Below, piece after piece: positions 1-64,000 of a stretch of 64,000 bases of DNA. The stretch's first letter is position 1, and each line of letters starts with the position of its first letter. The notes under the pieces are model-generated. The model worked only from the letters and a program-made list of their open reading frames with translations, did no database searches and was not told the DNA's origin. Where the stretch lies: the NCBI RefSeq assembly GCF_009746125.1, contig NZ_CP041352.1, forward strand, positions 4,262,436 through 4,326,435, in the 5' to 3' direction. This DNA is from Casimicrobium huifangae. Its GTDB lineage: Bacteria > Pseudomonadota > Gammaproteobacteria > Burkholderiales > Casimicrobiaceae. A program made the position numbers and the translations under genes.

Positions 1-383
1 GTGTCCCGCCCTACTTCTCTCACGCCTAGTTCCACCGCCAACATTTCACCTACGGGACTATCACCCAGTATCGTCGGACTTTCCAGACCGTTTGGTTATG
101 TCAACAGCTAAATCGTGAAGGCTCTTCCCATTTCGCTCGCCACTACTTTGGGAATCTCGGTTGATGTCTTTTCCTGCAGCTACTGAGATGTTTCAATTCA
201 CTGCGTTCGCTCTACCCTGCCTATGTATTCAGCAGGGAGTACCCTTGCGGGTGGGTTTCCCCATTCAGAAATTCCCGGATCAAAGCTCTATTGCCAGCTC
301 CCCGAGACTTATCGCAGGCTTACACGTCTTTCATCGCCTGTTGCCGCCAAGGCATCCGCCATGTGCGCTTGGTCACTTGATCC
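1..383 (-). rRNA. rrl: 23S ribosomal RNA, 5' portion (runs off left edge)
   Basis: The reverse strand reads as the start of a 23S rRNA: GGATCAAGTGACCAAGCGCA near 383-364, then GGCGGATGCC and further conserved domain I sequence. The 5' end at about 383 is set by alignment from memory to the E. coli 23S start, so it may be off by a few bases. The rest of the gene lies left of the window. It is the distal gene of the rRNA operon that starts at the 16S around 2602. Short open frames here are artefacts of structured RNA. Confidence 0.95.
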
Positions 384-590
384 TATAACGCTCAAACACC
401 ATCACCTGAGTCAACTCCTTTCGGCGTTAACTCAAACAACAGCACCGCGTCACAGGTGTGTATGAGAACTTGATGCCCCGAACCTTCAACCCGACCAACG
501 GAAGCGGCCGGTATCGGAACACCAAAAATACAATCTAAACCCATGTCCACATCTCATCTCATCAATGAGCGTGAACAAACTTCTTCCAGA

Positions 591-603
591 TTTTTAAAGA
601 ACA
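591..603 (-). promoter_or_regulatory. boxA antiterminator in the tRNA-23S spacer
   Basis: The minus strand reads TGTTCTTTAAAAA, the classical boxA (Nus factor) sequence, in the spacer between tRNA-Ile and the 23S start. A boxA before 23S is normal for proteobacterial rRNA operons. The rest of the 384-696 spacer shows no other gene. Confidence 0.8.
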
Positions 604-696
604 GAGACTACCGATTGGATAGCCATCAGCAATAAGCGCTTGAACAACTTTTATTGCTGATGCCTATGCACCTGACCACAACCCGCGATATTTGAA

Positions 697-773
697 TGGT
701 GGGTCTTGATGGACTCGAACCATCGACCCCCGCCTTATCAAGACGGTGCTCTAACCAGCTGAGCTAAAGACCC
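697..773 (-). tRNA. tRNA-Ile (GAT)
   Basis: The minus strand starts GGGTCTTTAGCTCAGCTGG and ends with an encoded CCA. The anticodon loop reads TTGATAA, giving anticodon GAT. The acceptor stem GGGTCTT pairs with AAGACCC. The length is 77 nt. In transcription order it follows tRNA-Ala, the reverse of the usual Ile-Ala order. Confidence 0.95.
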
Positions 774-821
774 TCCGAAACTTTTAATCAGCGGCACCCA
801 TCTGGCGCAACTCATCGAAAG

Positions 822-897
822 TGGTGGAGGATGACGGGATCGAACCGACGACCCCCTGCTTGCAAAGCAGGTGCTCTCCCAGCTGAGCTAATCCCCC
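822..897 (-). tRNA. tRNA-Ala (TGC)
   Basis: The minus strand starts GGGGGATTAGCTCAGCTGGG and ends with an encoded CCA. The anticodon arm is CCTGC-TTTGCAA-GCAGG, so the anticodon is TGC. The length is 76 nt. It is the first tRNA after 16S, about 170 nt downstream of the 16S 3' end. The 898-1065 spacer has no other gene. Confidence 0.95.
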
Positions 898-1063
898 GCT
901 TGCCGCTTTACGCCCGCCGAAACCAGCTTGTCAGCCAGCCAGCAGCGCAAAGCGCAACAGGTTGTGTCTCTTTATGTTCAGACAACCGAAACGAGTGCAG
1001 GCACTTCGGAAGATCATGCTGAGAGTCTTTCGACCATCAAACACGTCTTCGAGGCGCGTTCTC

Positions 1064-2602
<1,539 letters not shown>

Positions 2603-2803
2603 TCACTGCTAATTTCACAATACTCAAAATTACACTGAACGGTTCTTCGACATCCCTCCCTTAACTGACCTTTGGCGGCTTAGCAAAGCCTGGATCAATC
2701 AGAGAAGAACATCTCCCCATCCGTGCATGCACCTCTGAAGCTCGCCAAACCCTAGAGCGGCTGGCTATTCTCCGAAGTACCTACACGTTTCGGTTGTCTC
2801 AAT

Positions 2804-2815
2804 TCTTAAAGAGCA
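2804..2815 (-). promoter_or_regulatory. boxA in the 16S leader
   Basis: The minus strand reads TGCTCTTTAAGA in the 16S leader, about 200 nt upstream of the 16S 5' end. This matches the boxA antitermination consensus and sits where the first boxA of an rRNA operon is expected. Confidence 0.65.
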
Positions 2816-2897
2816 GCGATTTCTCCATTCACCTCTTTCGAGGCTTTCCCGAATCTGCCTTCCGGCTTTTTCGAGAGAAATCATTTCCGGGGCATCT

Positions 2898-2928
2898 ATT
2901 CTAATGCCTCGCAAATTATTTCTCTCAA
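2898..2928 (-). promoter_or_regulatory. Putative rRNA operon promoter
   Basis: On the minus strand a TAGAAT -10 hexamer (complement at 2898-2903) is preceded by TTGAGA (2923-2928) with a 19-nt, A/T-rich spacer. A GC-rich discriminator (GCCCCGG) follows, as is typical of stringently controlled rRNA promoters. The spacing is longer than ideal, so the exact -35 is uncertain. The whole 2603-3013 stretch is leader and promoter; I see no gene in it. Confidence 0.4.
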
Positions 2929-3013
2929 CTTACTCAACGCGCTTACGCCACATCAAGCAAGTCTTTGTTTCACAGACTTCGCAACCATTTCCAAATCTTT
3001 GTCAGACCTGAAC

Positions 3014-3090
3014 TGGTTGCGGGGGAAGGATTTGAACCTTCGACCTTCGGGTTATGAGCCCGACGAGCTGCCAGACTGCTCCACCCCGCG
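3014..3090 (-). tRNA. Initiator tRNA-fMet (CAT)
   Basis: The minus strand reads CGCGGGGTGGAGCAGTCTGG and ends CCCCCGCAACCA. The anticodon loop is CTCATAA, giving CAT. Two initiator hallmarks are visible: the first base C faces A at position 72 (a C1:A72 mismatch), and the anticodon stem carries three consecutive G:C pairs (GGG/CCC). It lies about 410 nt upstream of 16S on the same strand. The 3091-3337 stretch beyond it shows no gene or clear terminator. Confidence 0.95.
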
Positions 3091-3337
3091 CCTGCGGCTT
3101 CTGCCTTTCAAACTCAGCACAACTAACTCGTTGTTATTTGCTGCGTTGCGTTCGATCAGCGAAGACAGAAATTATGGCACAGCTAAAAACCCTTTGCAAC
3201 CCCATCCCACCCAAAAACCCCTCTTTACCCCCTCTTTTTGCCTAACTCTTAAGCATTCCACCGCCCATTCCTTAAGCAACATCACCCGCCAACCCAATAC
3301 TCACAACAGTTTGTGAAAAAAAGAGAATTTTTTCGAA

Positions 3338-4612
3338 TTAACGCTTGCCGGCACGGCGTGGGGTAGTAGTTACTTCACCAGACTTTGCCGCCAGACGTTC
3401 CTTCGCCACAAAATCGCGAATTGCCGGATAAACAATGCTGCGCCAGCGGCTGCCGGAGAAGATACCGTAGTGGCCGCAACCCTCCACCAGCAGGTGATTG
3501 CGCCTCGATTGCGGAATGTTCGAACAGAGACCGTGAGCAGCGTACGTCTGGCCCGGGCAGGAAATATCGTCTTCGCCGCCCTCGACCGTCATCAGGCCAA
3601 TATCCTTGATCGCAGCAGGCGCCACCTTTTCACCGTGCACCTCCATCACACCGCGTGGCAGGCGAAACTCCTGGAACACACGCTGCACAGTTTCCAGATA
3701 GTAAGCGGCGTCGAGGTCGAGCACCGCGTTGTACTCGTCGTAGAACTTGCGATGTGCATCCGTATCGCCCGGGCCATCACCACGCATCATGTTGATGAAA
3801 TATTCCCAGTGCGATTTGGCGTGGTGCCCAGGATTCATCGCAACGAAGCCGTAGTGCTGCAGGAAGCCTGGATAGACGCGGCGGCCAAAGCCCGGATACT
3901 TCGCGGGCACGCGCGAAATCACGTGCCGCTCGAACCATTCGATCGAATGCTTGGTGGCGTAGTTATTGACGCTTGACGGATTGACGCGAGTATCAATGGG
4001 GCCGCCCATCATGATCATTGCCTTGGGGCGCAACGGATCGTTCTGCGCGGCCATCAGGCTGACCGCGCACAGCACCGGCACCGTCGGCTGGCACACCGAC
4101 ATCACAAACACTTCCGGTCCCAGCGAACGCAGGAACTCCATCACATAGGTCACGTAGTCATCGAGGTGGAAGATCCCCTCCGCCAGCGGAACGATGCGGG
4201 CATCGCGCCAGTCGGTGATGAACACTTCGTGATCCTGCACCAGTGAGCGCACCGTATCGCGCAGCAAGGTCGCATGATGGCCCGAGAGCGGCGCCACCAG
4301 CAGAATGCGCGGCTCGCCCTTGGCGCCTACCTTGCTGAAACGGCGCAACTGGCAAAACGGCTTCTCGGCGACAACCGTCTCTTCGATGGCATGTGTATGC
4401 CCGTCGACACTGATCGTGTGAATGCCAAACGGCAGCTTCGGATACTCCTTCGTCAGCCGTATCGTCAGCTCGCTACTCGCCGCCAGAAAATCATTCGGCG
4501 GCAGATCCTTCCACGGATTGCCATCGGATTGCGCCCAGTTCATGCCCATTTCGGCCATAAAGCGCATTGGCGCCCCCAGGGATTTCTGCATCTCGTGAAA
4601 CGCGTACAACAT
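3338..4612 (-). CDS. phaZ: Intracellular polyhydroxyalkanoate depolymerase (PhaZ family)
   Basis: This 424-aa protein has the intracellular PHB depolymerase fold: MLYAFHEMQKSLGAPMR at the N-terminus, a cysteine nucleophile in SVCQPT (Cys174) in place of a lipase-box serine, an acidic segment GGEDDISCPG, and the catalytic histidine in EGCGHYGIF. It hydrolyses stored PHB in the cytoplasm, so the cell makes PHA granules. There is no signal peptide, as expected for the granule-mobilising type. A purine-rich AGAGGGA lies about 10 nt before the ATG. It follows metZ on the same strand with a 63-nt gap, so it could be read through or have its own promoter. Confidence 0.92.
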   Translation of the reverse strand: MLYAFHEMQKSLGAPMRFMAEMGMNWAQSDGNPWKDLPPNDFLAASSELTIRLTKEYPKLPFGIHTISVDGHTHAIEETVVAEKPFCQLRRFSKVGAKGEPRILLVAPLSGHHATLLRDTVRSLVQDHEVFITDWRDARIVPLAEGIFHLDDYVTYVMEFLRSLGPEVFVMSVCQPTVPVLCAVSLMAAQNDPLRPKAMIMMGGPIDTRVNPSSVNNYATKHSIEWFERHVISRVPAKYPGFGRRVYPGFLQHYGFVAMNPGHHAKSHWEYFINMMRGDGPGDTDAHRKFYDEYNAVLDLDAAYYLETVQRVFQEFRLPRGVMEVHGEKVAPAAIKDIGLMTVEGGEDDISCPGQTYAAHGLCSNIPQSRRNHLLVEGCGHYGIFSGSRWRSIVYPAIRDFVAKERLAAKSGEVTTTPRRAGKR

Positions 4613-4675
4613 GACTCTTGATCCCTCTGAAAACTTTCTCTGTACTGATTGTCAGCCGTCCGCTGCGACCGATGT

Positions 4676-5860
4676 CTAAATCTGCGCCAACCCGCGCGCC
4701 AGGTCGTCGCGCAAGTCGTCCTGCGCTTCAAGGCCGACGGCGACGCGGATCAACGCGTCACCAATGCCCGCCGCGTCGCGTGCCGCCTGTGTCATGCGCC
4801 CGTGCGTGGTCGTCGCCGGGTGCGTAATCGTGGTCTTCACATCGCCCAGATTGCCGGTGATAGACATGATCTTCACTGCGTCCACCACCTTCCAAGCCTC
4901 GGTCTTGCCGCCCTTGACGTTGAACGAGAGCACCGCGCCGCCGCCCGACTGCTGCCGCTTCGCCAGCGCCACCGACGGGTGCGACGCCAGGAACGGATAG
5001 TTCACGTTCGCCACCTTCGGGTGGGCCGCCAGCCACTCTGCAAGCGCCAATGCATTCTCGCTGTGCGCGCGCATGCGGATCGGCAGCGTCTCCATGCCCT
5101 TCAAAATCACCCATGCGTTGAACGGAGCAAGACTCGCGCCCGTGGTACGCAGGAAGTTGTAGACGCGTTCGCGGCACATCTCCTTCGTGCCCACGATTGC
5201 CCCCCCCATCACCCGTCCCTGTCCATCAAGGTGCTTGGATGCTGAATGAATCACCACATCGGCGCCGAGCGCCAGTGGCCGCTGCAACACCGGTGTGCAG
5301 AAACAATTGTCGACGGCAAAGGTTGCGCCGACCTTACGCGCCATCTCTGCGATCGCGGCGATGTCAAACACATCGGCCATCGGATTCGACGGCGTTTCCA
5401 GGAACACGAGTTTGGTGCCGGGTCGGATTGCCTTCGCCCAGGCATCAAGCCCGGTCGAGTTCACCACCTCGCAAGTGACGCCGAACTTGCCCATCACCGG
5501 CGCACCGAACACATTGAGCGTTGAACCGAACACGCTGCCGCTGGTGACGATATGGTCGCCCGCCGAGCACAGCGTCATCGCCAGTGTCGAAATCGCCGCC
5601 ATGCCAGTGGACGTGGCGATCGCGGCGTCGGCACCCTCCATCGCCGCCAGGCGACGCTCGAACATGTCCACCGTCGGATTGGTGAAGCGCGAGTAGATGT
5701 AGCCAGGCTCCTCGCCGGTAAAGCGCTTCGCGGCCATTTCGGCAGACTCGTGCACAAAGCTCACCGTGGCAAACAGCGCCTCGGAATGTTCGTTGAAAGG
5801 CGAACGCAACCCACCCGCGCGGATGGCTAGCGTGTCTACGGAGTAGTCGTGATCGTTCAT
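4676..5860 (-). CDS. metZ: O-succinylhomoserine sulfhydrylase
   Basis: This 394-aa Cys/Met-metabolism PLP enzyme has the PLP lysine in SASKHLDGQGR (Lys209), the phosphate-binding SRFTNPTV region and TGMAAI. The form of the SASKHLDGQGRVMGG motif and the position after cvpA-purF point to MetZ, which makes homocysteine from O-succinylhomoserine and sulfide, rather than MetB or MetY. In many betaproteobacteria metZ directly follows purF; here a small secreted-protein gene (5887-6516) lies between them. Confidence 0.9.
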   Translation of the reverse strand: MNDHDYSVDTLAIRAGGLRSPFNEHSEALFATVSFVHESAEMAAKRFTGEEPGYIYSRFTNPTVDMFERRLAAMEGADAAIATSTGMAAISTLAMTLCSAGDHIVTSGSVFGSTLNVFGAPVMGKFGVTCEVVNSTGLDAWAKAIRPGTKLVFLETPSNPMADVFDIAAIAEMARKVGATFAVDNCFCTPVLQRPLALGADVVIHSASKHLDGQGRVMGGAIVGTKEMCRERVYNFLRTTGASLAPFNAWVILKGMETLPIRMRAHSENALALAEWLAAHPKVANVNYPFLASHPSVALAKRQQSGGGAVLSFNVKGGKTEAWKVVDAVKIMSITGNLGDVKTTITHPATTTHGRMTQAARDAAGIGDALIRVAVGLEAQDDLRDDLARGLAQI

Positions 5861-5886
5861 TGTGCTCTCTTCGAAATGTCGCGGAC

Positions 5887-6516
5887 TTAAGGTTTCGGCT
5901 GCGAGTGTCTATCCGCATTCTTTCCGAGGTTTGCGCCTATCAGTATTGCCCCACTCATAGCATTGGAAATTGGCTTGTGTTCTTCCCACTTTTCCACCGG
6001 GCTACCGAAAGTCTGCACGACCACCATGTCTCCACTTTTCGACCAGCTAAAGGTATAGAGAATATGAAACCGCTTAGGCGCTTCAGAACCCAACTGAATC
6101 GGCTCGATGACCTCCAAGCACTTGCGCCAAAAGAACCCTGCGTCTGCTGGCAGCGCGCACTCTTTTATTACTTCCACGTCACTACTGGTCTTCTTCTTCA
6201 CGATTTGCGCATCAACAAACATATCGCGAGGCTGCTTTGTGCCCTTTTCCACGCCGAGCAACAGTTGGATTCGCATACCGGTCTCGTAGTAGGGCTCGGG
6301 TTTCTCCTTGGACAACGTGTATAGCCAACCGCTTGCGGTCCCGCTGCTGCGATAGTGCCAACCCATTGGCATCGCAATGCCTCCATCGGTGGCTTCCAGA
6401 CGCTGCAGGGCATACCCGTCTGGAACATTGATGTCTTGCGCGAGACACCAATGGCTAATGCACAACCACAGCAACATCGCGCTGACTGAACGATTCACAG
6501 TCGCGATTCCCTTCAC
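5887..6516 (-). CDS. Hypothetical secreted protein between purF and metZ
   Basis: This 209-aa protein has an N-terminal signal peptide (hydrophobic AMLLWLCISHWCLAQ, cleavage likely after LAQ). I recognise no family. The mature part is acidic-basic mixed with two cysteines (ECALPADAG, WRKCLEVIE) that could form a disulfide, and ends in a polar tail. Its ATG overlaps the purF stop by 4 nt, so it is translationally coupled to purF. Its base composition looks lower in G+C than the flanking genes, suggesting late acquisition into a conserved operon. Confidence 0.7.
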   Translation of the reverse strand: MKGIATVNRSVSAMLLWLCISHWCLAQDINVPDGYALQRLEATDGGIAMPMGWHYRSSGTASGWLYTLSKEKPEPYYETGMRIQLLLGVEKGTKQPRDMFVDAQIVKKKTSSDVEVIKECALPADAGFFWRKCLEVIEPIQLGSEAPKRFHILYTFSWSKSGDMVVVQTFGSPVEKWEEHKPISNAMSGAILIGANLGKNADRHSQPKP

Positions 6517-8018
6517 TGATCCGCCCCCACCACCTCGCCCCGGGACTCATCGCGCGCCACCGCCAGCCCCTTGAGGAACTGCGGCGTGATGTCGCCAGTG
6601 ACGTAGCAGCCGTCGAAGCAGGACGCATCGAAGTCGGCGATCTTCGCCGGATGCGCCGGATTCTGACTTTGCAGGATTGCGCGCTTCATGCCGTCGATGC
6701 TTTGATAAATCACGCGGTCCGCGCCAATCGCTTCGGCCACCTGCTCATGGGTCTTGCCCACCGCGATCAGTTCGCTCGGGGTGGGCATATCGATGCCGTA
6801 CACGTTCGGATAGATCACCGGCGGCGCAGCGCTGGCGAAGAACACCTTCTTCGCGCCGGCCTCGCGCGCCATCTGCACGATCTCACGGCTCGTCGTTCCG
6901 CGCACGATGGAGTCGTCCACCAGCAGCACCGTTTTGCCGGCAAATTCGCTGGCGATCGGATTCAGCTTCTGGCGCACACTCTTCTTGCGCATGGCGTGGC
7001 CCGGCATGATGAAAGTGCGGCCGACATAGCGGTTCTTCACAAAACCTTCGCGATACGGGCGGCCGATGCGGGTGGCCAACTCCAGTGCGCTCGGGCGGGA
7101 TGAATCGGGGATCGGCACCACCACGTCGATGTCCTGCCAGTCGGGCAGCTTCATGATTTCGCCAGCCAGCTCGGCACCCAGGTGGACGCGGGCGTCGTAC
7201 ACGCTGATGCCATCAATCACCGAATCCGGCCTTGCGAGGTAAACGTATTCGAAGATGCAGGGATTGAGCTTCGGGTTCTGCGCGCACTGCTGGGCATGTA
7301 CATGGCCCGCGAAATCGATGAACAGCGCTTCGCCAGGTGCGATGTCACGCACAAACTGAAAGCCCAGCACGTCAAGCGCCACGGTTTCACTGGCGACCGC
7401 ATATTCCGGCCCGGCCATTGTCTCGTTGCGGCCATAAACCATCGGCCGGATGCCATGCGGATCGCGGAACGCCAGCATGCCGTAGCCCGCAATCATCGCG
7501 GTCACCGCATACGCGCCCTTGCAGCGCAGATGCACCGCGGCGACCGCCTTGAAGATCATCTCTGGCGTCAGCGCGCGACCGCCGCCCGCAGCGCGTTCGA
7601 GTTCGAGCGCCAGCACGTTGAGCAGCACTTCACTGTCGCTGTTGGTATTGATATGGCGCGCGTCGAGCTTGAACAGATCCGCCTTCAACTGCTCGCCGTT
7701 AGTGAGATTGCCGTTGTGCACGAGCGAGATGCCGAATGGCGAATTCACGTAGAACGGCTGCGCCTCATGCTCGCTCACCGCGCTGCCGGCCGTCGGGTAG
7801 CGGACATGGCCAATGCCGGCGTTGCCGAGCAGATCGCGCATGTTGCGGGTGCGGAACACGTCGCGCGCCATGCCCTTGGCCTTGTGCTGGTGGAACACCG
7901 CGCCATCGGCGGTCATGATGCCGGCGGCGTCCTGCCCGCGATGCTGCAGCGTCATCAGGCCGTCGTAGATCAACTGGTTCACCGGGCCGTGCGAAACGAT
8001 GCCGATCACACCACACAT
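6513..8018 (-). CDS. purF: Amidophosphoribosyltransferase
   Basis: This 501-aa protein begins MCGVIGIVSHGPV, so Cys2 becomes the N-terminal nucleophile of the glutamine amidotransferase half after Met removal. The phosphoribosyltransferase half carries the PRPP-binding loop in LLVDDSIVRGTTSREIV. It catalyses the first committed step of purine synthesis, PRPP plus glutamine to phosphoribosylamine. The length is normal. Its start overlaps the end of cvpA by 13 nt, the common cvpA-purF arrangement. Confidence 0.97.
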   Translation of the reverse strand: MCGVIGIVSHGPVNQLIYDGLMTLQHRGQDAAGIMTADGAVFHQHKAKGMARDVFRTRNMRDLLGNAGIGHVRYPTAGSAVSEHEAQPFYVNSPFGISLVHNGNLTNGEQLKADLFKLDARHINTNSDSEVLLNVLALELERAAGGGRALTPEMIFKAVAAVHLRCKGAYAVTAMIAGYGMLAFRDPHGIRPMVYGRNETMAGPEYAVASETVALDVLGFQFVRDIAPGEALFIDFAGHVHAQQCAQNPKLNPCIFEYVYLARPDSVIDGISVYDARVHLGAELAGEIMKLPDWQDIDVVVPIPDSSRPSALELATRIGRPYREGFVKNRYVGRTFIMPGHAMRKKSVRQKLNPIASEFAGKTVLLVDDSIVRGTTSREIVQMAREAGAKKVFFASAAPPVIYPNVYGIDMPTPSELIAVGKTHEQVAEAIGADRVIYQSIDGMKRAILQSQNPAHPAKIADFDASCFDGCYVTGDITPQFLKGLAVARDESRGEVVGADQ

Positions 8019-8581
8019 GGGAGCATCCTTGCGGCAGCCGCCGCCATCTTGAAATCGGTACCGGCGACGGTGGGCGTCGCCGGCTGAAACTTGAAGCGTT
8101 TTGCCAGATCGTCCGGCAACTTGCTGCGCAGGATCGCCGCGAACGTCGCCAGCGGCTTCGCGGTCACGCTGTCACGCCACCAGGCGAATGAGGGCAGGCT
8201 GGTGGCGCCAGCGACCAGCACCAGCAGCACCACAATCAGCACACCGCGCAGCACACCAAACACCATGCCAAGCGCACGATCAACAAAGGACAACCCCACC
8301 GCCTTGACCAATTTGCTGAACGCGAATCCGATCACGCTCAGCAGCAGAAATACGCCCACAAACACCAGCGCATAACCGGCCAGTGAGCGCAGCCACGCGG
8401 TTTCGGCGGAAAGCTGCAGCATCGGCAACATCTGCGCCACCCGACTGCCGAACAGAAACATGCAGACAATCGCGGCGATCCAGGCGGCCAGCGCGAACAC
8501 CTCACGGATCACACCCCGCCACAGCCCCAGCAGCGCAGAAAGAAGCACCACCACGATGACTGCAATATCAAAGCCGGTCAT
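8006..8581 (-). CDS. cvpA: CvpA family membrane protein
   Basis: This 191-aa protein has four hydrophobic spans (about residues 5-25, 30-50, 65-88 and 105-128) and the CvpA signature near the start, DIAVIVVVLLSALLGLWRG. The E. coli homologue is known from colicin V production and sits before purF, as here. The exact biochemical role is not settled. It lies in an uninterrupted minus-strand block with a SPOR protein upstream and purF downstream. Confidence 0.9.
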   Translation of the reverse strand: MTGFDIAVIVVVLLSALLGLWRGVIREVFALAAWIAAIVCMFLFGSRVAQMLPMLQLSAETAWLRSLAGYALVFVGVFLLLSVIGFAFSKLVKAVGLSFVDRALGMVFGVLRGVLIVVLLVLVAGATSLPSFAWWRDSVTAKPLATFAAILRSKLPDDLAKRFKFQPATPTVAGTDFKMAAAAARMLPCVV

Positions 8582-8605
8582 GAGGTGTTGGTGTCCCGGC
8601 GTCCG

Positions 8606-9328
8606 CTATTGCAGCGTGACGACCTTGGCCTCGAAACCCGCCTGTGCGAGCTTTGCACGCGCGGCCTCTGCCGCCTGTTTGCTGTCGTAGGGTCCCGCAC
8701 GCACGCGGACGACAACGCCGTTGGACACGTCAATCTTCTCGGTGTAGACCGGAAACTTGAGTGCCTTGACGCGATCGTAGGCCTGCTTCGCCGCTGTTGG
8801 GTCACGCACGGCGATCACCTGTACGACCAGTTGACCGGGCTTGCGCACCGGTTCCGCCGCAGTCACTGGTGCGCTCTTGGCTGGGGCCTTCTCGTTAGCC
8901 TTGGTCGGCGCTTTTTCGGCGGGTTTCTCGGCAACTTTGGTCGCCGGAGCGGTTGCGGTTGCCGGTTTCGCAGGCGAAGTATCGGCCACCACCTTGGCCG
9001 GAGCCTTGTCAGGAACGGCGGCCGCAACAGCTGCAGGCGCGCCCGCCTGGGCACCAGTCGGCTCGCTGATCGACGCGATCTCCGCCGGCTTGTCGGCAGC
9101 GGCTTTCTTGCCGTCGGGAAATTTGGGATCGAATTTGGTGCCTTCGACCGGCGGGATGCGCACATCCACGTTGTCCGGCAGCGGCGGCGGCTCGCGTTCG
9201 AGGAACATCGGCACCGCCACGATGGCGATCAGCAACAGCACACTCGCCCCAAGCAGCCGGCGATTGGCGCGGCGCCGCAACTGGTCGGCGCGTTGCGGTT
9301 CGTCGATATTGGGCGCGGCTGCTGCCAT
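8606..9328 (-). CDS. SPOR domain protein (DedD/FtsN-like)
   Basis: This 240-aa bitopic membrane protein has a short cytoplasmic N-terminus (about 1-23), one TM helix (LLGASVLLLIAIVAVPMFL, about 25-43), a long Ala/Pro/Lys-rich periplasmic linker, and a C-terminal SPOR domain (about 165-238, ending RVRAGPYDSKQAAEAARAKL). SPOR domains bind denuded septal peptidoglycan, so a role in cell division is likely. Its place between folC and cvpA is where dedD is found in E. coli and many betaproteobacteria. Confidence 0.85.
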   Translation of the reverse strand: MAAAAPNIDEPQRADQLRRRANRRLLGASVLLLIAIVAVPMFLEREPPPLPDNVDVRIPPVEGTKFDPKFPDGKKAAADKPAEIASISEPTGAQAGAPAAVAAAVPDKAPAKVVADTSPAKPATATAPATKVAEKPAEKAPTKANEKAPAKSAPVTAAEPVRKPGQLVVQVIAVRDPTAAKQAYDRVKALKFPVYTEKIDVSNGVVVRVRAGPYDSKQAAEAARAKLAQAGFEAKVVTLQ

Positions 9329-9334
9329 TAAAAC

Positions 9335-10621
9335 TCAGGCCCCGGAGACTTGCGCCACCGTGAGGAACGATCCAAAGACGACGATTCTATCGGCTTCGGC
9401 TGCCAGTTTCCGCGCCGCAGCATATGCGGTGGCGACATCGGTATGGCGGTGAATCTGGCGATCCGGGATACCGTTTTCCGCCAACGCCGCCAGCAGCAGC
9501 GGCAAGTCAGCGCCGCGCGGACCGGGCAGCGGCGCGATGTGCCATTCGTCGATACGGCGCTTAACCGCGTCGATCACCGCCGCAATGTCCTTGTCGCGCA
9601 GCATGGCAAACACCGCGTAGGTCACTGGAAAGTACGCCATGTCAGCGAGCGCTCGCTCAAGCGCAATCGCCGCATGGGCGTTATGCCCGACATCGAGCAC
9701 AGTCACCGGTCGCCCCGGAAGCACCTGGAATCTGCCTGGCCATTCGACTTCGAGCAGGCCCTGCTTGACCGCCCCCTGCGCCACCGGCAGCCGATCACGC
9801 AGGCAGTGCAGCGCGGCCAGCGCCGCCGCCGCGTTGCCAAGCTGGTAGCTGCCGCGTAGCGCCGGAATCGGCAAACCGTGGCGATGCGCCACGCCATCGC
9901 CGCCCGCCGCCGGGTCGCGGATCCAGAAGCCCCATTGCTGCGGCGCTTCGGCGATGCGGTGCCAGCCGAAGTCACGCCCGATATAGTGGCCGTGGGCGCC
10001 GTGGCCGTTCATCGAATGCGTCAAGGTCACCGGCGGATCGGGCTCAGCAATCACCGCGTGACGGCCGCGGCGCAGGATGCCGGCCTTCTCGATCGCGATC
10101 AGCTCGCGCGTTTCGCCAAGGAACTCGGTGTGATCGACGCCGATGCTGGTGATCACCGCGCAGTCAGCATCGAGAATATTGGTGGCGTCGAGCCGACCGC
10201 CGAGGCCAACCTCGATCACCCAGGCGTCCAGCCTGGTGGCGGCGAACAGGTGAAACGCTGCCAGCGTCGTGTATTCGAAGAAAGTCAGCGACACGTCGCC
10301 GCGCGCCGCCTCCACGGCGTCGAACGCGGCGACCAGCGCCTGATCACTCGCTTCGGCGCCGTTGACGACCACCCGCTCGTTGAAGCGATGGATGTGCGGT
10401 GACGTGTAGCGGCCGACACGGTAGCCCGATGCACGAAGGATGGCGTCGATGTAAGCACACACCGACCCTTTGCCGTTGGTGCCCGCCACCAGAATCACCG
10501 GACAAGCCGGCGCCACCTGCATGCGCTCGTAGATCGGCCGGATGCGCTCCAGCCCCATTTCAATCTCAGGCCCGGAACGGATCGTGTAGATGCGTGCCAG
10601 CCAGTCAGCGAGCGTGGTCAT
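9335..10621 (-). CDS. folC: Bifunctional dihydrofolate/folylpolyglutamate synthase
   Basis: This 428-aa Mur-ligase family protein has the P-loop GTNGKGSV at residues 47-54, SPHIHRFNERV for folate binding, and the C-terminal ligase domain with LDVGHNAHA. It adds glutamate to dihydropteroate and to folates. It is 6 nt upstream of the SPOR gene. accD is the next gene upstream, across a 172-nt gap that carries an inverted-repeat element. Confidence 0.95.
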   Translation of the reverse strand: MTTLADWLARIYTIRSGPEIEMGLERIRPIYERMQVAPACPVILVAGTNGKGSVCAYIDAILRASGYRVGRYTSPHIHRFNERVVVNGAEASDQALVAAFDAVEAARGDVSLTFFEYTTLAAFHLFAATRLDAWVIEVGLGGRLDATNILDADCAVITSIGVDHTEFLGETRELIAIEKAGILRRGRHAVIAEPDPPVTLTHSMNGHGAHGHYIGRDFGWHRIAEAPQQWGFWIRDPAAGGDGVAHRHGLPIPALRGSYQLGNAAAALAALHCLRDRLPVAQGAVKQGLLEVEWPGRFQVLPGRPVTVLDVGHNAHAAIALERALADMAYFPVTYAVFAMLRDKDIAAVIDAVKRRIDEWHIAPLPGPRGADLPLLLAALAENGIPDRQIHRHTDVATAYAAARKLAAEADRIVVFGSFLTVAQVSGA

Positions 10622-10648
10622 GGCGTGGAACGAAGCAATGGGGACAAG

Positions 10649-10764
10649 CAGCTTTTCGCTGAAACGCTTATTTCATCAGGGCTACGCCGAATATTCGGCG
10701 AAAGCCGACTTTTGCCGTATTTCGCCAATGAGCCCTTTTTAGACGTCATTTCAGCGAAAAGCTG
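10649..10764 (-). repeat. MITE-like element with 16-bp terminal inverted repeats (3' element copy E4)
   Basis: CAGCTTTTCGCTGAAA at 10649-10664 and its exact complement TTTCAGCGAAAAGCTG at 10749-10764 bound a 116-bp element. A perfect 16-bp palindrome (CGCCGAATATTCGGCG) lies at 10685-10700. Read on the minus strand, the first half matches the other 3' elements of this window and includes GGCAAAAGTCGGC. It starts 30 nt after the accD stop. Confidence 0.75.
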
Positions 10765-10793
10765 TACACCCACGAGGCTGCGATGACGGTCGC

Positions 10794-11642
10794 TCAGGAC
10801 GCACGCAGGGACGTCAGCAGTTTCGCCAGCGTCGGCTTCAGCTCGCGGCGATCGACGATCAGATCAATGGCGCCCTTGTCGAGCAGGAACTCGGCCCGCT
10901 GAAAACCCTCGGGCAATTTTTCGCGCACCGTCTGCTCGATCACGCGCGGGCCGGCAAAGCCCACCAGCGCGCCCGGCTCGGCGATCACCACGTCGCCCAC
11001 AAAGGCAAAGCTCGCTGACACACCACCCATCGTCGGGTCAGTCAGCACGCTAATGTAGGGCAGTTGCTTCTCAGCCAGCTCGGCCAGCCGCGCCGTGGTC
11101 TTGGCCATCTGCATCAGCGAGGCCAAGCCTTCCTGCATGCGCGCGCCGCCCGACGCCGCGATCGACACGAAGCCGCACTTGGCCTTGATCGCAGCATCAA
11201 CGCCGCGTGCGAAACGCTCGCCGACCACCGAACCCATCGAGCCGCCCATGAATTCGAACTCGAAACACGCCACTACGGCGGGCACCTTCTCGATCGCACC
11301 CTGCATCACCACCAGCGCGTCGGTTTCGCCCGTCGCCTCGGTCGCCTGCTTCAGGCGGTCCGGATACTTCTTGCTGTCCTTGAATTTCAGCGAGTCCACC
11401 GGCGTCACATCGGCGCCGATCTCCTTGCGGCCGGTCTCGTCAAGCAGCGCCGCCAGCCGCGCCCGCGCACCAATCCGCATGTGGTAGTTGCACTTCATGC
11501 AGACGTGCTGGTTCTTCTCAACGTCCGAGGTGTAGAGCACGGTGTCGCACGAGGGACACTTGAGCCAAAGGCCCTCCGGCACGCCACGCTTGGCGCCGGT
11601 ATCGCCTTTCACCGAAGGAATGATTTTCTCGATCCAGGACAT
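10794..11642 (-). CDS. accD: Acetyl-CoA carboxylase carboxyltransferase subunit beta
   Basis: This 282-aa protein starts [13 protein letters not shown] and has the N-terminal C4 zinc ribbon (CPSC ... CMKC) and the crotonase-like carboxyltransferase core ([35 protein letters not shown]). With AccA it transfers the carboxyl group to acetyl-CoA to make malonyl-CoA. The frame stays open upstream to 12029, but that extension is translated repeat sequence and is unlike AccD. The ATG at 11642 gives the family length. trpA, often found before accD in betaproteobacteria, is absent here; repeats lie upstream instead. Confidence 0.95.
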
Positions 11643-11762
11643 AGGCAGCGATGGGCGGGTAACCCGCTCCGTTTTCTCGTGAGGGCGTGATTGTCGCGGA
11701 TTTGGGGGAAAGCGCCTAACAGGCGTGCGTGCCGCCAGCGCGCGCCGTGGCCACCCCTCCGT

Positions 11763-11787
11763 TCGCCCTGAGCTTGTCGAAGGGTCT
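11763..11787 (+). repeat. Short GAGCTTGTCGAA repeat
   Basis: CGCCCTGAGCTTGTCGAAGG matches a short dispersed palindromic motif common in G+C-rich proteobacteria. Related copies lie at 13090-13112 (reverse) and 54031-54051 (forward), each at the outer edge of a structured-repeat copy. Confidence 0.55.
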
Positions 11788-11809
11788 GATGGAATGAAGA
11801 GGTTCGTAT

Positions 11810-12106
11810 GCCACCAGCGCGCTTCGTGGCCGCGCGGGCCAGTCACTTTTCTTGCTTCGCCAAGAAAAGTAACCAAAAGAAGGCGACCCCAACGATTCGC
11901 CTGATTCCTGCGGTGCTCGCAACGCGCGGGACCCGCACAAATCGCCCGATGGCGCGCAAGTCTGCGCGCAGTGGGCTCATCGTGCGGGTCTACGACCGCG
12001 CGTCGCTCCGCTCCTCGGGGCGCATCCATGGGGCCCTGTCGAACTAACGCTTGATCGCTTCGCGATGGGGTTCACGGGAACCCGGATGCCAGCATCCGGG
12101 CTACAA
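11810..12106 (+). repeat. Structured dispersed repeat, copy A
   Basis: This ~297-bp repeat is related to copies B (12708-13006), C (54138-54403) and D (54851-55150). Hairpin H1 pairs 11845-11854 with 11861-11870 (loop CTTCGC). Nested helices follow: P1 11922-11929 with 11996-12003, P2 11930-11938 with 11982-11990 (GACCCGCAC/GTGCGGGTC), P3 11944-11947 with 11973-11976, and P4 11952-11958 with 11963-11969 (loop AGTC). A REP-like hairpin CCCGGATG/CATCCGGG at 12081-12100 ends the unit, pointing toward the gene at 12220. Open frames inside are spurious. Confidence 0.85.
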
Positions 12107-12219
12107 CGCTGCGAGCTGATTGGTCCGCATACAACGTGGCGCTTACAAAGTGTTGGAATTGACGTTTGAAGCCTCGGATGCGAGCATAGTCCGCATTAAA
12201 GTGATTAATTGCTCTGTCC

Positions 12220-12705
12220 ATGGACGTCGCCGCAATCGGCTCATTGTTCGGCAGCTTGAAGGCTGCAACGGATATTGCCAAGCTAATTCGAGAAAGCGGG
12301 ATCACGCTGGAGCGCGCTGAACTAAAGCTGAAGCTCGCGGAGTTGATGGAGGCACTCGCCGATGCAAAGATCGGCGCGGCTGAAGTGCAGCAACTGATCC
12401 TTGAACGCGATGCGGAAATTCGTACGCTGCGCGAGGAAGCTCGGGTGCGACGCGACCTTCGTTGGGAGCCGCCGTGTTACTTTTTGCCGGATGCCACACA
12501 GAGCAGACAAGAGCAGGCATACTGTCAAAAGTGCTACGACGGCGACAGTCGCCTAGTCCGACTGCACACTGACGGAAAGGGGCTCTACTCGTGCGTCGTC
12601 TGCAAACAGACCTACAAGACCCAAGAGCGTCAAGCGTCTGACGACGCCAAAGTTAGAGCCGCGAGGCAGTATCGGTCAGATAGCCCTTTCCCTCGAAACT
12701 GGTAG
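12220..12705 (+). CDS. Uncharacterised helical zinc-ribbon protein, flanked by inverted repeats
   Basis: This 161-aa protein has an amphipathic helical N-terminal half (about 1-78, MDVAAIGSLFGSLKAATDIA, then Glu/Lys/Leu-rich and likely coiled coil) and a C-terminal zinc ribbon with CQKC (102/105) and CVVC (125/128) around a YDGDSRLVRL segment. I recall similar orphan proteins in diverse proteobacterial genomes, with no known function. It lies alone between repeat copies A and B. B begins 2 nt after its stop. The gene and its 114-nt leader look lower in G+C than the surroundings, consistent with a moved-in cassette. Confidence 0.8.
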   Translation: MDVAAIGSLFGSLKAATDIAKLIRESGITLERAELKLKLAELMEALADAKIGAAEVQQLILERDAEIRTLREEARVRRDLRWEPPCYFLPDATQSRQEQAYCQKCYDGDSRLVRLHTDGKGLYSCVVCKQTYKTQERQASDDAKVRAARQYRSDSPFPRNW

Positions 12706-12707
12706 GT

Positions 12708-13006
12708 GTGTAGCCCGGATGCTCGCATCCGGGTTCCCGTGACCGCCATCGCGAAGCGATCAAGCTTCGGTTCGACGGGGTCCCCATGGATTCGCCCCGA
12801 GGAGCGGAGCAACGCGCGGTCGTAGACCCGCACCATGAGCCCACCGCGCGCAGACTTGCGCGCCATCGGGCGATTTGTGCGGGTCCCGCGCGTTGCGAGC
12901 ACCGGAGGGAAACAGCGAATCGCTGGGGTCGCCTTCTTTGGGTTACCTTTCTTGGCGAAGCAAGAAAGGTAACTGGCCCCGCGCGGCCACTGAGCGCGCT
13001 GGTGGC
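12708..13006 (-). repeat. Structured dispersed repeat, copy B (inverted relative to A)
   Basis: This copy lies in opposite orientation to copy A. H1 pairs 12942-12954 with 12961-12973 (13 bp). P1 is 12810-12819 with 12886-12895 (10 bp), P2 12825-12833 with 12877-12885, P3 12839-12842 with 12868-12871, and P4 12846-12852 with 12857-12863. The REP-like hairpin is at 12714-12733, pointing toward the zinc-ribbon gene. H1 of this copy differs from A in sequence but pairs fully. Confidence 0.85.
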
Positions 13007-13037
13007 GCCCGCAACCCGTGTCTGGAGGGCGACCATC

Positions 13038-13112
13038 CCCCTCTCCCTAACCCTCTCCCACAGGGGGAGAGGGGACCAGCTGCGTTCATGGTTCGACAAG
13101 CTCACCACGAAC
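13038..13112 (-). repeat. GAGAGGG-type repeat plus GAGCTTGTCGAA motif
   Basis: CCCTCTCCCTAACCCTCTCC followed by GGGGGAGAGGGG (13038-13074), then TTCGACAAGCTCACCACGAAC (about 13091-13111). The same two modules in the same relative order lie at 54031-54100, outside copy C. These are short palindromic intergenic repeats; no gene is seen from 13007 to 13121. Confidence 0.55.
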
Positions 13113-13121
13113 GGGGGTGAA

Positions 13122-15365
13122 CTACGCCCTCACGCAATCGACAAAATACCGCTCCACCCCCTTGTCGTGCTCCATCACCAGCCCGTGCACATCGGTGTCG
13201 AAGCCGGGCAACAGCGTGTTGAATTCGCGGGCGAACTTGAGGTAATCGACGATCGTCTTGTTGAAGCGCTCTCCGGGCAGCAGTAGCGGAATGCCTGGCG
13301 GGTAGGGCGTCACCAGCATGGCGGTCACGCGCCCTTGCAGCTCGTCCACCGGTACCCGGTCCACCTTGCGGTGCGCGAGATGCTCGAAGGCGTCGCTCGG
13401 CTTCATCGCTGGTTCCATCGGCGACAGATACATCTCGGTGGTCACCCGCGCGACGTCGTACTTGCGGTAGGCCTCATGGATGCGCTGCGCGAGGTCGCGC
13501 AGGCCCACGCGCTCGTACTGCGGGTGCGCATGCACGAACTCGGGCATCACCCGCCACAGCGGCTGGTTCTGGTCGTAGTCCATCTTGAACTGCTGCAGCT
13601 CGGTGACCAGTGAGTTCCAGCGGCCCTTGGTGATGCCGATGGTGAACATGACGAAGAAGCTATAGAGACCGGTCTTTTCGACGACGACGCCATGCTCGGC
13701 GAGATATTTGGTGACCAGCGACGCCGGAATACCCTGCTTCGAGAAACGGCCGTTGACGTCCAGCCCCGGTGTGACGATGGTCGCCTTGATCGGATCAAGC
13801 ATGTTGAAGCCGGACGCGATATTGCCGAAGCCGTGCCACTTGTCAGTCGGCTTCAGGAACCATTCCTCGCGCTTGCCGGAGCCGTTGGAGTCAAACTTGG
13901 TGGGCCCCCAGGTCTTGAACCACCAGTCCTTGCCCCATTCCTTATCCACCTTGGCCATCGCGCGGCGGAAGTCGAGCGCTTCGCTGATGCTCTCCTCCAC
14001 CAGTGCGCCACCGCCCGGCTGCTCCATCATCGCCGCCGCCACGTCGCAGCTGGCGATGATCGCGTACTGCGGGGAGGTGGAGGTGTGCATCAGGTACGCC
14101 TCGTTGAAGCGCGTGAAGTCGAGTTTCAGGTGCTCGGCGTCCTGCACCAGAATCTGCGACGCCTGCGACAACCCTGCCAGCAGCTTGTGCGTGCTCTGTG
14201 TGGCGTAAACCATCGAATCCTTGCAAGGTTTGCGGCCGGGGCCGATGGCGTGCATGTCCTGATAGAACGGGTGGAACGCCGCATGTGGCAGCCAGGCTTC
14301 GTCGAAGTGCAGGTTTTCGACGTACCCGGCCAGCTCTTTCTTGATCGTCTCGACGTTGTAGAGCACGCCGTCGTAGGTGCTCTGGGTGATCGTCATCACC
14401 CGTGGCTTGGCTTTCTTGTCCTTGACCAGCGGATGTGCGTTGATCTTTTTCTGGATCGATTCGCGCGAGAACTGGTCGCGCGTGATCGGCCCGATGATGC
14501 CGAGGTGATTGCGCGTCGGCTGCAGGAAGATCGGCACCGTGCCGGTCATCATGATCGCGTGCAGGATGCTCTTGTGGCAGTTGCGGTCGACCAGCACGAT
14601 GTCATCGCGCGCCACGTTGGCGTGCCACACCACCTTGTTCGACGTACTGGTGCCATTGGTCACGAAGAACAGATGATCGGCGCCAAAAATCCGTGCGGCA
14701 TTGCGCTCACTGGCGGCCACCGGGCCGGTGTGATCGAGCAGTTGACCCAGCTCTTCCACCGCATTGCAGACGTCGGCCCGCAGCATGTTCTCGCCAAAGA
14801 ACTGGTGGAACATTTGTCCCACCGGGCTCTTCAGAAACGCCACCCCACCGGAGTGCCCCGGGCAGTGCCAAGAGTACGAGCCGTCGCGTGCATAGTCCAC
14901 CAGCTCCTTGAAGAACGGCGGCGGCAGTGCTTTGAGGTACTTGGTGGACTCGCGCACGATCATCCGCGCGGTGAACTCCGGCGTGTCCTCGAACATGTGA
15001 ATGAAACCGTGCAGCTCCTTGAGAATCTCGTTCGGCAGATGCTGCGAGGTGCGCGTCTCACCGAACAGGAAGATCGGCACGTCGGCATTGCGCCGGCGGG
15101 TCGCCGCAATGAACTTGCGCAACTCGACAACCGCAGTGCTCTCGGCGCCGTCCTCGTTGATCTCCTCATCGTCGATCGACACCACAAAGGCCGAGGCCCG
15201 CGCCGCCTGATTGGCGACCATGCCGACGTCAACGTAGGTGAAGCCCCCGACCACTTCCATGCCTTCATCCTCCAGCGCCTTGGCAAGCGCGCGGATGCCA
15301 AGGCCAGACGCCGACTCGGCGCGCCAGTCTTCATCGATGATGACTACGGGGAAGCGAAATTTCAT
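13122..15365 (-). CDS. Orn/Lys/Arg decarboxylase, fold-type I PLP (arginine or lysine type)
   Basis: This 747-aa protein has an N-terminal response-regulator-like wing domain (about 1-130), a PLP domain with the cofactor lysine in STHKLLAG (Lys394), WHCPGHSGG and DEAWLPHAAFHPFY, and the C-terminal domain (MLVTPYPPGIPLLLPGE). This is the inducible/biosynthetic AdiA-LdcC-SpeC class. It decarboxylates a basic amino acid and consumes a proton. Substrate choice cannot be read reliably here; the length and sequence style fit arginine or lysine best. The product could feed polyamine synthesis or acid resistance. No antiporter gene is adjacent. Confidence 0.9.
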   Translation of the reverse strand: MKFRFPVVIIDEDWRAESASGLGIRALAKALEDEGMEVVGGFTYVDVGMVANQAARASAFVVSIDDEEINEDGAESTAVVELRKFIAATRRRNADVPIFLFGETRTSQHLPNEILKELHGFIHMFEDTPEFTARMIVRESTKYLKALPPPFFKELVDYARDGSYSWHCPGHSGGVAFLKSPVGQMFHQFFGENMLRADVCNAVEELGQLLDHTGPVAASERNAARIFGADHLFFVTNGTSTSNKVVWHANVARDDIVLVDRNCHKSILHAIMMTGTVPIFLQPTRNHLGIIGPITRDQFSRESIQKKINAHPLVKDKKAKPRVMTITQSTYDGVLYNVETIKKELAGYVENLHFDEAWLPHAAFHPFYQDMHAIGPGRKPCKDSMVYATQSTHKLLAGLSQASQILVQDAEHLKLDFTRFNEAYLMHTSTSPQYAIIASCDVAAAMMEQPGGGALVEESISEALDFRRAMAKVDKEWGKDWWFKTWGPTKFDSNGSGKREEWFLKPTDKWHGFGNIASGFNMLDPIKATIVTPGLDVNGRFSKQGIPASLVTKYLAEHGVVVEKTGLYSFFVMFTIGITKGRWNSLVTELQQFKMDYDQNQPLWRVMPEFVHAHPQYERVGLRDLAQRIHEAYRKYDVARVTTEMYLSPMEPAMKPSDAFEHLAHRKVDRVPVDELQGRVTAMLVTPYPPGIPLLLPGERFNKTIVDYLKFAREFNTLLPGFDTDVHGLVMEHDKGVERYFVDCVRA

Positions 15366-15553
15366 GCGGGTACCTTCAGAAGCGCCCGGATTGACACAAC
15401 GGCGTCAGCGTATGGGCGTGACCCCGAATGCTACCGAAACGAACTGTCCAACCCCACCGCGCGCGCGGTTTTACGCGGGTTTCAGCGATGCTGCGCCGCG
15501 ATATACTGCGGCCCCATTCACTCGGGCACGCCGCGCGTGCTTTCCCTGCCGTC

Positions 15554-18500
15554 ATGAAGGCTTCGCTGTGGCCCGTCTCGCTTGTCGGCCCACGCTCACT
15601 TGAGCGTCTCGCCCGCTTTCTGCGTCCTCACGCACTTCCTGCGACGGCGGCGTCCCCGGTCAGCGAAACGCGTCCTCGCACCATTGCCCAGAAGGCCTCG
15701 CACGTCGATGCTGCGGCGGACGACGGCGGCAGCCGCATCCGTGAAATTCCCTACAACTACACCAGCTTTTCCGACCGTGAGATCGTGATCCGCCTGCTCG
15801 GCGACGACGCCTGGGACGTGTTGCAGTCCTTGCGCGGGGAGCGCAAGACTGGTCGCAGCGCACGCATGCTGTTCGAGGTGCTTGGTGACATCTGGGTGGT
15901 GGAGCGCAACCCCTATCTGCAGGACGACATGATCGACAACCCGCGCCGCCGCGCGCAGTTGATCGAGGCTTTACGGCATCGCCTTGGTGAGGTGGAGAAA
16001 CGGCGGAATGTGGATGTTGCCGACGCTGACGGTGAGACACGCAAGGAGAAAGTCGGCGAACTGGTGACACGAGCCGCCAAGGCCGTCGATCGCTTTGAAG
16101 CGCAGTTCCGCGAGACCTACGACCTGCGCAAGCGGGTGCTGAAGGTGCTCGGCCGCATCACCCACAAGGACAACATCACCTTTGACGGCCTCGCCCGTGT
16201 GTCGCACGTGACCGATGCGACTGACTGGCGTGTGGAGTACCCCTTCGTGGTGCTGCATCCCGACAGCGAGGACGAGGTTTTTGGCCTGGTCAAAGGCTGC
16301 ATCGAGCTCGGCCTCACCATCATTCCGCGTGGCGGCGGTACCGGTTACACCGGCGGCGCGATTCCGCTGTCGCGGCTGTCGGCGGTGATCAACACCGAGA
16401 AGCTGGAGACGCTGTCCCCGGTGCGTTTTGAGCCGCTGCCCGGTGGCGCCAACAACGGCGAGCCATACGGCGTCATCGAATGCGAAGCGGGCGTCGTCAC
16501 GCGGCGCGCGATGGAAGCGGCCGAACACGCCGGGCTGGTCTGGGCCTGCGACCCGACCAGCGCCGACGCCAGTTGCATTGGCGGCAACATTGCCATGAAC
16601 GCCGGCGGCAAGAAGGCGGTGCTGTGGGGCACCGCGCTCGACAATCTGGTGCAGTGGCGCATGGTCACCCCCGACGGCGAGTGGCTCGAAGTCACCCGCA
16701 TGGATCACAACGTCGGCAAGATTCACGACGCCAATCACGCGACCTTTCACCTGCAGTACCTGGACGAGAAGCGGCGTCCGCTGCGAGAAGAAACGCTGAT
16801 CATCCCCGGCCCGAGTTTCCGCAAGATCGGACTCGGCAAGGACGTCACCGACAAGTTCCTCTCCGGTCTGCCCGGTGTGCAGAAGGAAGGTTGCGACGGC
16901 CTGATCACCTGGTCGAAGTGGGTGCTGCACAAGATGCCGCCGCACACACGCACCGTGTGCATGGAGTTCTTCGGTCAGGTGCGCGATTCGGTGCCGTCAA
17001 TCGTGGAGGTGAAAGACTACCTCGATGCACTGCCCAAGACCGGCGATGCGCGGGTGATGCTCTCAGGGCTCGAACATCTTGACGAGCGCTATGTCCGCGC
17101 CGTTGGCTATGCCACCAAAGCCAAGCGCCATGGCCGGCCGAAGATGGTGCTGATTGGCGACATCGTCGGTGACGATGAAGACGCTGTCGCACGCGCCGCG
17201 TCCGAAGTGGTGCGTATCTGCAATGCCCGCGGCGGTGAGGGCTTCGTTGCCGTCAGCGGCGAAATGCGCAAGAAATTCTGGCTTGACCGCGCGCGCACGG
17301 CCGCGATCTCGAAGCACACCAATGCCTTCAAGCTGAACGAGGACGTGGTCATCCCGCTGCCGCGCATGGGCGACTATTGCGACGGCATTGAGCGCATCAA
17401 CATCGAGCTGTCGATCCGGAACAAGCTTGCGCTGTGCGACCAGTTGCTCGGCTTCTTCGCGGGGCCGATGCCGCAGCATCGTTACGAGGAATACGGCGTT
17501 TCCGCCGAACTGCTGGCTGACAAGGTAACCGAGGCGCGTGCACTGGTTGCATCAGTCCGCACCAAATGGGCTGCGCTGCTGAACGGCGTTGGGCCTTCCT
17601 CCATCTGCAATACTGAGCCGTTCATCCAGGATCCGTCGTTCGCCGATGAGGCGGGGGCGCTGTCGCTGTTCCGCCAGTTGCAATCGCACGAGATTCGGGT
17701 GAGCTGGCGCGCCGAGATCAAGTCGCCACTGGAAGACATCTTTGCCGGCGAGGCGCTGAAGCCGATCGTCGAGCGGCTGCGGGCCATTCATCAGGAGGTC
17801 CTGCGTGGCCGGGTCTGGGTGGCGCTGCACATGCACGCTGGTGACGGCAATGTGCACACCAACATTCCGGTCAATAGCGACAACTACGAGATGCTGCAGG
17901 AGGCCAACGCCGCCGTCGCGCGCATCATGCGGCTTGCACGCGCGCTTGATGGGGTGATTTCGGGCGAGCATGGCATCGGCCTCACCAAGCTGGAGTTCCT
18001 CACCGACGACGAGATCACGCCGTTCCAGCGCTACAAGAACAAGGTTGACCCCGAGGGCCGGTTCAACAAGGGCAAGCTGTTGCCCGGTGGCGATCTGCGT
18101 TACGCGTACACCCCCTCGTTCGGCCTGCTCGGCAGCGAGTCGCTGATTCTGGAGGCGAGCGACATCGGCGCCATCAGCGATTCGGTGAAGGACTGCCTGC
18201 GTTGTGGCAAGTGCAAGCCGGTCTGCGCGACCCATGTGCCGCGTGCCAACCTGCTGTACAGCCCACGCAACAAGATCCTCGCGACCGGCCTGCTGGTCGA
18301 GGCTTTCCTGTACGAGGAGCAGACCCGGCGCGGCATCTCGCTCAGGCACTGGGATGAGCTGGCGGACGTGGCAGACCACTGCACGGTGTGCCACAAATGC
18401 GTGAACCCGTGCCCGGTGGACATCGACTTCGGCGATGTGTCGATGGCGATGCGCAATCTGCTGCGCAAGGAAGGCAAGAAGAAGTTCAATCCCGGTAACG

Positions 18501-19633
18501 CAATCGCGATGACACTGCTCAACGCGCGCGATCCGGCGACCGTGAATCTGCTCAAGCGTACGGTGGTCAACACCGGCTACCGTGCGCAGCGCTTCGCGCA
18601 TGGCCTTGCACGGCGCTTCGGCCTGATCGGCTCGCAGACCAAGCGGCCGCCATCGACGACAGGCGGCAAGCCGCCGATCAAGGCGCAGGTGATTCACTTC
18701 ATCAACAAGCCGATGCCCGGCGGCCTGCCCAAGCAGACCGCGCGCAAACTGCTGGATATCGAAGACGACAAGGTCGTGCCGATCATCCGCAACCCGAAGC
18801 TGGATGCGCATGAGCAGGAAGCGGTGTTCTATTTCCCCGGTTGCGGCTCGGAGCGCCTGTTCTCCCAGGTTGGGCTCGCCACGCAGGCGATGCTCTGGCA
18901 CGTCGGCGCCCAGACCGTGCTGCCGCCGGGCTACCTCTGCTGCGGCTACCCGCAGACGGCCAGCGGCAATCACGACAAGGGCCAGGAAATCACCACCGAT
19001 AACCGGGTGCTGTTCCACCGCGTTGCCAACACGCTGAACTATCTCGACATCAAGACGGTGATCGTGAGCTGCGGCACCTGCATGGACCAGTTGCAGAAGT
19101 ACCAGTTCGAGAAGATCTTCCCGGGCTGCCGCCTGCTCGACATTCACGAATACCTGCTGGAAAAGGGCGTCAAACTCGAAGGCGTGACGGGTACCCGCTA
19201 CATGTACCACGACCCCTGCCACACGCCGATCAAGACGCAGGCGCCAATGAAGGTGGTCAACGGTTTGATGGGACAAGACGTCGCGCTCAATGACCGCTGC
19301 TGCGGCGAGAGCGGTACGCTGGCCGTCACCCGGCCCGACATCTCGACGCAGGTACGCTTCCGCAAAGAAGGCGAGATGCGCAAAGGGGCCGATGCCCTGC
19401 GCGCGATCCCGGTGAAGTCCGCTGACGGCAGCGAGAAGAAGTTCGACGGTGACGTCAAGATTCTGACCAGTTGCCCGAGCTGCCTGCAGGGGCTGTCGCG
19501 CTACAACGATGACGCCGGCACCACCGCCGATTACATCGTGGTGGAGATGGCGAAGCATCTGCTCGGGCCAAACTGGATGGCAGAGTACGTCGAGCGCGCC
19601 AACAGCGGCGGCATTGAGCGGGTGCTGGTGTAG
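15554..19633 (+). CDS. Giant FAD-linked oxidase / 4Fe-4S / CCG-domain oxidoreductase (DUF3683 type)
   Basis: Taken from the ATG at 15554 this is 1359 aa; an upstream in-frame ATG at 15428 exists, but the extra residues look unconserved. In order: an N-terminal DUF3683-like region ([20 protein letters not shown]), an FAD_binding_4 domain with [11 protein letters not shown] around 259-268, an FAD-linked oxidase C-terminal domain with [12 protein letters not shown], two 4Fe-4S motifs ([11 protein letters not shown] from Cys881 and CTVCHKC from Cys943), and two CCG half-domains (CCGYPQ about 1129, CCGESG about 1249). This fuses GlcD-like and GlcF/GlpC-like parts, so it probably oxidises a 2-hydroxy acid such as D-lactate or glycolate and passes electrons to quinone. 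The substrate is unknown. Confidence 0.88.
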
Positions 19634-19670
19634 GCAACCACCGGGCCGGGGGGCCGGCATAATCCGCTGG

Positions 19671-20585
19671 ATGGACTACCAGCCCGTTCTTGACCGCATC
19701 CACGCTGCGTTGCAGCCCGTTATCGGGCAGGGCAAGGTGGCATCCTACATTCCGGAGCTGGCGAATGTGGCGGCCGATCAGTTCGGCATGGCGGTGGTTG
19801 ATGTCGCGGGCAATGTGTATGCGGTGGGTGACGCGGGCAAGCGCTTTTCGATCCAGTCGATTTCGAAGCTGTTTGCACTGACGCTGGCGTTCCAGCGCGA
19901 GGGCGATTCGCTGTGGACACGCGTTGGCCGTGAACCCTCCGGTAATCCGTTCAACTCGCTGGTACAACTGGAGCGCGAGAACGGCATCCCGCGCAACCCG
20001 TTCATCAACGCCGGCGCGCTGGTGATCACCGACATGCTGGCAAGCCGCAGCGTGAACGCGGCGCAATCGCTGGTGGACTTTGTACGCAAGCTCGCGGGGG
20101 TGGCGGACATCACCTACAACACGCGGGTGGCGCAGTCGGAAATCAGCACTTCATCGCGCAACGCGGCGATGGCGCATTTCATGAAGAGCTTCGGCAACCT
20201 GCACAACAAGGTGGGCGAGGTGCTGCATGCCTATTGCCACCACTGTGCGATCGAGATGAGTTGCGTGGAACTGGCGCGGGCGGTGGGTTTTCTGGCCAAT
20301 CACGGCGTGAATCCGTGGAACGGCGAAACGGTAGTGGACCCGAGCTCTGCCAAGCGACTGTCGGCGCTGATGCTCACTTGCGGCACCTATGACGCCGCCG
20401 GTGACTTTGCCTATCGTGTTGGTCTGCCGGCGAAGAGCGGCGTCGGCGGCGGCATTGTGGCGATCCTGCCCGGCGAATGCGGCATCTGTGTGTGGTCGCC
20501 CGCGCTGGAGGAAAGCGGCAACAGCCACGCCGGTTCGCTGGCGCTGGAGATGTTCACCTCGCTGACCAGGCGGTCGATCTTTTAG
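19671..20585 (+). CDS. glsA: Glutaminase
   Basis: This 304-aa serine-dependent glutaminase starts at MDYQPVLDRIHAAL. The catalytic S-x-x-K dyad is SISK (Ser63, Lys66). Family motifs include EPSGNPFNSLVQLE, NPFINAGALV and GLPAKSGVGGGI. It hydrolyses glutamine to glutamate and ammonia in the cytoplasm. A longer frame open from 19509 overlaps the upstream gene and is not supported by the family length. It starts 37 nt after the FAD/Fe-S gene and may be co-transcribed with it. Confidence 0.93.
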   Translation: MDYQPVLDRIHAALQPVIGQGKVASYIPELANVAADQFGMAVVDVAGNVYAVGDAGKRFSIQSISKLFALTLAFQREGDSLWTRVGREPSGNPFNSLVQLERENGIPRNPFINAGALVITDMLASRSVNAAQSLVDFVRKLAGVADITYNTRVAQSEISTSSRNAAMAHFMKSFGNLHNKVGEVLHAYCHHCAIEMSCVELARAVGFLANHGVNPWNGETVVDPSSAKRLSALMLTCGTYDAAGDFAYRVGLPAKSGVGGGIVAILPGECGICVWSPALEESGNSHAGSLALEMFTSLTRRSIF

Positions 20586-20725
20586 ACACTTGTCCGTCGT
20601 TTGCCCTGGCGCTCCGATACTGGCAAACCCGAACGTAAGTGCACAAGTCTTGTCCTATCCTGCCGGGCTCGGTTGCCCCGCCGGGCAGCCCACCCTTTCA
20701 GCCAACAAGATTCAGGAGTTCCCTC

Positions 20726-21613
20726 ATGCTGCATGAAACCCATTCCGCCGCGCAGGACGAAGTCAACGCACTCGTACCCGAAATCAAACTGAACCGCCGC
20801 GGCTTCATGGTCACGTCGCTCGGTGCCGGGTTTGCTGCGTCAGTGCTGCCTGTCGCCGCGCAGACGATCACCACGTCGGCTGACGGACTGGTTGCCGGCG
20901 AAGTGAAAGTGCCCACCAAAGACGGCGACATGGTCGCTTACCGTGCCATGCCAGCCACTGGCACCGGTTTCCCGGTAGTGCTGGTGGTGCAGGAAATCTT
21001 CGGCGTGCATGAGCACATCAAGGACGTGTGCCGTCGCTTCGCCAAACTCGGCTACTTCGCGATTTCGCCCGAGCTGTTCGCACGACAAGGCGACGTGACC
21101 AAAATCACCGATATCCCGAAGATCATGAGCGATGTGGTCAGCAAGGTGCCCGATGCGCAGGTGATGGCCGATCTCGATGCCTGCGTTGCGTACGCAAAGG
21201 CCAGCGGCAAGGCCAATACCGACAAGCTGGCGGTGACGGGTTTCTGCTGGGGCGGCCGCATTACATGGCTCTATGCCGCACACAATCAGAACGTCAAGGC
21301 CGGTGGCGCCTGGTACGGCCGTCTGGTGGGTGCTTCCAATCCGATGACTCCGGCGCACCCGATCGATCTGGTCGACAAGATCAACGCGCCAGTGCTCGGA
21401 CTGTACGGCGATGCTGACGCAGGCATCCCGAACGACACGGTCGCCAAGATGGAAGACGCTCTGAAAGCCAAGGGCAAGAAGAGCAAGATCATCCTCTATC
21501 CCGACGCGCCGCACGCCTTCAACGCCGACTATCGCCCGAGCTATCGCAAGGCGACAGCCGAGGCCGCGTGGAAGGAACTCATCGCCTGGTTCAAGGTGAA
21601 TGGCGTGGCGTGA
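20726..21613 (+). CDS. Tat-exported dienelactone hydrolase family protein
   Basis: This 295-aa protein has a start supported by CAGGAG 8 nt upstream. The N-terminus carries a twin-arginine motif (LNRRGFM) and a hydrophobic stretch ending VAAQ, so export by Tat is likely. The alpha/beta hydrolase core has the DLH nucleophile in GFCWGG (Cys174), an acid at Asp229/Asp231 (GDADAG) and His263 in APHAFNADY. Many exported DLH-like proteins occur in betaproteobacteria with no proven substrate, so carboxymethylenebutenolidase activity is only a family guess. Confidence 0.9.
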
Positions 21614-21621
21614 CATCACAA

Positions 21622-21683
21622 CAGCTTTTTGCTGAAAACTTTGCTGCGCAAGGGGCAAGGGCGCAAAAACGGTAAAAGTCGAC
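21622..21683 (+). repeat. 3' element copy E5 (CAGCTTTTTGCTGAAA ... AAAAGTCGAC)
   Basis: The element starts 8 nt after the dienelactone hydrolase stop with CAGCTTTTTGCTGAAA and ends AAAAGTCGAC. It has the same boundaries and the same orientation relative to the preceding gene as the other four copies in the window. Confidence 0.7.
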
Positions 21684-21736
21684 CGATTTCGCCGGATTTG
21701 TCCGTTTTCAGTGCATTTCCCGCGTCGCGGCACTCC

Positions 21737-21764
21737 AATCCCGGCTCTGGCCGGGATTTTGTTT
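21737..21764 (+). terminator. Rho-independent terminator
   Basis: AATCCCGGC-TCTG-GCCGGGATT is a perfect 9-bp stem with a 4-nt loop, followed by TTGTTT. It lies about 125 nt after the dienelactone hydrolase stop and reads on the plus strand. The minus side has no T tract. Confidence 0.85.
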
Positions 21765-21814
21765 CAAGCGTATCGAAGCCATGCGTGCTCGCAACCGGCA
21801 AGCATCAGCGCGCC

Positions 21815-22168
21815 CTAGCGCAAGCGATTGAAGTAACTGCCGCAGTAGTCACGCAGCACAGTCTCGTGCGAGTCGAACGCGAAACTCACGAGCGGCAGGT
21901 ACGCGTCGGGATAGCCTGACTCTTTCAGCGCGCGCAGAAAGCGCTCACGCATCGCGTTGGACAAATCACTTTCTTCACCATGGCAACGCTGGGCATCGGT
22001 TTCATAAAAGAACCAGACGCCAAGATGCTTTGACCAGCGCTCGAACGCCGCCACGGTTTCGATGTAGCGCACGGGGACGTGATGCACGTCAATCCACTGC
22101 CGCGTCAGCTTGACCGCGTTGTCGACAGATGCATAGAGGTCGCGGCGGTACGTCCACGGCCAGCGCAT
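21815..22168 (-). CDS. Hypothetical protein, last gene of the secreted-protein operon
   Basis: This 117-aa protein has no signal peptide. It starts MRWPWTYRRDLYASVDNAVK and is rich in aromatic residues and Arg/His. I recognise no domain. Its ATG lies one base after the stop of the LprI-like gene, which argues it is a real, co-translated last cistron. It converges with the dienelactone hydrolase gene. Confidence 0.6.
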   Translation of the reverse strand: MRWPWTYRRDLYASVDNAVKLTRQWIDVHHVPVRYIETVAAFERWSKHLGVWFFYETDAQRCHGEESDLSNAMRERFLRALKESGYPDAYLPLVSFAFDSHETVLRDYCGSYFNRLR

Positions 22169-22169
22169 G

Positions 22170-22598
22170 TCAGGGTGTCGTTGCGATGTCGCGCACCTGC
22201 CGAGTCCGCGCCTCGGTCAGCGATTGCATGCAGCCGAAGTACGCGAGGCGATCAGCACTGCCTCCGGTCAACTGACCATGCACAAGACACTCGGCATCAC
22301 GAAAGGCCAGCCACTTGCGTTGCGCGTCGCGCAGCAGGTCAGCGGAGGTGACGCTATGCGCGGGGTCATTTGCTTCGCGATCCATCTGGTCGAGTTGCCT
22401 GAGCGTCTGCCGCCACACGGCGTTCAGCGTACCGTCCGCCCGCTCGTACGCCTTGCGCGCTGCGCTTACGAGCTGCGCGTCACTCATGGGCGCAGACGTC
22501 TGCGCGTGAACGTGCGCCTGAGCCGGGATCAACATCGCCAGCGCGACGACTGGCAGCAACGTGCTTCGATGTCGCGTCAAACGTCGTCCGATACTCAT
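22170..22598 (-). CDS. LprI-like (DUF1311) secreted protein
   Basis: From the ATG at 22598 this is 142 aa: a signal peptide ending in AHVHAQ (about residue 34), then a DUF1311-like domain with the conserved WLAFRDAEC ... GCMQSLTEARTRQV pattern of two cysteines and helices. LprI of mycobacteria inhibits lysozyme; most proteobacterial members are untested. The start overlaps the upstream stop as ATGA. A longer upstream frame to 22790 is a shadow of the preceding gene. Confidence 0.8.
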   Translation of the reverse strand: MSIGRRLTRHRSTLLPVVALAMLIPAQAHVHAQTSAPMSDAQLVSAARKAYERADGTLNAVWRQTLRQLDQMDREANDPAHSVTSADLLRDAQRKWLAFRDAECLVHGQLTGGSADRLAYFGCMQSLTEARTRQVRDIATTP

Positions 22599-23356
22599 TG
22601 ATAGGCAGAGCAATCGCCCCACACTTTGATCGTCGGCGCGTCGGACAACACGGGGATCGACGTCCGCGTGAAGTCGAAACGCTGGCCCGCGCTGGCGACT
22701 GTGGACGTTGCAACCGGATTGACGGTGTAGACGCGATGGATGGTGCCATCGGGCGCGTACACCGCGATCACGGCTGCTGGCGCACGACACGTGCCGCCGC
22801 CAACGACGATGGAGCCACTGGCCTTGATCCAGCCCTTGCTCGTCGTCTCGGTGGCGAAACCTTCGACCTTGACGTCAGGTGGCGATCCGCTGCAATCGCG
22901 CGCACCCGCGCGGGCAGCGACCTTGGCCGCCTTGCCCGAAATGTTCTTGTGGTCGCGCACATATTCGACCGGCGACATGCCGCCCGGCGGCAACCACTGC
23001 CGCGACGCGACCGCCATTTCCTCGCGTTCATTGGGGCGACCGCCCGAGGCAATCGAGGTCACTGTCAGGTCCTGATCCTGTGCATCGCGCAGGCGCAAAA
23101 GCATGCGTGGTGCGCAAGCCCAGCGATCGCTGCGGTTGTGAATTTCAGCAGTAACGCGCACGAACTGGACGTCGGCGTTGACACTGGAAACGTTGGTGAT
23201 CTCGAGCGGCGGCTTTGATCCGTCGGCCGGTTGCGCATGTGCAGGCGCGTGCAAGCATGCGTATGCGAGGCCGCTGGCAATCAGCACGGCGCTGATTCGC
23301 GGCGTTCGGGCTTGCCGTTGCAAGTGATTTTGAGTGGACGTATTTCGGGCAATCAT
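22595..23356 (-). CDS. Hypothetical secreted protein
   Basis: From the ATG at 23356 this is 253 aa. An N-terminal signal peptide (ISAVLIASGLAYACLHAPAHAQ) precedes a beta-rich mature part with Cys in WACAPRM and GDCSAYQ. I recognise no family. The start overlaps the upstream gene's stop by 4 nt, and its own stop overlaps the LprI-like start, so the three genes are translationally coupled. The frame further upstream to 23656 is Arg/Pro-rich shadow sequence. Confidence 0.7.
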   Translation of the reverse strand: MIARNTSTQNHLQRQARTPRISAVLIASGLAYACLHAPAHAQPADGSKPPLEITNVSSVNADVQFVRVTAEIHNRSDRWACAPRMLLRLRDAQDQDLTVTSIASGGRPNEREEMAVASRQWLPPGGMSPVEYVRDHKNISGKAAKVAARAGARDCSGSPPDVKVEGFATETTSKGWIKASGSIVVGGGTCRAPAAVIAVYAPDGTIHRVYTVNPVATSTVASAGQRFDFTRTSIPVLSDAPTIKVWGDCSAYQ

Positions 23357-23853
23357 CGTTTGTAGAGCAATGCGTCGAGGTGGTTGGATGGATGCACCGG
23401 GTCGCGGCGACGGTCGCTGACCTTGCGTGCTGCGTCCGATGCGGGATCGGCGTTGTACGCGGTGAACGTTTTTGCGGCATGGCGATAGTCGTTGCCGGTG
23501 ATCGCGAGGCCGCCGTTCCAGGTGATGCCGATTGGCGTGCCTTCGTAGCGCAGCAACACCTGTGGCATCGCGGCAGCGAGGTCGACCTCGGGATAGTCGT
23601 TGCGGCGCACGAACTGGCTGATCTCGTTGCCGATCATCTTTGCGAAGGTTTCCCACGACACGATCTTCGCGCCCTTGCGCGCGGCGAGCCTTGCGTTGAG
23701 GGCATCCAGCTCGGCGGCAGGCGTCCGCCGCGAAATTGACATCAGCGTCATCGCGTACTGATCTGACGGATCGATGAGCACCTGCGCCGGCTGCGCTGCG
23801 GCATCATCAATCACGCCGGCCACCAGCATCGCGACCAGCAGTGTTGCACGCAC
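23353..23853 (-). CDS. Hypothetical secreted protein
   Basis: A GTG at 23853 lies 2 nt beyond the upstream stop and gives 166 aa with a clean signal peptide (VRATLLVAMLVAGVIDDAAAQ). An ATG at 23898 would add 15 Ala/Gly-rich residues and overlap the upstream gene by 43 nt; I prefer the GTG. The mature part has IGITWNGGLAITGNDYRHAA and a basic C-terminus. No family recognised. Its stop overlaps the next start as ATGA. Confidence 0.65.
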   Translation of the reverse strand: MRATLLVAMLVAGVIDDAAAQPAQVLIDPSDQYAMTLMSISRRTPAAELDALNARLAARKGAKIVSWETFAKMIGNEISQFVRRNDYPEVDLAAAMPQVLLRYEGTPIGITWNGGLAITGNDYRHAAKTFTAYNADPASDAARKVSDRRRDPVHPSNHLDALLYKR

Positions 23854-23855
23854 GC

Positions 23856-26486
23856 TCAGTGCGCCCGCTGCGCAAGCGCCTCGCGCCGCGCCTGCCACGC
23901 GGCCAGCACGGCGGTCAGCATCACCATCAGCAGCAGGATCGCATCGCTCACGGTGGGCACGGCAATAGCCTCGGCAACGGCCGCCGCGCTCACGTTCACG
24001 GTCAGGCGACCATTGCTGGTCTGCCCGTTCGCGTCGACGACGTAGAAGTCGAGACTGTAGTTGCCCAGGAAGGTCGGCGTGCCGCGCAATTCACCGTCAG
24101 CACCCAGTGTCAAGCCGGGGACTGGCAACGTGTACGCGACGAAGGTGTACGGCCCGGTGCCGCCACTGACGACCGGCGCGGGCGAGGTGAACGGCACACC
24201 GAGGAAGGCGTTGTGCGCAATCGGACTCGGCACGATCACCACGGGCGGCGTCGCGCCGCCAGCGGTGATGGCGTACCACGTGGCGCTGACGCCGCCAATG
24301 GTGAGTCTCACCGTCACCGCAGTGCGCGGCGTCGCGGCGGTCGTGCGGCGCACGCAGACAGTGTCGAAATTGCTTATGGTGCCCGGTGACGAGGTGAATG
24401 TGCCGCTGCAGCCGATCGAGTATTCACCGTCCACCACCGAGACCGGAGCGACGGTGTTGATGCCGCGGATGGCGATGGTTTCCGAGCGTTGCAGTGTGTT
24501 GACAGTCAGTCCTGACATCAACGGGATGTTGAATGCGTCCGGGGTGCTGTCCGTGCCACCGGCAGCGGCCGTGGTGGACGAGAAGGTATCGGACACGCCG
24601 CCAATCGTCAGCACGGTATCGACCCGCGTCAATGGTGTCGCGGCACTCATGTGGCGAACGCAGACCACGTCGTTCGGCGCGATGGTGGATGCGGTGCTGA
24701 TGTAGGTTGCAGTGCAACCCACCGAGTAACTGCCGTTCGTGACACTGATGGGCACTGGCACTTGAAAGCCACTGACCGACATGACCTCCGAGGTTCGAGT
24801 GCTCGAAGTCGGCACGTCAAACTGATCAGTAAAGCTGAACGGGAGCGGTGTCATATCAACGGGCGTTGACTGGGTGGTACTGGTGAATACATCGGAAACA
24901 CCACCGATCGTGAGCGTCGTGTTCACGGCTGTAGCGAGTGAAGCAGACGAGGTGTGGCGCACGCAGACAATGTCGCCATTCATGATCGTCGATGCGGTTG
25001 TGATGTAGGTGGCGGTGCAGCCGATCGAGTAGCTGCCACCGGTCACCGAAATCGGCGCAGGCGCGTCGATGCCGGAAATTGAGACCGGATCGGACGTCAC
25101 CACCGTGCCCGGTAGCACGTCGGTCTGGTCGGAAAAACTGAACGCATCGGGCGTGGTGTCGCTGCCAGCAACGCCTGCGTACGAGAGCAACTTGAAACGC
25201 ACCACGTTGCTGCTGTTTTGCGATTCGTAGACCACGTAGGCAGGCAGCGACGGCGTGGTGCGGCCCAGTGCGTGAACGGCGGCCACTGACGATCCACTGG
25301 TGAGCGTATCGACCGTGGTCGGTGCCGGAATCGGGCCGCCCGGCGTGTAGTCGATGCGGCGCAACGCCTGAGCGTTGTCCTGTCCGGCATGAAACACCGC
25401 GACTGATTCCTGTCCAAAGGCGACGAAACCGCTGGCGGCAGCGCGACGCGCGCCCGCCACAGCCGTCGGTGAGGAGAGCGCCTGATCACTGTAGGTCGGA
25501 GCAGCCGTTTCACAAGCGGCCATACACAGGGCAACCTTCGTGAGCACCTGATAGTCGGGGCTCACCGGCACCACGGCCTGATAGGTAACGAAATGATCGC
25601 CGGCTGCGGTGACTGCGATCGACGAAAACAGATTCATCGCCCTGGAATCGGTGACGCCGAAAATTGACGACAGGCTGTACGCCGGGCTCGCGGTATCGCA
25701 TGCGCCGGTGCAACGCGCGACGCGAAGCTCGGAGCGTTGGACGTCGTTGCCAAAGTCGGTGTAGGCGATGATGGGTTTGCCGGCGTATGCCGTCATCGAT
25801 ATGCGGTTTTCGGTGGTGCGTCCGGTCTGGTTGTCGACTGTGGCGATGTTGTACGTGGCGCTCGCCGAGGCGCAACCCGTGACGCAGGTGGCGACGCGAA
25901 GCCGGCGCTGGCCCTCCGCCGTCTGGATAAACGCCACCGTTTGCCCGCTGCCGCTTGCGCCCGCATCGATCAGCGCGATCCGGTCCAGCGATCCCGACGC
26001 CAGTGTTGCGACGGGGTGACTGACGTAGCGTGGCCGTTCGCTATCGCATTCTGCGATGCAGCGCGCGACCATGACCGTGCTCGGGCTCGCGCCCGCAAAC
26101 GAGACGTCCACCCACGTGATCATCGGATTGCCGTCGCGTGCGATAGCTGCCGCGACATACTCTCCAAAGACGGAGCTGGGCGCGTTGCTGATCACCCGAT
26201 CTCGCCACACCGGATTGGCCGTGCCGCAATTGCTGACGCAATAAGTGATGGCGATTTCCTGCACCACACCACAACCGGAGGTGGCACACCGTTTATAGGC
26301 AATGAACGGTTCACCGTTGAAGAGTGTCGCGCTGGTGCTCTGTTTCGAGTACACCTCGCGATCAGCCGGGAGCAGCACCGTGCTGATGGTTTGCGCGTTG
26401 GCGGTCATGACGCACGCGCTGGCGATCACGGCCAGGGCTGCGCGACAAATTGCCCGACACACGGTGGAGAGTGGTGATTGCTTCAT
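23856..26486 (-). CDS. Large Ig-like repeat surface protein with IPTL-CTERM-like sorting tail
   Basis: From the ATG at 26486 this is 876 aa. It has a signal peptide (to TANAQ), a ~400-residue Cys-rich region resembling a beta-propeller-like array of ARC..EC/CTGAC units, and three ~95-aa repeats each ending in a VCVR ... TIGGVS pattern. A He_PIG-type Ig domain follows (LGADGELRGTPTFLGNYSLDF), then AVPTVSDAILLLMVMLTAVL plus a basic end. That tail is a variant of the IPTL-CTERM signal processed by exosortase-like XrtH. No exosortase gene is in the window. The longer frame to 26690 overlaps the DUF4189 gene. Confidence 0.82.
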   Translation of the reverse strand: MKQSPLSTVCRAICRAALAVIASACVMTANAQTISTVLLPADREVYSKQSTSATLFNGEPFIAYKRCATSGCGVVQEIAITYCVSNCGTANPVWRDRVISNAPSSVFGEYVAAAIARDGNPMITWVDVSFAGASPSTVMVARCIAECDSERPRYVSHPVATLASGSLDRIALIDAGASGSGQTVAFIQTAEGQRRLRVATCVTGCASASATYNIATVDNQTGRTTENRISMTAYAGKPIIAYTDFGNDVQRSELRVARCTGACDTASPAYSLSSIFGVTDSRAMNLFSSIAVTAAGDHFVTYQAVVPVSPDYQVLTKVALCMAACETAAPTYSDQALSSPTAVAGARRAAASGFVAFGQESVAVFHAGQDNAQALRRIDYTPGGPIPAPTTVDTLTSGSSVAAVHALGRTTPSLPAYVVYESQNSSNVVRFKLLSYAGVAGSDTTPDAFSFSDQTDVLPGTVVTSDPVSISGIDAPAPISVTGGSYSIGCTATYITTASTIMNGDIVCVRHTSSASLATAVNTTLTIGGVSDVFTSTTQSTPVDMTPLPFSFTDQFDVPTSSTRTSEVMSVSGFQVPVPISVTNGSYSVGCTATYISTASTIAPNDVVCVRHMSAATPLTRVDTVLTIGGVSDTFSSTTAAAGGTDSTPDAFNIPLMSGLTVNTLQRSETIAIRGINTVAPVSVVDGEYSIGCSGTFTSSPGTISNFDTVCVRRTTAATPRTAVTVRLTIGGVSATWYAITAGGATPPVVIVPSPIAHNAFLGVPFTSPAPVVSGGTGPYTFVAYTLPVPGLTLGADGELRGTPTFLGNYSLDFYVVDANGQTSNGRLTVNVSAAAVAEAIAVPTVSDAILLLMVMLTAVLAAWQARREALAQRAH

Positions 26487-26538
26487 GGATTTCTGGAGGA
26501 GGAGAAACAGGGTGAACAGGGGCGCGGGTGTATCCGGC

Positions 26539-26949
26539 TCAGTGGTTGCGGCGGTCCGTGCAGGTCCAGGTGAGGACTTTGCAATCGTCACGACCGCAGC
26601 GATCCGTCGCCTGCTGTAGTGCAATGGCCTTGGTGGGGCCGCTGCCAGCGCCGTAAGTAATGCTGCCGACCGCGAGCGCGCCGCAACCATTGGCGAACCA
26701 CATCATCGAACGGCACTGGCTGCCAGCGCAGCGCGCGACGGCGTCGGCTTCGGCAGCGGCCTGGGATGCGTGGTTGTAGGAGTAGCCGTAGGCGCGTGTC
26801 TGCTTGTTGAATGCGATGGCGCCGTACTGATTGCTGGCGTGGGCAGCGCCTGCGGTTAATGCTGTCAGCGTCGAAAGCGTCGTCAGTGCAGCCAGCGTGT
26901 GCTTCCAGCGGCGTGACGGCGTGTTGCGATGGCTTGATGGCAAATTCAT
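26539..26949 (-). CDS. DUF4189 secreted protein
   Basis: This 136-aa protein has a long signal peptide (about 1-39, ending AAHAS) and one DUF4189-like domain: YGAIAFNKQTRAYGYSYNH, AEADAVARC, then Cys pairs (GSQCRSM, CTDRRNH) and ALQQATDRCG. DUF4189 is a periplasmic or secreted domain of unknown role. It appears to be the first gene of the six-gene run down to 21815, with 52 nt to the next gene. A CCTACG direct-repeat site lies about 190 nt upstream. Confidence 0.8.
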   Translation of the reverse strand: MNLPSSHRNTPSRRWKHTLAALTTLSTLTALTAGAAHASNQYGAIAFNKQTRAYGYSYNHASQAAAEADAVARCAGSQCRSMMWFANGCGALAVGSITYGAGSGPTKAIALQQATDRCGRDDCKVLTWTCTDRRNH

Positions 26950-27139
26950 GAGTCAATCCCGTGCGATTTGCGTGATGCGGTCACCCGCAGACCTGTGAGA
27001 AAGGCCGCAGCAGCGGCACGCGCTTCGCGCTAACAGGCAGGCGTCAGCAACGAAGCGCGGCCCCGCGACGGTTCGCCCACAGGCATTGGCGACGTGAGCA
27101 TTGTTCGGACGCGCTGCGTCGCGGGCTACATGCGTTGCA

Positions 27140-27156
27140 CCTACGTCTTGCCTACG
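27140..27156 (-). promoter_or_regulatory. CCTACG direct repeats, 11-bp period (putative SARP-type operator 1)
   Basis: CCTACG-TCTTG-CCTACG gives two identical hexamers starting exactly 11 bp apart, about 190 nt upstream of the DUF4189 start. An identical arrangement lies at 30076-30092. SARP/OmpR-tail activators bind direct repeats with 11-bp period; the nearby STAND regulator (30088-33237) has such a tail. The rest of 26957-27240 shows no gene. Confidence 0.5.
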
Positions 27157-27240
27157 TGGTGCCGCACGAGCCGCTTTTTCGCTTTCAGCTCTTGCGTGAA
27201 ATGACCATTCCATGGGGGCTGGAAGCGCATTTATGCCTTT

Positions 27241-27305
27241 AGTCGACTTTTGCTGCGTTGCAGGCCCACGCCCCGTTAAATATGGGTTTCAGCGCAAAGT
27301 TGACT
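27241..27305 (-). repeat. 3' element copy E1
   Basis: Read on the minus strand: GTCAACTTTGCGCTGAAACC ... GCAAAAGTCGACT. It begins about 27 nt after the stop of the DUF3667 gene. The internal CCCATATTTAACGGGGC is shared exactly with copy E2. Its ends are imperfect inverted repeats of each other. Confidence 0.7.
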
Positions 27306-27331
27306 AGCCTTTTGGTGCTCGAAAAGCCCAG

Positions 27332-28144
27332 TCACAAGCCCATCTGCCAGTGCACGATCTCTACGACGGCGCGGGCGTAGAGTTGCTGCACGCCCCACTT
27401 CGCGGCGATGAACAGGCCGCCTGCGAGCACGAGCTTCCAGACTTCGCGCCAGCGCGTGACGCGAAAGAACTGGCGGAACGCGAACACCACGATCAGCGTC
27501 TGCGCGACACCCATCGTCCACGGCGACCACTTGCGGTGCCACTGCAAAACCTCGGGCGCGCGCCAGACGAGGAGCGGCAACTGGTTCACGATTTGCAGCG
27601 CGATGCAGACGGCGTGGATGTACACCGCGAGCGCGAGGATTTCGGTCGCGTTGTAGCCGAGCCGCTTGCGGAACACGAGCATCGCGCTCGCGTAGATTGC
27701 AATGATGCCGAGCGAGAACGACCATTTCGAGTACTCGCGCACCAGCGCAAACATGCGCTGCGCCTCCTCGCTCGCGAGCGTGGGCACGAGGTACTGCGTC
27801 TCGCCAAGCAGCACGACGAGCGCGCCGATCATCAGCAGCAGCAAGCCGAGCGGATGCATCTGCGCGCTGCGCTTGCCGAGCACGTAGTCACGCGCGAAGC
27901 CGCCCGGCGAGCGGATCAGTTTCCACACCGACTTGATGGCATCAAGTTCGAACCAGCGGAAGCGGCTCCACGCCTCCTTGCGTACCGTGCTGCCGCCGAT
28001 GCGCGCGGCTTTCTTCTGGCCGCAAGCCGCGCAGTAAGCGCCCGTCAGCGGAACGCCGCAGTTCAGGCAGTCATCGCGATCGAAGTGGCTGTTGCTGACG
28101 CGCGCGGGCGAGTCACTCACCCGTGACGCTGTCGGATTCAGCAT
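27332..28144 (-). CDS. DUF3667 membrane protein with N-terminal zinc ribbon
   Basis: This 270-aa protein has a C4 zinc ribbon at the N-terminus (CLNC at 26/29, CAAC at 38/41), a conserved RSPGGFARDYVLGKR segment and about four to five TM helices (for example PLGLLLLMIGALVVLLGE). The layout matches DUF3667, a family of unknown function. It starts 24 nt after the M48/TPM gene stop, so the two are likely one transcript. Confidence 0.82.
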   Translation of the reverse strand: MLNPTASRVSDSPARVSNSHFDRDDCLNCGVPLTGAYCAACGQKKAARIGGSTVRKEAWSRFRWFELDAIKSVWKLIRSPGGFARDYVLGKRSAQMHPLGLLLLMIGALVVLLGETQYLVPTLASEEAQRMFALVREYSKWSFSLGIIAIYASAMLVFRKRLGYNATEILALAVYIHAVCIALQIVNQLPLLVWRAPEVLQWHRKWSPWTMGVAQTLIVVFAFRQFFRVTRWREVWKLVLAGGLFIAAKWGVQQLYARAVVEIVHWQMGL

Positions 28145-28168
28145 TGATTCACGTTGTTGCCACGGCCA

Positions 28169-30028
28169 TCAGTTGAAGCGCAACGCATCGAAGCTGAGCG
28201 CGTTGAACTTGTTGTCCCACGGCTCGGCCGTGCGCAGCGTGAACTGGTAGGCCTTGCCTTCGGCGAGCTGCGTGGTCATCATCTTCTGCGCGTAGCCGTC
28301 GACGTGGATCAACAGGATGTCGCCGCTGCTGGTCTTCAGCTCGATGAGGTTGCCGCCCCTGACGCGACTGGCTTCGAGCACATGCTTGCGCCACTTTTCG
28401 GCCTTCTGCAGGGTGTATTCCTTCGCGCCATTGAGCGAGGTGACGACGCCCTGCACGCGCACCAGGCGGCGGAAGGTTTTCGACGTCGCCGGGTTGTAGG
28501 GGCTGCCGTTGCGATTGGCTTCTTCCTCGGCCTTGCGTACGGCGACATAGTCTTCGTACACCGGGTAGTTGATGCGCCACTCCCAGTTTTTTGCGGCGCG
28601 GCGCACGAAATCGGCAGCGTTGCCGACCTGTTCGCTCGAGCTTTCGCTGAGCGGCTTGCCCTTGCTGAACTTGAGGCCCATCTTGTAGAAATTGCTGAGC
28701 GGCTCTTTCAGTTGCGAGTTGATGCTGGTCTCGTCGATTTCCGCAGCCAGCCCGGCCCCCAGCGCGACGCCCACCGCTTCCTGTTTCGGCGCGACCACCA
28801 GTACCGCGCCGTTGCCCGTTTCCATCTTGCCAACGCGCAAGAGTCGCATCATCGCGTGGGCGTATTCGTCAGCGCTCATGCCGTGTGTGCTGTTGACGAT
28901 GAGAGTCACGACCTCGACATCCTTTTCCTTCGCAAAGTCATACATCGCCTTGGCGATCTTCGCCTTTGCGTTGGGATGCACGAGGCCTGTTTCGTCCATC
29001 ACGAAACGGTCAAATTTCGAGGGGATCGCATCCTTGCCGGGCGCCGGGATCACGTCCGCGCCATCGAGTTTCGCAATCGGACCTGCGGTTGGCTCGGGTG
29101 GCGACGACACCTTGGCGATCGGGGCAGCGGGCGCCTTGGCGCTGATGGACGGCGGGGGTGGCGCAGGCGGCTCGGATTTGCCGGCTACAGCAGCAGGCGG
29201 CGCGGCGGGTGCCGATGTCGGTGCCACTGCCAGCGCAGTGCCATCGCACTGATTCGACTGCTGGCGACAGGCCTGCTTCCAGCCTTCGGCAATCGCCGCG
29301 ACGCGCTTGCGACGACCGGGGTGCGTCTGTCCGTCCTGCTCCGGCACCAGCGTTTCGATCGCCTTCAGCGAATCGGCGAGCGAGGCACCCATTTTGTAGA
29401 GCACGAAGCCGCTGAACTTGTCGGCCTCCAGCTCAATCGGCGGCTGGCTGCCGCCGGGCACGATGGTGTGGCCCGAGAGGTGATGCCCGATCTCGTGCGC
29501 CATGATGCTGACCGGTGCCCAGTTGTTGTTCTTCGTGGCACGCGTCACATCGCCCATGAACTGCGGGTTGTAGGCGATCACGCGACGCGGAATGCGGTCC
29601 GGCCCGGCCACGATCACGGCAGCGGCATTGGGCACCTGGCCGCGCACCACGTCGAAGTTCTGCGGCAGGCCGGTGTATTTCATGATCTCTGCCACCACGC
29701 GCGTGCCCTCTGCACCAGAACCCTGCGACAAATCAGGCGGCGCGAACTTGACCGGACTGCCGTCGTAGGAGCAGGCCTGCAACGCGGCGGCTAGATCGGC
29801 GGCGAGCTGTGCTTTAGTCGGCTTCGCGGCGGGTGCGGGCGGCGGCGCGGGTGCCTTGCTCTGCGCCATCGCGGGCACCGCGGGCAGGCTCAGGCTTGCA
29901 CATGCGAGCGCACAGGCGATCGTAAGCAGCCGCAGGCGCGGCGGCGTGGGGGCGACGGCTTCTGCACGGATCGTTGATGCGGCGGAACCTGGATCGGACG
30001 GGAGAGGAGGAAAACATTGCGGCTTCAT
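28169..30028 (-). CDS. Secreted M48-like metalloprotease / TPM domain fusion
   Basis: This 619-aa protein has a late signal peptide (hydrophobic LLTIACALACASLSLPAVPAMAQ), a zinc-protease core with HEIGHH (His178, Glu179) and a third-ligand candidate in ELEADKFSGFVL, and a Pro/Ala-rich linker (about 245-310). A TPM-like domain follows (about 335-455, DETGLVHPNAKAKIAKAM ... GNGAVLVVAPKQ). TPM domains occur in photosystem II repair and membrane-protein quality control in other lineages. The last ~150 residues are unassigned. A joined M48-like protease and TPM suggests envelope protein quality control. Confidence 0.82.
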   Translation of the reverse strand: MKPQCFPPLPSDPGSAASTIRAEAVAPTPPRLRLLTIACALACASLSLPAVPAMAQSKAPAPPPAPAAKPTKAQLAADLAAALQACSYDGSPVKFAPPDLSQGSGAEGTRVVAEIMKYTGLPQNFDVVRGQVPNAAAVIVAGPDRIPRRVIAYNPQFMGDVTRATKNNNWAPVSIMAHEIGHHLSGHTIVPGGSQPPIELEADKFSGFVLYKMGASLADSLKAIETLVPEQDGQTHPGRRKRVAAIAEGWKQACRQQSNQCDGTALAVAPTSAPAAPPAAVAGKSEPPAPPPPSISAKAPAAPIAKVSSPPEPTAGPIAKLDGADVIPAPGKDAIPSKFDRFVMDETGLVHPNAKAKIAKAMYDFAKEKDVEVVTLIVNSTHGMSADEYAHAMMRLLRVGKMETGNGAVLVVAPKQEAVGVALGAGLAAEIDETSINSQLKEPLSNFYKMGLKFSKGKPLSESSSEQVGNAADFVRRAAKNWEWRINYPVYEDYVAVRKAEEEANRNGSPYNPATSKTFRRLVRVQGVVTSLNGAKEYTLQKAEKWRKHVLEASRVRGGNLIELKTSSGDILLIHVDGYAQKMMTTQLAEGKAYQFTLRTAEPWDNKFNALSFDALRFN

Positions 30029-30075
30029 GGCCGCGATTGTTGTGGCGCGCGCGGCGCGCAGCCACCTGTGTCTGA

Positions 30076-30092
30076 CCTACGCCAGACCTACG
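30076..30092 (-). promoter_or_regulatory. CCTACG direct repeats, 11-bp period (putative SARP-type operator 2)
   Basis: CCTACG-CCAGA-CCTACG is two identical hexamers 11 bp apart, 48 nt upstream of the M48/TPM start and overlapping the last codons of the STAND regulator gene. On the minus strand a weaker third unit (CACAGG) follows at the same period. The geometry is identical to the site at 27140. Confidence 0.5.
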
Positions 30093-33000
30093 GGAGGGCG
30101 TTTTCCAGGGTTTGCAGCCGCAATGCGAGCTGCGCGGCAACGTCTGCCTCACCGGCCAGCTTCGCGGCGTCGATGCCGCGCACGAGCGCGTTGCGCACCT
30201 GCGTCCACACGCGGGTACGCTGCGCGGTAACTGCGTCGTCATGCACGGCCGACAAAACATGATCACGGTAAAGCGCGGCCACCTGCGTGGCGCATCCGAC
30301 GTGCGCAGAGAGACCGGTGCCAGCCGTATCGGGATTGCCCGCGTCCAGCATCGCCTGAAGTGCCAGCAGATCGACATGAACCACCCCCTGGTTCAACGAC
30401 AGTCGCCGCTCCGACAGACGCAGCGCGGCGTCATTGCCCAGCCGTTTGCGCAGGCGGTGCAGCGCCGCGTCGAATGCCTTCTGCGCGCCTTCGCGGCCAT
30501 CGCCGGGCCAGAGCTTGCTGATCAGCGGATCAATCGGCGCCGGCTGCGGCAGGGCTGCGAGCACCTGTTGCAACAGTTCAACCGACTTGCGCATCGCACG
30601 CTCGTTGCCATCGCCATCGCGCGTCTCGATCTGTAGTTCGCCGAGGCACGCGATGCGCACCGCATACGGCCAGTTGGGTGGTGCGCCGGCAGGCGCTTCG
30701 AGCTGGCGATGACGAATCACGGTGTCGGCGAAGTCCGGCTCGATGTGGTGTCGCAGCGCGGCGGCGCAGAGATCGGCAACCGCCGATTCGGCACCGTGCA
30801 TGACATCGCGGTAGTCGGTCTCGCGCAGTGCGGTGAACGCCTCCCGCAACAGTGCGACCGCATCGACATCGCGACGCGTGGTGGCGACGGCGGCACGGAT
30901 CGCCAGCACGAAGGCATCGAGCCGCTTGCGACTCATGCCGCCCATGCCGGAGGCGAGCAAGGGTTGCAGCGACGCGAGCGCAGCGTCATAACGGCCAAGC
31001 ATCAGCCGGCACACGCTTTGTCCAAGCCAGAGCATCGGACCCTGCTCGACGTTGGTGTTGGTTTCGTGATAGAGGCTGATCGCGGCGTCAAAGCGCGCGA
31101 GCGCCGCGTCGTACTGCTTGAGCGCAATGAAGAGATTGGCCTCGGCCCACAACAGCGTGGCGCGGATCAGCGGCTGCACGCGCGCAAAGTCCGGCTCGTT
31201 CGACAGCAGCAGCGGCAACGCCTCCTGCGCGCGGCGCTGACGGCTGCGCACGATGATGCGCCAGGCGTTGACGTGGCATTGCGATTCGAGATCGCCGAGT
31301 TCACTGGCGAGCTGCGCGGCGCGTTCGAGCACGGCATCGGCCTCTGGCAGGCGACGCTGATAGACATAGCCGATACTGAGGCCAACCAGCCACATGCGCT
31401 GCGCCGCGACACGCGCCTCGGGCAGGGCGCAGATGGCATTCGCCGCGACCTCGACCGCGCGGGCGCTCGCGAGATCGTTGCGGATATAGAACTGTTCGTG
31501 CAGGATCATCGCCACCCGCAGCCGGAAGTTCGCCGGACCATCGCGTTGCAGCGCGGCAAGCAGCCACGCCATGATTTCCGGCGGAATCTGCGTGCCGCGA
31601 TTGAGCGTGGAGACCGCGCTGAGATACGCTGCCGCCGCGTAGATCGCAAGCGGTCCGGGAACGCGTTGCCAGTGGTTCAAGAAGTCGGTCTCGCAGCGTT
31701 CCGCAATCGCCATCGGTGCCTGCACATCAAGCCGCATGGCACGGTGCAGGCTCAACAGGGTCCCCGCCGCGAGAATGCGACCGAGCGCGGCGGCGTCGCC
31801 CGAGACGCTGGCAAACAGGCGCTCCGCGCTCAGCGCAGCGTCGCGCGCGGCGGTGGGCGTCGTCAGCGCCAGCGCTTCGCCGAGCCAGAAGTGCAGCCAG
31901 GGCCGTTCCTGCAGAACCGGCGAGGCGGCCGGAATCATCCGCACCAGTTCCACAACGGTGTGATCCTGCCCCTGGCGCAACAGCGCGAGCGCTTCCTGCT
32001 CAATCATGTCGGCAAGACGATCCAGTTGGTCGCCCTGCGCGTAAAGCGCGCCAGCCGCCGTCAATTGCCCGACGTCACGCAGCAGGTTGGCGCTTTGCAG
32101 TCGCAACTGTTGCAGCGACGGTTGCGATTGCCATGATTGTGTTGATGACAGCGCTGCATTGCCGTGCCCGAGGCGGCGTTGCAGGAAGGCGCGGAAAACC
32201 GGATGCACGCGGTAGTACGTCTCGGCACCGGCGTCGATCTCGACGAAGCCGTTGTGGCGGTGCAGTTGTTCGAGCAGCACGGCGCTGTCGGCGTCGCCCG
32301 ACACCTGCGCCGCCTGCGCCGCCGTGAAGCGCGGCAGGAAAGCGGTGGCGCGCAGCAGTGACTGCTGCGCGGCGGGCAGATGATCGAACACATCGGCCGC
32401 GAGATAGTTCATCAGCGCCGGGGCGTCGAGCGAGGTCGCCGATGCTGCCGACGACGCAGATGATGGCGGTGGCGAGGCACCGGCGCGCCGGTCATCGTGG
32501 CGCAGCGCGTCGCTCGCGAACACCAGTCCCACAGCCCAGCCGTCAAGCTCGTCGCGGCAACGCGCGATGCTTTCGGACGGCAACTTGAGCGCGCGCTTGT
32601 CGAACAGCGCCGCTGTTTCGTCGAGGCTGAATTTGAGCTCGTCACGCGCAAGCACGGTGAGCTGCTGATGGGCGATGCGGCGTGCAAACCGCGCGCCCGG
32701 TTCGCTGCGGCTGATGGCGATCAGCGTGAGCAGCTCCGGCGCTTCGTCAATCGCCACATCAAGCAGCGTGTCGATCACCTCGGCGTCGACATCCTGCACG
32801 TTGTCGAGCACCCAGACCAGCGGTTTGCGCAAACGCGAAAACAGGGTGCGGAAGAAAAGCCGCGCAAAGCGGGCGAGCTGGTCGCGGTGCTCGGGGCCGT
32901 AGGCGAACGTGGGCGCGACGTCGCTGGCGTGCGCGGCGAGCGCATCGCGCAGGCGCGGCAACAGCACGCCGGGGTCGCTGTCCGCCGCATCGAGCCGGAG

Positions 33001-33237
33001 CCAGGCGGTGGTGCGCCGCGAGCTGCGCAGCCATTGCGCGACGACGGTCGTCTTGCCGGCGCCCGCCGGGCCGCAGACCCAGAGCGCACCATGCGCCGTG
33101 GCGTCGCGCATGCGCTGCTGCAACGCCGGACGGGCAATGACCGTGGCGGGCAGACGGGGCGCGGGGAACGACGATGGATCAGCAGAAGCGGGCGAAGCGG
33201 GCAAAACGAAGGTCAATACTGCAACGGAGGACTGCAA
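30088..33237 (-). CDS. STAND ATPase transcriptional regulator with SARP/OmpR-type C-terminal domain
   Basis: This 1049-aa protein has Walker A GPAGAGKTT (56-64) and Walker B VWVLDN (141-146) in a MalT-like NACHT/STAND ATPase. A long alpha-helical TPR-like region (about 330-900) follows. The C-terminal ~150 residues (VRIACLGELQIET ... LWPGDGREGAQKAFDAALHRLRKRLG) resemble the winged helix of SARP/OmpR regulators, in place of the LuxR helix-turn-helix of MalT. Such proteins switch on transcription when a ligand is bound by the sensor repeats. The adjacent secreted-protein genes carry matching direct repeats and are the likely targets. Confidence 0.8.
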   Translation of the reverse strand: MQSSVAVLTFVLPASPASADPSSFPAPRLPATVIARPALQQRMRDATAHGALWVCGPAGAGKTTVVAQWLRSSRRTTAWLRLDAADSDPGVLLPRLRDALAAHASDVAPTFAYGPEHRDQLARFARLFFRTLFSRLRKPLVWVLDNVQDVDAEVIDTLLDVAIDEAPELLTLIAISRSEPGARFARRIAHQQLTVLARDELKFSLDETAALFDKRALKLPSESIARCRDELDGWAVGLVFASDALRHDDRRAGASPPPSSASSAASATSLDAPALMNYLAADVFDHLPAAQQSLLRATAFLPRFTAAQAAQVSGDADSAVLLEQLHRHNGFVEIDAGAETYYRVHPVFRAFLQRRLGHGNAALSSTQSWQSQPSLQQLRLQSANLLRDVGQLTAAGALYAQGDQLDRLADMIEQEALALLRQGQDHTVVELVRMIPAASPVLQERPWLHFWLGEALALTTPTAARDAALSAERLFASVSGDAAALGRILAAGTLLSLHRAMRLDVQAPMAIAERCETDFLNHWQRVPGPLAIYAAAAYLSAVSTLNRGTQIPPEIMAWLLAALQRDGPANFRLRVAMILHEQFYIRNDLASARAVEVAANAICALPEARVAAQRMWLVGLSIGYVYQRRLPEADAVLERAAQLASELGDLESQCHVNAWRIIVRSRQRRAQEALPLLLSNEPDFARVQPLIRATLLWAEANLFIALKQYDAALARFDAAISLYHETNTNVEQGPMLWLGQSVCRLMLGRYDAALASLQPLLASGMGGMSRKRLDAFVLAIRAAVATTRRDVDAVALLREAFTALRETDYRDVMHGAESAVADLCAAALRHHIEPDFADTVIRHRQLEAPAGAPPNWPYAVRIACLGELQIETRDGDGNERAMRKSVELLQQVLAALPQPAPIDPLISKLWPGDGREGAQKAFDAALHRLRKRLGNDAALRLSERRLSLNQGVVHVDLLALQAMLDAGNPDTAGTGLSAHVGCATQVAALYRDHVLSAVHDDAVTAQRTRVWTQVRNALVRGIDAAKLAGEADVAAQLALRLQTLENALP

Positions 33238-33344
33238 TTATTGACGACGGCGCGATTCCGTCGATGCCGCTGTCATGGCAATTGAGAGGATCAGCTTTTT
33301 CCAGAAGCCCCATCCGTCCAAGCGTGGAAGATAATTTCTGTCGC

Positions 33345-33407
33345 AGTCGACTTTTTATAAAATAACAGCTCGTGCCCCGTTAAATATGGGTTTCAATGAA
33401 AAGCTAC
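33345..33407 (-). repeat. 3' element copy E2
   Basis: Read on the minus strand it begins TAGCTTTTCATTGAAACCC and ends AAAAAGTCGACT. The TAG is the stop codon of alaX itself, so the element begins exactly at the gene end. It shares CCCATATTTAACGGGGC with copy E1. Confidence 0.7.
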
Positions 33408-34144
33408 TGTAACCGAATGATCAGTCGGCGGTTCTGTTTACCCTTGTTTTCGACCTTCACAATCTTCACCGGGCCGATCTCGCGGGTGTTTTTGACGTGG
33501 GTGCCGCCGCAGGGCTGCAGGTCGACGCCATTGCCAATGTTGAGCAGGCGCACGCGGCCGGCGCCGGTCGGTGGCGCGACGCTCATGGTGCGCACCAGTT
33601 CCGGCTGGGCCGCCATTTCCTCGTCGCTGATCCACTGTGTGGTGACGTCGTGATTGCCGGCGATCAGTTCGTTGAGTCGCGCTTCGGTCGCGTCGCGATC
33701 AAAGGCAACGCCGGAGAGATCGAAATCGATACACGCCTTGGTCGTGTCAATGGCATTGCCCGTCGCGAGAATGCCGGGCAAGGCTGCGCAAATCAGATGC
33801 AACGCCGTGTGGTAGCGCATGTGCAGATGGCGGCGCGGCCAGTCGAGCGTGACCGTCACGCCTTCGCCCACGGCGGGTAGCACCGCGCCCTCGGCGAGCA
33901 CATGCAGAATGGCGCCGCTGTCGCGATCACGCCGCGTGTCGATGATCGTGGCGCTGCCACCCGACCAGCTCAGCTCACCAGCGTCGCCGGGCTGGCCGCC
34001 GCTTTCGTAGTAGCAGACCGTCTGGTCCAGGACCACGGCGGGCTTCGGCGCCGAGCCGTCGCGTGGCGCAGTCTCGGTGACCGTCATCACACGTGCGGTG
34101 GTGCTGCGCAGATAGGCGTCGTCGCGAAACAGTAGCTGGGTCAC
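33404..34144 (-). CDS. Alanyl-tRNA editing protein (AlaX type)
   Basis: This 246-aa protein resembles the editing half of alanyl-tRNA synthetase. It has CYYESGGQPGDAGEL, zinc ligands in RYHTALHLI and in QPCGGTHVKN, and the end KQNRRLIIRL. It hydrolyses Ser- or Gly-tRNA(Ala) in trans. There is no aminoacylation domain, so it is a stand-alone AlaX. It starts 3 nt after the stop of the 551-aa gene and is probably co-transcribed with it. Confidence 0.9.
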   Translation of the reverse strand: MTQLLFRDDAYLRSTTARVMTVTETAPRDGSAPKPAVVLDQTVCYYESGGQPGDAGELSWSGGSATIIDTRRDRDSGAILHVLAEGAVLPAVGEGVTVTLDWPRRHLHMRYHTALHLICAALPGILATGNAIDTTKACIDFDLSGVAFDRDATEARLNELIAGNHDVTTQWISDEEMAAQPELVRTMSVAPPTGAGRVRLLNIGNGVDLQPCGGTHVKNTREIGPVKIVKVENKGKQNRRLIIRLQ

Positions 34145-34147
34145 CGA

Positions 34148-35803
34148 CTAGCTCAATTCGTTCGGGCGCACCCAGACCCAGTCGGACCCTTCGCTGATCA
34201 CTTCGCTGGCCTCGTAGCGGCGCCCGGAACCTTGCACTTCGTAGACCACACTGGCCTGATAGTCGACCGTGTTCATGATCCAGGTGGCGCCCATGATCGG
34301 TCGCCCGAAGAATGCACTCTTCAGGCGAATCGCCTTGAATACGGCGCTGGCCACCATGGTGGCAGCATTGTCGCGGTACAGACCTTGCCGCGAGCGCAGG
34401 GTGCGCAATTCGACCATGTCGATGTCGCGAGACAGCACCTGCAACCCAAGCTCAATGTGACCAGCAGGCAACTTCAGCAAACGGACAATGGTCGCCACCT
34501 GCCAGCCGGCGGCGGGCGCTTCCTCCGTCACCACAGCGATGTCGCGCAGCCGCAGCCGCTGCGTCGATGTGTTCGGCACCACGCAGCGAAAACCGGTGTC
34601 GCTGCGATCACGCAGATGCCAGAACTGCAGGTTGAGCCGGGCCGCGTCGGGCGGCAAATCGCGGCGCAGGCGCTTGAGGGTGGATGCTTTCAGGGTGCCG
34701 ATGGTTTCGATTTCCAGCGCGTCGGCGTACTCGTAAGTATCTCCCTCGATGCTGGATGCCAGCAACGCCGGGTCGTAAGAGATGGCGGTCGCCACCTTGT
34801 TGACACCATACGTGGCAGCGACACGGCCGCGATCATCGCTGCGCTGGCTGGCACGAGCCAGCGGCTTGAATTCGGGATCAATGCGCAGCACCGCGCTGCG
34901 CAGTGCGAGCAGCGGGTTTTGCGACAGCGATCCGCCAAGGGTGACGTTGCGGCCGCCATCCTCGGCTTCGACCTGATCCAGCCAGGCCAGCGCCCGGGCG
35001 TGGATGGTGGTGGTGTCGCAATAGAGGTATTGCCCGCCCTGCGGCACCGAGTGGCGCGGTACGAGCCCATCGGTACCGGACAGATTGATGGCAAAGCCGC
35101 CATCCGAGGCCGGGCGCGCGGTCAGCCGGATGTCGTGCGTGAATTCTTCAATCTTGCGATACAGCGCGTGGATCTGTGACGGCGTATAGCCACCGGCATT
35201 GCCGACCCGCAGCAACAGCAGCACCGAGAACGCCCGCGCCGGAAACGTCGGTTGGCCGGCATTACTGATGTCATCAACGATGACGTGATCAACGCCAAGA
35301 TCGCAGGTCTTGCGGAACACCTGGTGTGTCTCGGCCCAGATGCCGGGGATCCACTCCTCATGGCGATAGAGGCGGAAGCGGTAAGCCATCGTGCGGAACC
35401 AGAAAAAGCGTGCCGCGACGCGCGCAAATTCGGTCGCAGCGCGCCCCGCGACCGACGCCGTTTCCCGCATCAAAATCGCCCGGTAGGCGTCGGCGAAGCG
35501 CATGGCCCAGTCGTAGCCGGAATCCCACAGGCGCTCACGCAGCGAGTGCGACTGCAGTGAGGCGGCGAGATAGTCGCGCTCAAGTCGTGTCGTCGTCGCT
35601 TCCAGCCGGGCGTCCAGCTCAAGCAATGGCGACGCGGCAAGCGTCTCCTTGTGCTCTGCTTCGCTGATAAAGGCGCGCAATTGAGCGCAAACCACATCGG
35701 TCGCCGAGAAGATGTCGCGATCCAGCGATGCCGCGAACTTGCGGGCGCCACCAACCGAACCCAGCGGGCTGGAATCTGTCAAACTGGCTAGCCAACGAAG
35801 CAT
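34148..35803 (-). CDS. Orphan 551-aa protein, function unknown
   Basis: I recognise no confident family. The N-terminal ~200 residues are helical and Arg/Ala-rich with aromatic clusters (FFWFRTMAYRFRLYRHEEWIPG). The middle is mixed alpha/beta. The C-terminal ~180 residues look beta-rich (TSTQRLRLRDIAVV ... HIELGLQVLSRDIDMVEL), and could be a PilZ-like barrel, but the canonical RxxxR and D/NxSxxG motifs are not convincingly present. No signal peptide or TM is seen. It is coupled to alaX (3-nt gap). Confidence 0.75.
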   Translation of the reverse strand: MLRWLASLTDSSPLGSVGGARKFAASLDRDIFSATDVVCAQLRAFISEAEHKETLAASPLLELDARLEATTTRLERDYLAASLQSHSLRERLWDSGYDWAMRFADAYRAILMRETASVAGRAATEFARVAARFFWFRTMAYRFRLYRHEEWIPGIWAETHQVFRKTCDLGVDHVIVDDISNAGQPTFPARAFSVLLLLRVGNAGGYTPSQIHALYRKIEEFTHDIRLTARPASDGGFAINLSGTDGLVPRHSVPQGGQYLYCDTTTIHARALAWLDQVEAEDGGRNVTLGGSLSQNPLLALRSAVLRIDPEFKPLARASQRSDDRGRVAATYGVNKVATAISYDPALLASSIEGDTYEYADALEIETIGTLKASTLKRLRRDLPPDAARLNLQFWHLRDRSDTGFRCVVPNTSTQRLRLRDIAVVTEEAPAAGWQVATIVRLLKLPAGHIELGLQVLSRDIDMVELRTLRSRQGLYRDNAATMVASAVFKAIRLKSAFFGRPIMGATWIMNTVDYQASVVYEVQGSGRRYEASEVISEGSDWVWVRPNELS

Positions 35804-36010
35804 TGTGTCCGGTCAATCATCAAATATGTTCGGGTGGCCGGCGACTGCGAGCACCCGTTGGTCAAAACGTAGAATAGCGCTCCGTCTGGACGGCGGCAAG
35901 CAAAAGCGGGAAGCCCCGCATTGCCGAACGCTCCGCCGCCGACAGCAGCAATGTCAACTTGCACCCCTCGCCTCCGTTGGAGGTGCTTCCATGATCAGAG
36001 TTACACCGCT

Positions 36011-36526
36011 ATGAAAGTCTCCATCCTAGTCTCCGCTCTTGCAGTTGCCATCTCCTCCACAGTCGTGATGGCCCAGACCCCGCCGCCGGCCGCTGCGGCT
36101 GCAGCGGCAAAGTCCGCCGCCCCCACCACACTGAAGATCATTGATCGCAAGGTGGGCGACGGAGCCCTTGCCGAAACCGGCTCGCCCGTTGCCGTGCATT
36201 ACACCGGTTATCTGTGGGATGCCAGTGCGCCTGACAACAAGGGCAAGAAGTTCGATTCGTCGGCTGACCGTAAAGTGCCGTTTGGCTTCATTGTCGGTGC
36301 CGGTCGCGTCATCAAGGGCTGGGACGAAGGCGTTGCCGGGATGAAAGTGGGCGGCCAGCGTACGCTGATCATCCCCCCGGACAAGGGTTATGGCGAGCGC
36401 GGCGCCGGCGGCGACATCCCGCCGAACGCCACACTGGTATTCGACGTCGAGCTGATGTCGGTACTCGGCAAGACGCCGAATGCTGCGGTTACGCCGTCGC
36501 CTTACGTGCCCGCACCCAAGCAGTAG
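36011..36526 (+). CDS. FKBP-type peptidyl-prolyl isomerase (exported)
   Basis: From the ATG at 36011 this is 171 aa: a signal peptide (MKVSILVSALAVAISSTVVMAQ), an Ala-rich linker, then one FKBP domain with VHYTGYL, KFDSS, VIKGWDEGVAGMKVGG, PPDKGYGERG and IPPNATLVFDVEL. The binding-pocket aromatic and Asp positions are present, so it should be active, assisting periplasmic folding. The frame upstream to 35921 has no family support. The 35804-36010 gap contains a CCTCC-GTT-GGAGG hairpin but no gene. Confidence 0.92.
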   Translation: MKVSILVSALAVAISSTVVMAQTPPPAAAAAAAKSAAPTTLKIIDRKVGDGALAETGSPVAVHYTGYLWDASAPDNKGKKFDSSADRKVPFGFIVGAGRVIKGWDEGVAGMKVGGQRTLIIPPDKGYGERGAGGDIPPNATLVFDVELMSVLGKTPNAAVTPSPYVPAPKQ

Positions 36527-36535
36527 GAAACCCTC

Positions 36536-39190
36536 ATGAAGCATCCGGAAAACGCGGTGATCCGTCGGAGCGATTACCGCGCTCCGGGCTTCCTTGTGGA
36601 TCGGGTCGAACTTTGCTTCGATCTCGATCCCCTCGCCACCCGCGTCGAATCGACCCTTTCCCTGCGCCGCAACGGGGCTGCTGGCGACGTGACCGCCCCA
36701 CTGGAGCTATGTGGTGCTGACCTGACGCTGGTCAGCCTGCATCTCAATGGCGAGCCGCTGCCGGCGTCTGCCTGGCAGAAGTCCGGGAACGGCGACCGGA
36801 TCATCATCGCGGCTGCGGTTTTGACTGCCGGGGGCGAGCAACCGAGGCTCTCCATCGTCACCAGTTTCAACCCGACCGCCAACCTCGCCCTCGAAGGGTT
36901 GTACGTCACCAACGGCACCTTCTGCACCCAGTGTGAAGCAGAAGGATTCCGCCGCATCACCTACTTCCCGGACCGGCCGGATGTGTTGTCGGAGTACCAG
37001 GTCACTATCCGTGCGTCGCGCGATGACTTCCCGGTGCTGCTATCCAACGGCAATCTGGTCAGCGAGCGCGATCTCGGTGACGGTCGTCATGAGGCAGTCT
37101 GGCACGATCCCCACAAAAAGCCCTGCTATCTGTTTGCACTCGTTGCCGGCAAGATCGACCGGCTGCAGGACCACTTCATGACGGCCTCGGGGCGCAAGGT
37201 GCTACTCGAGATTTACTCGACCACCGCCAACCTGCCGCGCTGCACCTGGGCAATGGCGTGCCTGAAAGCTGCCATGCGCTGGGATGAAGAGGCGTACGGC
37301 CGTGAATACGACCTCGACCGCTTCATGATCTACGCGGCCGACGATTTCAACATGGGTGCGATGGAAAACAAGGGATTGAACATATTCAACTCCCGCTTCT
37401 TACTCGCCGATCGCGACACCGCCACCGACGCCGACTTTCAGACCGTTGACGCTATTGTCGCGCACGAGTATTTCCACAACTGGAGCGGCAATCGCGTCAC
37501 CTGCCGTGACTGGTTCCAGCTCTCGCTCAAGGAGGGCTTCACGGTCTTTCGCGAACAACAGTACATGGCAACCCGCGCCTCCCCGGCGGTGATGCGCATC
37601 GACGAGACGGCGTTCATGCAGTCACGCCAGTTCGCGCAGGACGCGGGGCCGATGGCGCATCCGATCCGCCCCGATGAATATGAGGCAATCGACAATTTCT
37701 ACACCGTGACCGTGTATGAAAAGGGTGCTGAAGTTATCCGCATGCTGCATACCCTCCTTGGTGCGGAGGCGTATCGCAAAGGCACTGATCTTTACTTCGC
37801 CCGCCACGACGGAACAGCCGCCACCTGCGACGACTTTGTTGCAGCAATGGAAGAAGCCAGTGGAATCGATCTCGCGCAATTCAAACGCTGGTACAGCCAG
37901 GCCGGCACGCCGCAGCTGCAGGTGCGCGACGAATACGATGCTGCGCAATCCCGTTACATTCTGCACGTCTCGCAAACAATGCCACCGACGCCCGGCCAGC
38001 TGGACAAGCAACCGATGGTGATACCACTGGCCGTAGCGCTGCTGCAGGAAGGCAGCGGAGTCACCCGTGAGCGCGTGCTGAATCTGACGGAAAAGACGCA
38101 GAGTTTCGCCTTTGCCGATGTTCCGGCACGGCCGATCCCGTCGCTGCTGCGCGCGTTCTCGGCGCCGGTCAAGGTGGCGTTCGATTATGGCGACGCCCAG
38201 CTCGCGGCGCTGGTGGAGCACGACAATGATGGCGTCTCACGCTGGCAAGCAGTGCGGGAGCTGTTCTTCCGTGCCTTCGACAAGCTGCGCGGCGACGGCG
38301 GCGCTGTTGCTGCGCTTGATCATGCCGTGGCGGCCTTGCTTGCCGACTACGCGACAGACCCGGCGCTGATTGCGCACATGCTCGCTTTTCCGTCGCATGG
38401 CGAGCTGGCAGACCGTGATGCCGAGATTGACCCGGCAGCAATTGCCTCGACGCGCGAAGAACTGCTGCGTCAGCTGGCAACCACCCACCGTGCCGCCATC
38501 ATCGAACGCTACGGACATGAACGAATTGCGCTCTCCGGCAAGGCTTGGTCGCCGGACGTGACTGCCGTGGCGCATCGCGCCCTGGCCGGCACCTTGCTGG
38601 CGTTCGTCAACACCGCTGGCGACACTGAAACCCACGCACTCTCGCTCGCCCAATGGCAGGGCGCCGACAATCTCACCGACGTGATGAACGCGATGACTGC
38701 ATTGCGCGACCAGCCTTGTCCCGAACGCGATCGCATGTACAGCGCTTTCCACGACCAGTGGCAACACGATCTGTCGATGCTCAACCGCTGGTTTGCGCTT
38801 GAAGCGGGCGCGCTACGCCGTGGCGCAACCAGCGCAGTGTCGGCGGTACGCGCCCTGCTCGCGCACGAGCGTTTCGACAGCAAGAACCCGAATCGCGTGC
38901 GCGCCGTAGTGCAGGCCTTCGCCGACCAGAACTGGGAAGGTTTTCATGCCAGCGATGGCAGTGGTTATGCCTTCATTGCCGAACAAATCCTGCGCTTTGA
39001 TGCGCAGAACCCGTCGCTGGCGGCGCGCTTCTGCGATGCGTTCTCGCGCTGGTACAAGTGCGTGGAACCTGCCCGCGCACTGCAGGGCATGTATCTGCAC
39101 AAGCTGGCAGCGCATGAAGCGTTGTCGCCCAACGTTCGCGAAATCATCGAGAAGACGCTGAAGGCCGGAGACACCGCCGCTCTCAGATGA
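36536..39190 (+). CDS. pepN: Aminopeptidase N
   Basis: This 884-aa M1 metallopeptidase has the substrate-anchoring GAMEN at 274-278, zinc site HEYFHNWSGNR from His310 and the downstream Glu in LKEGFTVF. Its length fits the E. coli PepN subfamily. It releases N-terminal residues in the cytoplasm. It starts 9 nt after the FKBP stop, and its stop overlaps the next start by 4 nt (ATGA). Confidence 0.96.
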   Translation: MKHPENAVIRRSDYRAPGFLVDRVELCFDLDPLATRVESTLSLRRNGAAGDVTAPLELCGADLTLVSLHLNGEPLPASAWQKSGNGDRIIIAAAVLTAGGEQPRLSIVTSFNPTANLALEGLYVTNGTFCTQCEAEGFRRITYFPDRPDVLSEYQVTIRASRDDFPVLLSNGNLVSERDLGDGRHEAVWHDPHKKPCYLFALVAGKIDRLQDHFMTASGRKVLLEIYSTTANLPRCTWAMACLKAAMRWDEEAYGREYDLDRFMIYAADDFNMGAMENKGLNIFNSRFLLADRDTATDADFQTVDAIVAHEYFHNWSGNRVTCRDWFQLSLKEGFTVFREQQYMATRASPAVMRIDETAFMQSRQFAQDAGPMAHPIRPDEYEAIDNFYTVTVYEKGAEVIRMLHTLLGAEAYRKGTDLYFARHDGTAATCDDFVAAMEEASGIDLAQFKRWYSQAGTPQLQVRDEYDAAQSRYILHVSQTMPPTPGQLDKQPMVIPLAVALLQEGSGVTRERVLNLTEKTQSFAFADVPARPIPSLLRAFSAPVKVAFDYGDAQLAALVEHDNDGVSRWQAVRELFFRAFDKLRGDGGAVAALDHAVAALLADYATDPALIAHMLAFPSHGELADRDAEIDPAAIASTREELLRQLATTHRAAIIERYGHERIALSGKAWSPDVTAVAHRALAGTLLAFVNTAGDTETHALSLAQWQGADNLTDVMNAMTALRDQPCPERDRMYSAFHDQWQHDLSMLNRWFALEAGALRRGATSAVSAVRALLAHERFDSKNPNRVRAVVQAFADQNWEGFHASDGSGYAFIAEQILRFDAQNPSLAARFCDAFSRWYKCVEPARALQGMYLHKLAAHEALSPNVREIIEKTLKAGDTAALR

Positions 39191-41058
39191 AGCCCTCTGC
39201 CGCAGTCGCCCCCTATCTCGATTCACTGGTGCACTATGCACCGTTCTCCGAGATGAGCGAGGACGAGCTGGCACGGCTGTTTGCCCATGCGCGGGTGTCA
39301 TACCACGCGGCGGGCGAGACGCTGGTCGCACTGGGCGCTACGGTGCAGGATTGCTGGCTGGTGTTGCAGGGTCGCGTTCGCGGTGAGCGCGGCCAGCCAG
39401 GCGAGAGCAGTGCGCTGAGCGCGCTTGAACTCACGGCAGGTGAAATGTTTCCGGTGGGCGCCCTGCTAACTTCACGTCCCACTATCAGCCGTTTCTTTTG
39501 CGAAGACGAAGCCTTCATCCTGCGCGTTCCGGCTGCCGACTTCGTGGCGGCGACGCGACATTCGGCGGTTCTCGCCGACTTCTGTGACCGTCGTCTTACC
39601 TTCCTGCTGGAGCGGTCGCGCCGCGCATTGCAAGCCAGTTACGCAGCCCATGAAATCGCCGAACAGCAACTGCCAAGGACACTGGCATCATTGATTCGAC
39701 GCCCGCCAGTCAGCGCGACCGGCGGCGAGACAGTCCGCAGCGCCCTGACCCGCATGCAGGACGCAGCGGTGGGCTCGATCGTCATCGTCGACGACGCTCG
39801 CCGGCCAGTCGCGATTGTCACCGAGCGCGACATCATTCCGCGTGTTGTACTCGCTGGCGGCAACATCGACGCGCCGGTGTCGTTCATCGCCACGTCATCG
39901 GTGAGCACGCTGCCTGTCCACGCCACCGCCACCGACGCTGCATTGCTGATGGCTGAGCACGGCTTCCGCCATGTCGTTGTTGTTGACGGTGATGGTGCGC
40001 TGGCCGGGATCGTTTCCGAGCGCGATCTGTTCGCGCTGCAGCGGCACACGCTGACGGGTATCAGCGGTGCCATTGGCCGCGCGGGCAGCGTTGGACAGCT
40101 GGCTATCTGCGCCGCCGATGCACGTCAGCTTGCCCGCAATCTGATCGCGCAGGGCATTGAGGCGTTGACCATGACGCGCTTCGTCAGCCACCTCAACGAC
40201 CAGATCACGCGGCGGCTGCTCGATCTGATGGCGCAGAAGCATGGGCTGAAGCCAGGTGACGGTTGCTGGCTGGCACTCGGCAGCGAGGGGCGACACGAGC
40301 AGACCATCAGCACCGATCAGGACAATGCCCTCATTCTGGGCGCCAGTTGCAACCGGGAGCGTGCGCTTGCCGCAGCGACAGAGGTCAACGCCGCGCTGGC
40401 TGAATGCGGTTTCCCGCTATGTCGCGGCAACATCATGGCAGGAAATCCGGCGCTTGCCCTCACGGTTGACGAATGGCGCAGCAAGTTTGCAAGCTGGATC
40501 GAACGCGGCGATCCGCAGAGCCTGTTGCAGGCCAACGTTTTCTTTGACCTGCGTCCGCTGTGGGGTGACGCCACCCTGGCCGAGACACTGCGTGCCGACG
40601 TCCTCGCCCGCGCGGCAGCCAACGAACGCTTTCTCAAACAGCTCGCCCACAATGCGCTGGCAGTCGAGCCGCCGCTCAACTGGCTGGGTAACCTGAGCGC
40701 TACCGACGATGTTGAGGGGCGCCGCGTGATCGATCTCAAGCGCTTCGGCGTGCGGCCTTTTGTCGATGCGGCGCGGGTGCTGGCGCTGGCGCACGCCTGC
40801 ACCGCAACCAGCACGGTGGAGCGCTTGCGTGCGCTGGCTGCCGCCGGCAAATTGCAGGCGCGCGAGGTCACCGAATGGGCGGATGCCTTCAGTTTTGTGC
40901 AGGGGCTGCGCATGCGGGCACAGGAGCGCAGCCGTATCGCGTCGGCCCCCAATGCGGTTGCGATCGACGATCTGAGCCCGATGGACGCGCGCATTCTGAA
41001 AGAGTGCTTCCGACAGGCACGGAAACTGCAGCAACGCCTCGCTGTGGACTACCCCTGA
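39187..41058 (+). CDS. cNMP-binding / CBS / DUF294 putative nucleotidyltransferase
   Basis: This 623-aa protein has, in order, a cyclic-nucleotide-binding-like domain (about 15-135), a CBS pair (about 160-285, VGSIVIVDDARRPVAIVTERD), a DUF294 nucleotidyltransferase-like core with GSEGRHEQTISTDQDNALI (365-383, Asp pair of the polymerase-beta fold) and a DUF294 C-terminal substrate-binding domain. It resembles GlnD-type transferases fused to sensor domains; the target is unknown. The ATG overlaps the pepN stop, and an exonuclease gene follows 6 nt later, a pairing seen in many proteobacteria. Confidence 0.88.
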   Translation: MKPSAAVAPYLDSLVHYAPFSEMSEDELARLFAHARVSYHAAGETLVALGATVQDCWLVLQGRVRGERGQPGESSALSALELTAGEMFPVGALLTSRPTISRFFCEDEAFILRVPAADFVAATRHSAVLADFCDRRLTFLLERSRRALQASYAAHEIAEQQLPRTLASLIRRPPVSATGGETVRSALTRMQDAAVGSIVIVDDARRPVAIVTERDIIPRVVLAGGNIDAPVSFIATSSVSTLPVHATATDAALLMAEHGFRHVVVVDGDGALAGIVSERDLFALQRHTLTGISGAIGRAGSVGQLAICAADARQLARNLIAQGIEALTMTRFVSHLNDQITRRLLDLMAQKHGLKPGDGCWLALGSEGRHEQTISTDQDNALILGASCNRERALAAATEVNAALAECGFPLCRGNIMAGNPALALTVDEWRSKFASWIERGDPQSLLQANVFFDLRPLWGDATLAETLRADVLARAAANERFLKQLAHNALAVEPPLNWLGNLSATDDVEGRRVIDLKRFGVRPFVDAARVLALAHACTATSTVERLRALAAAGKLQAREVTEWADAFSFVQGLRMRAQERSRIASAPNAVAIDDLSPMDARILKECFRQARKLQQRLAVDYP

Positions 41059-41064
41059 TATCCG

Positions 41065-41694
41065 ATGTTCGACTGGTTCAGACGAGACAACCCTCCGGCT
41101 GTGTCCGGCGCCGACTCCCGCTGGGTGGTGCTCGATCTGGAGACCTCCGGGCTTGACCCGAAGCAGGACCGCATCGTGGAGATTGGTGGCGTTGCCTTGC
41201 ATGACGGCGCGGTTGATCTGACCGATTACTTCCAGCGTATCAACGCCGAAGGCAGCGGCCTGTCGCATGAAAATCGTGCGCTGCATGGCGTGACTGCCGC
41301 AGAACAGCGCGACGGCGCACCGCTGGCGCGCGCACTGGACGACTTGCTGGCGTGGATGCGCGGTGCGCCGCTGGTCGGCTTTCACACCCGCTTCGATATC
41401 GGCTTTCTGCGTCCGGCGCTGGCCTCGCATTTCGACGGACGGACGGCACAGCAGTTCGGCGCCCGCCATCTCGATCTGGCGGTCATCGCGCCCAGCGTGT
41501 TTCCGCACATCAAGGCCCGCGGTCTTGGCGAGTGGACGATGGCGCTCAGGCTACCCGTCCGCCGCCAGCATCGCGCGCTGGCAGACGCGCTGGCTACCGC
41601 CCATCTGCTGCAACGCGTGGTCGCAGCGCTGCCCGCAGGCGAACGCCACTTTGATGCGCTCAAGGCGCGCGAGTCCGATCGGCGCTGGCTGTAG
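41065..41694 (+). CDS. DEDDh 3'-5' exonuclease (DnaQ/PolC epsilon-like)
   Basis: This 209-aa protein shows the four acidic exonuclease motifs: Exo I LDLETSGLDP, Exo II FHTRFDIGF, and Exo III with His and Asp in HRALADALATAHLL. It is a stand-alone proofreading-type exonuclease rather than the DnaQ of the main replicase, judging by length and context next to the DUF294 protein. A role in signalling-nucleotide or RNA end turnover is possible but unproven. Confidence 0.88.
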   Translation: MFDWFRRDNPPAVSGADSRWVVLDLETSGLDPKQDRIVEIGGVALHDGAVDLTDYFQRINAEGSGLSHENRALHGVTAAEQRDGAPLARALDDLLAWMRGAPLVGFHTRFDIGFLRPALASHFDGRTAQQFGARHLDLAVIAPSVFPHIKARGLGEWTMALRLPVRRQHRALADALATAHLLQRVVAALPAGERHFDALKARESDRRWL

Positions 41695-41721
41695 CCAATC
41701 CGGCACTGTGCCGGCGCCTAA

Positions 41722-42744
<1,023 letters not shown>

Positions 42745-42756
42745 CCGCCCGAAGCG

Positions 42757-43431
42757 CTAGCCGGAGTCAGCCAAAAACGCCGTCGCGGCCACTACGGCTT
42801 CGGTGCGGTTGTTGACGTTCAGCGTGCGGAAGATTGCCAGCAGGTGAACCTTGATGGTGCCTTCCGACAGGGCCAGTTCGCGAGCGATCAGTTTGTTTGG
42901 CATGCCTTTGGCGAGCAGCCGCAACACATCGAGTTGCCGCCCGGTAAGGGCGTCGATCCCCGGGTTTAGTGTGTCTTTCCCTGCCTCGCGGTTCGACGTC
43001 ACCGCAGCATCGGCCGACAGCAATCGCGCCGGAGCGTAGGTGCCACCGGCCAGCACCAATCGCAGCGCCTGCAAAATCACGGCGGCGGAGTCGGTCTTCG
43101 GGATGAATCCTGCAGCGCCAGCAGCCAGCAGCTCACGCACGGTGGTTGGGTTCTCGGCACCGGACATCACCACCACGCGGGTCGCCGGATTGGCAGCGAT
43201 GAGTGTCCGGAACCACGCAATGCCGGCGACCCCCGGCATGCCCCAATCAATGAGGGCCACCTGAACCGGCGCACCTGCAAGCGAACGACCCGCGAGCGCT
43301 GCCTCGGTGCTGGCAGCGTCATCTGCTGTGAACAGATCCAGCGCATCGGCCAGTGGCCGCAATGCATGCTGCAAAGCGAGCCGTACCAGCTCGTGGTCGT
43401 CGGCGATCAGTAGCGATATGCTGTCTGGCAT
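42757..43431 (-). CDS. NarL/LuxR-type response regulator
   Basis: From the ATG at 43431 this is 224 aa: a receiver domain with acidic pocket ADDHE, phospho-acceptor Asp62 (LIDWGMPG) and Lys in IPKTDS, and a C-terminal LuxR helix-turn-helix (LTGRQLDVLRLLAKGMPNKL, SEGTIKVHL). It is divergent from the first of two histidine kinases; its ATG overlaps the first possible ATG of that kinase as CATG. The frame to 43578 reads into the kinase gene and lacks family support. Confidence 0.88.
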   Translation of the reverse strand: MPDSISLLIADDHELVRLALQHALRPLADALDLFTADDAASTEAALAGRSLAGAPVQVALIDWGMPGVAGIAWFRTLIAANPATRVVVMSGAENPTTVRELLAAGAAGFIPKTDSAAVILQALRLVLAGGTYAPARLLSADAAVTSNREAGKDTLNPGIDALTGRQLDVLRLLAKGMPNKLIARELALSEGTIKVHLLAIFRTLNVNNRTEAVVAATAFLADSG

Positions 43432-43492
43432 GGAGAGGGATTGGGTGACTGGGCAACCGGGCAGCGCACGCAACGACGACGCAGCCGCCCCA

Positions 43493-45835
43493 GTGTTTTC
43501 GAGTGTAGCGCGGTCGCAGATCGAGGCGCTGGATCGCGCGGTGTGGCGCACCCGGTTCCGAGACCCGCTGGAGCTCAAGCAGGCGGCCGACGCGCTGGCG
43601 GCCAGTGCGCCTGCCGATAGCCTGGCCGCCGCTCTGGCCAGCTTTCATCACGCCTGGCACCGCCTTGCCCTGTTCGATCAGACTGGTGCCGGCGAGCTAC
43701 ACGCCCAAGCGCTCGCTGCATTCGAAAGGCACCACTACACGCCCGGCATTGACCGGCTGCGGGTTGTCAAGGCGCTCATCCTGCTGCGCGCCGGCGATAG
43801 CGGCGCTGCGCTTGCCACCCTCGATGAACCGACCAGATCAAACGAGGAAGAACCACTCGCCGAAGCGCGCTACGTTGCGCTCAACATTCGAGCGCTGTGC
43901 TACGGCGATCTCGGTGACCTGGACAACGCGATGCGCAGCTTTTCGGCCGCGCTGACGGCAGCCCGGCAAACGGGTATCCCCGTTTTCGCTGCCAACGCGC
44001 TCGGCAACTTCGGTGGTTTCCACGCCGACATCCACAATTTCGAAGATGCGGAGCAGATGTGCCGCGAGGCTTTTGCGCTCGCCGATGTGGCCGGTGCCCG
44101 TGCGCCGTGGGTCACGTCGGGGACCAACTGGATGCTTTCGCTCTTCTTTCTCGGGCGCCCTGCCGAAGCGCGGGATGTGGCCTTGCAGCTACTGGCGCGC
44201 GAAGCGTGGTTGTTGCCCGCCAAGCGTTCGGCCTACTTCACCAAGTTCGCAGCAGTCTTCCTGCATGCCGGAGATTTGGCGGAGGCGGCAGCGTTTCTCG
44301 ATCGTGCCGAAGTTGTTGCCGACCCCGGCGTGACGCTGCGTACCGTGGAGTGGTATTGGGTTTGTGCCGAAGTGCGCAACGCGCAGGGTCGTCATGCCGA
44401 AGCATTCGAGCTCTGCCGGCAGGCAATCGAATCCGGGTCGGACTTCGACCAGGTATCACTGCCGACTGACCTGATGCGCCTGTACAACGCCGCCACACAG
44501 GCGGCCGAGGCGTTGGGAGACTTCCGCTCGGCGCTGCACTTCAAGAAGGAGGCGTTCGCCAAATATGAGCTGCTGGTCGGCCAGAGTGCGCGCGCCAAAC
44601 GACTGGCGCTCCAGATGGAATACGAAGTGCAGCTTGCTGAGTGGCAGCGCGATGAAGCGCTCGCCGAACAGCACGCCGCCGAAGAGGAGCGTGGCCGTCT
44701 GGCCGACCTCAATCGGGCGCTGGCGGCGATCAACACCGATAAAAGCCGCTTCCTGGCCGCAGCAAGCCATGATCTGAGGCAGCCTGTGCACGCTATCGGC
44801 CTGTTCGCCGACACGCTGGTCGAGCAGGTGGCGGCCGGCCAAGCGCGCGACATGGTGACACGCATCCAGCAAAGCATGCGCACCATGAACGGCATGCTGT
44901 CGGAGTTGCTCGACATTTCCAGCCTCAACGCCGGGATCACCCATGCTGCCGTGACTGCAATGCCCGTCACTGATTTGCTACTGCATATTGACAACGAATT
45001 CGGGTCTGTAGCGCGTGATCGGGGGCTGAATTTGCGACTGGCGGCAGCAGACCTTTGGGTACAAAGCGACCCGGCGCTGCTGAAGCGGATTCTGCAAAAT
45101 CTCGTCGCCAATGCGCTGGCCTATACCAAACAGGGTGGTGTGCTGGTCAGTGCCCGTGGTCGTGGCGAGATGGTGTTGCTCGAAGTGTGGGACACCGGCA
45201 TCGGCATTGATGCGACGCATTTGCCACGCATCTTCGATGAGTTCTACCAGATCGGTAATACGTCGCGCGACCGGCGCAAGGGGATGGGGCTGGGGCTCGC
45301 CATCGTGCGTCGGCTCGCCGACTTGCTTGCGCATCCGCTGGAGGTGTCATCGCGACCTGGCAAGGGAACGCGATTCCGCCTGCAACTGCCACGCGTGGCG
45401 ATGGCGAGCCTGCCGGAAAATCGTCCGATTGCCAGCCTCGCCGACTTGACTGGTAAGGTAGCGCTGATCATCGATGACGAACCTGATGTACGCGACAGCA
45501 TGGCAGCTGCTTTTGCCGCTCGCGGCTGCAGCGTCATCGTCGCCGGTAGCGCAGCAGCAGCCCTGGCCCAGCTGGAGGACGTGACGCTTCGCCCCGACTT
45601 TGCGGTGATTGACTACCGGCTCGAGTCAGAAACCGGGCTGGTTGCGTTATCGGCGTTGCGCGCCAGGCTTGAAACGTGGCTACCAGCGTTGATCGTCACG
45701 GGCGATACCCTCGCGACCGATTTGACGCAGATTGACGCGGCGGGTGAGGCCTGGCTGATCAAACCGGTTTCGGCTGATGCGCTGCAACTTGCAGTGACGC
45801 GACTGCTGTCGGCATCTTCGGCGGCGGCGAGCTGA
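43493..45835 (+). CDS. Soluble TPR-type hybrid histidine kinase
   Basis: The start is ambiguous. GTG at 43493 gives 780 aa and lines up with the start of the paralogue at 45839; an ATG at 43430 gives 801 aa but overlaps the divergent regulator's start. The N-terminal ~390 residues are TPR-like helices with no TM, followed by a coiled coil (QRDEALAEQHAAEEERGRL). HisKA follows with His426 in AASHDLRQPVHAIG, then HATPase_c (NLVANALAYTKQGG, WDTGIGI, GMGLGLAIVRRL). A C-terminal receiver has Asp707 (VIDYRLES). It is a cytoplasmic sensor kinase. Confidence 0.88.
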   Translation: MFSSVARSQIEALDRAVWRTRFRDPLELKQAADALAASAPADSLAAALASFHHAWHRLALFDQTGAGELHAQALAAFERHHYTPGIDRLRVVKALILLRAGDSGAALATLDEPTRSNEEEPLAEARYVALNIRALCYGDLGDLDNAMRSFSAALTAARQTGIPVFAANALGNFGGFHADIHNFEDAEQMCREAFALADVAGARAPWVTSGTNWMLSLFFLGRPAEARDVALQLLAREAWLLPAKRSAYFTKFAAVFLHAGDLAEAAAFLDRAEVVADPGVTLRTVEWYWVCAEVRNAQGRHAEAFELCRQAIESGSDFDQVSLPTDLMRLYNAATQAAEALGDFRSALHFKKEAFAKYELLVGQSARAKRLALQMEYEVQLAEWQRDEALAEQHAAEEERGRLADLNRALAAINTDKSRFLAAASHDLRQPVHAIGLFADTLVEQVAAGQARDMVTRIQQSMRTMNGMLSELLDISSLNAGITHAAVTAMPVTDLLLHIDNEFGSVARDRGLNLRLAAADLWVQSDPALLKRILQNLVANALAYTKQGGVLVSARGRGEMVLLEVWDTGIGIDATHLPRIFDEFYQIGNTSRDRRKGMGLGLAIVRRLADLLAHPLEVSSRPGKGTRFRLQLPRVAMASLPENRPIASLADLTGKVALIIDDEPDVRDSMAAAFAARGCSVIVAGSAAAALAQLEDVTLRPDFAVIDYRLESETGLVALSALRARLETWLPALIVTGDTLATDLTQIDAAGEAWLIKPVSADALQLAVTRLLSASSAAAS

Positions 45836-45838
45836 GGT

Positions 45839-47797
45839 ATGAACGTCACGCACGCAACTCTGCACGAACGCCTGGCGGCGCTCGATCAGCAGGCGTGGCT
45901 GGCGCGCTTCCGCAGCCGCAATGAGTTGCGTCGACTGGTCGACGACATGCTGCGCCTTGCTCCCCCTGGCTCAGCGGCAGAGGCGAAGGGGCACTATCAC
46001 TGTGCGGTATGGGCGTGGCAGGCCAATGAGCGGGAACAATCGCGTACGGCACGCGCTCGGGCGCTCAGCATCTTCGAGCAACACGGCGACATTGCCGGCA
46101 TCGCCAACTGCCGCGATCTGGAGGCACTTGCCGAGCGGCTTGCCGGCAATCTCCAGCACGCCGCCGAACTCTACAAAATTAACCGCGATCTCCCCGAGTC
46201 GGCGCGCGCTGCGGCCGAGCATTGCATGACCTGCAGCGGCGAGGGTGCCGTACTGTTGGCCACGGGACAACACGACGCTTGCCAGCGCGTGTGGTCCATC
46301 GCGGTGTCGCTCGCGCAACGGGCCAGCAATCCCGGGCTTGAGGTATCTACCCTGTGCAATCTGGGTGCCTGGAATATTGCTGTTTGCAATTTTGAAGATG
46401 GTCGGCAGCTCAGTCAACGGGCATTCGATCTTGCCGAGCAGGTGTTTGATCTGGCGCATCCGGAGGAACTGAACAGCGGCTGGTTCAACAGTGGCATGAA
46501 CCTGCTGGTGGCCCTCGACTGCCTGTCGCGCCAAGCCGAGGCGATGGCAGTGGCGTCGCGGTTGCTGGAAATGGAAGCCCATTTCCCGTCGTCGCAACGG
46601 GCGAATTACTTCGTGACCTTTGCCAGTGCCATGTTGCATGCGGGCAATGTCGACCAAGCCGGACACTTTTTGCAGAGAAGCATCGCCGCCGGCGGCGTGA
46701 CACCAGACTTCGCGCTGGAACAATCAATCGTGCAGGCAGAAATATGGAATCGGCTTGGCGAATACGGCCGGACGCAATCGCTGTGCGCGAAATTGCATGA
46801 CGATGCGTCGGTGCGGCGTAACGATGTGTCCGCGCACGACCTGATGCGTTTTCACAATGCTGCGACTTTCGCCAACGAAGCGCTGGGCGAATTTCAGGTG
46901 GCCCTCGCGCATCAAAAGATCGCTTTCGACAAATATGAAGAACTGGTGGGGAAGAGTGCCCGTGCACGCCGCCTTACACTCGAGATTCAGACCGAGTTGC
47001 AGCGCACCGAATGGCAGCGCGATCAGGCCTTGAAGCAGAGGCGTGCGGCCGAACTCGAGCAAACGCGGCTGGCTGAGCTCAACGCAGCGCTGGCCGCAGC
47101 GAACACCGCCAAGAGCGGGTTCCTTGCTGCGGCCAGCCACGATCTGCGGCAACCTGCTCACGCCGTCAGTCTGCTCGCCGACACACTGGCGTCGCAGCTA
47201 AACGGTGCGCCACAACTTGAGCTGGTGTCACGCATTCAGCACAGCACAGCGGCGCTGCAGCGACTGCTGAGTGAATTGCTGGACATATCGGAGCTGGATG
47301 CCGGCGCCACGATTGCACACCCACGCGCAATTCCGGTCAGTGACTTGCTCGTTGAAGTTGACGCCGAGTTCCGCGAACTGGCGGTCAGTCGCAATCTGCA
47401 ATTGCGTCTTGCCGCGACCGACGCCTGGGTGGTCAGCGATACCGGGCATCTGCGGCGCATCATGCGCAGCTTGCTCACCAACGCGCTCAACTATACGGAA
47501 CGCGGTGGTGTGCTGGTCGCCGCGCGCACGCGGAAAGGTGCGGTGCTTCTGGAAGTGTGGGACACTGGCGTTGGCATCGCTGCCGAGCACTTGCCGCATC
47601 TCTTCGATGCGTTCTATCAAGTTGGCAATCGCGCCCGTGACCGTAGAAAGGGTCTCGGTCTTGGCTTGGCCGTGGCCAGGCGGTTGGCCGGGTTGCTCGG
47701 CCATCCGCTGGAGGTTCATTCACGGCCGGGCAGGGGAACCGTGGTGAGACTCACTTTGCCGGGAGCGACGCGGCTCATCGACTCGCAGGCTACGTGA
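45839..47797 (+). CDS. Soluble TPR-type histidine kinase, paralogue without receiver
   Basis: This 652-aa protein is a full-length relative of the preceding kinase: TPR-like N-terminus, coiled coil, HisKA His434 in AASHDLRQPAHAVS and HATPase_c (LLTNALNYTERGG, WDTGVGI, GLGLGLAVARRL). It ends after the ATPase, so the receiver is absent. It starts 3 nt after the first kinase's stop. The pair probably arose by tandem duplication. Both may phosphorylate the divergent NarL-type regulator. Confidence 0.88.
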   Translation: MNVTHATLHERLAALDQQAWLARFRSRNELRRLVDDMLRLAPPGSAAEAKGHYHCAVWAWQANEREQSRTARARALSIFEQHGDIAGIANCRDLEALAERLAGNLQHAAELYKINRDLPESARAAAEHCMTCSGEGAVLLATGQHDACQRVWSIAVSLAQRASNPGLEVSTLCNLGAWNIAVCNFEDGRQLSQRAFDLAEQVFDLAHPEELNSGWFNSGMNLLVALDCLSRQAEAMAVASRLLEMEAHFPSSQRANYFVTFASAMLHAGNVDQAGHFLQRSIAAGGVTPDFALEQSIVQAEIWNRLGEYGRTQSLCAKLHDDASVRRNDVSAHDLMRFHNAATFANEALGEFQVALAHQKIAFDKYEELVGKSARARRLTLEIQTELQRTEWQRDQALKQRRAAELEQTRLAELNAALAAANTAKSGFLAAASHDLRQPAHAVSLLADTLASQLNGAPQLELVSRIQHSTAALQRLLSELLDISELDAGATIAHPRAIPVSDLLVEVDAEFRELAVSRNLQLRLAATDAWVVSDTGHLRRIMRSLLTNALNYTERGGVLVAARTRKGAVLLEVWDTGVGIAAEHLPHLFDAFYQVGNRARDRRKGLGLGLAVARRLAGLLGHPLEVHSRPGRGTVVRLTLPGATRLIDSQAT

Positions 47798-47801
47798 CCA
47801 C

Positions 47802-48590
47802 CTAAGCTCGCCGGCGTCTCGTACACACAGCGGCGATGCCAAACGTCATTACGACCAGTGCAAGCAACGCCCAGCCATCCAGTGTGGGTACCGACGTGGG
47901 TGTCAACGCGACAAAGGTCGCCGTTACGGTGCAGTCTGCAGCCAGCGCAGATGTGGTGTATGGATTTGACTGCGACGCGGCACCGCAGCCACTGGTCGTG
48001 AAGCCGCTGAATCGGTATCCCGACGTCGGCGTCGCCTGGCAGACGCTGGTACCGTTGACGCCTGTCAAAGGCGTGCAACTAACAGTGCCTGCACCGAGCG
48101 GACTCGCAACACCGGTGGCCACTGGCAGCGACAGCACGTTCGCAAATGCAGCGAGATACGGCGCGGGACTCCCGGCGAAAAGCACGTTGGTCAATACGAC
48201 AGGCGCTGGCGAACCGACCCAGAGATAACCGGCTGGAGCATTCGGTCGCGTTAGTTGCGTGACCGTACATGTATTCGGCATCGTCGGCATGTTGGCCAGA
48301 CTGTTCGAGGCGCTGGCGCCCAGTTGTCCGTGTATCGGTGTCGCAGCCGTTATCGTTCCACTCGCTGCGGGCTGTGACCATAAGTAGGCAGGGCCGCTGG
48401 GAGCGGTGCAGGAAATGCCATACGAGAATGCCCCGCTCACCGTGGGCTGCACCGTCGGCGTGGGCGTCGTCGTGACTGTGATGTCCACCGTGATGTTTGT
48501 GATACCGGCATGCGCAACCGATGCAAAGTGCGCCAGGCAAAGGAGCGCTACGCCAGTGAGTGTGGCCAACAGGCGGGATATTCGTGTCAT
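47802..48590 (-). CDS. IPTL-CTERM secreted protein
   Basis: This 262-aa protein has a signal peptide (LLATLTGVALLCLAHFASVAHA), a Thr/Pro-rich start and Cys pairs. A bacterial repeat-like domain lies at about 165-225 (TSVCQATPTSGYRFSGF, TSGCGAASQ). The C-terminus SVPTLDGWALLALVVMTFGI followed by CTRRRRA is a clear IPTL-CTERM sorting signal: motif, TM helix, Arg cluster. It should be anchored or released by an exosortase-like enzyme encoded elsewhere. It converges with the second kinase (4-nt gap). Confidence 0.85.
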   Translation of the reverse strand: MTRISRLLATLTGVALLCLAHFASVAHAGITNITVDITVTTTPTPTVQPTVSGAFSYGISCTAPSGPAYLWSQPAASGTITAATPIHGQLGASASNSLANMPTMPNTCTVTQLTRPNAPAGYLWVGSPAPVVLTNVLFAGSPAPYLAAFANVLSLPVATGVASPLGAGTVSCTPLTGVNGTSVCQATPTSGYRFSGFTTSGCGAASQSNPYTTSALAADCTVTATFVALTPTSVPTLDGWALLALVVMTFGIAAVCTRRRRA

Positions 48591-48616
48591 GTTTTTCCTT
48601 GGGGACTGGATCGAAA

Positions 48617-49480
48617 TCAGAATTTGGCGAGTGCGCCGGGCTGCAGCTTTGATGACCTGAAGGGCAACATCAGACAGTCGAGAACCGTGAGCGAAGGTGT
48701 CCCGCGAGCCCGCTTCGATGAAGGCAAACCCAACCGGAGATCAGGGGGCGATGCTCGATACGTCCGAAAGAGGCGATCCCACCACGCAAACACGGCGGCG
48801 TAGTTGGCGTTATGAAACTGCACTCTCGCGTCGTGATGAACACCATGCATGGCGGGGGTGACCACAAACCCCTTGACGAGTCGTTCGATACTTCCCGTCG
48901 CCGAACAGGTGGAGTGCTGCCACAGCTGCAGTGCGGTACTGATGACAACATAGAAGATCCAGCTTGCCGCCGGAATGCCAAGTAGCCACAGTGCGGGTAG
49001 TTGCACCAGCGTGACAACGAGCATCTGCCCCGGATGCTGGCGGAAGTGCGTGCTGGCGTTCATGTGCTCGTCGCTGTGATGCACCTGATGAAACCGCCAA
49101 AGCAACGGGACGGAGTGCATTGCGCGATGAATGACGTACATCAGCAGATCGAGAAGCAGCACGCCAGCGAGGACGCACAGCAAATATGAAATTGCAGGTA
49201 TGTCCAGCGCGTTGAGCAAACCGGACCGTCCTGCCAGTGCCTTGCTGAACGCGGGTGAAAGCCAGGATGCAAACATCCAGGAGATCGCGAGCGCGCAGGC
49301 GAGCAGTGCGATGTTGACCCTCCAGCTGTATGCCCACGCGTCGCGACGACGCCGAGACTTTGCGGCCGTGTGAGGGAGTAATTCGAAAACAAGCGCCAGC
49401 GATGCAAGCAGCAGTACAACTGCCGTGGCGTGATCGTTCAGCCACTGTGCCGACGCAACCAGCAATTGCTCAACGGACAT
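48617..49480 (-). CDS. Sterol desaturase / fatty acid hydroxylase family membrane enzyme
   Basis: This 287-aa integral membrane protein has the three histidine boxes of the di-iron family: HRAMH (118-122), HQVHH (131-135) and HGVHH (212-216), with four to five TM helices. Members hydroxylate or desaturate lipids. The substrate is not readable here. It starts within the last 11 nt of the small membrane-protein gene upstream, suggesting coupling. Confidence 0.88.
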   Translation of the reverse strand: MSVEQLLVASAQWLNDHATAVVLLLASLALVFELLPHTAAKSRRRRDAWAYSWRVNIALLACALAISWMFASWLSPAFSKALAGRSGLLNALDIPAISYLLCVLAGVLLLDLLMYVIHRAMHSVPLLWRFHQVHHSDEHMNASTHFRQHPGQMLVVTLVQLPALWLLGIPAASWIFYVVISTALQLWQHSTCSATGSIERLVKGFVVTPAMHGVHHDARVQFHNANYAAVFAWWDRLFRTYRASPPDLRLGLPSSKRARGTPSLTVLDCLMLPFRSSKLQPGALAKF

Positions 49481-49772
49481 GGGCTGCAGACCAGTACGGG
49501 TGCGTAGCCGCCATCGCCATCACCACCAGCCCCATCAGCCACGAAGGCATGATGGCGATGAAGCCGCCACGATGTGCGGACCACCAGCGGCTGTCTGTTC
49601 CGGCAGGAAGCGTCAACCTGTTGCGACACCAGACATCAACGCACAGCATCACGACGCCGGCGATGGCGCCACTCGCCCGTTCACTGCCGGCGAATGGCAG
49701 ATGACTGGTACCGACGCCCACCATGCCGGCCAGCAGCAGCATCAGGAACACCATGCCATTGAGGTGAAACAC
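49470..49772 (-). CDS. Small hydrophobic protein, probable
   Basis: This 100-aa frame has two or three hydrophobic stretches (MVFLMLLLAGMVGVG, AIAGVVMLCVDVW, IMPSWLMGLVVMAMAA). No family is recognised. Support comes from its overlap with the hydroxylase start and good membrane-protein composition; it could still be a chance frame. Confidence 0.5.
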   Translation of the reverse strand: MFHLNGMVFLMLLLAGMVGVGTSHLPFAGSERASGAIAGVVMLCVDVWCRNRLTLPAGTDSRWWSAHRGGFIAIMPSWLMGLVVMAMAATHPYWSAAHVR

Positions 49773-49778
49773 GTTCCG

Positions 49779-50057
49779 CTATTTGCTGCAAATCACTGCC
49801 GTGGTCGATGCCGACGACGAGGAAACGGTGTGAACGAGCGTCTTGCCCACCCAGATGCGGTCACCCGGCTCCAGGGAGTGCGTGGTGCTGGAGCGTGCGG
49901 ACAAACTTGTATTGGTCGTGCTGCCCTTTTTCTGGATGGTGTACTTGGTTGTCTCACCGCACTTGTTCTCAACCTTGACCTGGATGTTTGAAGCTGCGAA
50001 AGCAACAGAGGTCAAGGCAGCAGCTACCGCCGCCAGAATTTGATAGCTAGTTTTCAT
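49779..50057 (-). CDS. Small secreted hypothetical protein
   Basis: From the ATG at 50057 this is 92 aa: a signal peptide (YQILAAVAAALTSVAFAAS) and a short beta-rich, Ser/Thr-rich mature domain with two cysteines (NKCGETTKYTI and AVICSK) that could form a disulfide joining its ends. No family recognised. The frame upstream to 50204 lies outside the signal peptide and is not supported. Confidence 0.65.
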   Translation of the reverse strand: MKTSYQILAAVAAALTSVAFAASNIQVKVENKCGETTKYTIQKKGSTTNTSLSARSSTTHSLEPGDRIWVGKTLVHTVSSSSASTTAVICSK

Positions 50058-50204
50058 GTGTGTAGACGTTGTCAGGAAATGAAGGGGTCGTCGCAGTGCG
50101 ACGGGCGTCGGGGCAACGCGGCCATCTGCCTCAAGCGGGGGCTTGTCGAAGCAGACAACCGCGTTGTAGTGCCCACAGACAAAACGAAGTCTAGGCAGCG
50201 CCAT

Positions 50205-50435
50205 TCACGCTGACCATTCAACGGACGGCTTAATGCGTTTGGTGTAGATCGAAGCCTGCAGTGACTGCCCTGAGCGCGGCCGCACCTGTGTGACGGCGCA
50301 ACGCAGTGCACCCGAGCCCAAGGCGACCGCGACGTTGATGTCTGCGCGTGTCAGCACGTTGCCTACGAGATACGTGCTACCTGTGTACGTCGCGCTGACA
50401 ACGTCCAGCTCAATGAGTTCGTAGAGCGCCTGCAA
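50205..50435 (-). pseudogene. Possible glutathione S-transferase C-terminal remnant
   Basis: The 76-aa frame contains YLVGNVLTRADINVAVAL, which resembles the GST C-terminal-domain pattern fLvGd-xTlADi. No thioredoxin-like N-terminal half is found upstream, and the following residues do not continue the fold, so this would be a decayed fragment. It may also be chance. The rest of 50058-50650 shows no convincing gene. Confidence 0.25.
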
Positions 50436-50650
50436 TTGGGCGGCGCGGGATCAAGCCATCGCTGATGGGGTGTTTTCAGTGCGGGAACACCACGCTAGTA
50501 GCCGCATTGCACGGCCACCTCCATTGCAACGCACCCATCGGCAGTGACGCGCAACGACTGCGTTGGCGCTGTGGTCTGCGTCGGCGAACATGGCTGCGAT
50601 GTGCGCCAACGCCATTAACTTGGCTTGCCGGTCGGGGCGAAGCCACTCCA

Positions 50651-50683
50651 ACAAAACAAAAGGGCCGCAGATCGCGGCCCTTT
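50651..50683 (-). terminator. Rho-independent terminator of the purine operon
   Basis: On the minus strand AAAGGGCCGC and GCGGCCCTTT form a 10-bp stem with a 5-nt loop, followed by TGTTTTGT. It lies about 90 nt after the stop of the BMP-type binding protein, the last gene of the operon. Confidence 0.85.
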
Positions 50684-50773
50684 GCAACGGATTGCCGTCG
50701 CGCGCATCAGTCGAAGCGGGAGCGATTGCCGGTTGTGCCGGGGTTCCTCTCGCGTTCGACCTTCCGCTTCTTG

Positions 50774-51925
50774 TTACTTCCCGTCACCCGGCACTTTGCC
50801 TTCCACGCCCTTGACGTAGAACTTGATGCCGCCGAGGAATTTGTCGTCAGCCTTGGCGTCCTTGGCGAGCACTTCCTTGCCGTCCTGACCGACGATCGGG
50901 CCGGTCCACGGGTGGAAGGTGCCTGCTTTGAGGCCGGCTTTGACTTCTTCGAGCTTCTTCTTGGCGTCTTCCGGAACGTCGGCCGCGACCGAGACGAAGT
51001 CAATCGCGCCTTCCTTCACGCCCCACCAGCTCTGGCCGGTTTCCCACTTGCCGTCGAGCACATCACGCACGGCCTTGATGTAATAGGGGCCCCAGTTGAT
51101 CACCGCCGAGCCAAGGTGCGCCTTCGGGCCGTAGGCCGTCATGTCGCTGTCCCAGCCGAAGGCGCGCTTGCCCATCTTTTCGGCCGTCTGCAGCACGGCG
51201 GAGGAGTCGGTGTTCTGCATCAGCACGTCGGCGCCACCGTTGATCAGCGCGGTGGCGGCTTCGGTTTCTTTCGGTGGGTTGAACCATTCGTTGACCCAGA
51301 CCACCTTGGTCTTGATCTTCGGGTTGACGCTCTGCGCACCGAGCGTGAAGCTGTTGATGTTGCGGATGACTTCCGGGATCGGAATCGAGCCGACCACACC
51401 GAGCGTATTGGTCTTGGTCATCTTGCCAGCAACGACGCCGGCCATGTAGGCGCCCTCATAGGTGCGGCTGTCGTAGGTGCGCATGTTGGGCGCGGTTTTA
51501 TAGCCGGTGGCGTGTTCGAACTTCACGCCCGCGTTGTCGCCGGCGACTTTCAGCATGGGCTCCATGTAGCCGAACGTGGTGCCGAAGATGACCTTGTTGC
51601 CTTGACCGACGAGATCGCGGAACACACGCTCGGCGTCGGCGCTTTCCGGCACCTTCTCGACAAATGTCTTGGCATCGACCTTGTCACCGAATTCCTTCTC
51701 GACCGCCTTGCGGCCATTGTCGTGTGCAAAGGTCCAGCCGCCATCGCCCACCGGGCCGACGTAGGCGAAGGCCACTTTCAGCGGCTCGGCCTTCTTCGGC
51801 GCTTCGGCGGCAGGCGCCGGCTTGGCGGCCTCGGCCTTGGGTTCTTCCTTTTTGCCGCAGCCGGCCAGTGCGGCGACCAGTGCGGCTGCCACGCCGGCGG
51901 CGAGCAGGGTGCGTTTGCTATTCAT
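50774..51925 (-). CDS. BMP family ABC substrate-binding lipoprotein (purine/nucleoside type)
   Basis: From the ATG at 51925 this is 383 aa; GAGGG precedes it. A lipoprotein signal (LVAALAGC, Cys23) and an Ala/Pro/Lys linker are followed by a BMP/PnrA-like domain (VAFAYVGPVGDGGWTFAHD, GTTFGYMEP, GADVLMQNTDSSA). BMP proteins bind nucleosides or purines. It is the last gene of the transporter set and lies beside xanthine dehydrogenase genes, which points to a purine ligand. Confidence 0.93.
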   Translation of the reverse strand: MNSKRTLLAAGVAAALVAALAGCGKKEEPKAEAAKPAPAAEAPKKAEPLKVAFAYVGPVGDGGWTFAHDNGRKAVEKEFGDKVDAKTFVEKVPESADAERVFRDLVGQGNKVIFGTTFGYMEPMLKVAGDNAGVKFEHATGYKTAPNMRTYDSRTYEGAYMAGVVAGKMTKTNTLGVVGSIPIPEVIRNINSFTLGAQSVNPKIKTKVVWVNEWFNPPKETEAATALINGGADVLMQNTDSSAVLQTAEKMGKRAFGWDSDMTAYGPKAHLGSAVINWGPYYIKAVRDVLDGKWETGQSWWGVKEGAIDFVSVAADVPEDAKKKLEEVKAGLKAGTFHPWTGPIVGQDGKEVLAKDAKADDKFLGGIKFYVKGVEGKVPGDGK

Positions 51926-52003
51926 TGGGTTTCCCTCTTGGTGTGAGATTTCAGTTGGAAAGACGGACGACTCGAAACAAAAACGGTGGCACAAGCCACA
52001 ATT

Positions 52004-52924
52004 CTAGGAGCCCGGATAGAACGGCTTGCCGATTGAAGCCGGCATGTTGATGCGAATCCAGGTTGGGTTACGCGAAATCAGTGCCAGCACCACGATGGTG
52101 GCCACGTAGGGGGCCATCGACAGAAACTGACTGGGTATGTCCACCCCTTGGCTCTGCAGGTGAAACTGCATCATGGTGACACCGCCGAACAGATAGGCGC
52201 CAAACAGCACCCGCAACGGCCGCCAGGTGGCGAACGTGGTCAGCGCCAGCGCGATCCAGCCCTTGCCCGCGACCATGCCTTCTACCCAGAGCGGCGTGTA
52301 AATCACCGCCAGATAAGCGCCCGCCAACCCGCACATGGCCCCGCCAAAAAGAACCGCCAGCAACCGGATGCGTCGTACCGGATAGCCCAGCGCGTGCGCC
52401 GATTCGGGGCTTTCACCCACCGAGCGCAGCACCAAACCGGCGCGTGTGCGGTAGAGGAACCAGATGATGCCGACTGTCAATACGATGGCGAAGTAAACCA
52501 TCGGATGCTGCTTGAACAGGGCCGGCCCGATGAAGGGAATATCGGCCAGACCCGGCACCGCAAAGTGCGGCCGTTCCGGCAGCTTTTCCTGCACGTAGCG
52601 GGTGCCAACGAACGCCGAAAAACCGGCACCGAACAGCGAGAGCGCAAGGCCGGTGGCGTACTGATTGGTGTTGAGCCAGATGACCAGCAGCGCAAAGAGT
52701 CCGGCCAGCAAGGCGCCAGCGCCCATGCCGGCAGCAAACCCCAGCCAGTCGTTGCCGGTATGCACGACCGTGGCGAAGCCGGCGATGGCGGCGCAGAGCA
52801 TCATGCCCTCGGCGCCGAGGTTGACGATGCCGGATTTCTCGTTGATCAGCAGGCCGAGTGCGGCGATGGCAAGCACGGTGCCCGCATTGAGCGTGGCCGC
52901 AATCAGGAGCGCGTACTGTTCCAT
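52004..52924 (-). CDS. BMP-type ABC transporter permease (second subunit)
   Basis: From the ATG at 52924 this is 306 aa with about 8-9 TM helices and the BPD_transp_2 signature (GLLINEKSGIVNLGAEGMML, GLAGAYLAVIYTPLWVEGM). The start overlaps the stop of the other permease as TAATG. It is paired with that permease as in nucleoside importers. The frame further upstream reads into the preceding gene. Confidence 0.93.
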   Translation of the reverse strand: MEQYALLIAATLNAGTVLAIAALGLLINEKSGIVNLGAEGMMLCAAIAGFATVVHTGNDWLGFAAGMGAGALLAGLFALLVIWLNTNQYATGLALSLFGAGFSAFVGTRYVQEKLPERPHFAVPGLADIPFIGPALFKQHPMVYFAIVLTVGIIWFLYRTRAGLVLRSVGESPESAHALGYPVRRIRLLAVLFGGAMCGLAGAYLAVIYTPLWVEGMVAGKGWIALALTTFATWRPLRVLFGAYLFGGVTMMQFHLQSQGVDIPSQFLSMAPYVATIVVLALISRNPTWIRINMPASIGKPFYPGS

Positions 52925-54003
52925 TATTTCGCTCCTCCGGCTTTGGCGGCAACGGTGCGCCTGATGCGATAAGCGATCAGTGTGTCGCAAGCCAGCAGCG
53001 TGAACAGCAGCAGGCCCTGGAACACGCCGGTCAATGACTTCGGCAAACCAAGCCGCGATTGCGCGAGCTCACCGCCGATGTAGAACATGCTCATCAGTAC
53101 CGCCGAGAACACAATGCCAACCGGATGCAGGCGGCCGACGAACGCGACGATGATCGCGGCAAAGCCATAGCCCGCCGGCACATAGGGCGTGAGTTGCCCG
53201 ATCGGTCCGGCCACTTCGATCGCGCCGGCCAGCCCAGCCATGCCACCAGACACCAGCAGCGCCGTCCACAGTGCGCGGCGTGACGAGAACCCGGCGTACT
53301 TCGCCGCATGCGGCGCCAGCCCACCCACCTGCAACTGAAAGCCGATGTAGGTGCGAAACATGTAAATCCACATGCCCGCCACGCCGAACAGCGCCACAAG
53401 CAGGCCCACGTTCACCCGCGAGCCGTCCATCAAGCGCGGAATCTGCGTCACTTTCTCGAACGTCTTGGTCTGCGGAAAGTTGTAGCCGTTCGGGTCTTTC
53501 CACGGCCCGTAGACGAGATAAGCCAGCACCAGTTCGGCCACGTAGACCAGCATCAGGCTGACCAGAATTTCACTGGCATTGAAGCGGTCACGCAGCAGCG
53601 CCACCAGCGCCGCCCACAACATGCCACCCAGCACGCCCGCCAGCACCACCAGCGGGATGATCCACGGCCCGGTTGATTTGTCCGCCAGCAACGCCACGCC
53701 ACCGGCAGCAATCGCGCCGACCACGAACTGCCCTTCGGCACCGATGTTCCACACATTGGCGCGATAGCAGACGGCAAGCCCCAGCGCAATGAGCAACAGC
53801 GGCGTTGCCTTCACCGCCAGCTCCGACAACGCGTAGGCGGATTTGATCGGTTCCCAGAAGAACACGGTCAATCCCTTGACCGGATCCTTGCCCATCAGCA
53901 GGAAGATGCCGATGCCGATGATCACCGTGATCGCCAGCGCCAAGAGCGGCGAGGCGATGCCCCAGAATTTTGACGCCTGAGGGCGGGCTTCGAGTTTCAG
54001 CAT
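52924..54003 (-). CDS. BMP-type ABC transporter permease (first subunit)
   Basis: This 359-aa protein has about 9-10 TM helices (ALAITVIIGIGIFLLMG, NVWNIGAEGQFVVGAIAAGG, YGFAAIIVAFVGRLHPVGIV). It is the larger BPD_transp_2 permease typical of nucleoside importers. The ATPase gene of the same system lies 1.16 kb upstream, separated by a repeat-flanked insert; in most genomes these genes are adjacent. Confidence 0.93.
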   Translation of the reverse strand: MLKLEARPQASKFWGIASPLLALAITVIIGIGIFLLMGKDPVKGLTVFFWEPIKSAYALSELAVKATPLLLIALGLAVCYRANVWNIGAEGQFVVGAIAAGGVALLADKSTGPWIIPLVVLAGVLGGMLWAALVALLRDRFNASEILVSLMLVYVAELVLAYLVYGPWKDPNGYNFPQTKTFEKVTQIPRLMDGSRVNVGLLVALFGVAGMWIYMFRTYIGFQLQVGGLAPHAAKYAGFSSRRALWTALLVSGGMAGLAGAIEVAGPIGQLTPYVPAGYGFAAIIVAFVGRLHPVGIVFSAVLMSMFYIGGELAQSRLGLPKSLTGVFQGLLLFTLLACDTLIAYRIRRTVAAKAGGAK

Positions 54004-54030
54004 GAGGGCATCCTCCGCCCGACCCGATCA

Positions 54031-54100
54031 TGGTGAGCTTGTCGAACCGCGAACGCTTTTAGTCCCCTCTCCCTTGAGGGGAGAGGGCTAGGGAGAGGGT
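54031..54100 (+). repeat. GAGCTTGTCGAA motif plus GAGAGGG-type repeat
   Basis: GTGAGCTTGTCGAACCGCGA is followed by CCCCTCTCCC ... GGGGAGAGGG and GCTAGGGAGAGGGT. These are the same modules, in the same order and orientation relative to the structured repeat, as at 13038-13112. Confidence 0.55.
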
Positions 54101-54137
54101 GACGGTGACGGTCGGGTTCCGAACACGAGCAATGAGT

Positions 54138-54403
54138 ACCGCCAGCGCGCTTTGTGGCCGCGCGGGGCCAGTCCCTTTCTTTGCTTCGCCAAAGAAAGGA
54201 ACCAAAGAAAGGCGACCCCGACGATTCGCCTGTTTCCTGCGGTGCTCGCGTCAGGCGGGCGTCGCAGAAATCGCCCGAAAGTTGCGCTGACGCGCAACCG
54301 GTGGACTCACACTGCGCCGCTTGGACCGCCTGCCGCTGCGCTCCTCGGGGCGAATCCACGGGGACCCGTTCGAATCGATGCTTGATCGCTTCGCGATGGG
54401 TCG
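54138..54403 (+). repeat. Structured dispersed repeat, copy C
   Basis: H1 pairs 54174-54183 with 54190-54199 (CCTTTCTTTG/CAAAGAAAGG). P1 is 54252-54258 with 54326-54332 (CAGGCGG/CCGCCTG), P2 54259-54267 with 54312-54320 (one mismatch in 9), and P4 54281-54287 with 54292-54298 (GTTGCGC/GCGCAAC). Sequences of H1, P1, P2 and P4 differ from copy A yet pair. P3 is weak and the terminal REP-like hairpin is missing. Confidence 0.85.
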
Positions 54404-54438
54404 CAAGGACGCGGTGGCGAGGGACGACGTTGCGACTG

Positions 54439-54891
54439 CTACTTGCACTGCACATCGCCGCTCACCTTCGGAAAAGCTTCTGTTCGTCCGGTCGTCGGCA
54501 AAAGGCCCAACGCTGGTCTCCCGAGTGCGTTAACGTTAACGAACCACAACCCCCGGGAAAGTCTGATTTCACTCAGGCCGTTGCTGCACACTTCTCGCGC
54601 TTTATTCAATACGTATTGCTCCATTTCCTCGAAGCTATTTACGAGCGGCGACCCTTGGAACTCGATGTAAGTGCGGTCATCTGGCATCTTGCCAACCAGA
54701 AAACCGAAGGGCTGCCTTGCTCCGTCTTGTTGCTGTGAGTACGGTACTGGAGCTACCCCGACGGACGCGCAAGCCGACAATGTCAACGTCAGAATTGCGC
54801 CACAGCAACGACCGAGAATCAGTATCGCCTTTTGACCAACGCCTGCTGTGGTGTAGTCCAGATGCCCAAATCCGGGTTTGCTGACGCTCAT
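54439..54891 (-). CDS. Putative lipoprotein between inverted repeat copies
   Basis: From the ATG at 54891 this is 150 aa. A hydrophobic stretch ends in the lipobox LSAC (AILTLTLSACAS). The mature part has FGFLVGKMPDDRTYIEFQG and a conserved-looking MEQYVLNKAREVCSNG segment. No family recognised. Roughly the first 17 codons lie inside repeat copy D, so the true start is uncertain: either this ATG was supplied by the repeat or a non-ATG start is used nearer the signal peptide. The gene looks lower in G+C than the transporter genes it separates. Confidence 0.6.
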   Translation of the reverse strand: MSVSKPGFGHLDYTTAGVGQKAILILGRCCGAILTLTLSACASVGVAPVPYSQQQDGARQPFGFLVGKMPDDRTYIEFQGSPLVNSFEEMEQYVLNKAREVCSNGLSEIRLSRGLWFVNVNALGRPALGLLPTTGRTEAFPKVSGDVQCK

Positions 54892-55150
54892 CGCGAAGCA
54901 ATCATTTGTTGCGTTGGTTCGCCCCTTTACCCCGCCCCGAAGCGCGCAGTGTTGCGCGGTCCAAGCCGAAAACCATGAGCCCACTGGTTGCGCGTCAGCG
55001 CAACTTTCGGGCGATTTGTTTTCGGCCCGCGCAACGCGAGCACTGGAGGAAATCGGCGGGGTGCAGGGGCTAGCCTTTTGGTTACTTTTGGGCAATGCCA
55101 AAAGTAACTCGGCCGCCGGGCCGAGACCCGGCTTGCTGGCACCAGCGAGC
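54851..55150 (-). repeat. Structured dispersed repeat, copy D (inverted relative to C)
   Basis: H1 pairs 55081-55091 with 55098-55108 (11 bp, GTTACTTTTGG/CCAAAAGTAAC). P1 is 54952-54959 with 55027-55034, P2 54965-54973 with 55018-55026 (GCCGAAAAC/GTTTTCGGC, 9 of 9), P3 54979-54982 with 55009-55012, and P4 54987-54993 with 54998-55004. P2 shares almost no sequence with copies A and C but pairs perfectly. A degenerate REP-like end lies at about 54855-54876. Confidence 0.85.
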
Positions 55151-55160
55151 AAGCGCAGGT

Positions 55161-56678
<1,518 letters not shown>

Positions 56679-56766
56679 CGCCAAGCCTTGTTGACGACGG
56701 TTGCAGCCTGACAACTCTGTGCTGCAACCCTCATCAGCACGGGGCTAGCAAGGAATTTTTGGCTGA

Positions 56767-56829
56767 AGTCGACTTTTGCCATTTTCACGCTTCAGCCCGC
56801 ATTGGAATGTGGGTTCGCGGCAAAAGCTG
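56767..56829 (-). repeat. 3' element copy E3, overlapping the end of xdhC
   Basis: Read on the minus strand: CAGCTTTTGCCGCGAACCC ... GGCAAAAGTCGACT. CTTTTGCC and GGCAAAAG at the ends are perfect complements. The xdhC stop codon lies inside the element, so the last ~15 residues of XdhC are encoded by repeat sequence. Confidence 0.7.
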
Positions 56830-57756
56830 CTGCCGTGCAATCAGTTCGGACGCGACACTCACTGCAATGACCCCCGGATGTTTGCTGGCTGCCCAGCGCT
56901 GAGCTGCTGGCGTGACGGCTGCGGACCGCGCCGCGGGCTGACCGATCGGCGAGACCATGCGTGCGATCTCATTGTCCGACAGGCCGCGAGCGGCAAGGCG
57001 TTTGCGAAATGTAGCTGCTTTCGTGCCAGAGCCGATCACGCCGACGTAGCCAAGGTCGTCGCGACGCAGCAGTGCCAGCGTGATGTCGAAATCGAGCGCG
57101 TGCGAATGGGTCAGCACCAGCACGTCCGCAGCCGCCGGGATGCGCGCGGCCTCGCGCGCAGGATCATCGGTGGCGACCAGGCGCACGCCCGCCGGCAGCG
57201 CAGCCGGAAACGGCTCCTCGCGTGAGTCAACCCAGGTGACGCGGCACGGCAACGCCGCCAGCACCTGCACGATCGCCCGGCCAACATGCCCGGCGCCAAA
57301 CACCCAGACATGCCACGGCGTGAACGCCAGATCGAGCGCTGCAACGCCGCCACTGTCCAGCGGCAGTGACCACTGGAAGCGTCCGCCGCGCTCGGCGGTG
57401 TCAGCCAGCCGCTGCCAGTCGGCACGATCAGCGGCCTGCACCGGTACAAAGGTCAACTCGACGGCGCCGCCACAGCATTGCCCCAGCGCCGGCCCGAGCG
57501 GAAAGTGGCGCCGGGTTGCCAGCGTCTGCCGCGCAGCTATGCATTCGCGCGCAAACTCAATGGCCTTGTATTCGAGATGCCCGCCACCGATGGTGCCGCT
57601 GGCGTCGTCCGCCGTGACCAGCATCGCGGCGCCGGCTTCGCGCGGGACCGAGCCACGTGCACTGCTGATGCAGACCCAGATGGCGGGAACCCGGCCGTCG
57701 AGTGTCGCCACAATTTGTGCGGCAACGCTAAGCACGGCCCGATTCCAGACGATCAA
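56785..57756 (-). CDS. xdhC: Xanthine dehydrogenase accessory protein XdhC
   Basis: This 323-aa protein has an N-terminal XdhC/CoxI domain (ISSARGSVPREAGAAMLV, GTIGGGHLEYKA, LGQCCGGAVEL) and a C-terminal Rossmann domain (WVFGAGHVGRAIVQVL, VGVIGSGTKAATFRKRL). It inserts sulfurated molybdenum cofactor into XdhAB. The frame overlaps the end of xdhB by 29 nt. The last residues (QLLPRTHIPMRAEA) come from element E3 and are not expected in the family. Confidence 0.93.
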   Translation of the reverse strand: MIVWNRAVLSVAAQIVATLDGRVPAIWVCISSARGSVPREAGAAMLVTADDASGTIGGGHLEYKAIEFARECIAARQTLATRRHFPLGPALGQCCGGAVELTFVPVQAADRADWQRLADTAERGGRFQWSLPLDSGGVAALDLAFTPWHVWVFGAGHVGRAIVQVLAALPCRVTWVDSREEPFPAALPAGVRLVATDDPAREAARIPAAADVLVLTHSHALDFDITLALLRRDDLGYVGVIGSGTKAATFRKRLAARGLSDNEIARMVSPIGQPAARSAAVTPAAQRWAASKHPGVIAVSVASELIARQQLLPRTHIPMRAEA

Positions 57757-60163
57757 GATACTCGTCGATAGTGGTGCCGTCCGGGAAGATCATGCCGCCT
57801 ATCGTCGTCCACCGTGCCATCCTGGCCTTGACCTCGTCAACTGCGCGCAGAATCGCCTCCGCCGTTGCGGGCGCAGTGAGTTGCGGTGCAGCGCGATAGT
57901 CGCCAGCGGCACTCACCGCATCGCGAACTGCGTGGTAGACGGCAAACGCAAGCATGAACGGCGGCTCACCCACCGCCTTGCTGCGATAGATGGTGTCTTC
58001 GCGGTTGGGCGAGTTCTCCACCAGCCCGACATTGAAAATTTCCGGCACGTCGGCGGCGGTCGGAATCTTGTAGGTGCTCGGCGCATGGGTGGTGAGCACG
58101 CCCTTGGCATTCCACACCAGCTCTTCGCCGGTCAGCCAGCCCATACCCTGAATGAAGGCGCCTTCGACCTGCCCCTTGTCGAGCGCCGGGTTGAGCGAGC
58201 TGCCGACGTCGTGCAGAAGATCAACGCGCTCCACCTTCATCTCACCGGTCAGCGTGTCGATCGCCACCTGCGCGCAGGCGGCGCCATAGGCAAAGTAGTA
58301 GAACGGCCTGCCCTTGAAAGTCTTCACGTTCCAGTGAATCTTTGGCGTGCGATAAAAGCCCTGCGCCGACAATGACACGCGACCGAACCAGGCCTTGTGC
58401 GCCAGATCATCAAAGGTCCAGCGCTGCAAACCGTCCGCAGTGTCGGCCTCGACACCGTCCGCCACAAAACGCACGGCACCAGAATCAACGCCCCACTTCT
58501 GCGCCACGAATTCCGCCAGCCGCGCACGCAGTTTGCGGCAGGCATCTTTGGCAGCCATGCCGTTGAGATCGCTGCCACTGGACGCTGCCGTGGCGCTGGT
58601 GTTGGGCACCTTGCTGGTGTCGGTCGCCGACACGCGCACGCGCGCGGGCACCACGCCCAGCTCCTCGGCCACCACCTGCTGCACCTTGGTGAACAGGCCC
58701 TGACCCATCTCGGTGCCGCCATGGTTGACGATGATCGAACCGTCGGAATAGATATTGACCAGCGCACCGGCCTGATTGAGGTGCGTCGCGTTGAACGAGA
58801 TACCGAATTTCACCGGCGTCAATGCAATGCCACGCTTGACGATCGGGCTCGCGTCGTTCTGGGCGCGCAAGGCGGCGCGACGCGCGCGATAGTCACTGCG
58901 GCGCTCCAGCTCGGGCACGATGTCATGCAGGATGTTGTCTTCGACCGGCTGACCGTAATGCGTTTCGTTGCGGTCAGCGAGGCCGTAGAAGTTGACAGCG
59001 CGCACATCAAGCGGATCGCGGCCGAGTGCGTGAGCGATTTCGTCCATGATCTGCTCGATCAGGAACATGCCCTGCGGCCCGCCAAAGCCACGGAACGCGG
59101 TGTTCGAGACTTTGTGCGTTTTGCACAGAAAGTTGCGGATGCGCACATGCTCCAGGTAGTACGCATTGTCAACGTGGCACACCGCGCGCGCATTGACCGG
59201 GCCCGAGAGATCGGCCGAATACCCGCAGTCGGACGCCAGCATGAAGTCAGCGCCGAGAATGCGCCCACGCTCGTCGTAGCCGACGTCGTACTCAAACTGG
59301 AACGGATGCCGCTTGCCGGTGATGATCATGTCGTCATCGCGGTCAAGCCGCAGCTTCACCGCGACGCCGAGCTTCGACGCCGCAATCGCCACCAGCGCCG
59401 CGAACAGCGCGGGTTGTGACTCCTTGCCGCCGAAGCCACCGCCCATGCGACGGCATTCGACGCGAATCTTCGCGTCCGCCACGCCCATCGCACGCGACAC
59501 GATGTGCTGCACCTCGGTCGGATGCTGGGTTGAGCAGTGAATGTGCAATTGCCCGTCTTCCAGCGGGATGGCAAGCGCGACATGACCTTCGAGATAAAAG
59601 TGGTCCTGCCCGCCGTGCTGTGTTTTGCCCTGCAGACGATGCGGTGCGCTGGCCAAGGTAGCATCGGCATCGCCACGTCCGGTGGTGACCGGATCGAGCA
59701 CGTAACTTTTCGCGGCCAGTGCGTCGTCGATACTGAGGATTGGCGTGCGGAGGTCGAGATCCCATTTCGCCAGACGCGCAGCCTTGCGGGCCTTGAGATG
59801 GCTGTCGGCCACCACAAGGAATACCGGCTGGCCGTGATACTCGATCAGATCAGTGGCGAGGATGGGATCGTCAAGCTTGATGCCGCCGTAGTTGTTCACT
59901 GCGGGCACGTCCGCCGCCGTGAACACAGCCACCACACCCGGCGCCGCGCGTACCGCCGCCAGATCGACATTGCGTAGCCCGGCGTGCGCTGCGGGCGCGT
60001 AGCCGATGACGGCGGCGAGCGTACCGCGCGGGGCTGCGATGTCGTCGGTGTAGACCGCCTCGCCGGTGACGTGCAGATGCGCGGACTCGTGGCGCTGCGA
60101 CACCGCGATGGCACCGCCTGCGAAGTCGATGTTCTTCTGGACGGGATCGGTCACGGTGTTCAT
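57728..60163 (-). CDS. xdhB: Xanthine dehydrogenase, molybdopterin-binding subunit
   Basis: This 811-aa protein has the a/b-hammerhead domain (ESAHLHVTGEAVYTDDI) and molybdopterin-binding domains: GGGFGGKES, AFRGFGGPQG, GGTEMGQGLF and the catalytic Glu in AVGEPPFML. With XdhA it oxidises hypoxanthine and xanthine to urate. The substrate-pocket arginine is plausibly the one in AFRGFGG. The length matches bacterial two-subunit enzymes. Confidence 0.95.
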   Translation of the reverse strand: MNTVTDPVQKNIDFAGGAIAVSQRHESAHLHVTGEAVYTDDIAAPRGTLAAVIGYAPAAHAGLRNVDLAAVRAAPGVVAVFTAADVPAVNNYGGIKLDDPILATDLIEYHGQPVFLVVADSHLKARKAARLAKWDLDLRTPILSIDDALAAKSYVLDPVTTGRGDADATLASAPHRLQGKTQHGGQDHFYLEGHVALAIPLEDGQLHIHCSTQHPTEVQHIVSRAMGVADAKIRVECRRMGGGFGGKESQPALFAALVAIAASKLGVAVKLRLDRDDDMIITGKRHPFQFEYDVGYDERGRILGADFMLASDCGYSADLSGPVNARAVCHVDNAYYLEHVRIRNFLCKTHKVSNTAFRGFGGPQGMFLIEQIMDEIAHALGRDPLDVRAVNFYGLADRNETHYGQPVEDNILHDIVPELERRSDYRARRAALRAQNDASPIVKRGIALTPVKFGISFNATHLNQAGALVNIYSDGSIIVNHGGTEMGQGLFTKVQQVVAEELGVVPARVRVSATDTSKVPNTSATAASSGSDLNGMAAKDACRKLRARLAEFVAQKWGVDSGAVRFVADGVEADTADGLQRWTFDDLAHKAWFGRVSLSAQGFYRTPKIHWNVKTFKGRPFYYFAYGAACAQVAIDTLTGEMKVERVDLLHDVGSSLNPALDKGQVEGAFIQGMGWLTGEELVWNAKGVLTTHAPSTYKIPTAADVPEIFNVGLVENSPNREDTIYRSKAVGEPPFMLAFAVYHAVRDAVSAAGDYRAAPQLTAPATAEAILRAVDEVKARMARWTTIGGMIFPDGTTIDEYLDRLESGRA

Positions 60164-60172
60164 AAAGCCCCC

Positions 60173-60241
60173 TGTAGGAGCGGCTCCGCCGCGACCCTGT
60201 CTGGATGACCGCTGCGCTGTCGCGGCAGAGCCGTTCCTACA
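60173..60241. repeat. REP/BIME-like palindrome between xdhA and xdhB
   Basis: TGTAGGAGCGGCTCCGCCGC and GCGGCAGAGCCGTTCCTACA are near-complete inverted repeats about 25 nt apart, the typical extragenic palindrome of pseudomonads and betaproteobacteria. As an mRNA hairpin it could tune relative XdhA and XdhB levels. Confidence 0.8.
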
Positions 60242-60256
60242 GTTGTTTGCCCGACA

Positions 60257-61801
60257 TCAACACACCCGCACCTCTGTCCTCTTGTCGCTTGCTTCGAGCC
60301 AGAAGCGCAGCAGCAGATTCTGTGCGATCTGCATACGGTACGCCGCCGTCGCCCGCATGTCAGACATCGGCGTAAAGTCGTGCGTCATCGCCTGCATGGC
60401 CGCACGCACGGTCGCTTCGTTCCACGGCTGGTCAATGAGCGCACGCTCGGTAGCGGCGGCGCGCTTCGGAATACCTGCGACACCACCGTAGCCGATGCGG
60501 GCGCTCGTCACGACGCCGCCGTCGATCATGATGGCATACGCCGCGAACACGGCGGAGATGTCCTGCTCGTTGCGCTTTGAGTTCTTGTAGGCAGCGACCA
60601 CAAACTCGCCAGTCGCGGGTGACGGTCGTGGCGGCAACAGGATCGCTTCAATCCACTCGCCCGGTCGCCGTGACTGCTTCTTGTAGTCAACGTAAAGGTC
60701 TTCCAGCGCAATGGTTCGCGTTTCCTCGCCGCGTCGCAGCACCACGCGCGCACCCAGCGCCATCAGCGCGGGCATTGAATCGCCAATCGGCGAGCCGTTG
60801 GCGACGTTGCCGCCGAGCGTGCCGCTGGACCGGATCGGGCGCGATGCGAAACGCGTCCACACCTGCGCCAGCTCCGGGTAGACGCGGTTCATGGCGCGGA
60901 ATGCTGCCTCCAGCGGCGCCGCTGCGCAAATACGCAGGCCGTCCGCCGTCTCGTCGATGACTTTCAGCGCAGCAACTTCGCCGGTGTAGATGATCGTCGC
61001 GCTGGTCTGTAGCGCCTTGGTGATCCACAAGCCAATATCGGTGCCGCCACCGAGAAGCCACGCGTCGGGATGCGCCAGTACCACCTCGGCCAGTTCGGGC
61101 ACGCTGCGCGGCGCCAGGAAGTTGCCGCGGGAAGATGTCAGGACAAGCGCTTCGCTGCGCTGCAACGCGACCAGTCGCGCTGCAAGCTCGGCCTCGCCGG
61201 GCATCGGCTCGCCGCCCCCCGCCGGTGTCGCCGGCGCGAATCGCCAACGCTCCGTTTCGCTACCGGCGCTTTGAGTAGCGAGTTCCGCCTGCTGGTACAT
61301 CACCTGCGCGGCGTCGAGAATCGGCCGGTAGCCGGTGCAGCGGCAGAGATTCCCGGAAATGGCCTCGCAGACGGCCGCGCGCGTGGGCGACGCCTCCGTC
61401 TTGAACACCGCGAACAGTGACATCACGAAACCCGGCGTGCAGAAGCCGCACTGCGAGCCATGACAGTCCACCATCGCCTGCTGCACCGGATGCAGCGCAC
61501 CGCTGGCGGCCTTGAGGCCTTCCACGGTGAATACCGCCTTGCCGTCGAGCGTGGGCAGCAGGCGGATGCAGGCGTTGATCGGCGCCAGTTGCACACGGTC
61601 GCGACCGGCAGCGTCCTTCGCCAGCTCGCCGACCACGACGGTGCATGCACCGCAATCGCCCTCGGCGCAGCCCTCTTTGGTGCCAGTGCGGTGCATGTCC
61701 TCGCGCAGCCAGTCGAGCAGCGTGCGATGCGGGTCGACACCGGTCAACTCAACCAATGATCCGTTCAGCAGAAAGCGCAGATAGTTGCCCGATGACGCCA
61801 T
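60257..61801 (-). CDS. xdhA: Xanthine dehydrogenase, FAD/2Fe-2S subunit
   Basis: From the ATG at 61801 this is 514 aa. It has two [2Fe-2S] domains: plant-type Cys45/50/53/77 (GCAEGDCGAC) and helical Cys117/120/152/154 (CGFC, CRC). The FAD domain follows from about residue 205 (WLLGGGTDIGLW, SGTLGGNVANGSPIGD). It passes electrons from the molybdenum centre to NAD+. A longer start at 61831 would place codons over the operator palindrome and is rejected. xdhA is the first gene of the purine operon. Confidence 0.95.
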   Translation of the reverse strand: MASSGNYLRFLLNGSLVELTGVDPHRTLLDWLREDMHRTGTKEGCAEGDCGACTVVVGELAKDAAGRDRVQLAPINACIRLLPTLDGKAVFTVEGLKAASGALHPVQQAMVDCHGSQCGFCTPGFVMSLFAVFKTEASPTRAAVCEAISGNLCRCTGYRPILDAAQVMYQQAELATQSAGSETERWRFAPATPAGGGEPMPGEAELAARLVALQRSEALVLTSSRGNFLAPRSVPELAEVVLAHPDAWLLGGGTDIGLWITKALQTSATIIYTGEVAALKVIDETADGLRICAAAPLEAAFRAMNRVYPELAQVWTRFASRPIRSSGTLGGNVANGSPIGDSMPALMALGARVVLRRGEETRTIALEDLYVDYKKQSRRPGEWIEAILLPPRPSPATGEFVVAAYKNSKRNEQDISAVFAAYAIMIDGGVVTSARIGYGGVAGIPKRAAATERALIDQPWNEATVRAAMQAMTHDFTPMSDMRATAAYRMQIAQNLLLRFWLEASDKRTEVRVC

Positions 61802-61810
61802 GAAAACACA

Positions 61811-61831
61811 GTGCATGCAAATTTCATGCAC
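61811..61831. promoter_or_regulatory. LysR-type operator palindrome
   Basis: GTGCATG-N7-CATGCAC is a perfect inverted repeat in the 123-bp gap between xdhA (minus) and a divergent LysR gene (plus). It contains the T-N11-A spacing typical of LysR sites. It sits 9 nt upstream of the xdhA ATG, so it may act as a repression or autoregulation site. Confidence 0.6.
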
Positions 61832-61924
61832 TATAGCCGCACGTTATCGCCCGGCTGATAAGCTTCGCCTTATTTCAGGCATCAGCGTCGGGACAGGCGC
61901 ACGCCGGGGCGCGACGGGGACGAC

Positions 61925-62833
61925 ATGGCCGAGCCGCTGGACACCCATCTGTTGCGGGTGCTGTATCTGGTGCTGCAGGAGCGCAGTGTTTCGCGCGCCG
62001 CCGACCGACTCGGCATCACACAGCCCGCCGTCAGCAGCGCCTTGAAACGGCTGCGCGAAATCACCGGCGACGAACTGCTGGTGCGCACCCGCAACGGCAT
62101 GACGCCCACCGAACGCGCGGAAGGCCTGCTTGGCCCCACCCGTGCCGCGCTCGACGCCATCGACAGCATCCTCGTGCAGGCCGAGCCCTTCGAGCCGGCG
62201 AAGTCAAAGCGGGTCTTTGGCGTTGGTGCGCCTGACTACTTCGACGCCTTTTTCCTCTCCAACCTGATCGAACGCTTCCGTCGCGCGGTTCCCAATGGCC
62301 GTCTGAACGTGCGGCCACTGTCGCTGGATGTGGATTTCGAGCGGCTGCTGGAAGAAGGTGAGCTGGACGTGGTGATCGGCAACTGGCCGCGCCCGCCGGA
62401 ATATCTGCGCACTACGCCGCTGTTCGACGATGAAGTGGTCTGCATGGTCTCGGAGCGGCATCCGCTGGCAAAGAAAGAGGCCATCAGCGCCGACGACTAT
62501 CTGGGTGCGCAACACCTGGCGCCGGTGCGCTATGCTGGTGGCGTGCGCGGTGCCATTGACGACCACCTGCACAAGCTTGGCGTGAAGCGCGACATCCGCG
62601 TCTCGCTGCCGTACTTTCACGTGGCGCCCTACGTGCTGATTACGACCGATCTGATCTTCACCACCGGTCGCCGCTTCGCCGCACACTACGCCAAATTCCT
62701 GCCGATCCGCATCCTGCCGGCGCCGTTGGACTTCCCGCCGCTGCGTTTCTATCAGCTCTGGCATGAGCGCACCCACACGGCGCCCGCCGCACGCTGGCTG
62801 CGCGAACAGGTGGCTTCCGTGGCGACAGCCTGA
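61925..62833 (+). CDS. LysR family transcriptional regulator
   Basis: This 302-aa protein has the LysR winged helix-turn-helix at the N-terminus (LLRVLYLVLQERSVSRAADR, LGITQPAVSSALKRLRE) and a periplasmic-binding-like effector domain (residues about 95-300). It is transcribed divergently from xdhA, the standard place for the activator of a catabolic operon, so it probably senses a purine or urate-like molecule. It could instead regulate the downstream amino-acid ABC genes. Confidence 0.93.
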   Translation: MAEPLDTHLLRVLYLVLQERSVSRAADRLGITQPAVSSALKRLREITGDELLVRTRNGMTPTERAEGLLGPTRAALDAIDSILVQAEPFEPAKSKRVFGVGAPDYFDAFFLSNLIERFRRAVPNGRLNVRPLSLDVDFERLLEEGELDVVIGNWPRPPEYLRTTPLFDDEVVCMVSERHPLAKKEAISADDYLGAQHLAPVRYAGGVRGAIDDHLHKLGVKRDIRVSLPYFHVAPYVLITTDLIFTTGRRFAAHYAKFLPIRILPAPLDFPPLRFYQLWHERTHTAPAARWLREQVASVATA

Positions 62834-62953
62834 ACGCGACGTATCCTGCCGCTCGTTCAGACGGCAAGGGGAATGGGCTTTCCGGCACACCAATTGCTCA
62901 CCCATCACCGACCGCGCTTTGATTGGCGCCCAATCTTGCAAAGAAAGTTCATC

Positions 62954-63745
62954 ATGAAGAGTTTTGCCCGCTGTCTGACCGTCGCGCTTGCCACCGTCGT
63001 CGCTGCTGGCGCGCCGGTAGCCCACGCCCAAACGGCCCTTGACGACATCCTCAAGGCAAAGGAAATCAAGATCGCCATCCCGACCGACTTTCCGCCCTAC
63101 GGCTTTGTTGGTACCGACCTCAAACCACAGGGGCTCGACATCGACATGGCGAATTACATTGGCGGCAAGCTCGGCGTGAAAGTTGAACTGGTCGTCGTCA
63201 CCAGCGCCAACCGCATCCCGTACCTGCAAACCAAAAAGGCCGATCTGGTGATCTCCACGCTCGGCAAGAACCCCGAGCGCGAGAAGGTGATTGACTTCAC
63301 CGCCGCGTATTCGCCGTTCTTCCAGGCCGTGTTTGGCCCGAAAAACGTGACCGTCAAGGGCGCGGCTGACCTTGCTGGCAAAAGCATCGGCGTCACCCGC
63401 GGCGCCATCGAGGACATGGAGCTGACCAAGATCGCCCCCAGCGGCGCCGACATCAAGCGCTTCGAGGACAACAACGCCACCGTCAGCGCCTTCGTCTCCG
63501 GCCAGACCGTGCTGATGGCGACCGGTGCCTCGGTCGCGGGCAACATGATGGCGCGTAACCCGAACCTCTCTGCCGAATACAAATTCGTACTGAAAGATTC
63601 GCCGAACTTCATCGGCGTCGCCAAGGGAGAAGACAAACTGCGCCTCAAGGTGAACGAGATCATCGCAGCCGCAAAAGCATCCGGCGACATCGACAAGATG
63701 GCGCAGAAATGGCTCGGGCGCCCGGCGGGGGAGTTGCCGAATTAG
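62954..63745 (+). CDS. Polar amino-acid ABC transporter substrate-binding protein
   Basis: From the ATG at 62954 this is 263 aa: a signal peptide (CLTVALATVVAAGAPVAHAQ) and one SBP_bac_3 domain (IAIPTDFPPYGFVGTDLKPQ, GLDIDMANYIGGKLGVKVEL, ADLVISTLGKNPEREKVIDF). It captures a polar amino acid or related compound in the periplasm; the ligand is unknown. The frame from 62873 adds residues before the signal peptide and is not supported. The partner permease begins at 63949. Confidence 0.92.
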   Translation: MKSFARCLTVALATVVAAGAPVAHAQTALDDILKAKEIKIAIPTDFPPYGFVGTDLKPQGLDIDMANYIGGKLGVKVELVVVTSANRIPYLQTKKADLVISTLGKNPEREKVIDFTAAYSPFFQAVFGPKNVTVKGAADLAGKSIGVTRGAIEDMELTKIAPSGADIKRFEDNNATVSAFVSGQTVLMATGASVAGNMMARNPNLSAEYKFVLKDSPNFIGVAKGEDKLRLKVNEIIAAAKASGDIDKMAQKWLGRPAGELPN

Positions 63746-63761
63746 TCGCGCTTTGCGCGAC

Positions 63762-63925
63762 AGGACGAAAGACCAATGACGAATGACGAAACAGTGAGTG
63801 CCTACTTCGCGCCCTGTCGAAGGCTTTTTGCTTTGCTTCGCATGTCGACTACGCGATTGCTATACGTCACTCGTCCTTCGTCTTTCGTCCTTGTTTCACC
63901 GTCCTTCGTCATTCGTCTCTCGTCA
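63762..63925. repeat. Heptamer arrays in opposite orientation (GACGA-rich)
   Basis: At 63762-63791 units of about 7 bp (AGGACGA, AAGACCA, ATGACGA, ATGACGA) run on the plus strand. At 63864-63925 at least eight related units (ATGACGA, GAGACGA, AGGACGA, AAGACGA) run on the minus strand. The arrays could fold on each other. No gene lies between 63746 and 63948. Confidence 0.6.
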
Positions 63926-63948
63926 TCCGCGCCAAAGGCGCGGCACCC

Positions 63949-64000
63949 ATGAAAATCGAACTCGACTTCCTCGCTGTCCTCGCGCAGTGGCCGCTGCTGG
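63949..64000 (+). CDS. Amino-acid ABC transporter permease, N-terminal fragment
   Basis: The ATG at 63949 opens a frame reading MKIELDFLAVLAQWPLL to the window edge, the usual start of His/Glu-type amino-acid ABC permeases. It follows the binding-protein gene by 203 nt on the same strand. It is truncated by the window end. Confidence 0.7.
   Translation, partial: MKIELDFLAVLAQWPLL

Follow-up and report, generated by a model that had tools for sequence, protein, structure and literature searches.

Results

Two inverted arm pairs in one window

The window, a 64,000-nucleotide stretch of the Casimicrobium huifangae genome (contig NZ_CP041352.1), holds four copies of a structured repeat at the positions given by an earlier sequence-only reading: A (11810-12106), B (12708-13006), C (54138-54403) and D (54851-55150). 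Copies A and B enclose an ORF at 12220-12705, and C and D enclose one at 54439-54891, so that each inverted pair surrounds a single small, low-GC gene. The pairing of A with B and of C with D around a gene had been overlooked in that reading. The features are as follows.

11759-11809, plus strand: left arm A, outer module of the GTTCGCCCTGAGCTTGTCGAAGGG... type, seen in the sequence; the same and other modules occur at other arms
11810-12106, plus strand: arm A, left arm of pair 1
11845-11870, plus strand: H1 hairpin of arm A; 10 bp, loop CTTCGC
11913-12018, plus strand: P1-P2-P3-P4 core hairpin of arm A, in which a 5-nt bulge separates P1 from P2 and AAATC/TCAT forms an internal loop
12081-12104, minus strand: inner REP of arm A; GTAG towards the cargo
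12220-12705, plus strand: cargo of pair 1, a 161-aa ORF without a Pfam family
12710-12733, plus strand: inner REP of arm B; GTAG towards the cargo
12708-13006, minus strand: arm B, right arm of pair 1
12797-12902, minus strand: core hairpin of arm B
52924-54003, minus strand: 359-aa gene that flanks the C/D site, start codon just downstream of pair 2 (comparison with relatives)
54005-54137, plus strand: outer repeats of left arm C, beginning approximately at the insertion edge (comparison with relatives)
54138-54403, plus strand: arm C, left arm of pair 2, without a recognisable inner REP
54242-54348, plus strand: core hairpin of arm C
54439-54891, minus strand: cargo of pair 2, a 150-aa ORF from ATG without a Pfam family
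54853-54876, plus strand: inner REP of arm D; degenerate, 4 mismatches
54851-55150, minus strand: arm D, right arm of pair 2
54937-55043, minus strand: core hairpin of arm D
55161-56714, minus strand: 517-aa gene that flanks the C/D site, stop codon just before pair 2 (comparison with relatives)

The cargo ORF of pair 1 has a 37% identical match on an Enterobacter plasmid, and the start of the pair 2 ORF and the inner end of arm D overlap. Several hairpins make up each arm as a mosaic: an outer repeat, H1, the covarying P1-P4 core, a ATCGCTTCGCGAT hairpin and, in many cases where the arm meets the cargo, a REP with GTAG towards it. Several alternative repeats serve as outer modules, the GTTCGCCCTGAGCTTGTCGAAGGG... 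type among them. The stems are those described before: H1 has a 6-nt loop throughout and 10 (A), 13 (B), 10 (C) or 11 bp (D), and P2 reads GACCCGCAC/GTGCGGGTC in A and B, GCGTCGCAG/CTGCGCCGC in C and GCCGAAAAC/GTTTTCGGC in D. The four copies do share a fold, as had been claimed, but the accompanying statement that they do not share a sequence was overstated, as A is 92% identical to B and 79% to C; D is the diverged copy, with 67% identity to A. The view that they belong to no named RNA family agrees with the lack of any Rfam match at curated thresholds over the window or, for A and B, in a permissive scan of 11700-13100.

Arm pairs across the genus and beyond

The host genome, a single contig, contains 8 inverted arm pairs. 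They also occur in 10 of the 16 congeners examined, although most of these relatives have fragmented assemblies, where repeats may lead to false joins. Counting matches of at least 100 model positions, neighbouring arms are oriented +- in 42 cases, -- in 6, ++ in 3 and -+ in none; across 80 loci there are 49 neighbours in which a plus arm is followed by a minus arm. The copies are thus the paired arms of an element that carries cargo and is tied to REP sequences. A free-standing structured RNA was set aside because the copies come as inverted pairs with cargo; a role at the RNA level is weighed below as the least probable explanation. A model search beyond the genome had been suggested; with a model built from the genus, this fold was also detected in three further families of the order, with inverted pairs at 6 of the 8 loci fetched there.

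Cargo is poorer in GC than its surroundings (0.523, n=45, against 0.609 in flanks, n=73). The 44 cargo ORFs compared encode 86-364 aa, save two longer ones (444 and 612), and 26 lack a Pfam family. Scanned one by one, 39 of the 44 contain no transposase, and the remaining five match DUF3800, ankyrin, RelA_SpoT, TIR and bPH_2. The kinds of cargo include restriction, TIR, RelA/SpoT and NACHT genes besides unknown ones, and several resemble phage defences that consist of one gene. Convergent ORFs flank 17 of the 38 pairs that have a mechanical ORF on both sides.

Carriage on phages or plasmids was rejected: phages gave no match to the element, viral contigs held no exact core pattern, and the two plasmid records that match do so in the H1 region only. 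Arms within a pair are more alike than random arms (0.779 against 0.713, p 0.0006). Matched stems as a specificity code within each pair were also rejected, as the two arms are often of different stem types.

Support for constraint on the fold as a whole

The sequence-only reading had taken covarying helices as a sign of selection on structure. We examined this in 52 core sequences (set A2, which includes A-D), in 72 sequences and in 29 sequences of two other core types; P4, which the alignment misplaces, was left out of the counts. In A2, 93.5% of cells are paired, compared with 70.9% after shuffling, and 221 cells have changed on both sides, compared with 68 in shuffles, with 0 of 500 shuffles reaching either value. 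Sliding the partner by 1-3 columns leaves only 35-44% paired. Further pair types in this set are unremarkable in number, at 35 against 33.4 in shuffles, of which 124 of 500 reach the observed value. Under a null model with tree and number of changes per column preserved, and with structures that are consensus folds of the very sequences tested, double-changed cells number 263 against 55 ± 18 in the 72 sequences and 112 against 19 ± 9 in the 29 (0 of 500 in both). H1 pairs perfectly over at least 9 bp in 81 of the 113 arms, and its 5' strand occurs in 30 different versions.

Tested one pair at a time in the manner of R-scape, 0 of 24 structure pairs reached E <0.05 in one set and 1 of 24 in the other, because the changes fall in a few blocks. 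Paired change on both sides thus exceeds the controls for the core helices together (0 of 500 reach it) and is not significant for single pairs. To call the pattern hard to explain without selection was too strong, since changes come in blocks and some arms combine two stem types as chimeras; hairpin-templated correction may also alter both sides of a stem together. For the structure as a whole, our results support a constraint that acts on the fold rather than the sequence. The folded molecule may be either RNA or single-stranded DNA (ssDNA). On the copy strand, A-C mismatches (39 events) outnumber G-T mismatches (16), a strand preference that is a hint only.

Shared sites carry different cargo

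Seventeen sites are common to 2-6 genomes, and ten of them hold cargo of at least 200 bp in at least two genomes. Among same-site cargo comparisons, 29 of 30 gave no blastn match at E 1e-3, the exception being 35 bp between L132 and L152. Both flanks match directly at 6 of the 10 two-cargo sites; at the other 4, a direct match is limited to one flank, or the two genomes are linked via a third. The sole pair of related cargo genes, L118 and L126, lies at two different sites, and this gene is present in 2 of 17 genus genomes, between arms in both.

In two comparisons (L135/L140 and L132/L145), the alignment runs from flank into arm on both sides, to about 50 nt from the cargo, and the cargos differ. 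Replacement of cargo alone between orthologous arms fits these two sites well and was rejected as a rule, because within a genome the arms have largely become homogeneous. Two arms from a shared site are barely more similar than arms from other sites (weighted difference 0.024), the nearest neighbour of an arm lies in the same genome for 61 of 113 and at the shared site for 8, and outer modules often differ between shared sites. Because arms are so little site-specific and their neighbours mostly come from the same genome, cargo exchange is indistinguishable at most sites from replacement of the whole element or gene conversion.

The C/D site reads empty in six relatives (G013, G010, G004, G001, G006 and G002) and is empty by coordinates in G014. 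Another short inverted repeat lies there in G005, G015 and G009, G007 has an arm pair without cargo, and G011 has 24 nt between its arms, with the site split over two contigs. Inspection of the C/D site by eye established no target-site duplication. The flanks of the A/B site are apart in most relatives, so its empty or filled state cannot be read.

REP sequences, RAYT genes and integrons

A REP lies at 48 of 90 inner arm ends under a loose limit of 7 mismatches, 17 of them exact, and the other 42 have no recognisable REP. In the host genome, the RAYT gene L024 lies next to a very similar REP that carries the same TTCCCGTGA tail, and a second RAYT gene, L027, is flanked by the REP type of arm L163. 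The arms thus share with REP, BIME and REPIN sequences a GTAG beside a hairpin at the element end and a RAYT with matching REP in the genome; they are not short units, being about 300 nt long with GTAG towards the cargo. Elsewhere, G000, G006 and G009 also contain this REP at the spacing usual for REPINs. A single RAYT group as driver was rejected, as its presence does not track the arms: L024-like RAYTs have no match in arm-bearing G005 and G015, and do match in G002, G006, G009 and G014, where no core was found.

Integron cassettes are single small low-GC genes, many of unknown function and some defence-like, with recombination sites kept by fold. Our elements resemble them in these respects, and differ in having inverted arms on both sides, one gene per dispersed site and no integrase at the pairs (for integron gene cassettes, see PMC8352920). 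Three cargos (L116, L125 and L132) contain attI-like and attC-like sites, found by eye and not flagged by a scripted scan, and therefore foreign cassettes enter; a fourth, L152, has a weaker attI-like stretch only. The host genome has a true integron with attC and an integrase at 694122-695216, and none of its 8 pairs lies within 150 kb of it, one lone arm being 8 kb off. Of the genus genomes, 5 of the 11 with arms and 3 of the remaining 6 have an integron integrase above the cut-off, interrupted by a stop in one of these 3. We rejected the integrase as driver, as its presence does not track the arms, and integron cassettes as a general answer, as attC-like sites were seen in 3 cargos only and no integrase lies beside the pairs.

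Discussion

Comparison of the genomes shows a consistent pair geometry, low-GC single-gene cargo, unrelated cargo between arms at shared sites and, in one case, a whole pair between two genes that are adjacent in relatives. We favor, at a probability of about 55%, the explanation that the pair is a giant REP/BIME-type composite and serves as a docking site, where recombination swaps the cargo that lies between the arms. The element would be composite and non-autonomous: two structured arms of about 300 nt, inverted around one small foreign gene. Its arrival in the chromosome may have been the work of an HUH (RAYT-type) enzyme that mobilised it as a giant REP/BIME-type element, and an enzyme that reads ssDNA hairpins would keep fold rather than sequence. 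Once in place, the pair would act as a docking site, the simplest route of exchange being homologous recombination with incoming DNA bearing another arm-gene-arm unit; the inverted layout would avoid the deletion that direct repeats would permit. Our searches found no enzyme tied to the arms.

Several known systems share parts of this design. In Neisseria, minimal mobile elements place different genes in one chromosomal slot and exchange them via conserved flanking genes; the varying gene between conserved neighbors is alike, and the slot here is instead bounded by dedicated structured arms, for which no Neisseria counterpart is known. The pdif sites are short (28 bp) Xer sites, mainly on plasmids, unlike the 300-nt structured arms on chromosomes found here. 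Acinetobacter pdif (dif) modules are otherwise similar as small discrete units that have a recombination site at either border and are shuffled among locations (PMC12907356, PMC13141974). GTAG-tagged hairpins, intergenic stem-loop mosaics and RAYT genes accompanied by similar REPs recall REP/BIME/REPIN systems as these sources describe them (PMC3733652, PMC8266576; see also PMC3116915, PMC2817692). However, REPs measure 20-40 bp and REPINs about 100 bp with GTAG outward, the reverse of the inward GTAG here, and neither has ~300-nt arms with a covarying multi-helix core, inverted around a foreign gene. TIRtrons/TIRYT also have long inverted repeats around one gene; some of their TIRs are a degenerate GTAG unit plus other stem-loops, and some form repeat families, according to the account in PMC3733652. 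They carry a RAYT-like gene within the TIRs, whereas the enclosed gene in the cargos examined is not a transposase and varies by site. In the titles and abstract openings listed by our searches of open-licence PMC papers, we found no published description of cargo-bearing paired arms.

A bolder interpretation, which we advance only tentatively, is a distributed cassette system: chromosomal sockets at many fixed loci, each with two inverted fold-conserved ssDNA sites, would receive single foreign genes in exchange through a dedicated hairpin-reading recombinase distinct from both IntI and Xer. A rival explanation, in which an undescribed hairpin-reading recombinase or transposase uses the P1-P4/H1 arms directly as its recombination sites and cuts and joins cargo at the inner arm edge, as a dispersed integron-like system, strikes us as unlikely. 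It would account for a fold kept without sequence, as in folded recombination sites, and for single-ORF cassettes like those of integrons, and the excess of A-C over G-T mismatches fits an opposite strand, read outward from the cargo, that folds with G-U type pairs. Cargo similarity also ends near the inner arm edge, but ordinary recombination predicts that edge too, no candidate enzyme emerged, and neither integron integrase nor RAYT tracks the arms.

Strand transfer by RAYT (TnpA-REP) at the cargo-facing GTAG REPs, with the rest of the arm a bystander, seems still less probable. TnpA-REP is described as cleaving at CT beside REP and as able to join strands (PMC8266576), the host RAYT genes have similar REPs alongside, and REPs do mark many cargo edges; yet nearly half of the inner ends lack one, RAYT distribution does not match, and the conserved P1-P4 hairpin is left without a role. 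Least probable, in our judgment, are arms that work as RNA-level structures around acquired genes, as terminators, insulators or stabilisers, with covariation arising from RNA folding and pairs persisting because they shield cargo from its neighbors. The folds are stable, many pairs lie between convergent ORFs, and REPs are described as lying mainly between unidirectional and convergent ORFs (PMC3733652), but unrelated genes at the same sites and a symmetric inverted layout with GTAG REPs would go unexplained.

Taken together, the elements look like a gene-exchange socket built of paired folded repeats, its single gene differing between relatives. If the docking-site explanation is true, bacteria would have a further way to keep and exchange single chromosomal genes without an encoded transposase, and REP-type mosaic elements would gain a part in gene exchange. 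The arms would offer a search handle for new small genes, given how many cargos lack a Pfam family and that several resemble one-gene phage defences, and they form a natural set of folded sequences for testing selection on ssDNA structure.

Paired arms

The sequence-only reading had proposed a dispersed repeat of four copies that share a fold, and the positions and stems it gave held up in a check of the sequence. Copies A and B are 92% identical and A and C 79%, with D diverged (67% to A). Rather than lone copies, they are the arms of inverted pairs: in the window and at most genomic places a plus-strand copy is followed by a minus-strand copy, 5' ends outward.

Arms and enclosed ORFs, window positions
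11810-12106, plus: arm A
12220-12705: ORF enclosed by A/B
12708-13006, minus: arm B
54138-54403, plus: arm C
54439-54891: ORF enclosed by C/D
54851-55150, minus: arm D

Scanned at curated thresholds, the whole window has no Rfam match to the arms, and permissive scanning of 11700-13100 yielded only two weak matches, both outside the arms. Elsewhere in the window, 43307-45835 and 45839-47797 are adjacent ORFs, probably tandem paralogues, with 71-76% identity over stretches within 44696-47739.

The host genome (a single contig of 4.47 Mb) holds eight + - pairs, plus one lone arm at 685595.

Arm pairs in the host genome, contig positions
848630/849436
1359952/1361439
1421601/1422921
3247948/3249094
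3704168/3705095
3752859/3754102
4274245/4275144 (A/B)
4316574/4317287 (C/D)

A profile scan of 80 fetched loci, mostly from the genus with a few from the order, returned 143 hits and 49 neighbouring + - pairs. When only hits covering 100 or more model positions are counted, neighbours were oriented + - 42 times, - - six times, + + three times and - + never; the loci were selected by their match to copy A, which biases lone-arm rates. Pairs occur in 9 of 16 congeners in this sample, and a later search added a tenth, G010. At five loci of G004 (L152, L153, L154, L156 and L164) two to five hits run in one direction, with inverted pairs elsewhere; unequal recombination or assembly may be the origin of these rows.

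Constraint on the fold

The core of each arm is one long hairpin comprising P1 (9 bp), a 5-nt bulge, P2 (9 bp), an AAATC/TCAT loop, P3 and P4. In an alignment of 52 core sequences, 93.5% of the cells in P1-P3 are paired, compared to 70.9% after shuffling and 35-44% after sliding. Simulations that keep the tree and the changes per column, run for 72 main-type sequences and for 29 sequences of two other core types, reached the observed values in 0 of 500 runs. The count of further pair types in the 52-sequence alignment did not exceed that in shuffles (124 of 500 reach it), and covariation at single pairs was not significant, one pair excepted, because the stems occur as a limited set of block alleles. 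Hairpin-templated correction could contribute to the two-sided changes in the stems. The fold of the structure as a whole is constrained, and selection for that whole structure is the best reading.

In the cores of L101 and the right arm of L116, the 5' and 3' halves come from different stem alleles; these chimeras break the stem and mark recombination within arms. On the strand of the copies, mismatch events number 39 A-C versus 16 G-T, an excess that hints that it is the other strand, read away from the cargo, that folds.

Insertion at the C/D junction

The C/D pair follows the stop of one gene and precedes the start codon of the next, and it is present in some genomes and absent from others. 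Among the congeners with a reading at this site (those other than G003, G008, G012 and G016, which gave none among the matches listed), the two genes adjoin without an arm in G013, G010, G004, G001, G006 and G002, and by coordinates in G014. G005, G015 and G009 have a different short inverted repeat instead, G007 has the arm pair without cargo, and G011 has 24 nt between arms, on a contig that starts within the left arm. The whole C/D pair is therefore most simply read as an insertion, and other palindromic elements are drawn to the same spot. The repeats in G005, G015 and G009 (L170, L171 and L172) lie between two co-directional genes, a junction that may act as a hotspot for inverted repeats of unrelated kinds. 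Around A/B, the flanks are separated in most relatives, precluding an empty or filled reading; in G011 an arm remnant is present and the flanks are 148 nt from each other.

Foreign and unrelated cargo

The pairs enclose foreign, single-gene cargo. In the 45 pairs with cargo of at least 200 bp, a single ORF usually takes up most of the cargo, and GC content is 0.523 versus 0.609 in the flanks. Of 44 cargo ORFs, 18 had a Pfam match with an E value of 0.001 or lower, among them three (L091, L137 and L149) that fall below Pfam's own cut-off; the remaining 26 had no such match. The families below and others occur once apiece.

Cargo families, one occurrence each
L087: Mrr-type restriction enzyme
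L147: CAP12-type TIR
L145: RelA/SpoT; PADLOC PDC-S33 at 3e-121
L129: NACHT
L133: DUF3800
L144: ankyrin
L089: macro domain
L088: methyltransferase
L107: GrpB
L151: S41 peptidase

Neither the A/B nor the C/D cargo has a Pfam family; for the A/B protein, a match of 37% identity lies on an Enterobacter plasmid.

Cargo at shared sites is unrelated. At 17 sites the flanks, with arms masked, match among two to six genomes at ~72-94% identity, although one of these (site 0) may be two sites joined through a tandem array. Seven have cargo of at least 200 bp in fewer than two genomes. At the other ten, 30 between-genome comparisons of same-site cargo produced a single blastn hit at E 1e-3, a 35-bp match between L132 and L152 inside an attI-like stretch; six of the ten sites have two cargo-bearing loci whose flanks match each other directly on both sides. 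Only one pair of cargo genes, L118 and L126, is related (70% protein identity); the two occupy different sites, and the gene is present in 2 of 17 genus genomes, between arms in both. Between L135 and L140, flank similarity enters the left arm, stops within ~50 nt of its inner end, is lost across the cargo and starts again at the right arm's inner end. L132 and L145 show a similar pattern.

An attI-like site and an attC-like site are both present in each of cargos L116, L125 and L132, and therefore captured cargo seems to include integron cassettes; neither type of site was seen in the remaining cargos, save a weaker attI-like stretch in L152. The host genome has a true integron, with an integrase (694122-695216), attC sites and one cassette present twice; within 694122-697980 of this chromosomal integron, a 781-bp unit is repeated in tandem at 100% identity. 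Among the 17 genus genomes, 8 have an integrase over the cut-off: 5 among the 11 with arms and 3 among the 6 others.

Relatives outside the genus

A scan of named genomes found 33 stretches, all in MAGs titled Burkholderiales, Betaproteobacteria, Proteobacteria or Pseudomonadota; the contigs are in many cases the same as in our genome set. Model R1, under strict filters that lose weak matches, matched 6 of 300 sampled genomes of the order: the host, G010 and four from three other families. Six of eight loci outside the genus have a + - pair and two have one-direction copies. Three of the six pairs are ~150 bp apart without a gene and the others 398, 631 and 2328 bp apart. The gene-free pairs ~150 bp apart include L244, L245 and L246, with related arms; such cargo-free pairs may perhaps be an older, ancestral MITE-like form. 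By itself, the H1 region has a wider distribution.

REP modules and mechanism

Of 90 inner arm ends, 48 carry a GTAGCCCGGATGC..GCATCCGGG REP with GTAG toward the cargo at no more than seven mismatches, 17 of them an exact one. In the host genome, RAYT gene L024 has REP copies on its flanks that closely resemble the inner-end REP and share its tail; the REP flanking RAYT L027 is the type in arm L163, and that flanking RAYT L026 resembles the GTGGGTTTCAACCCAC outer module. The inner-end type also occurs in ordinary REPIN spacing in G006 and G009, two genus members that yielded no core. Across the genus genomes, RAYT presence did not track the arms.

At the level of titles and abstracts, we found no description of the cargo-bearing paired-arm arrangement in open-licence PMC literature. 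Long TIRs built from degenerate GTAG units together with other stem-loops are described around RAYT genes (PMC3733652), whereas here the enclosed gene varies between species and encodes no transposase in any cargo examined. E. coli TnpA-REP is reported to bind single-stranded REP and cleave at an adjacent CT (PMC8266576). We infer that a RAYT-like HUH enzyme could mediate entry of the pair, and that cargo would then be exchanged by recombination through the arms.
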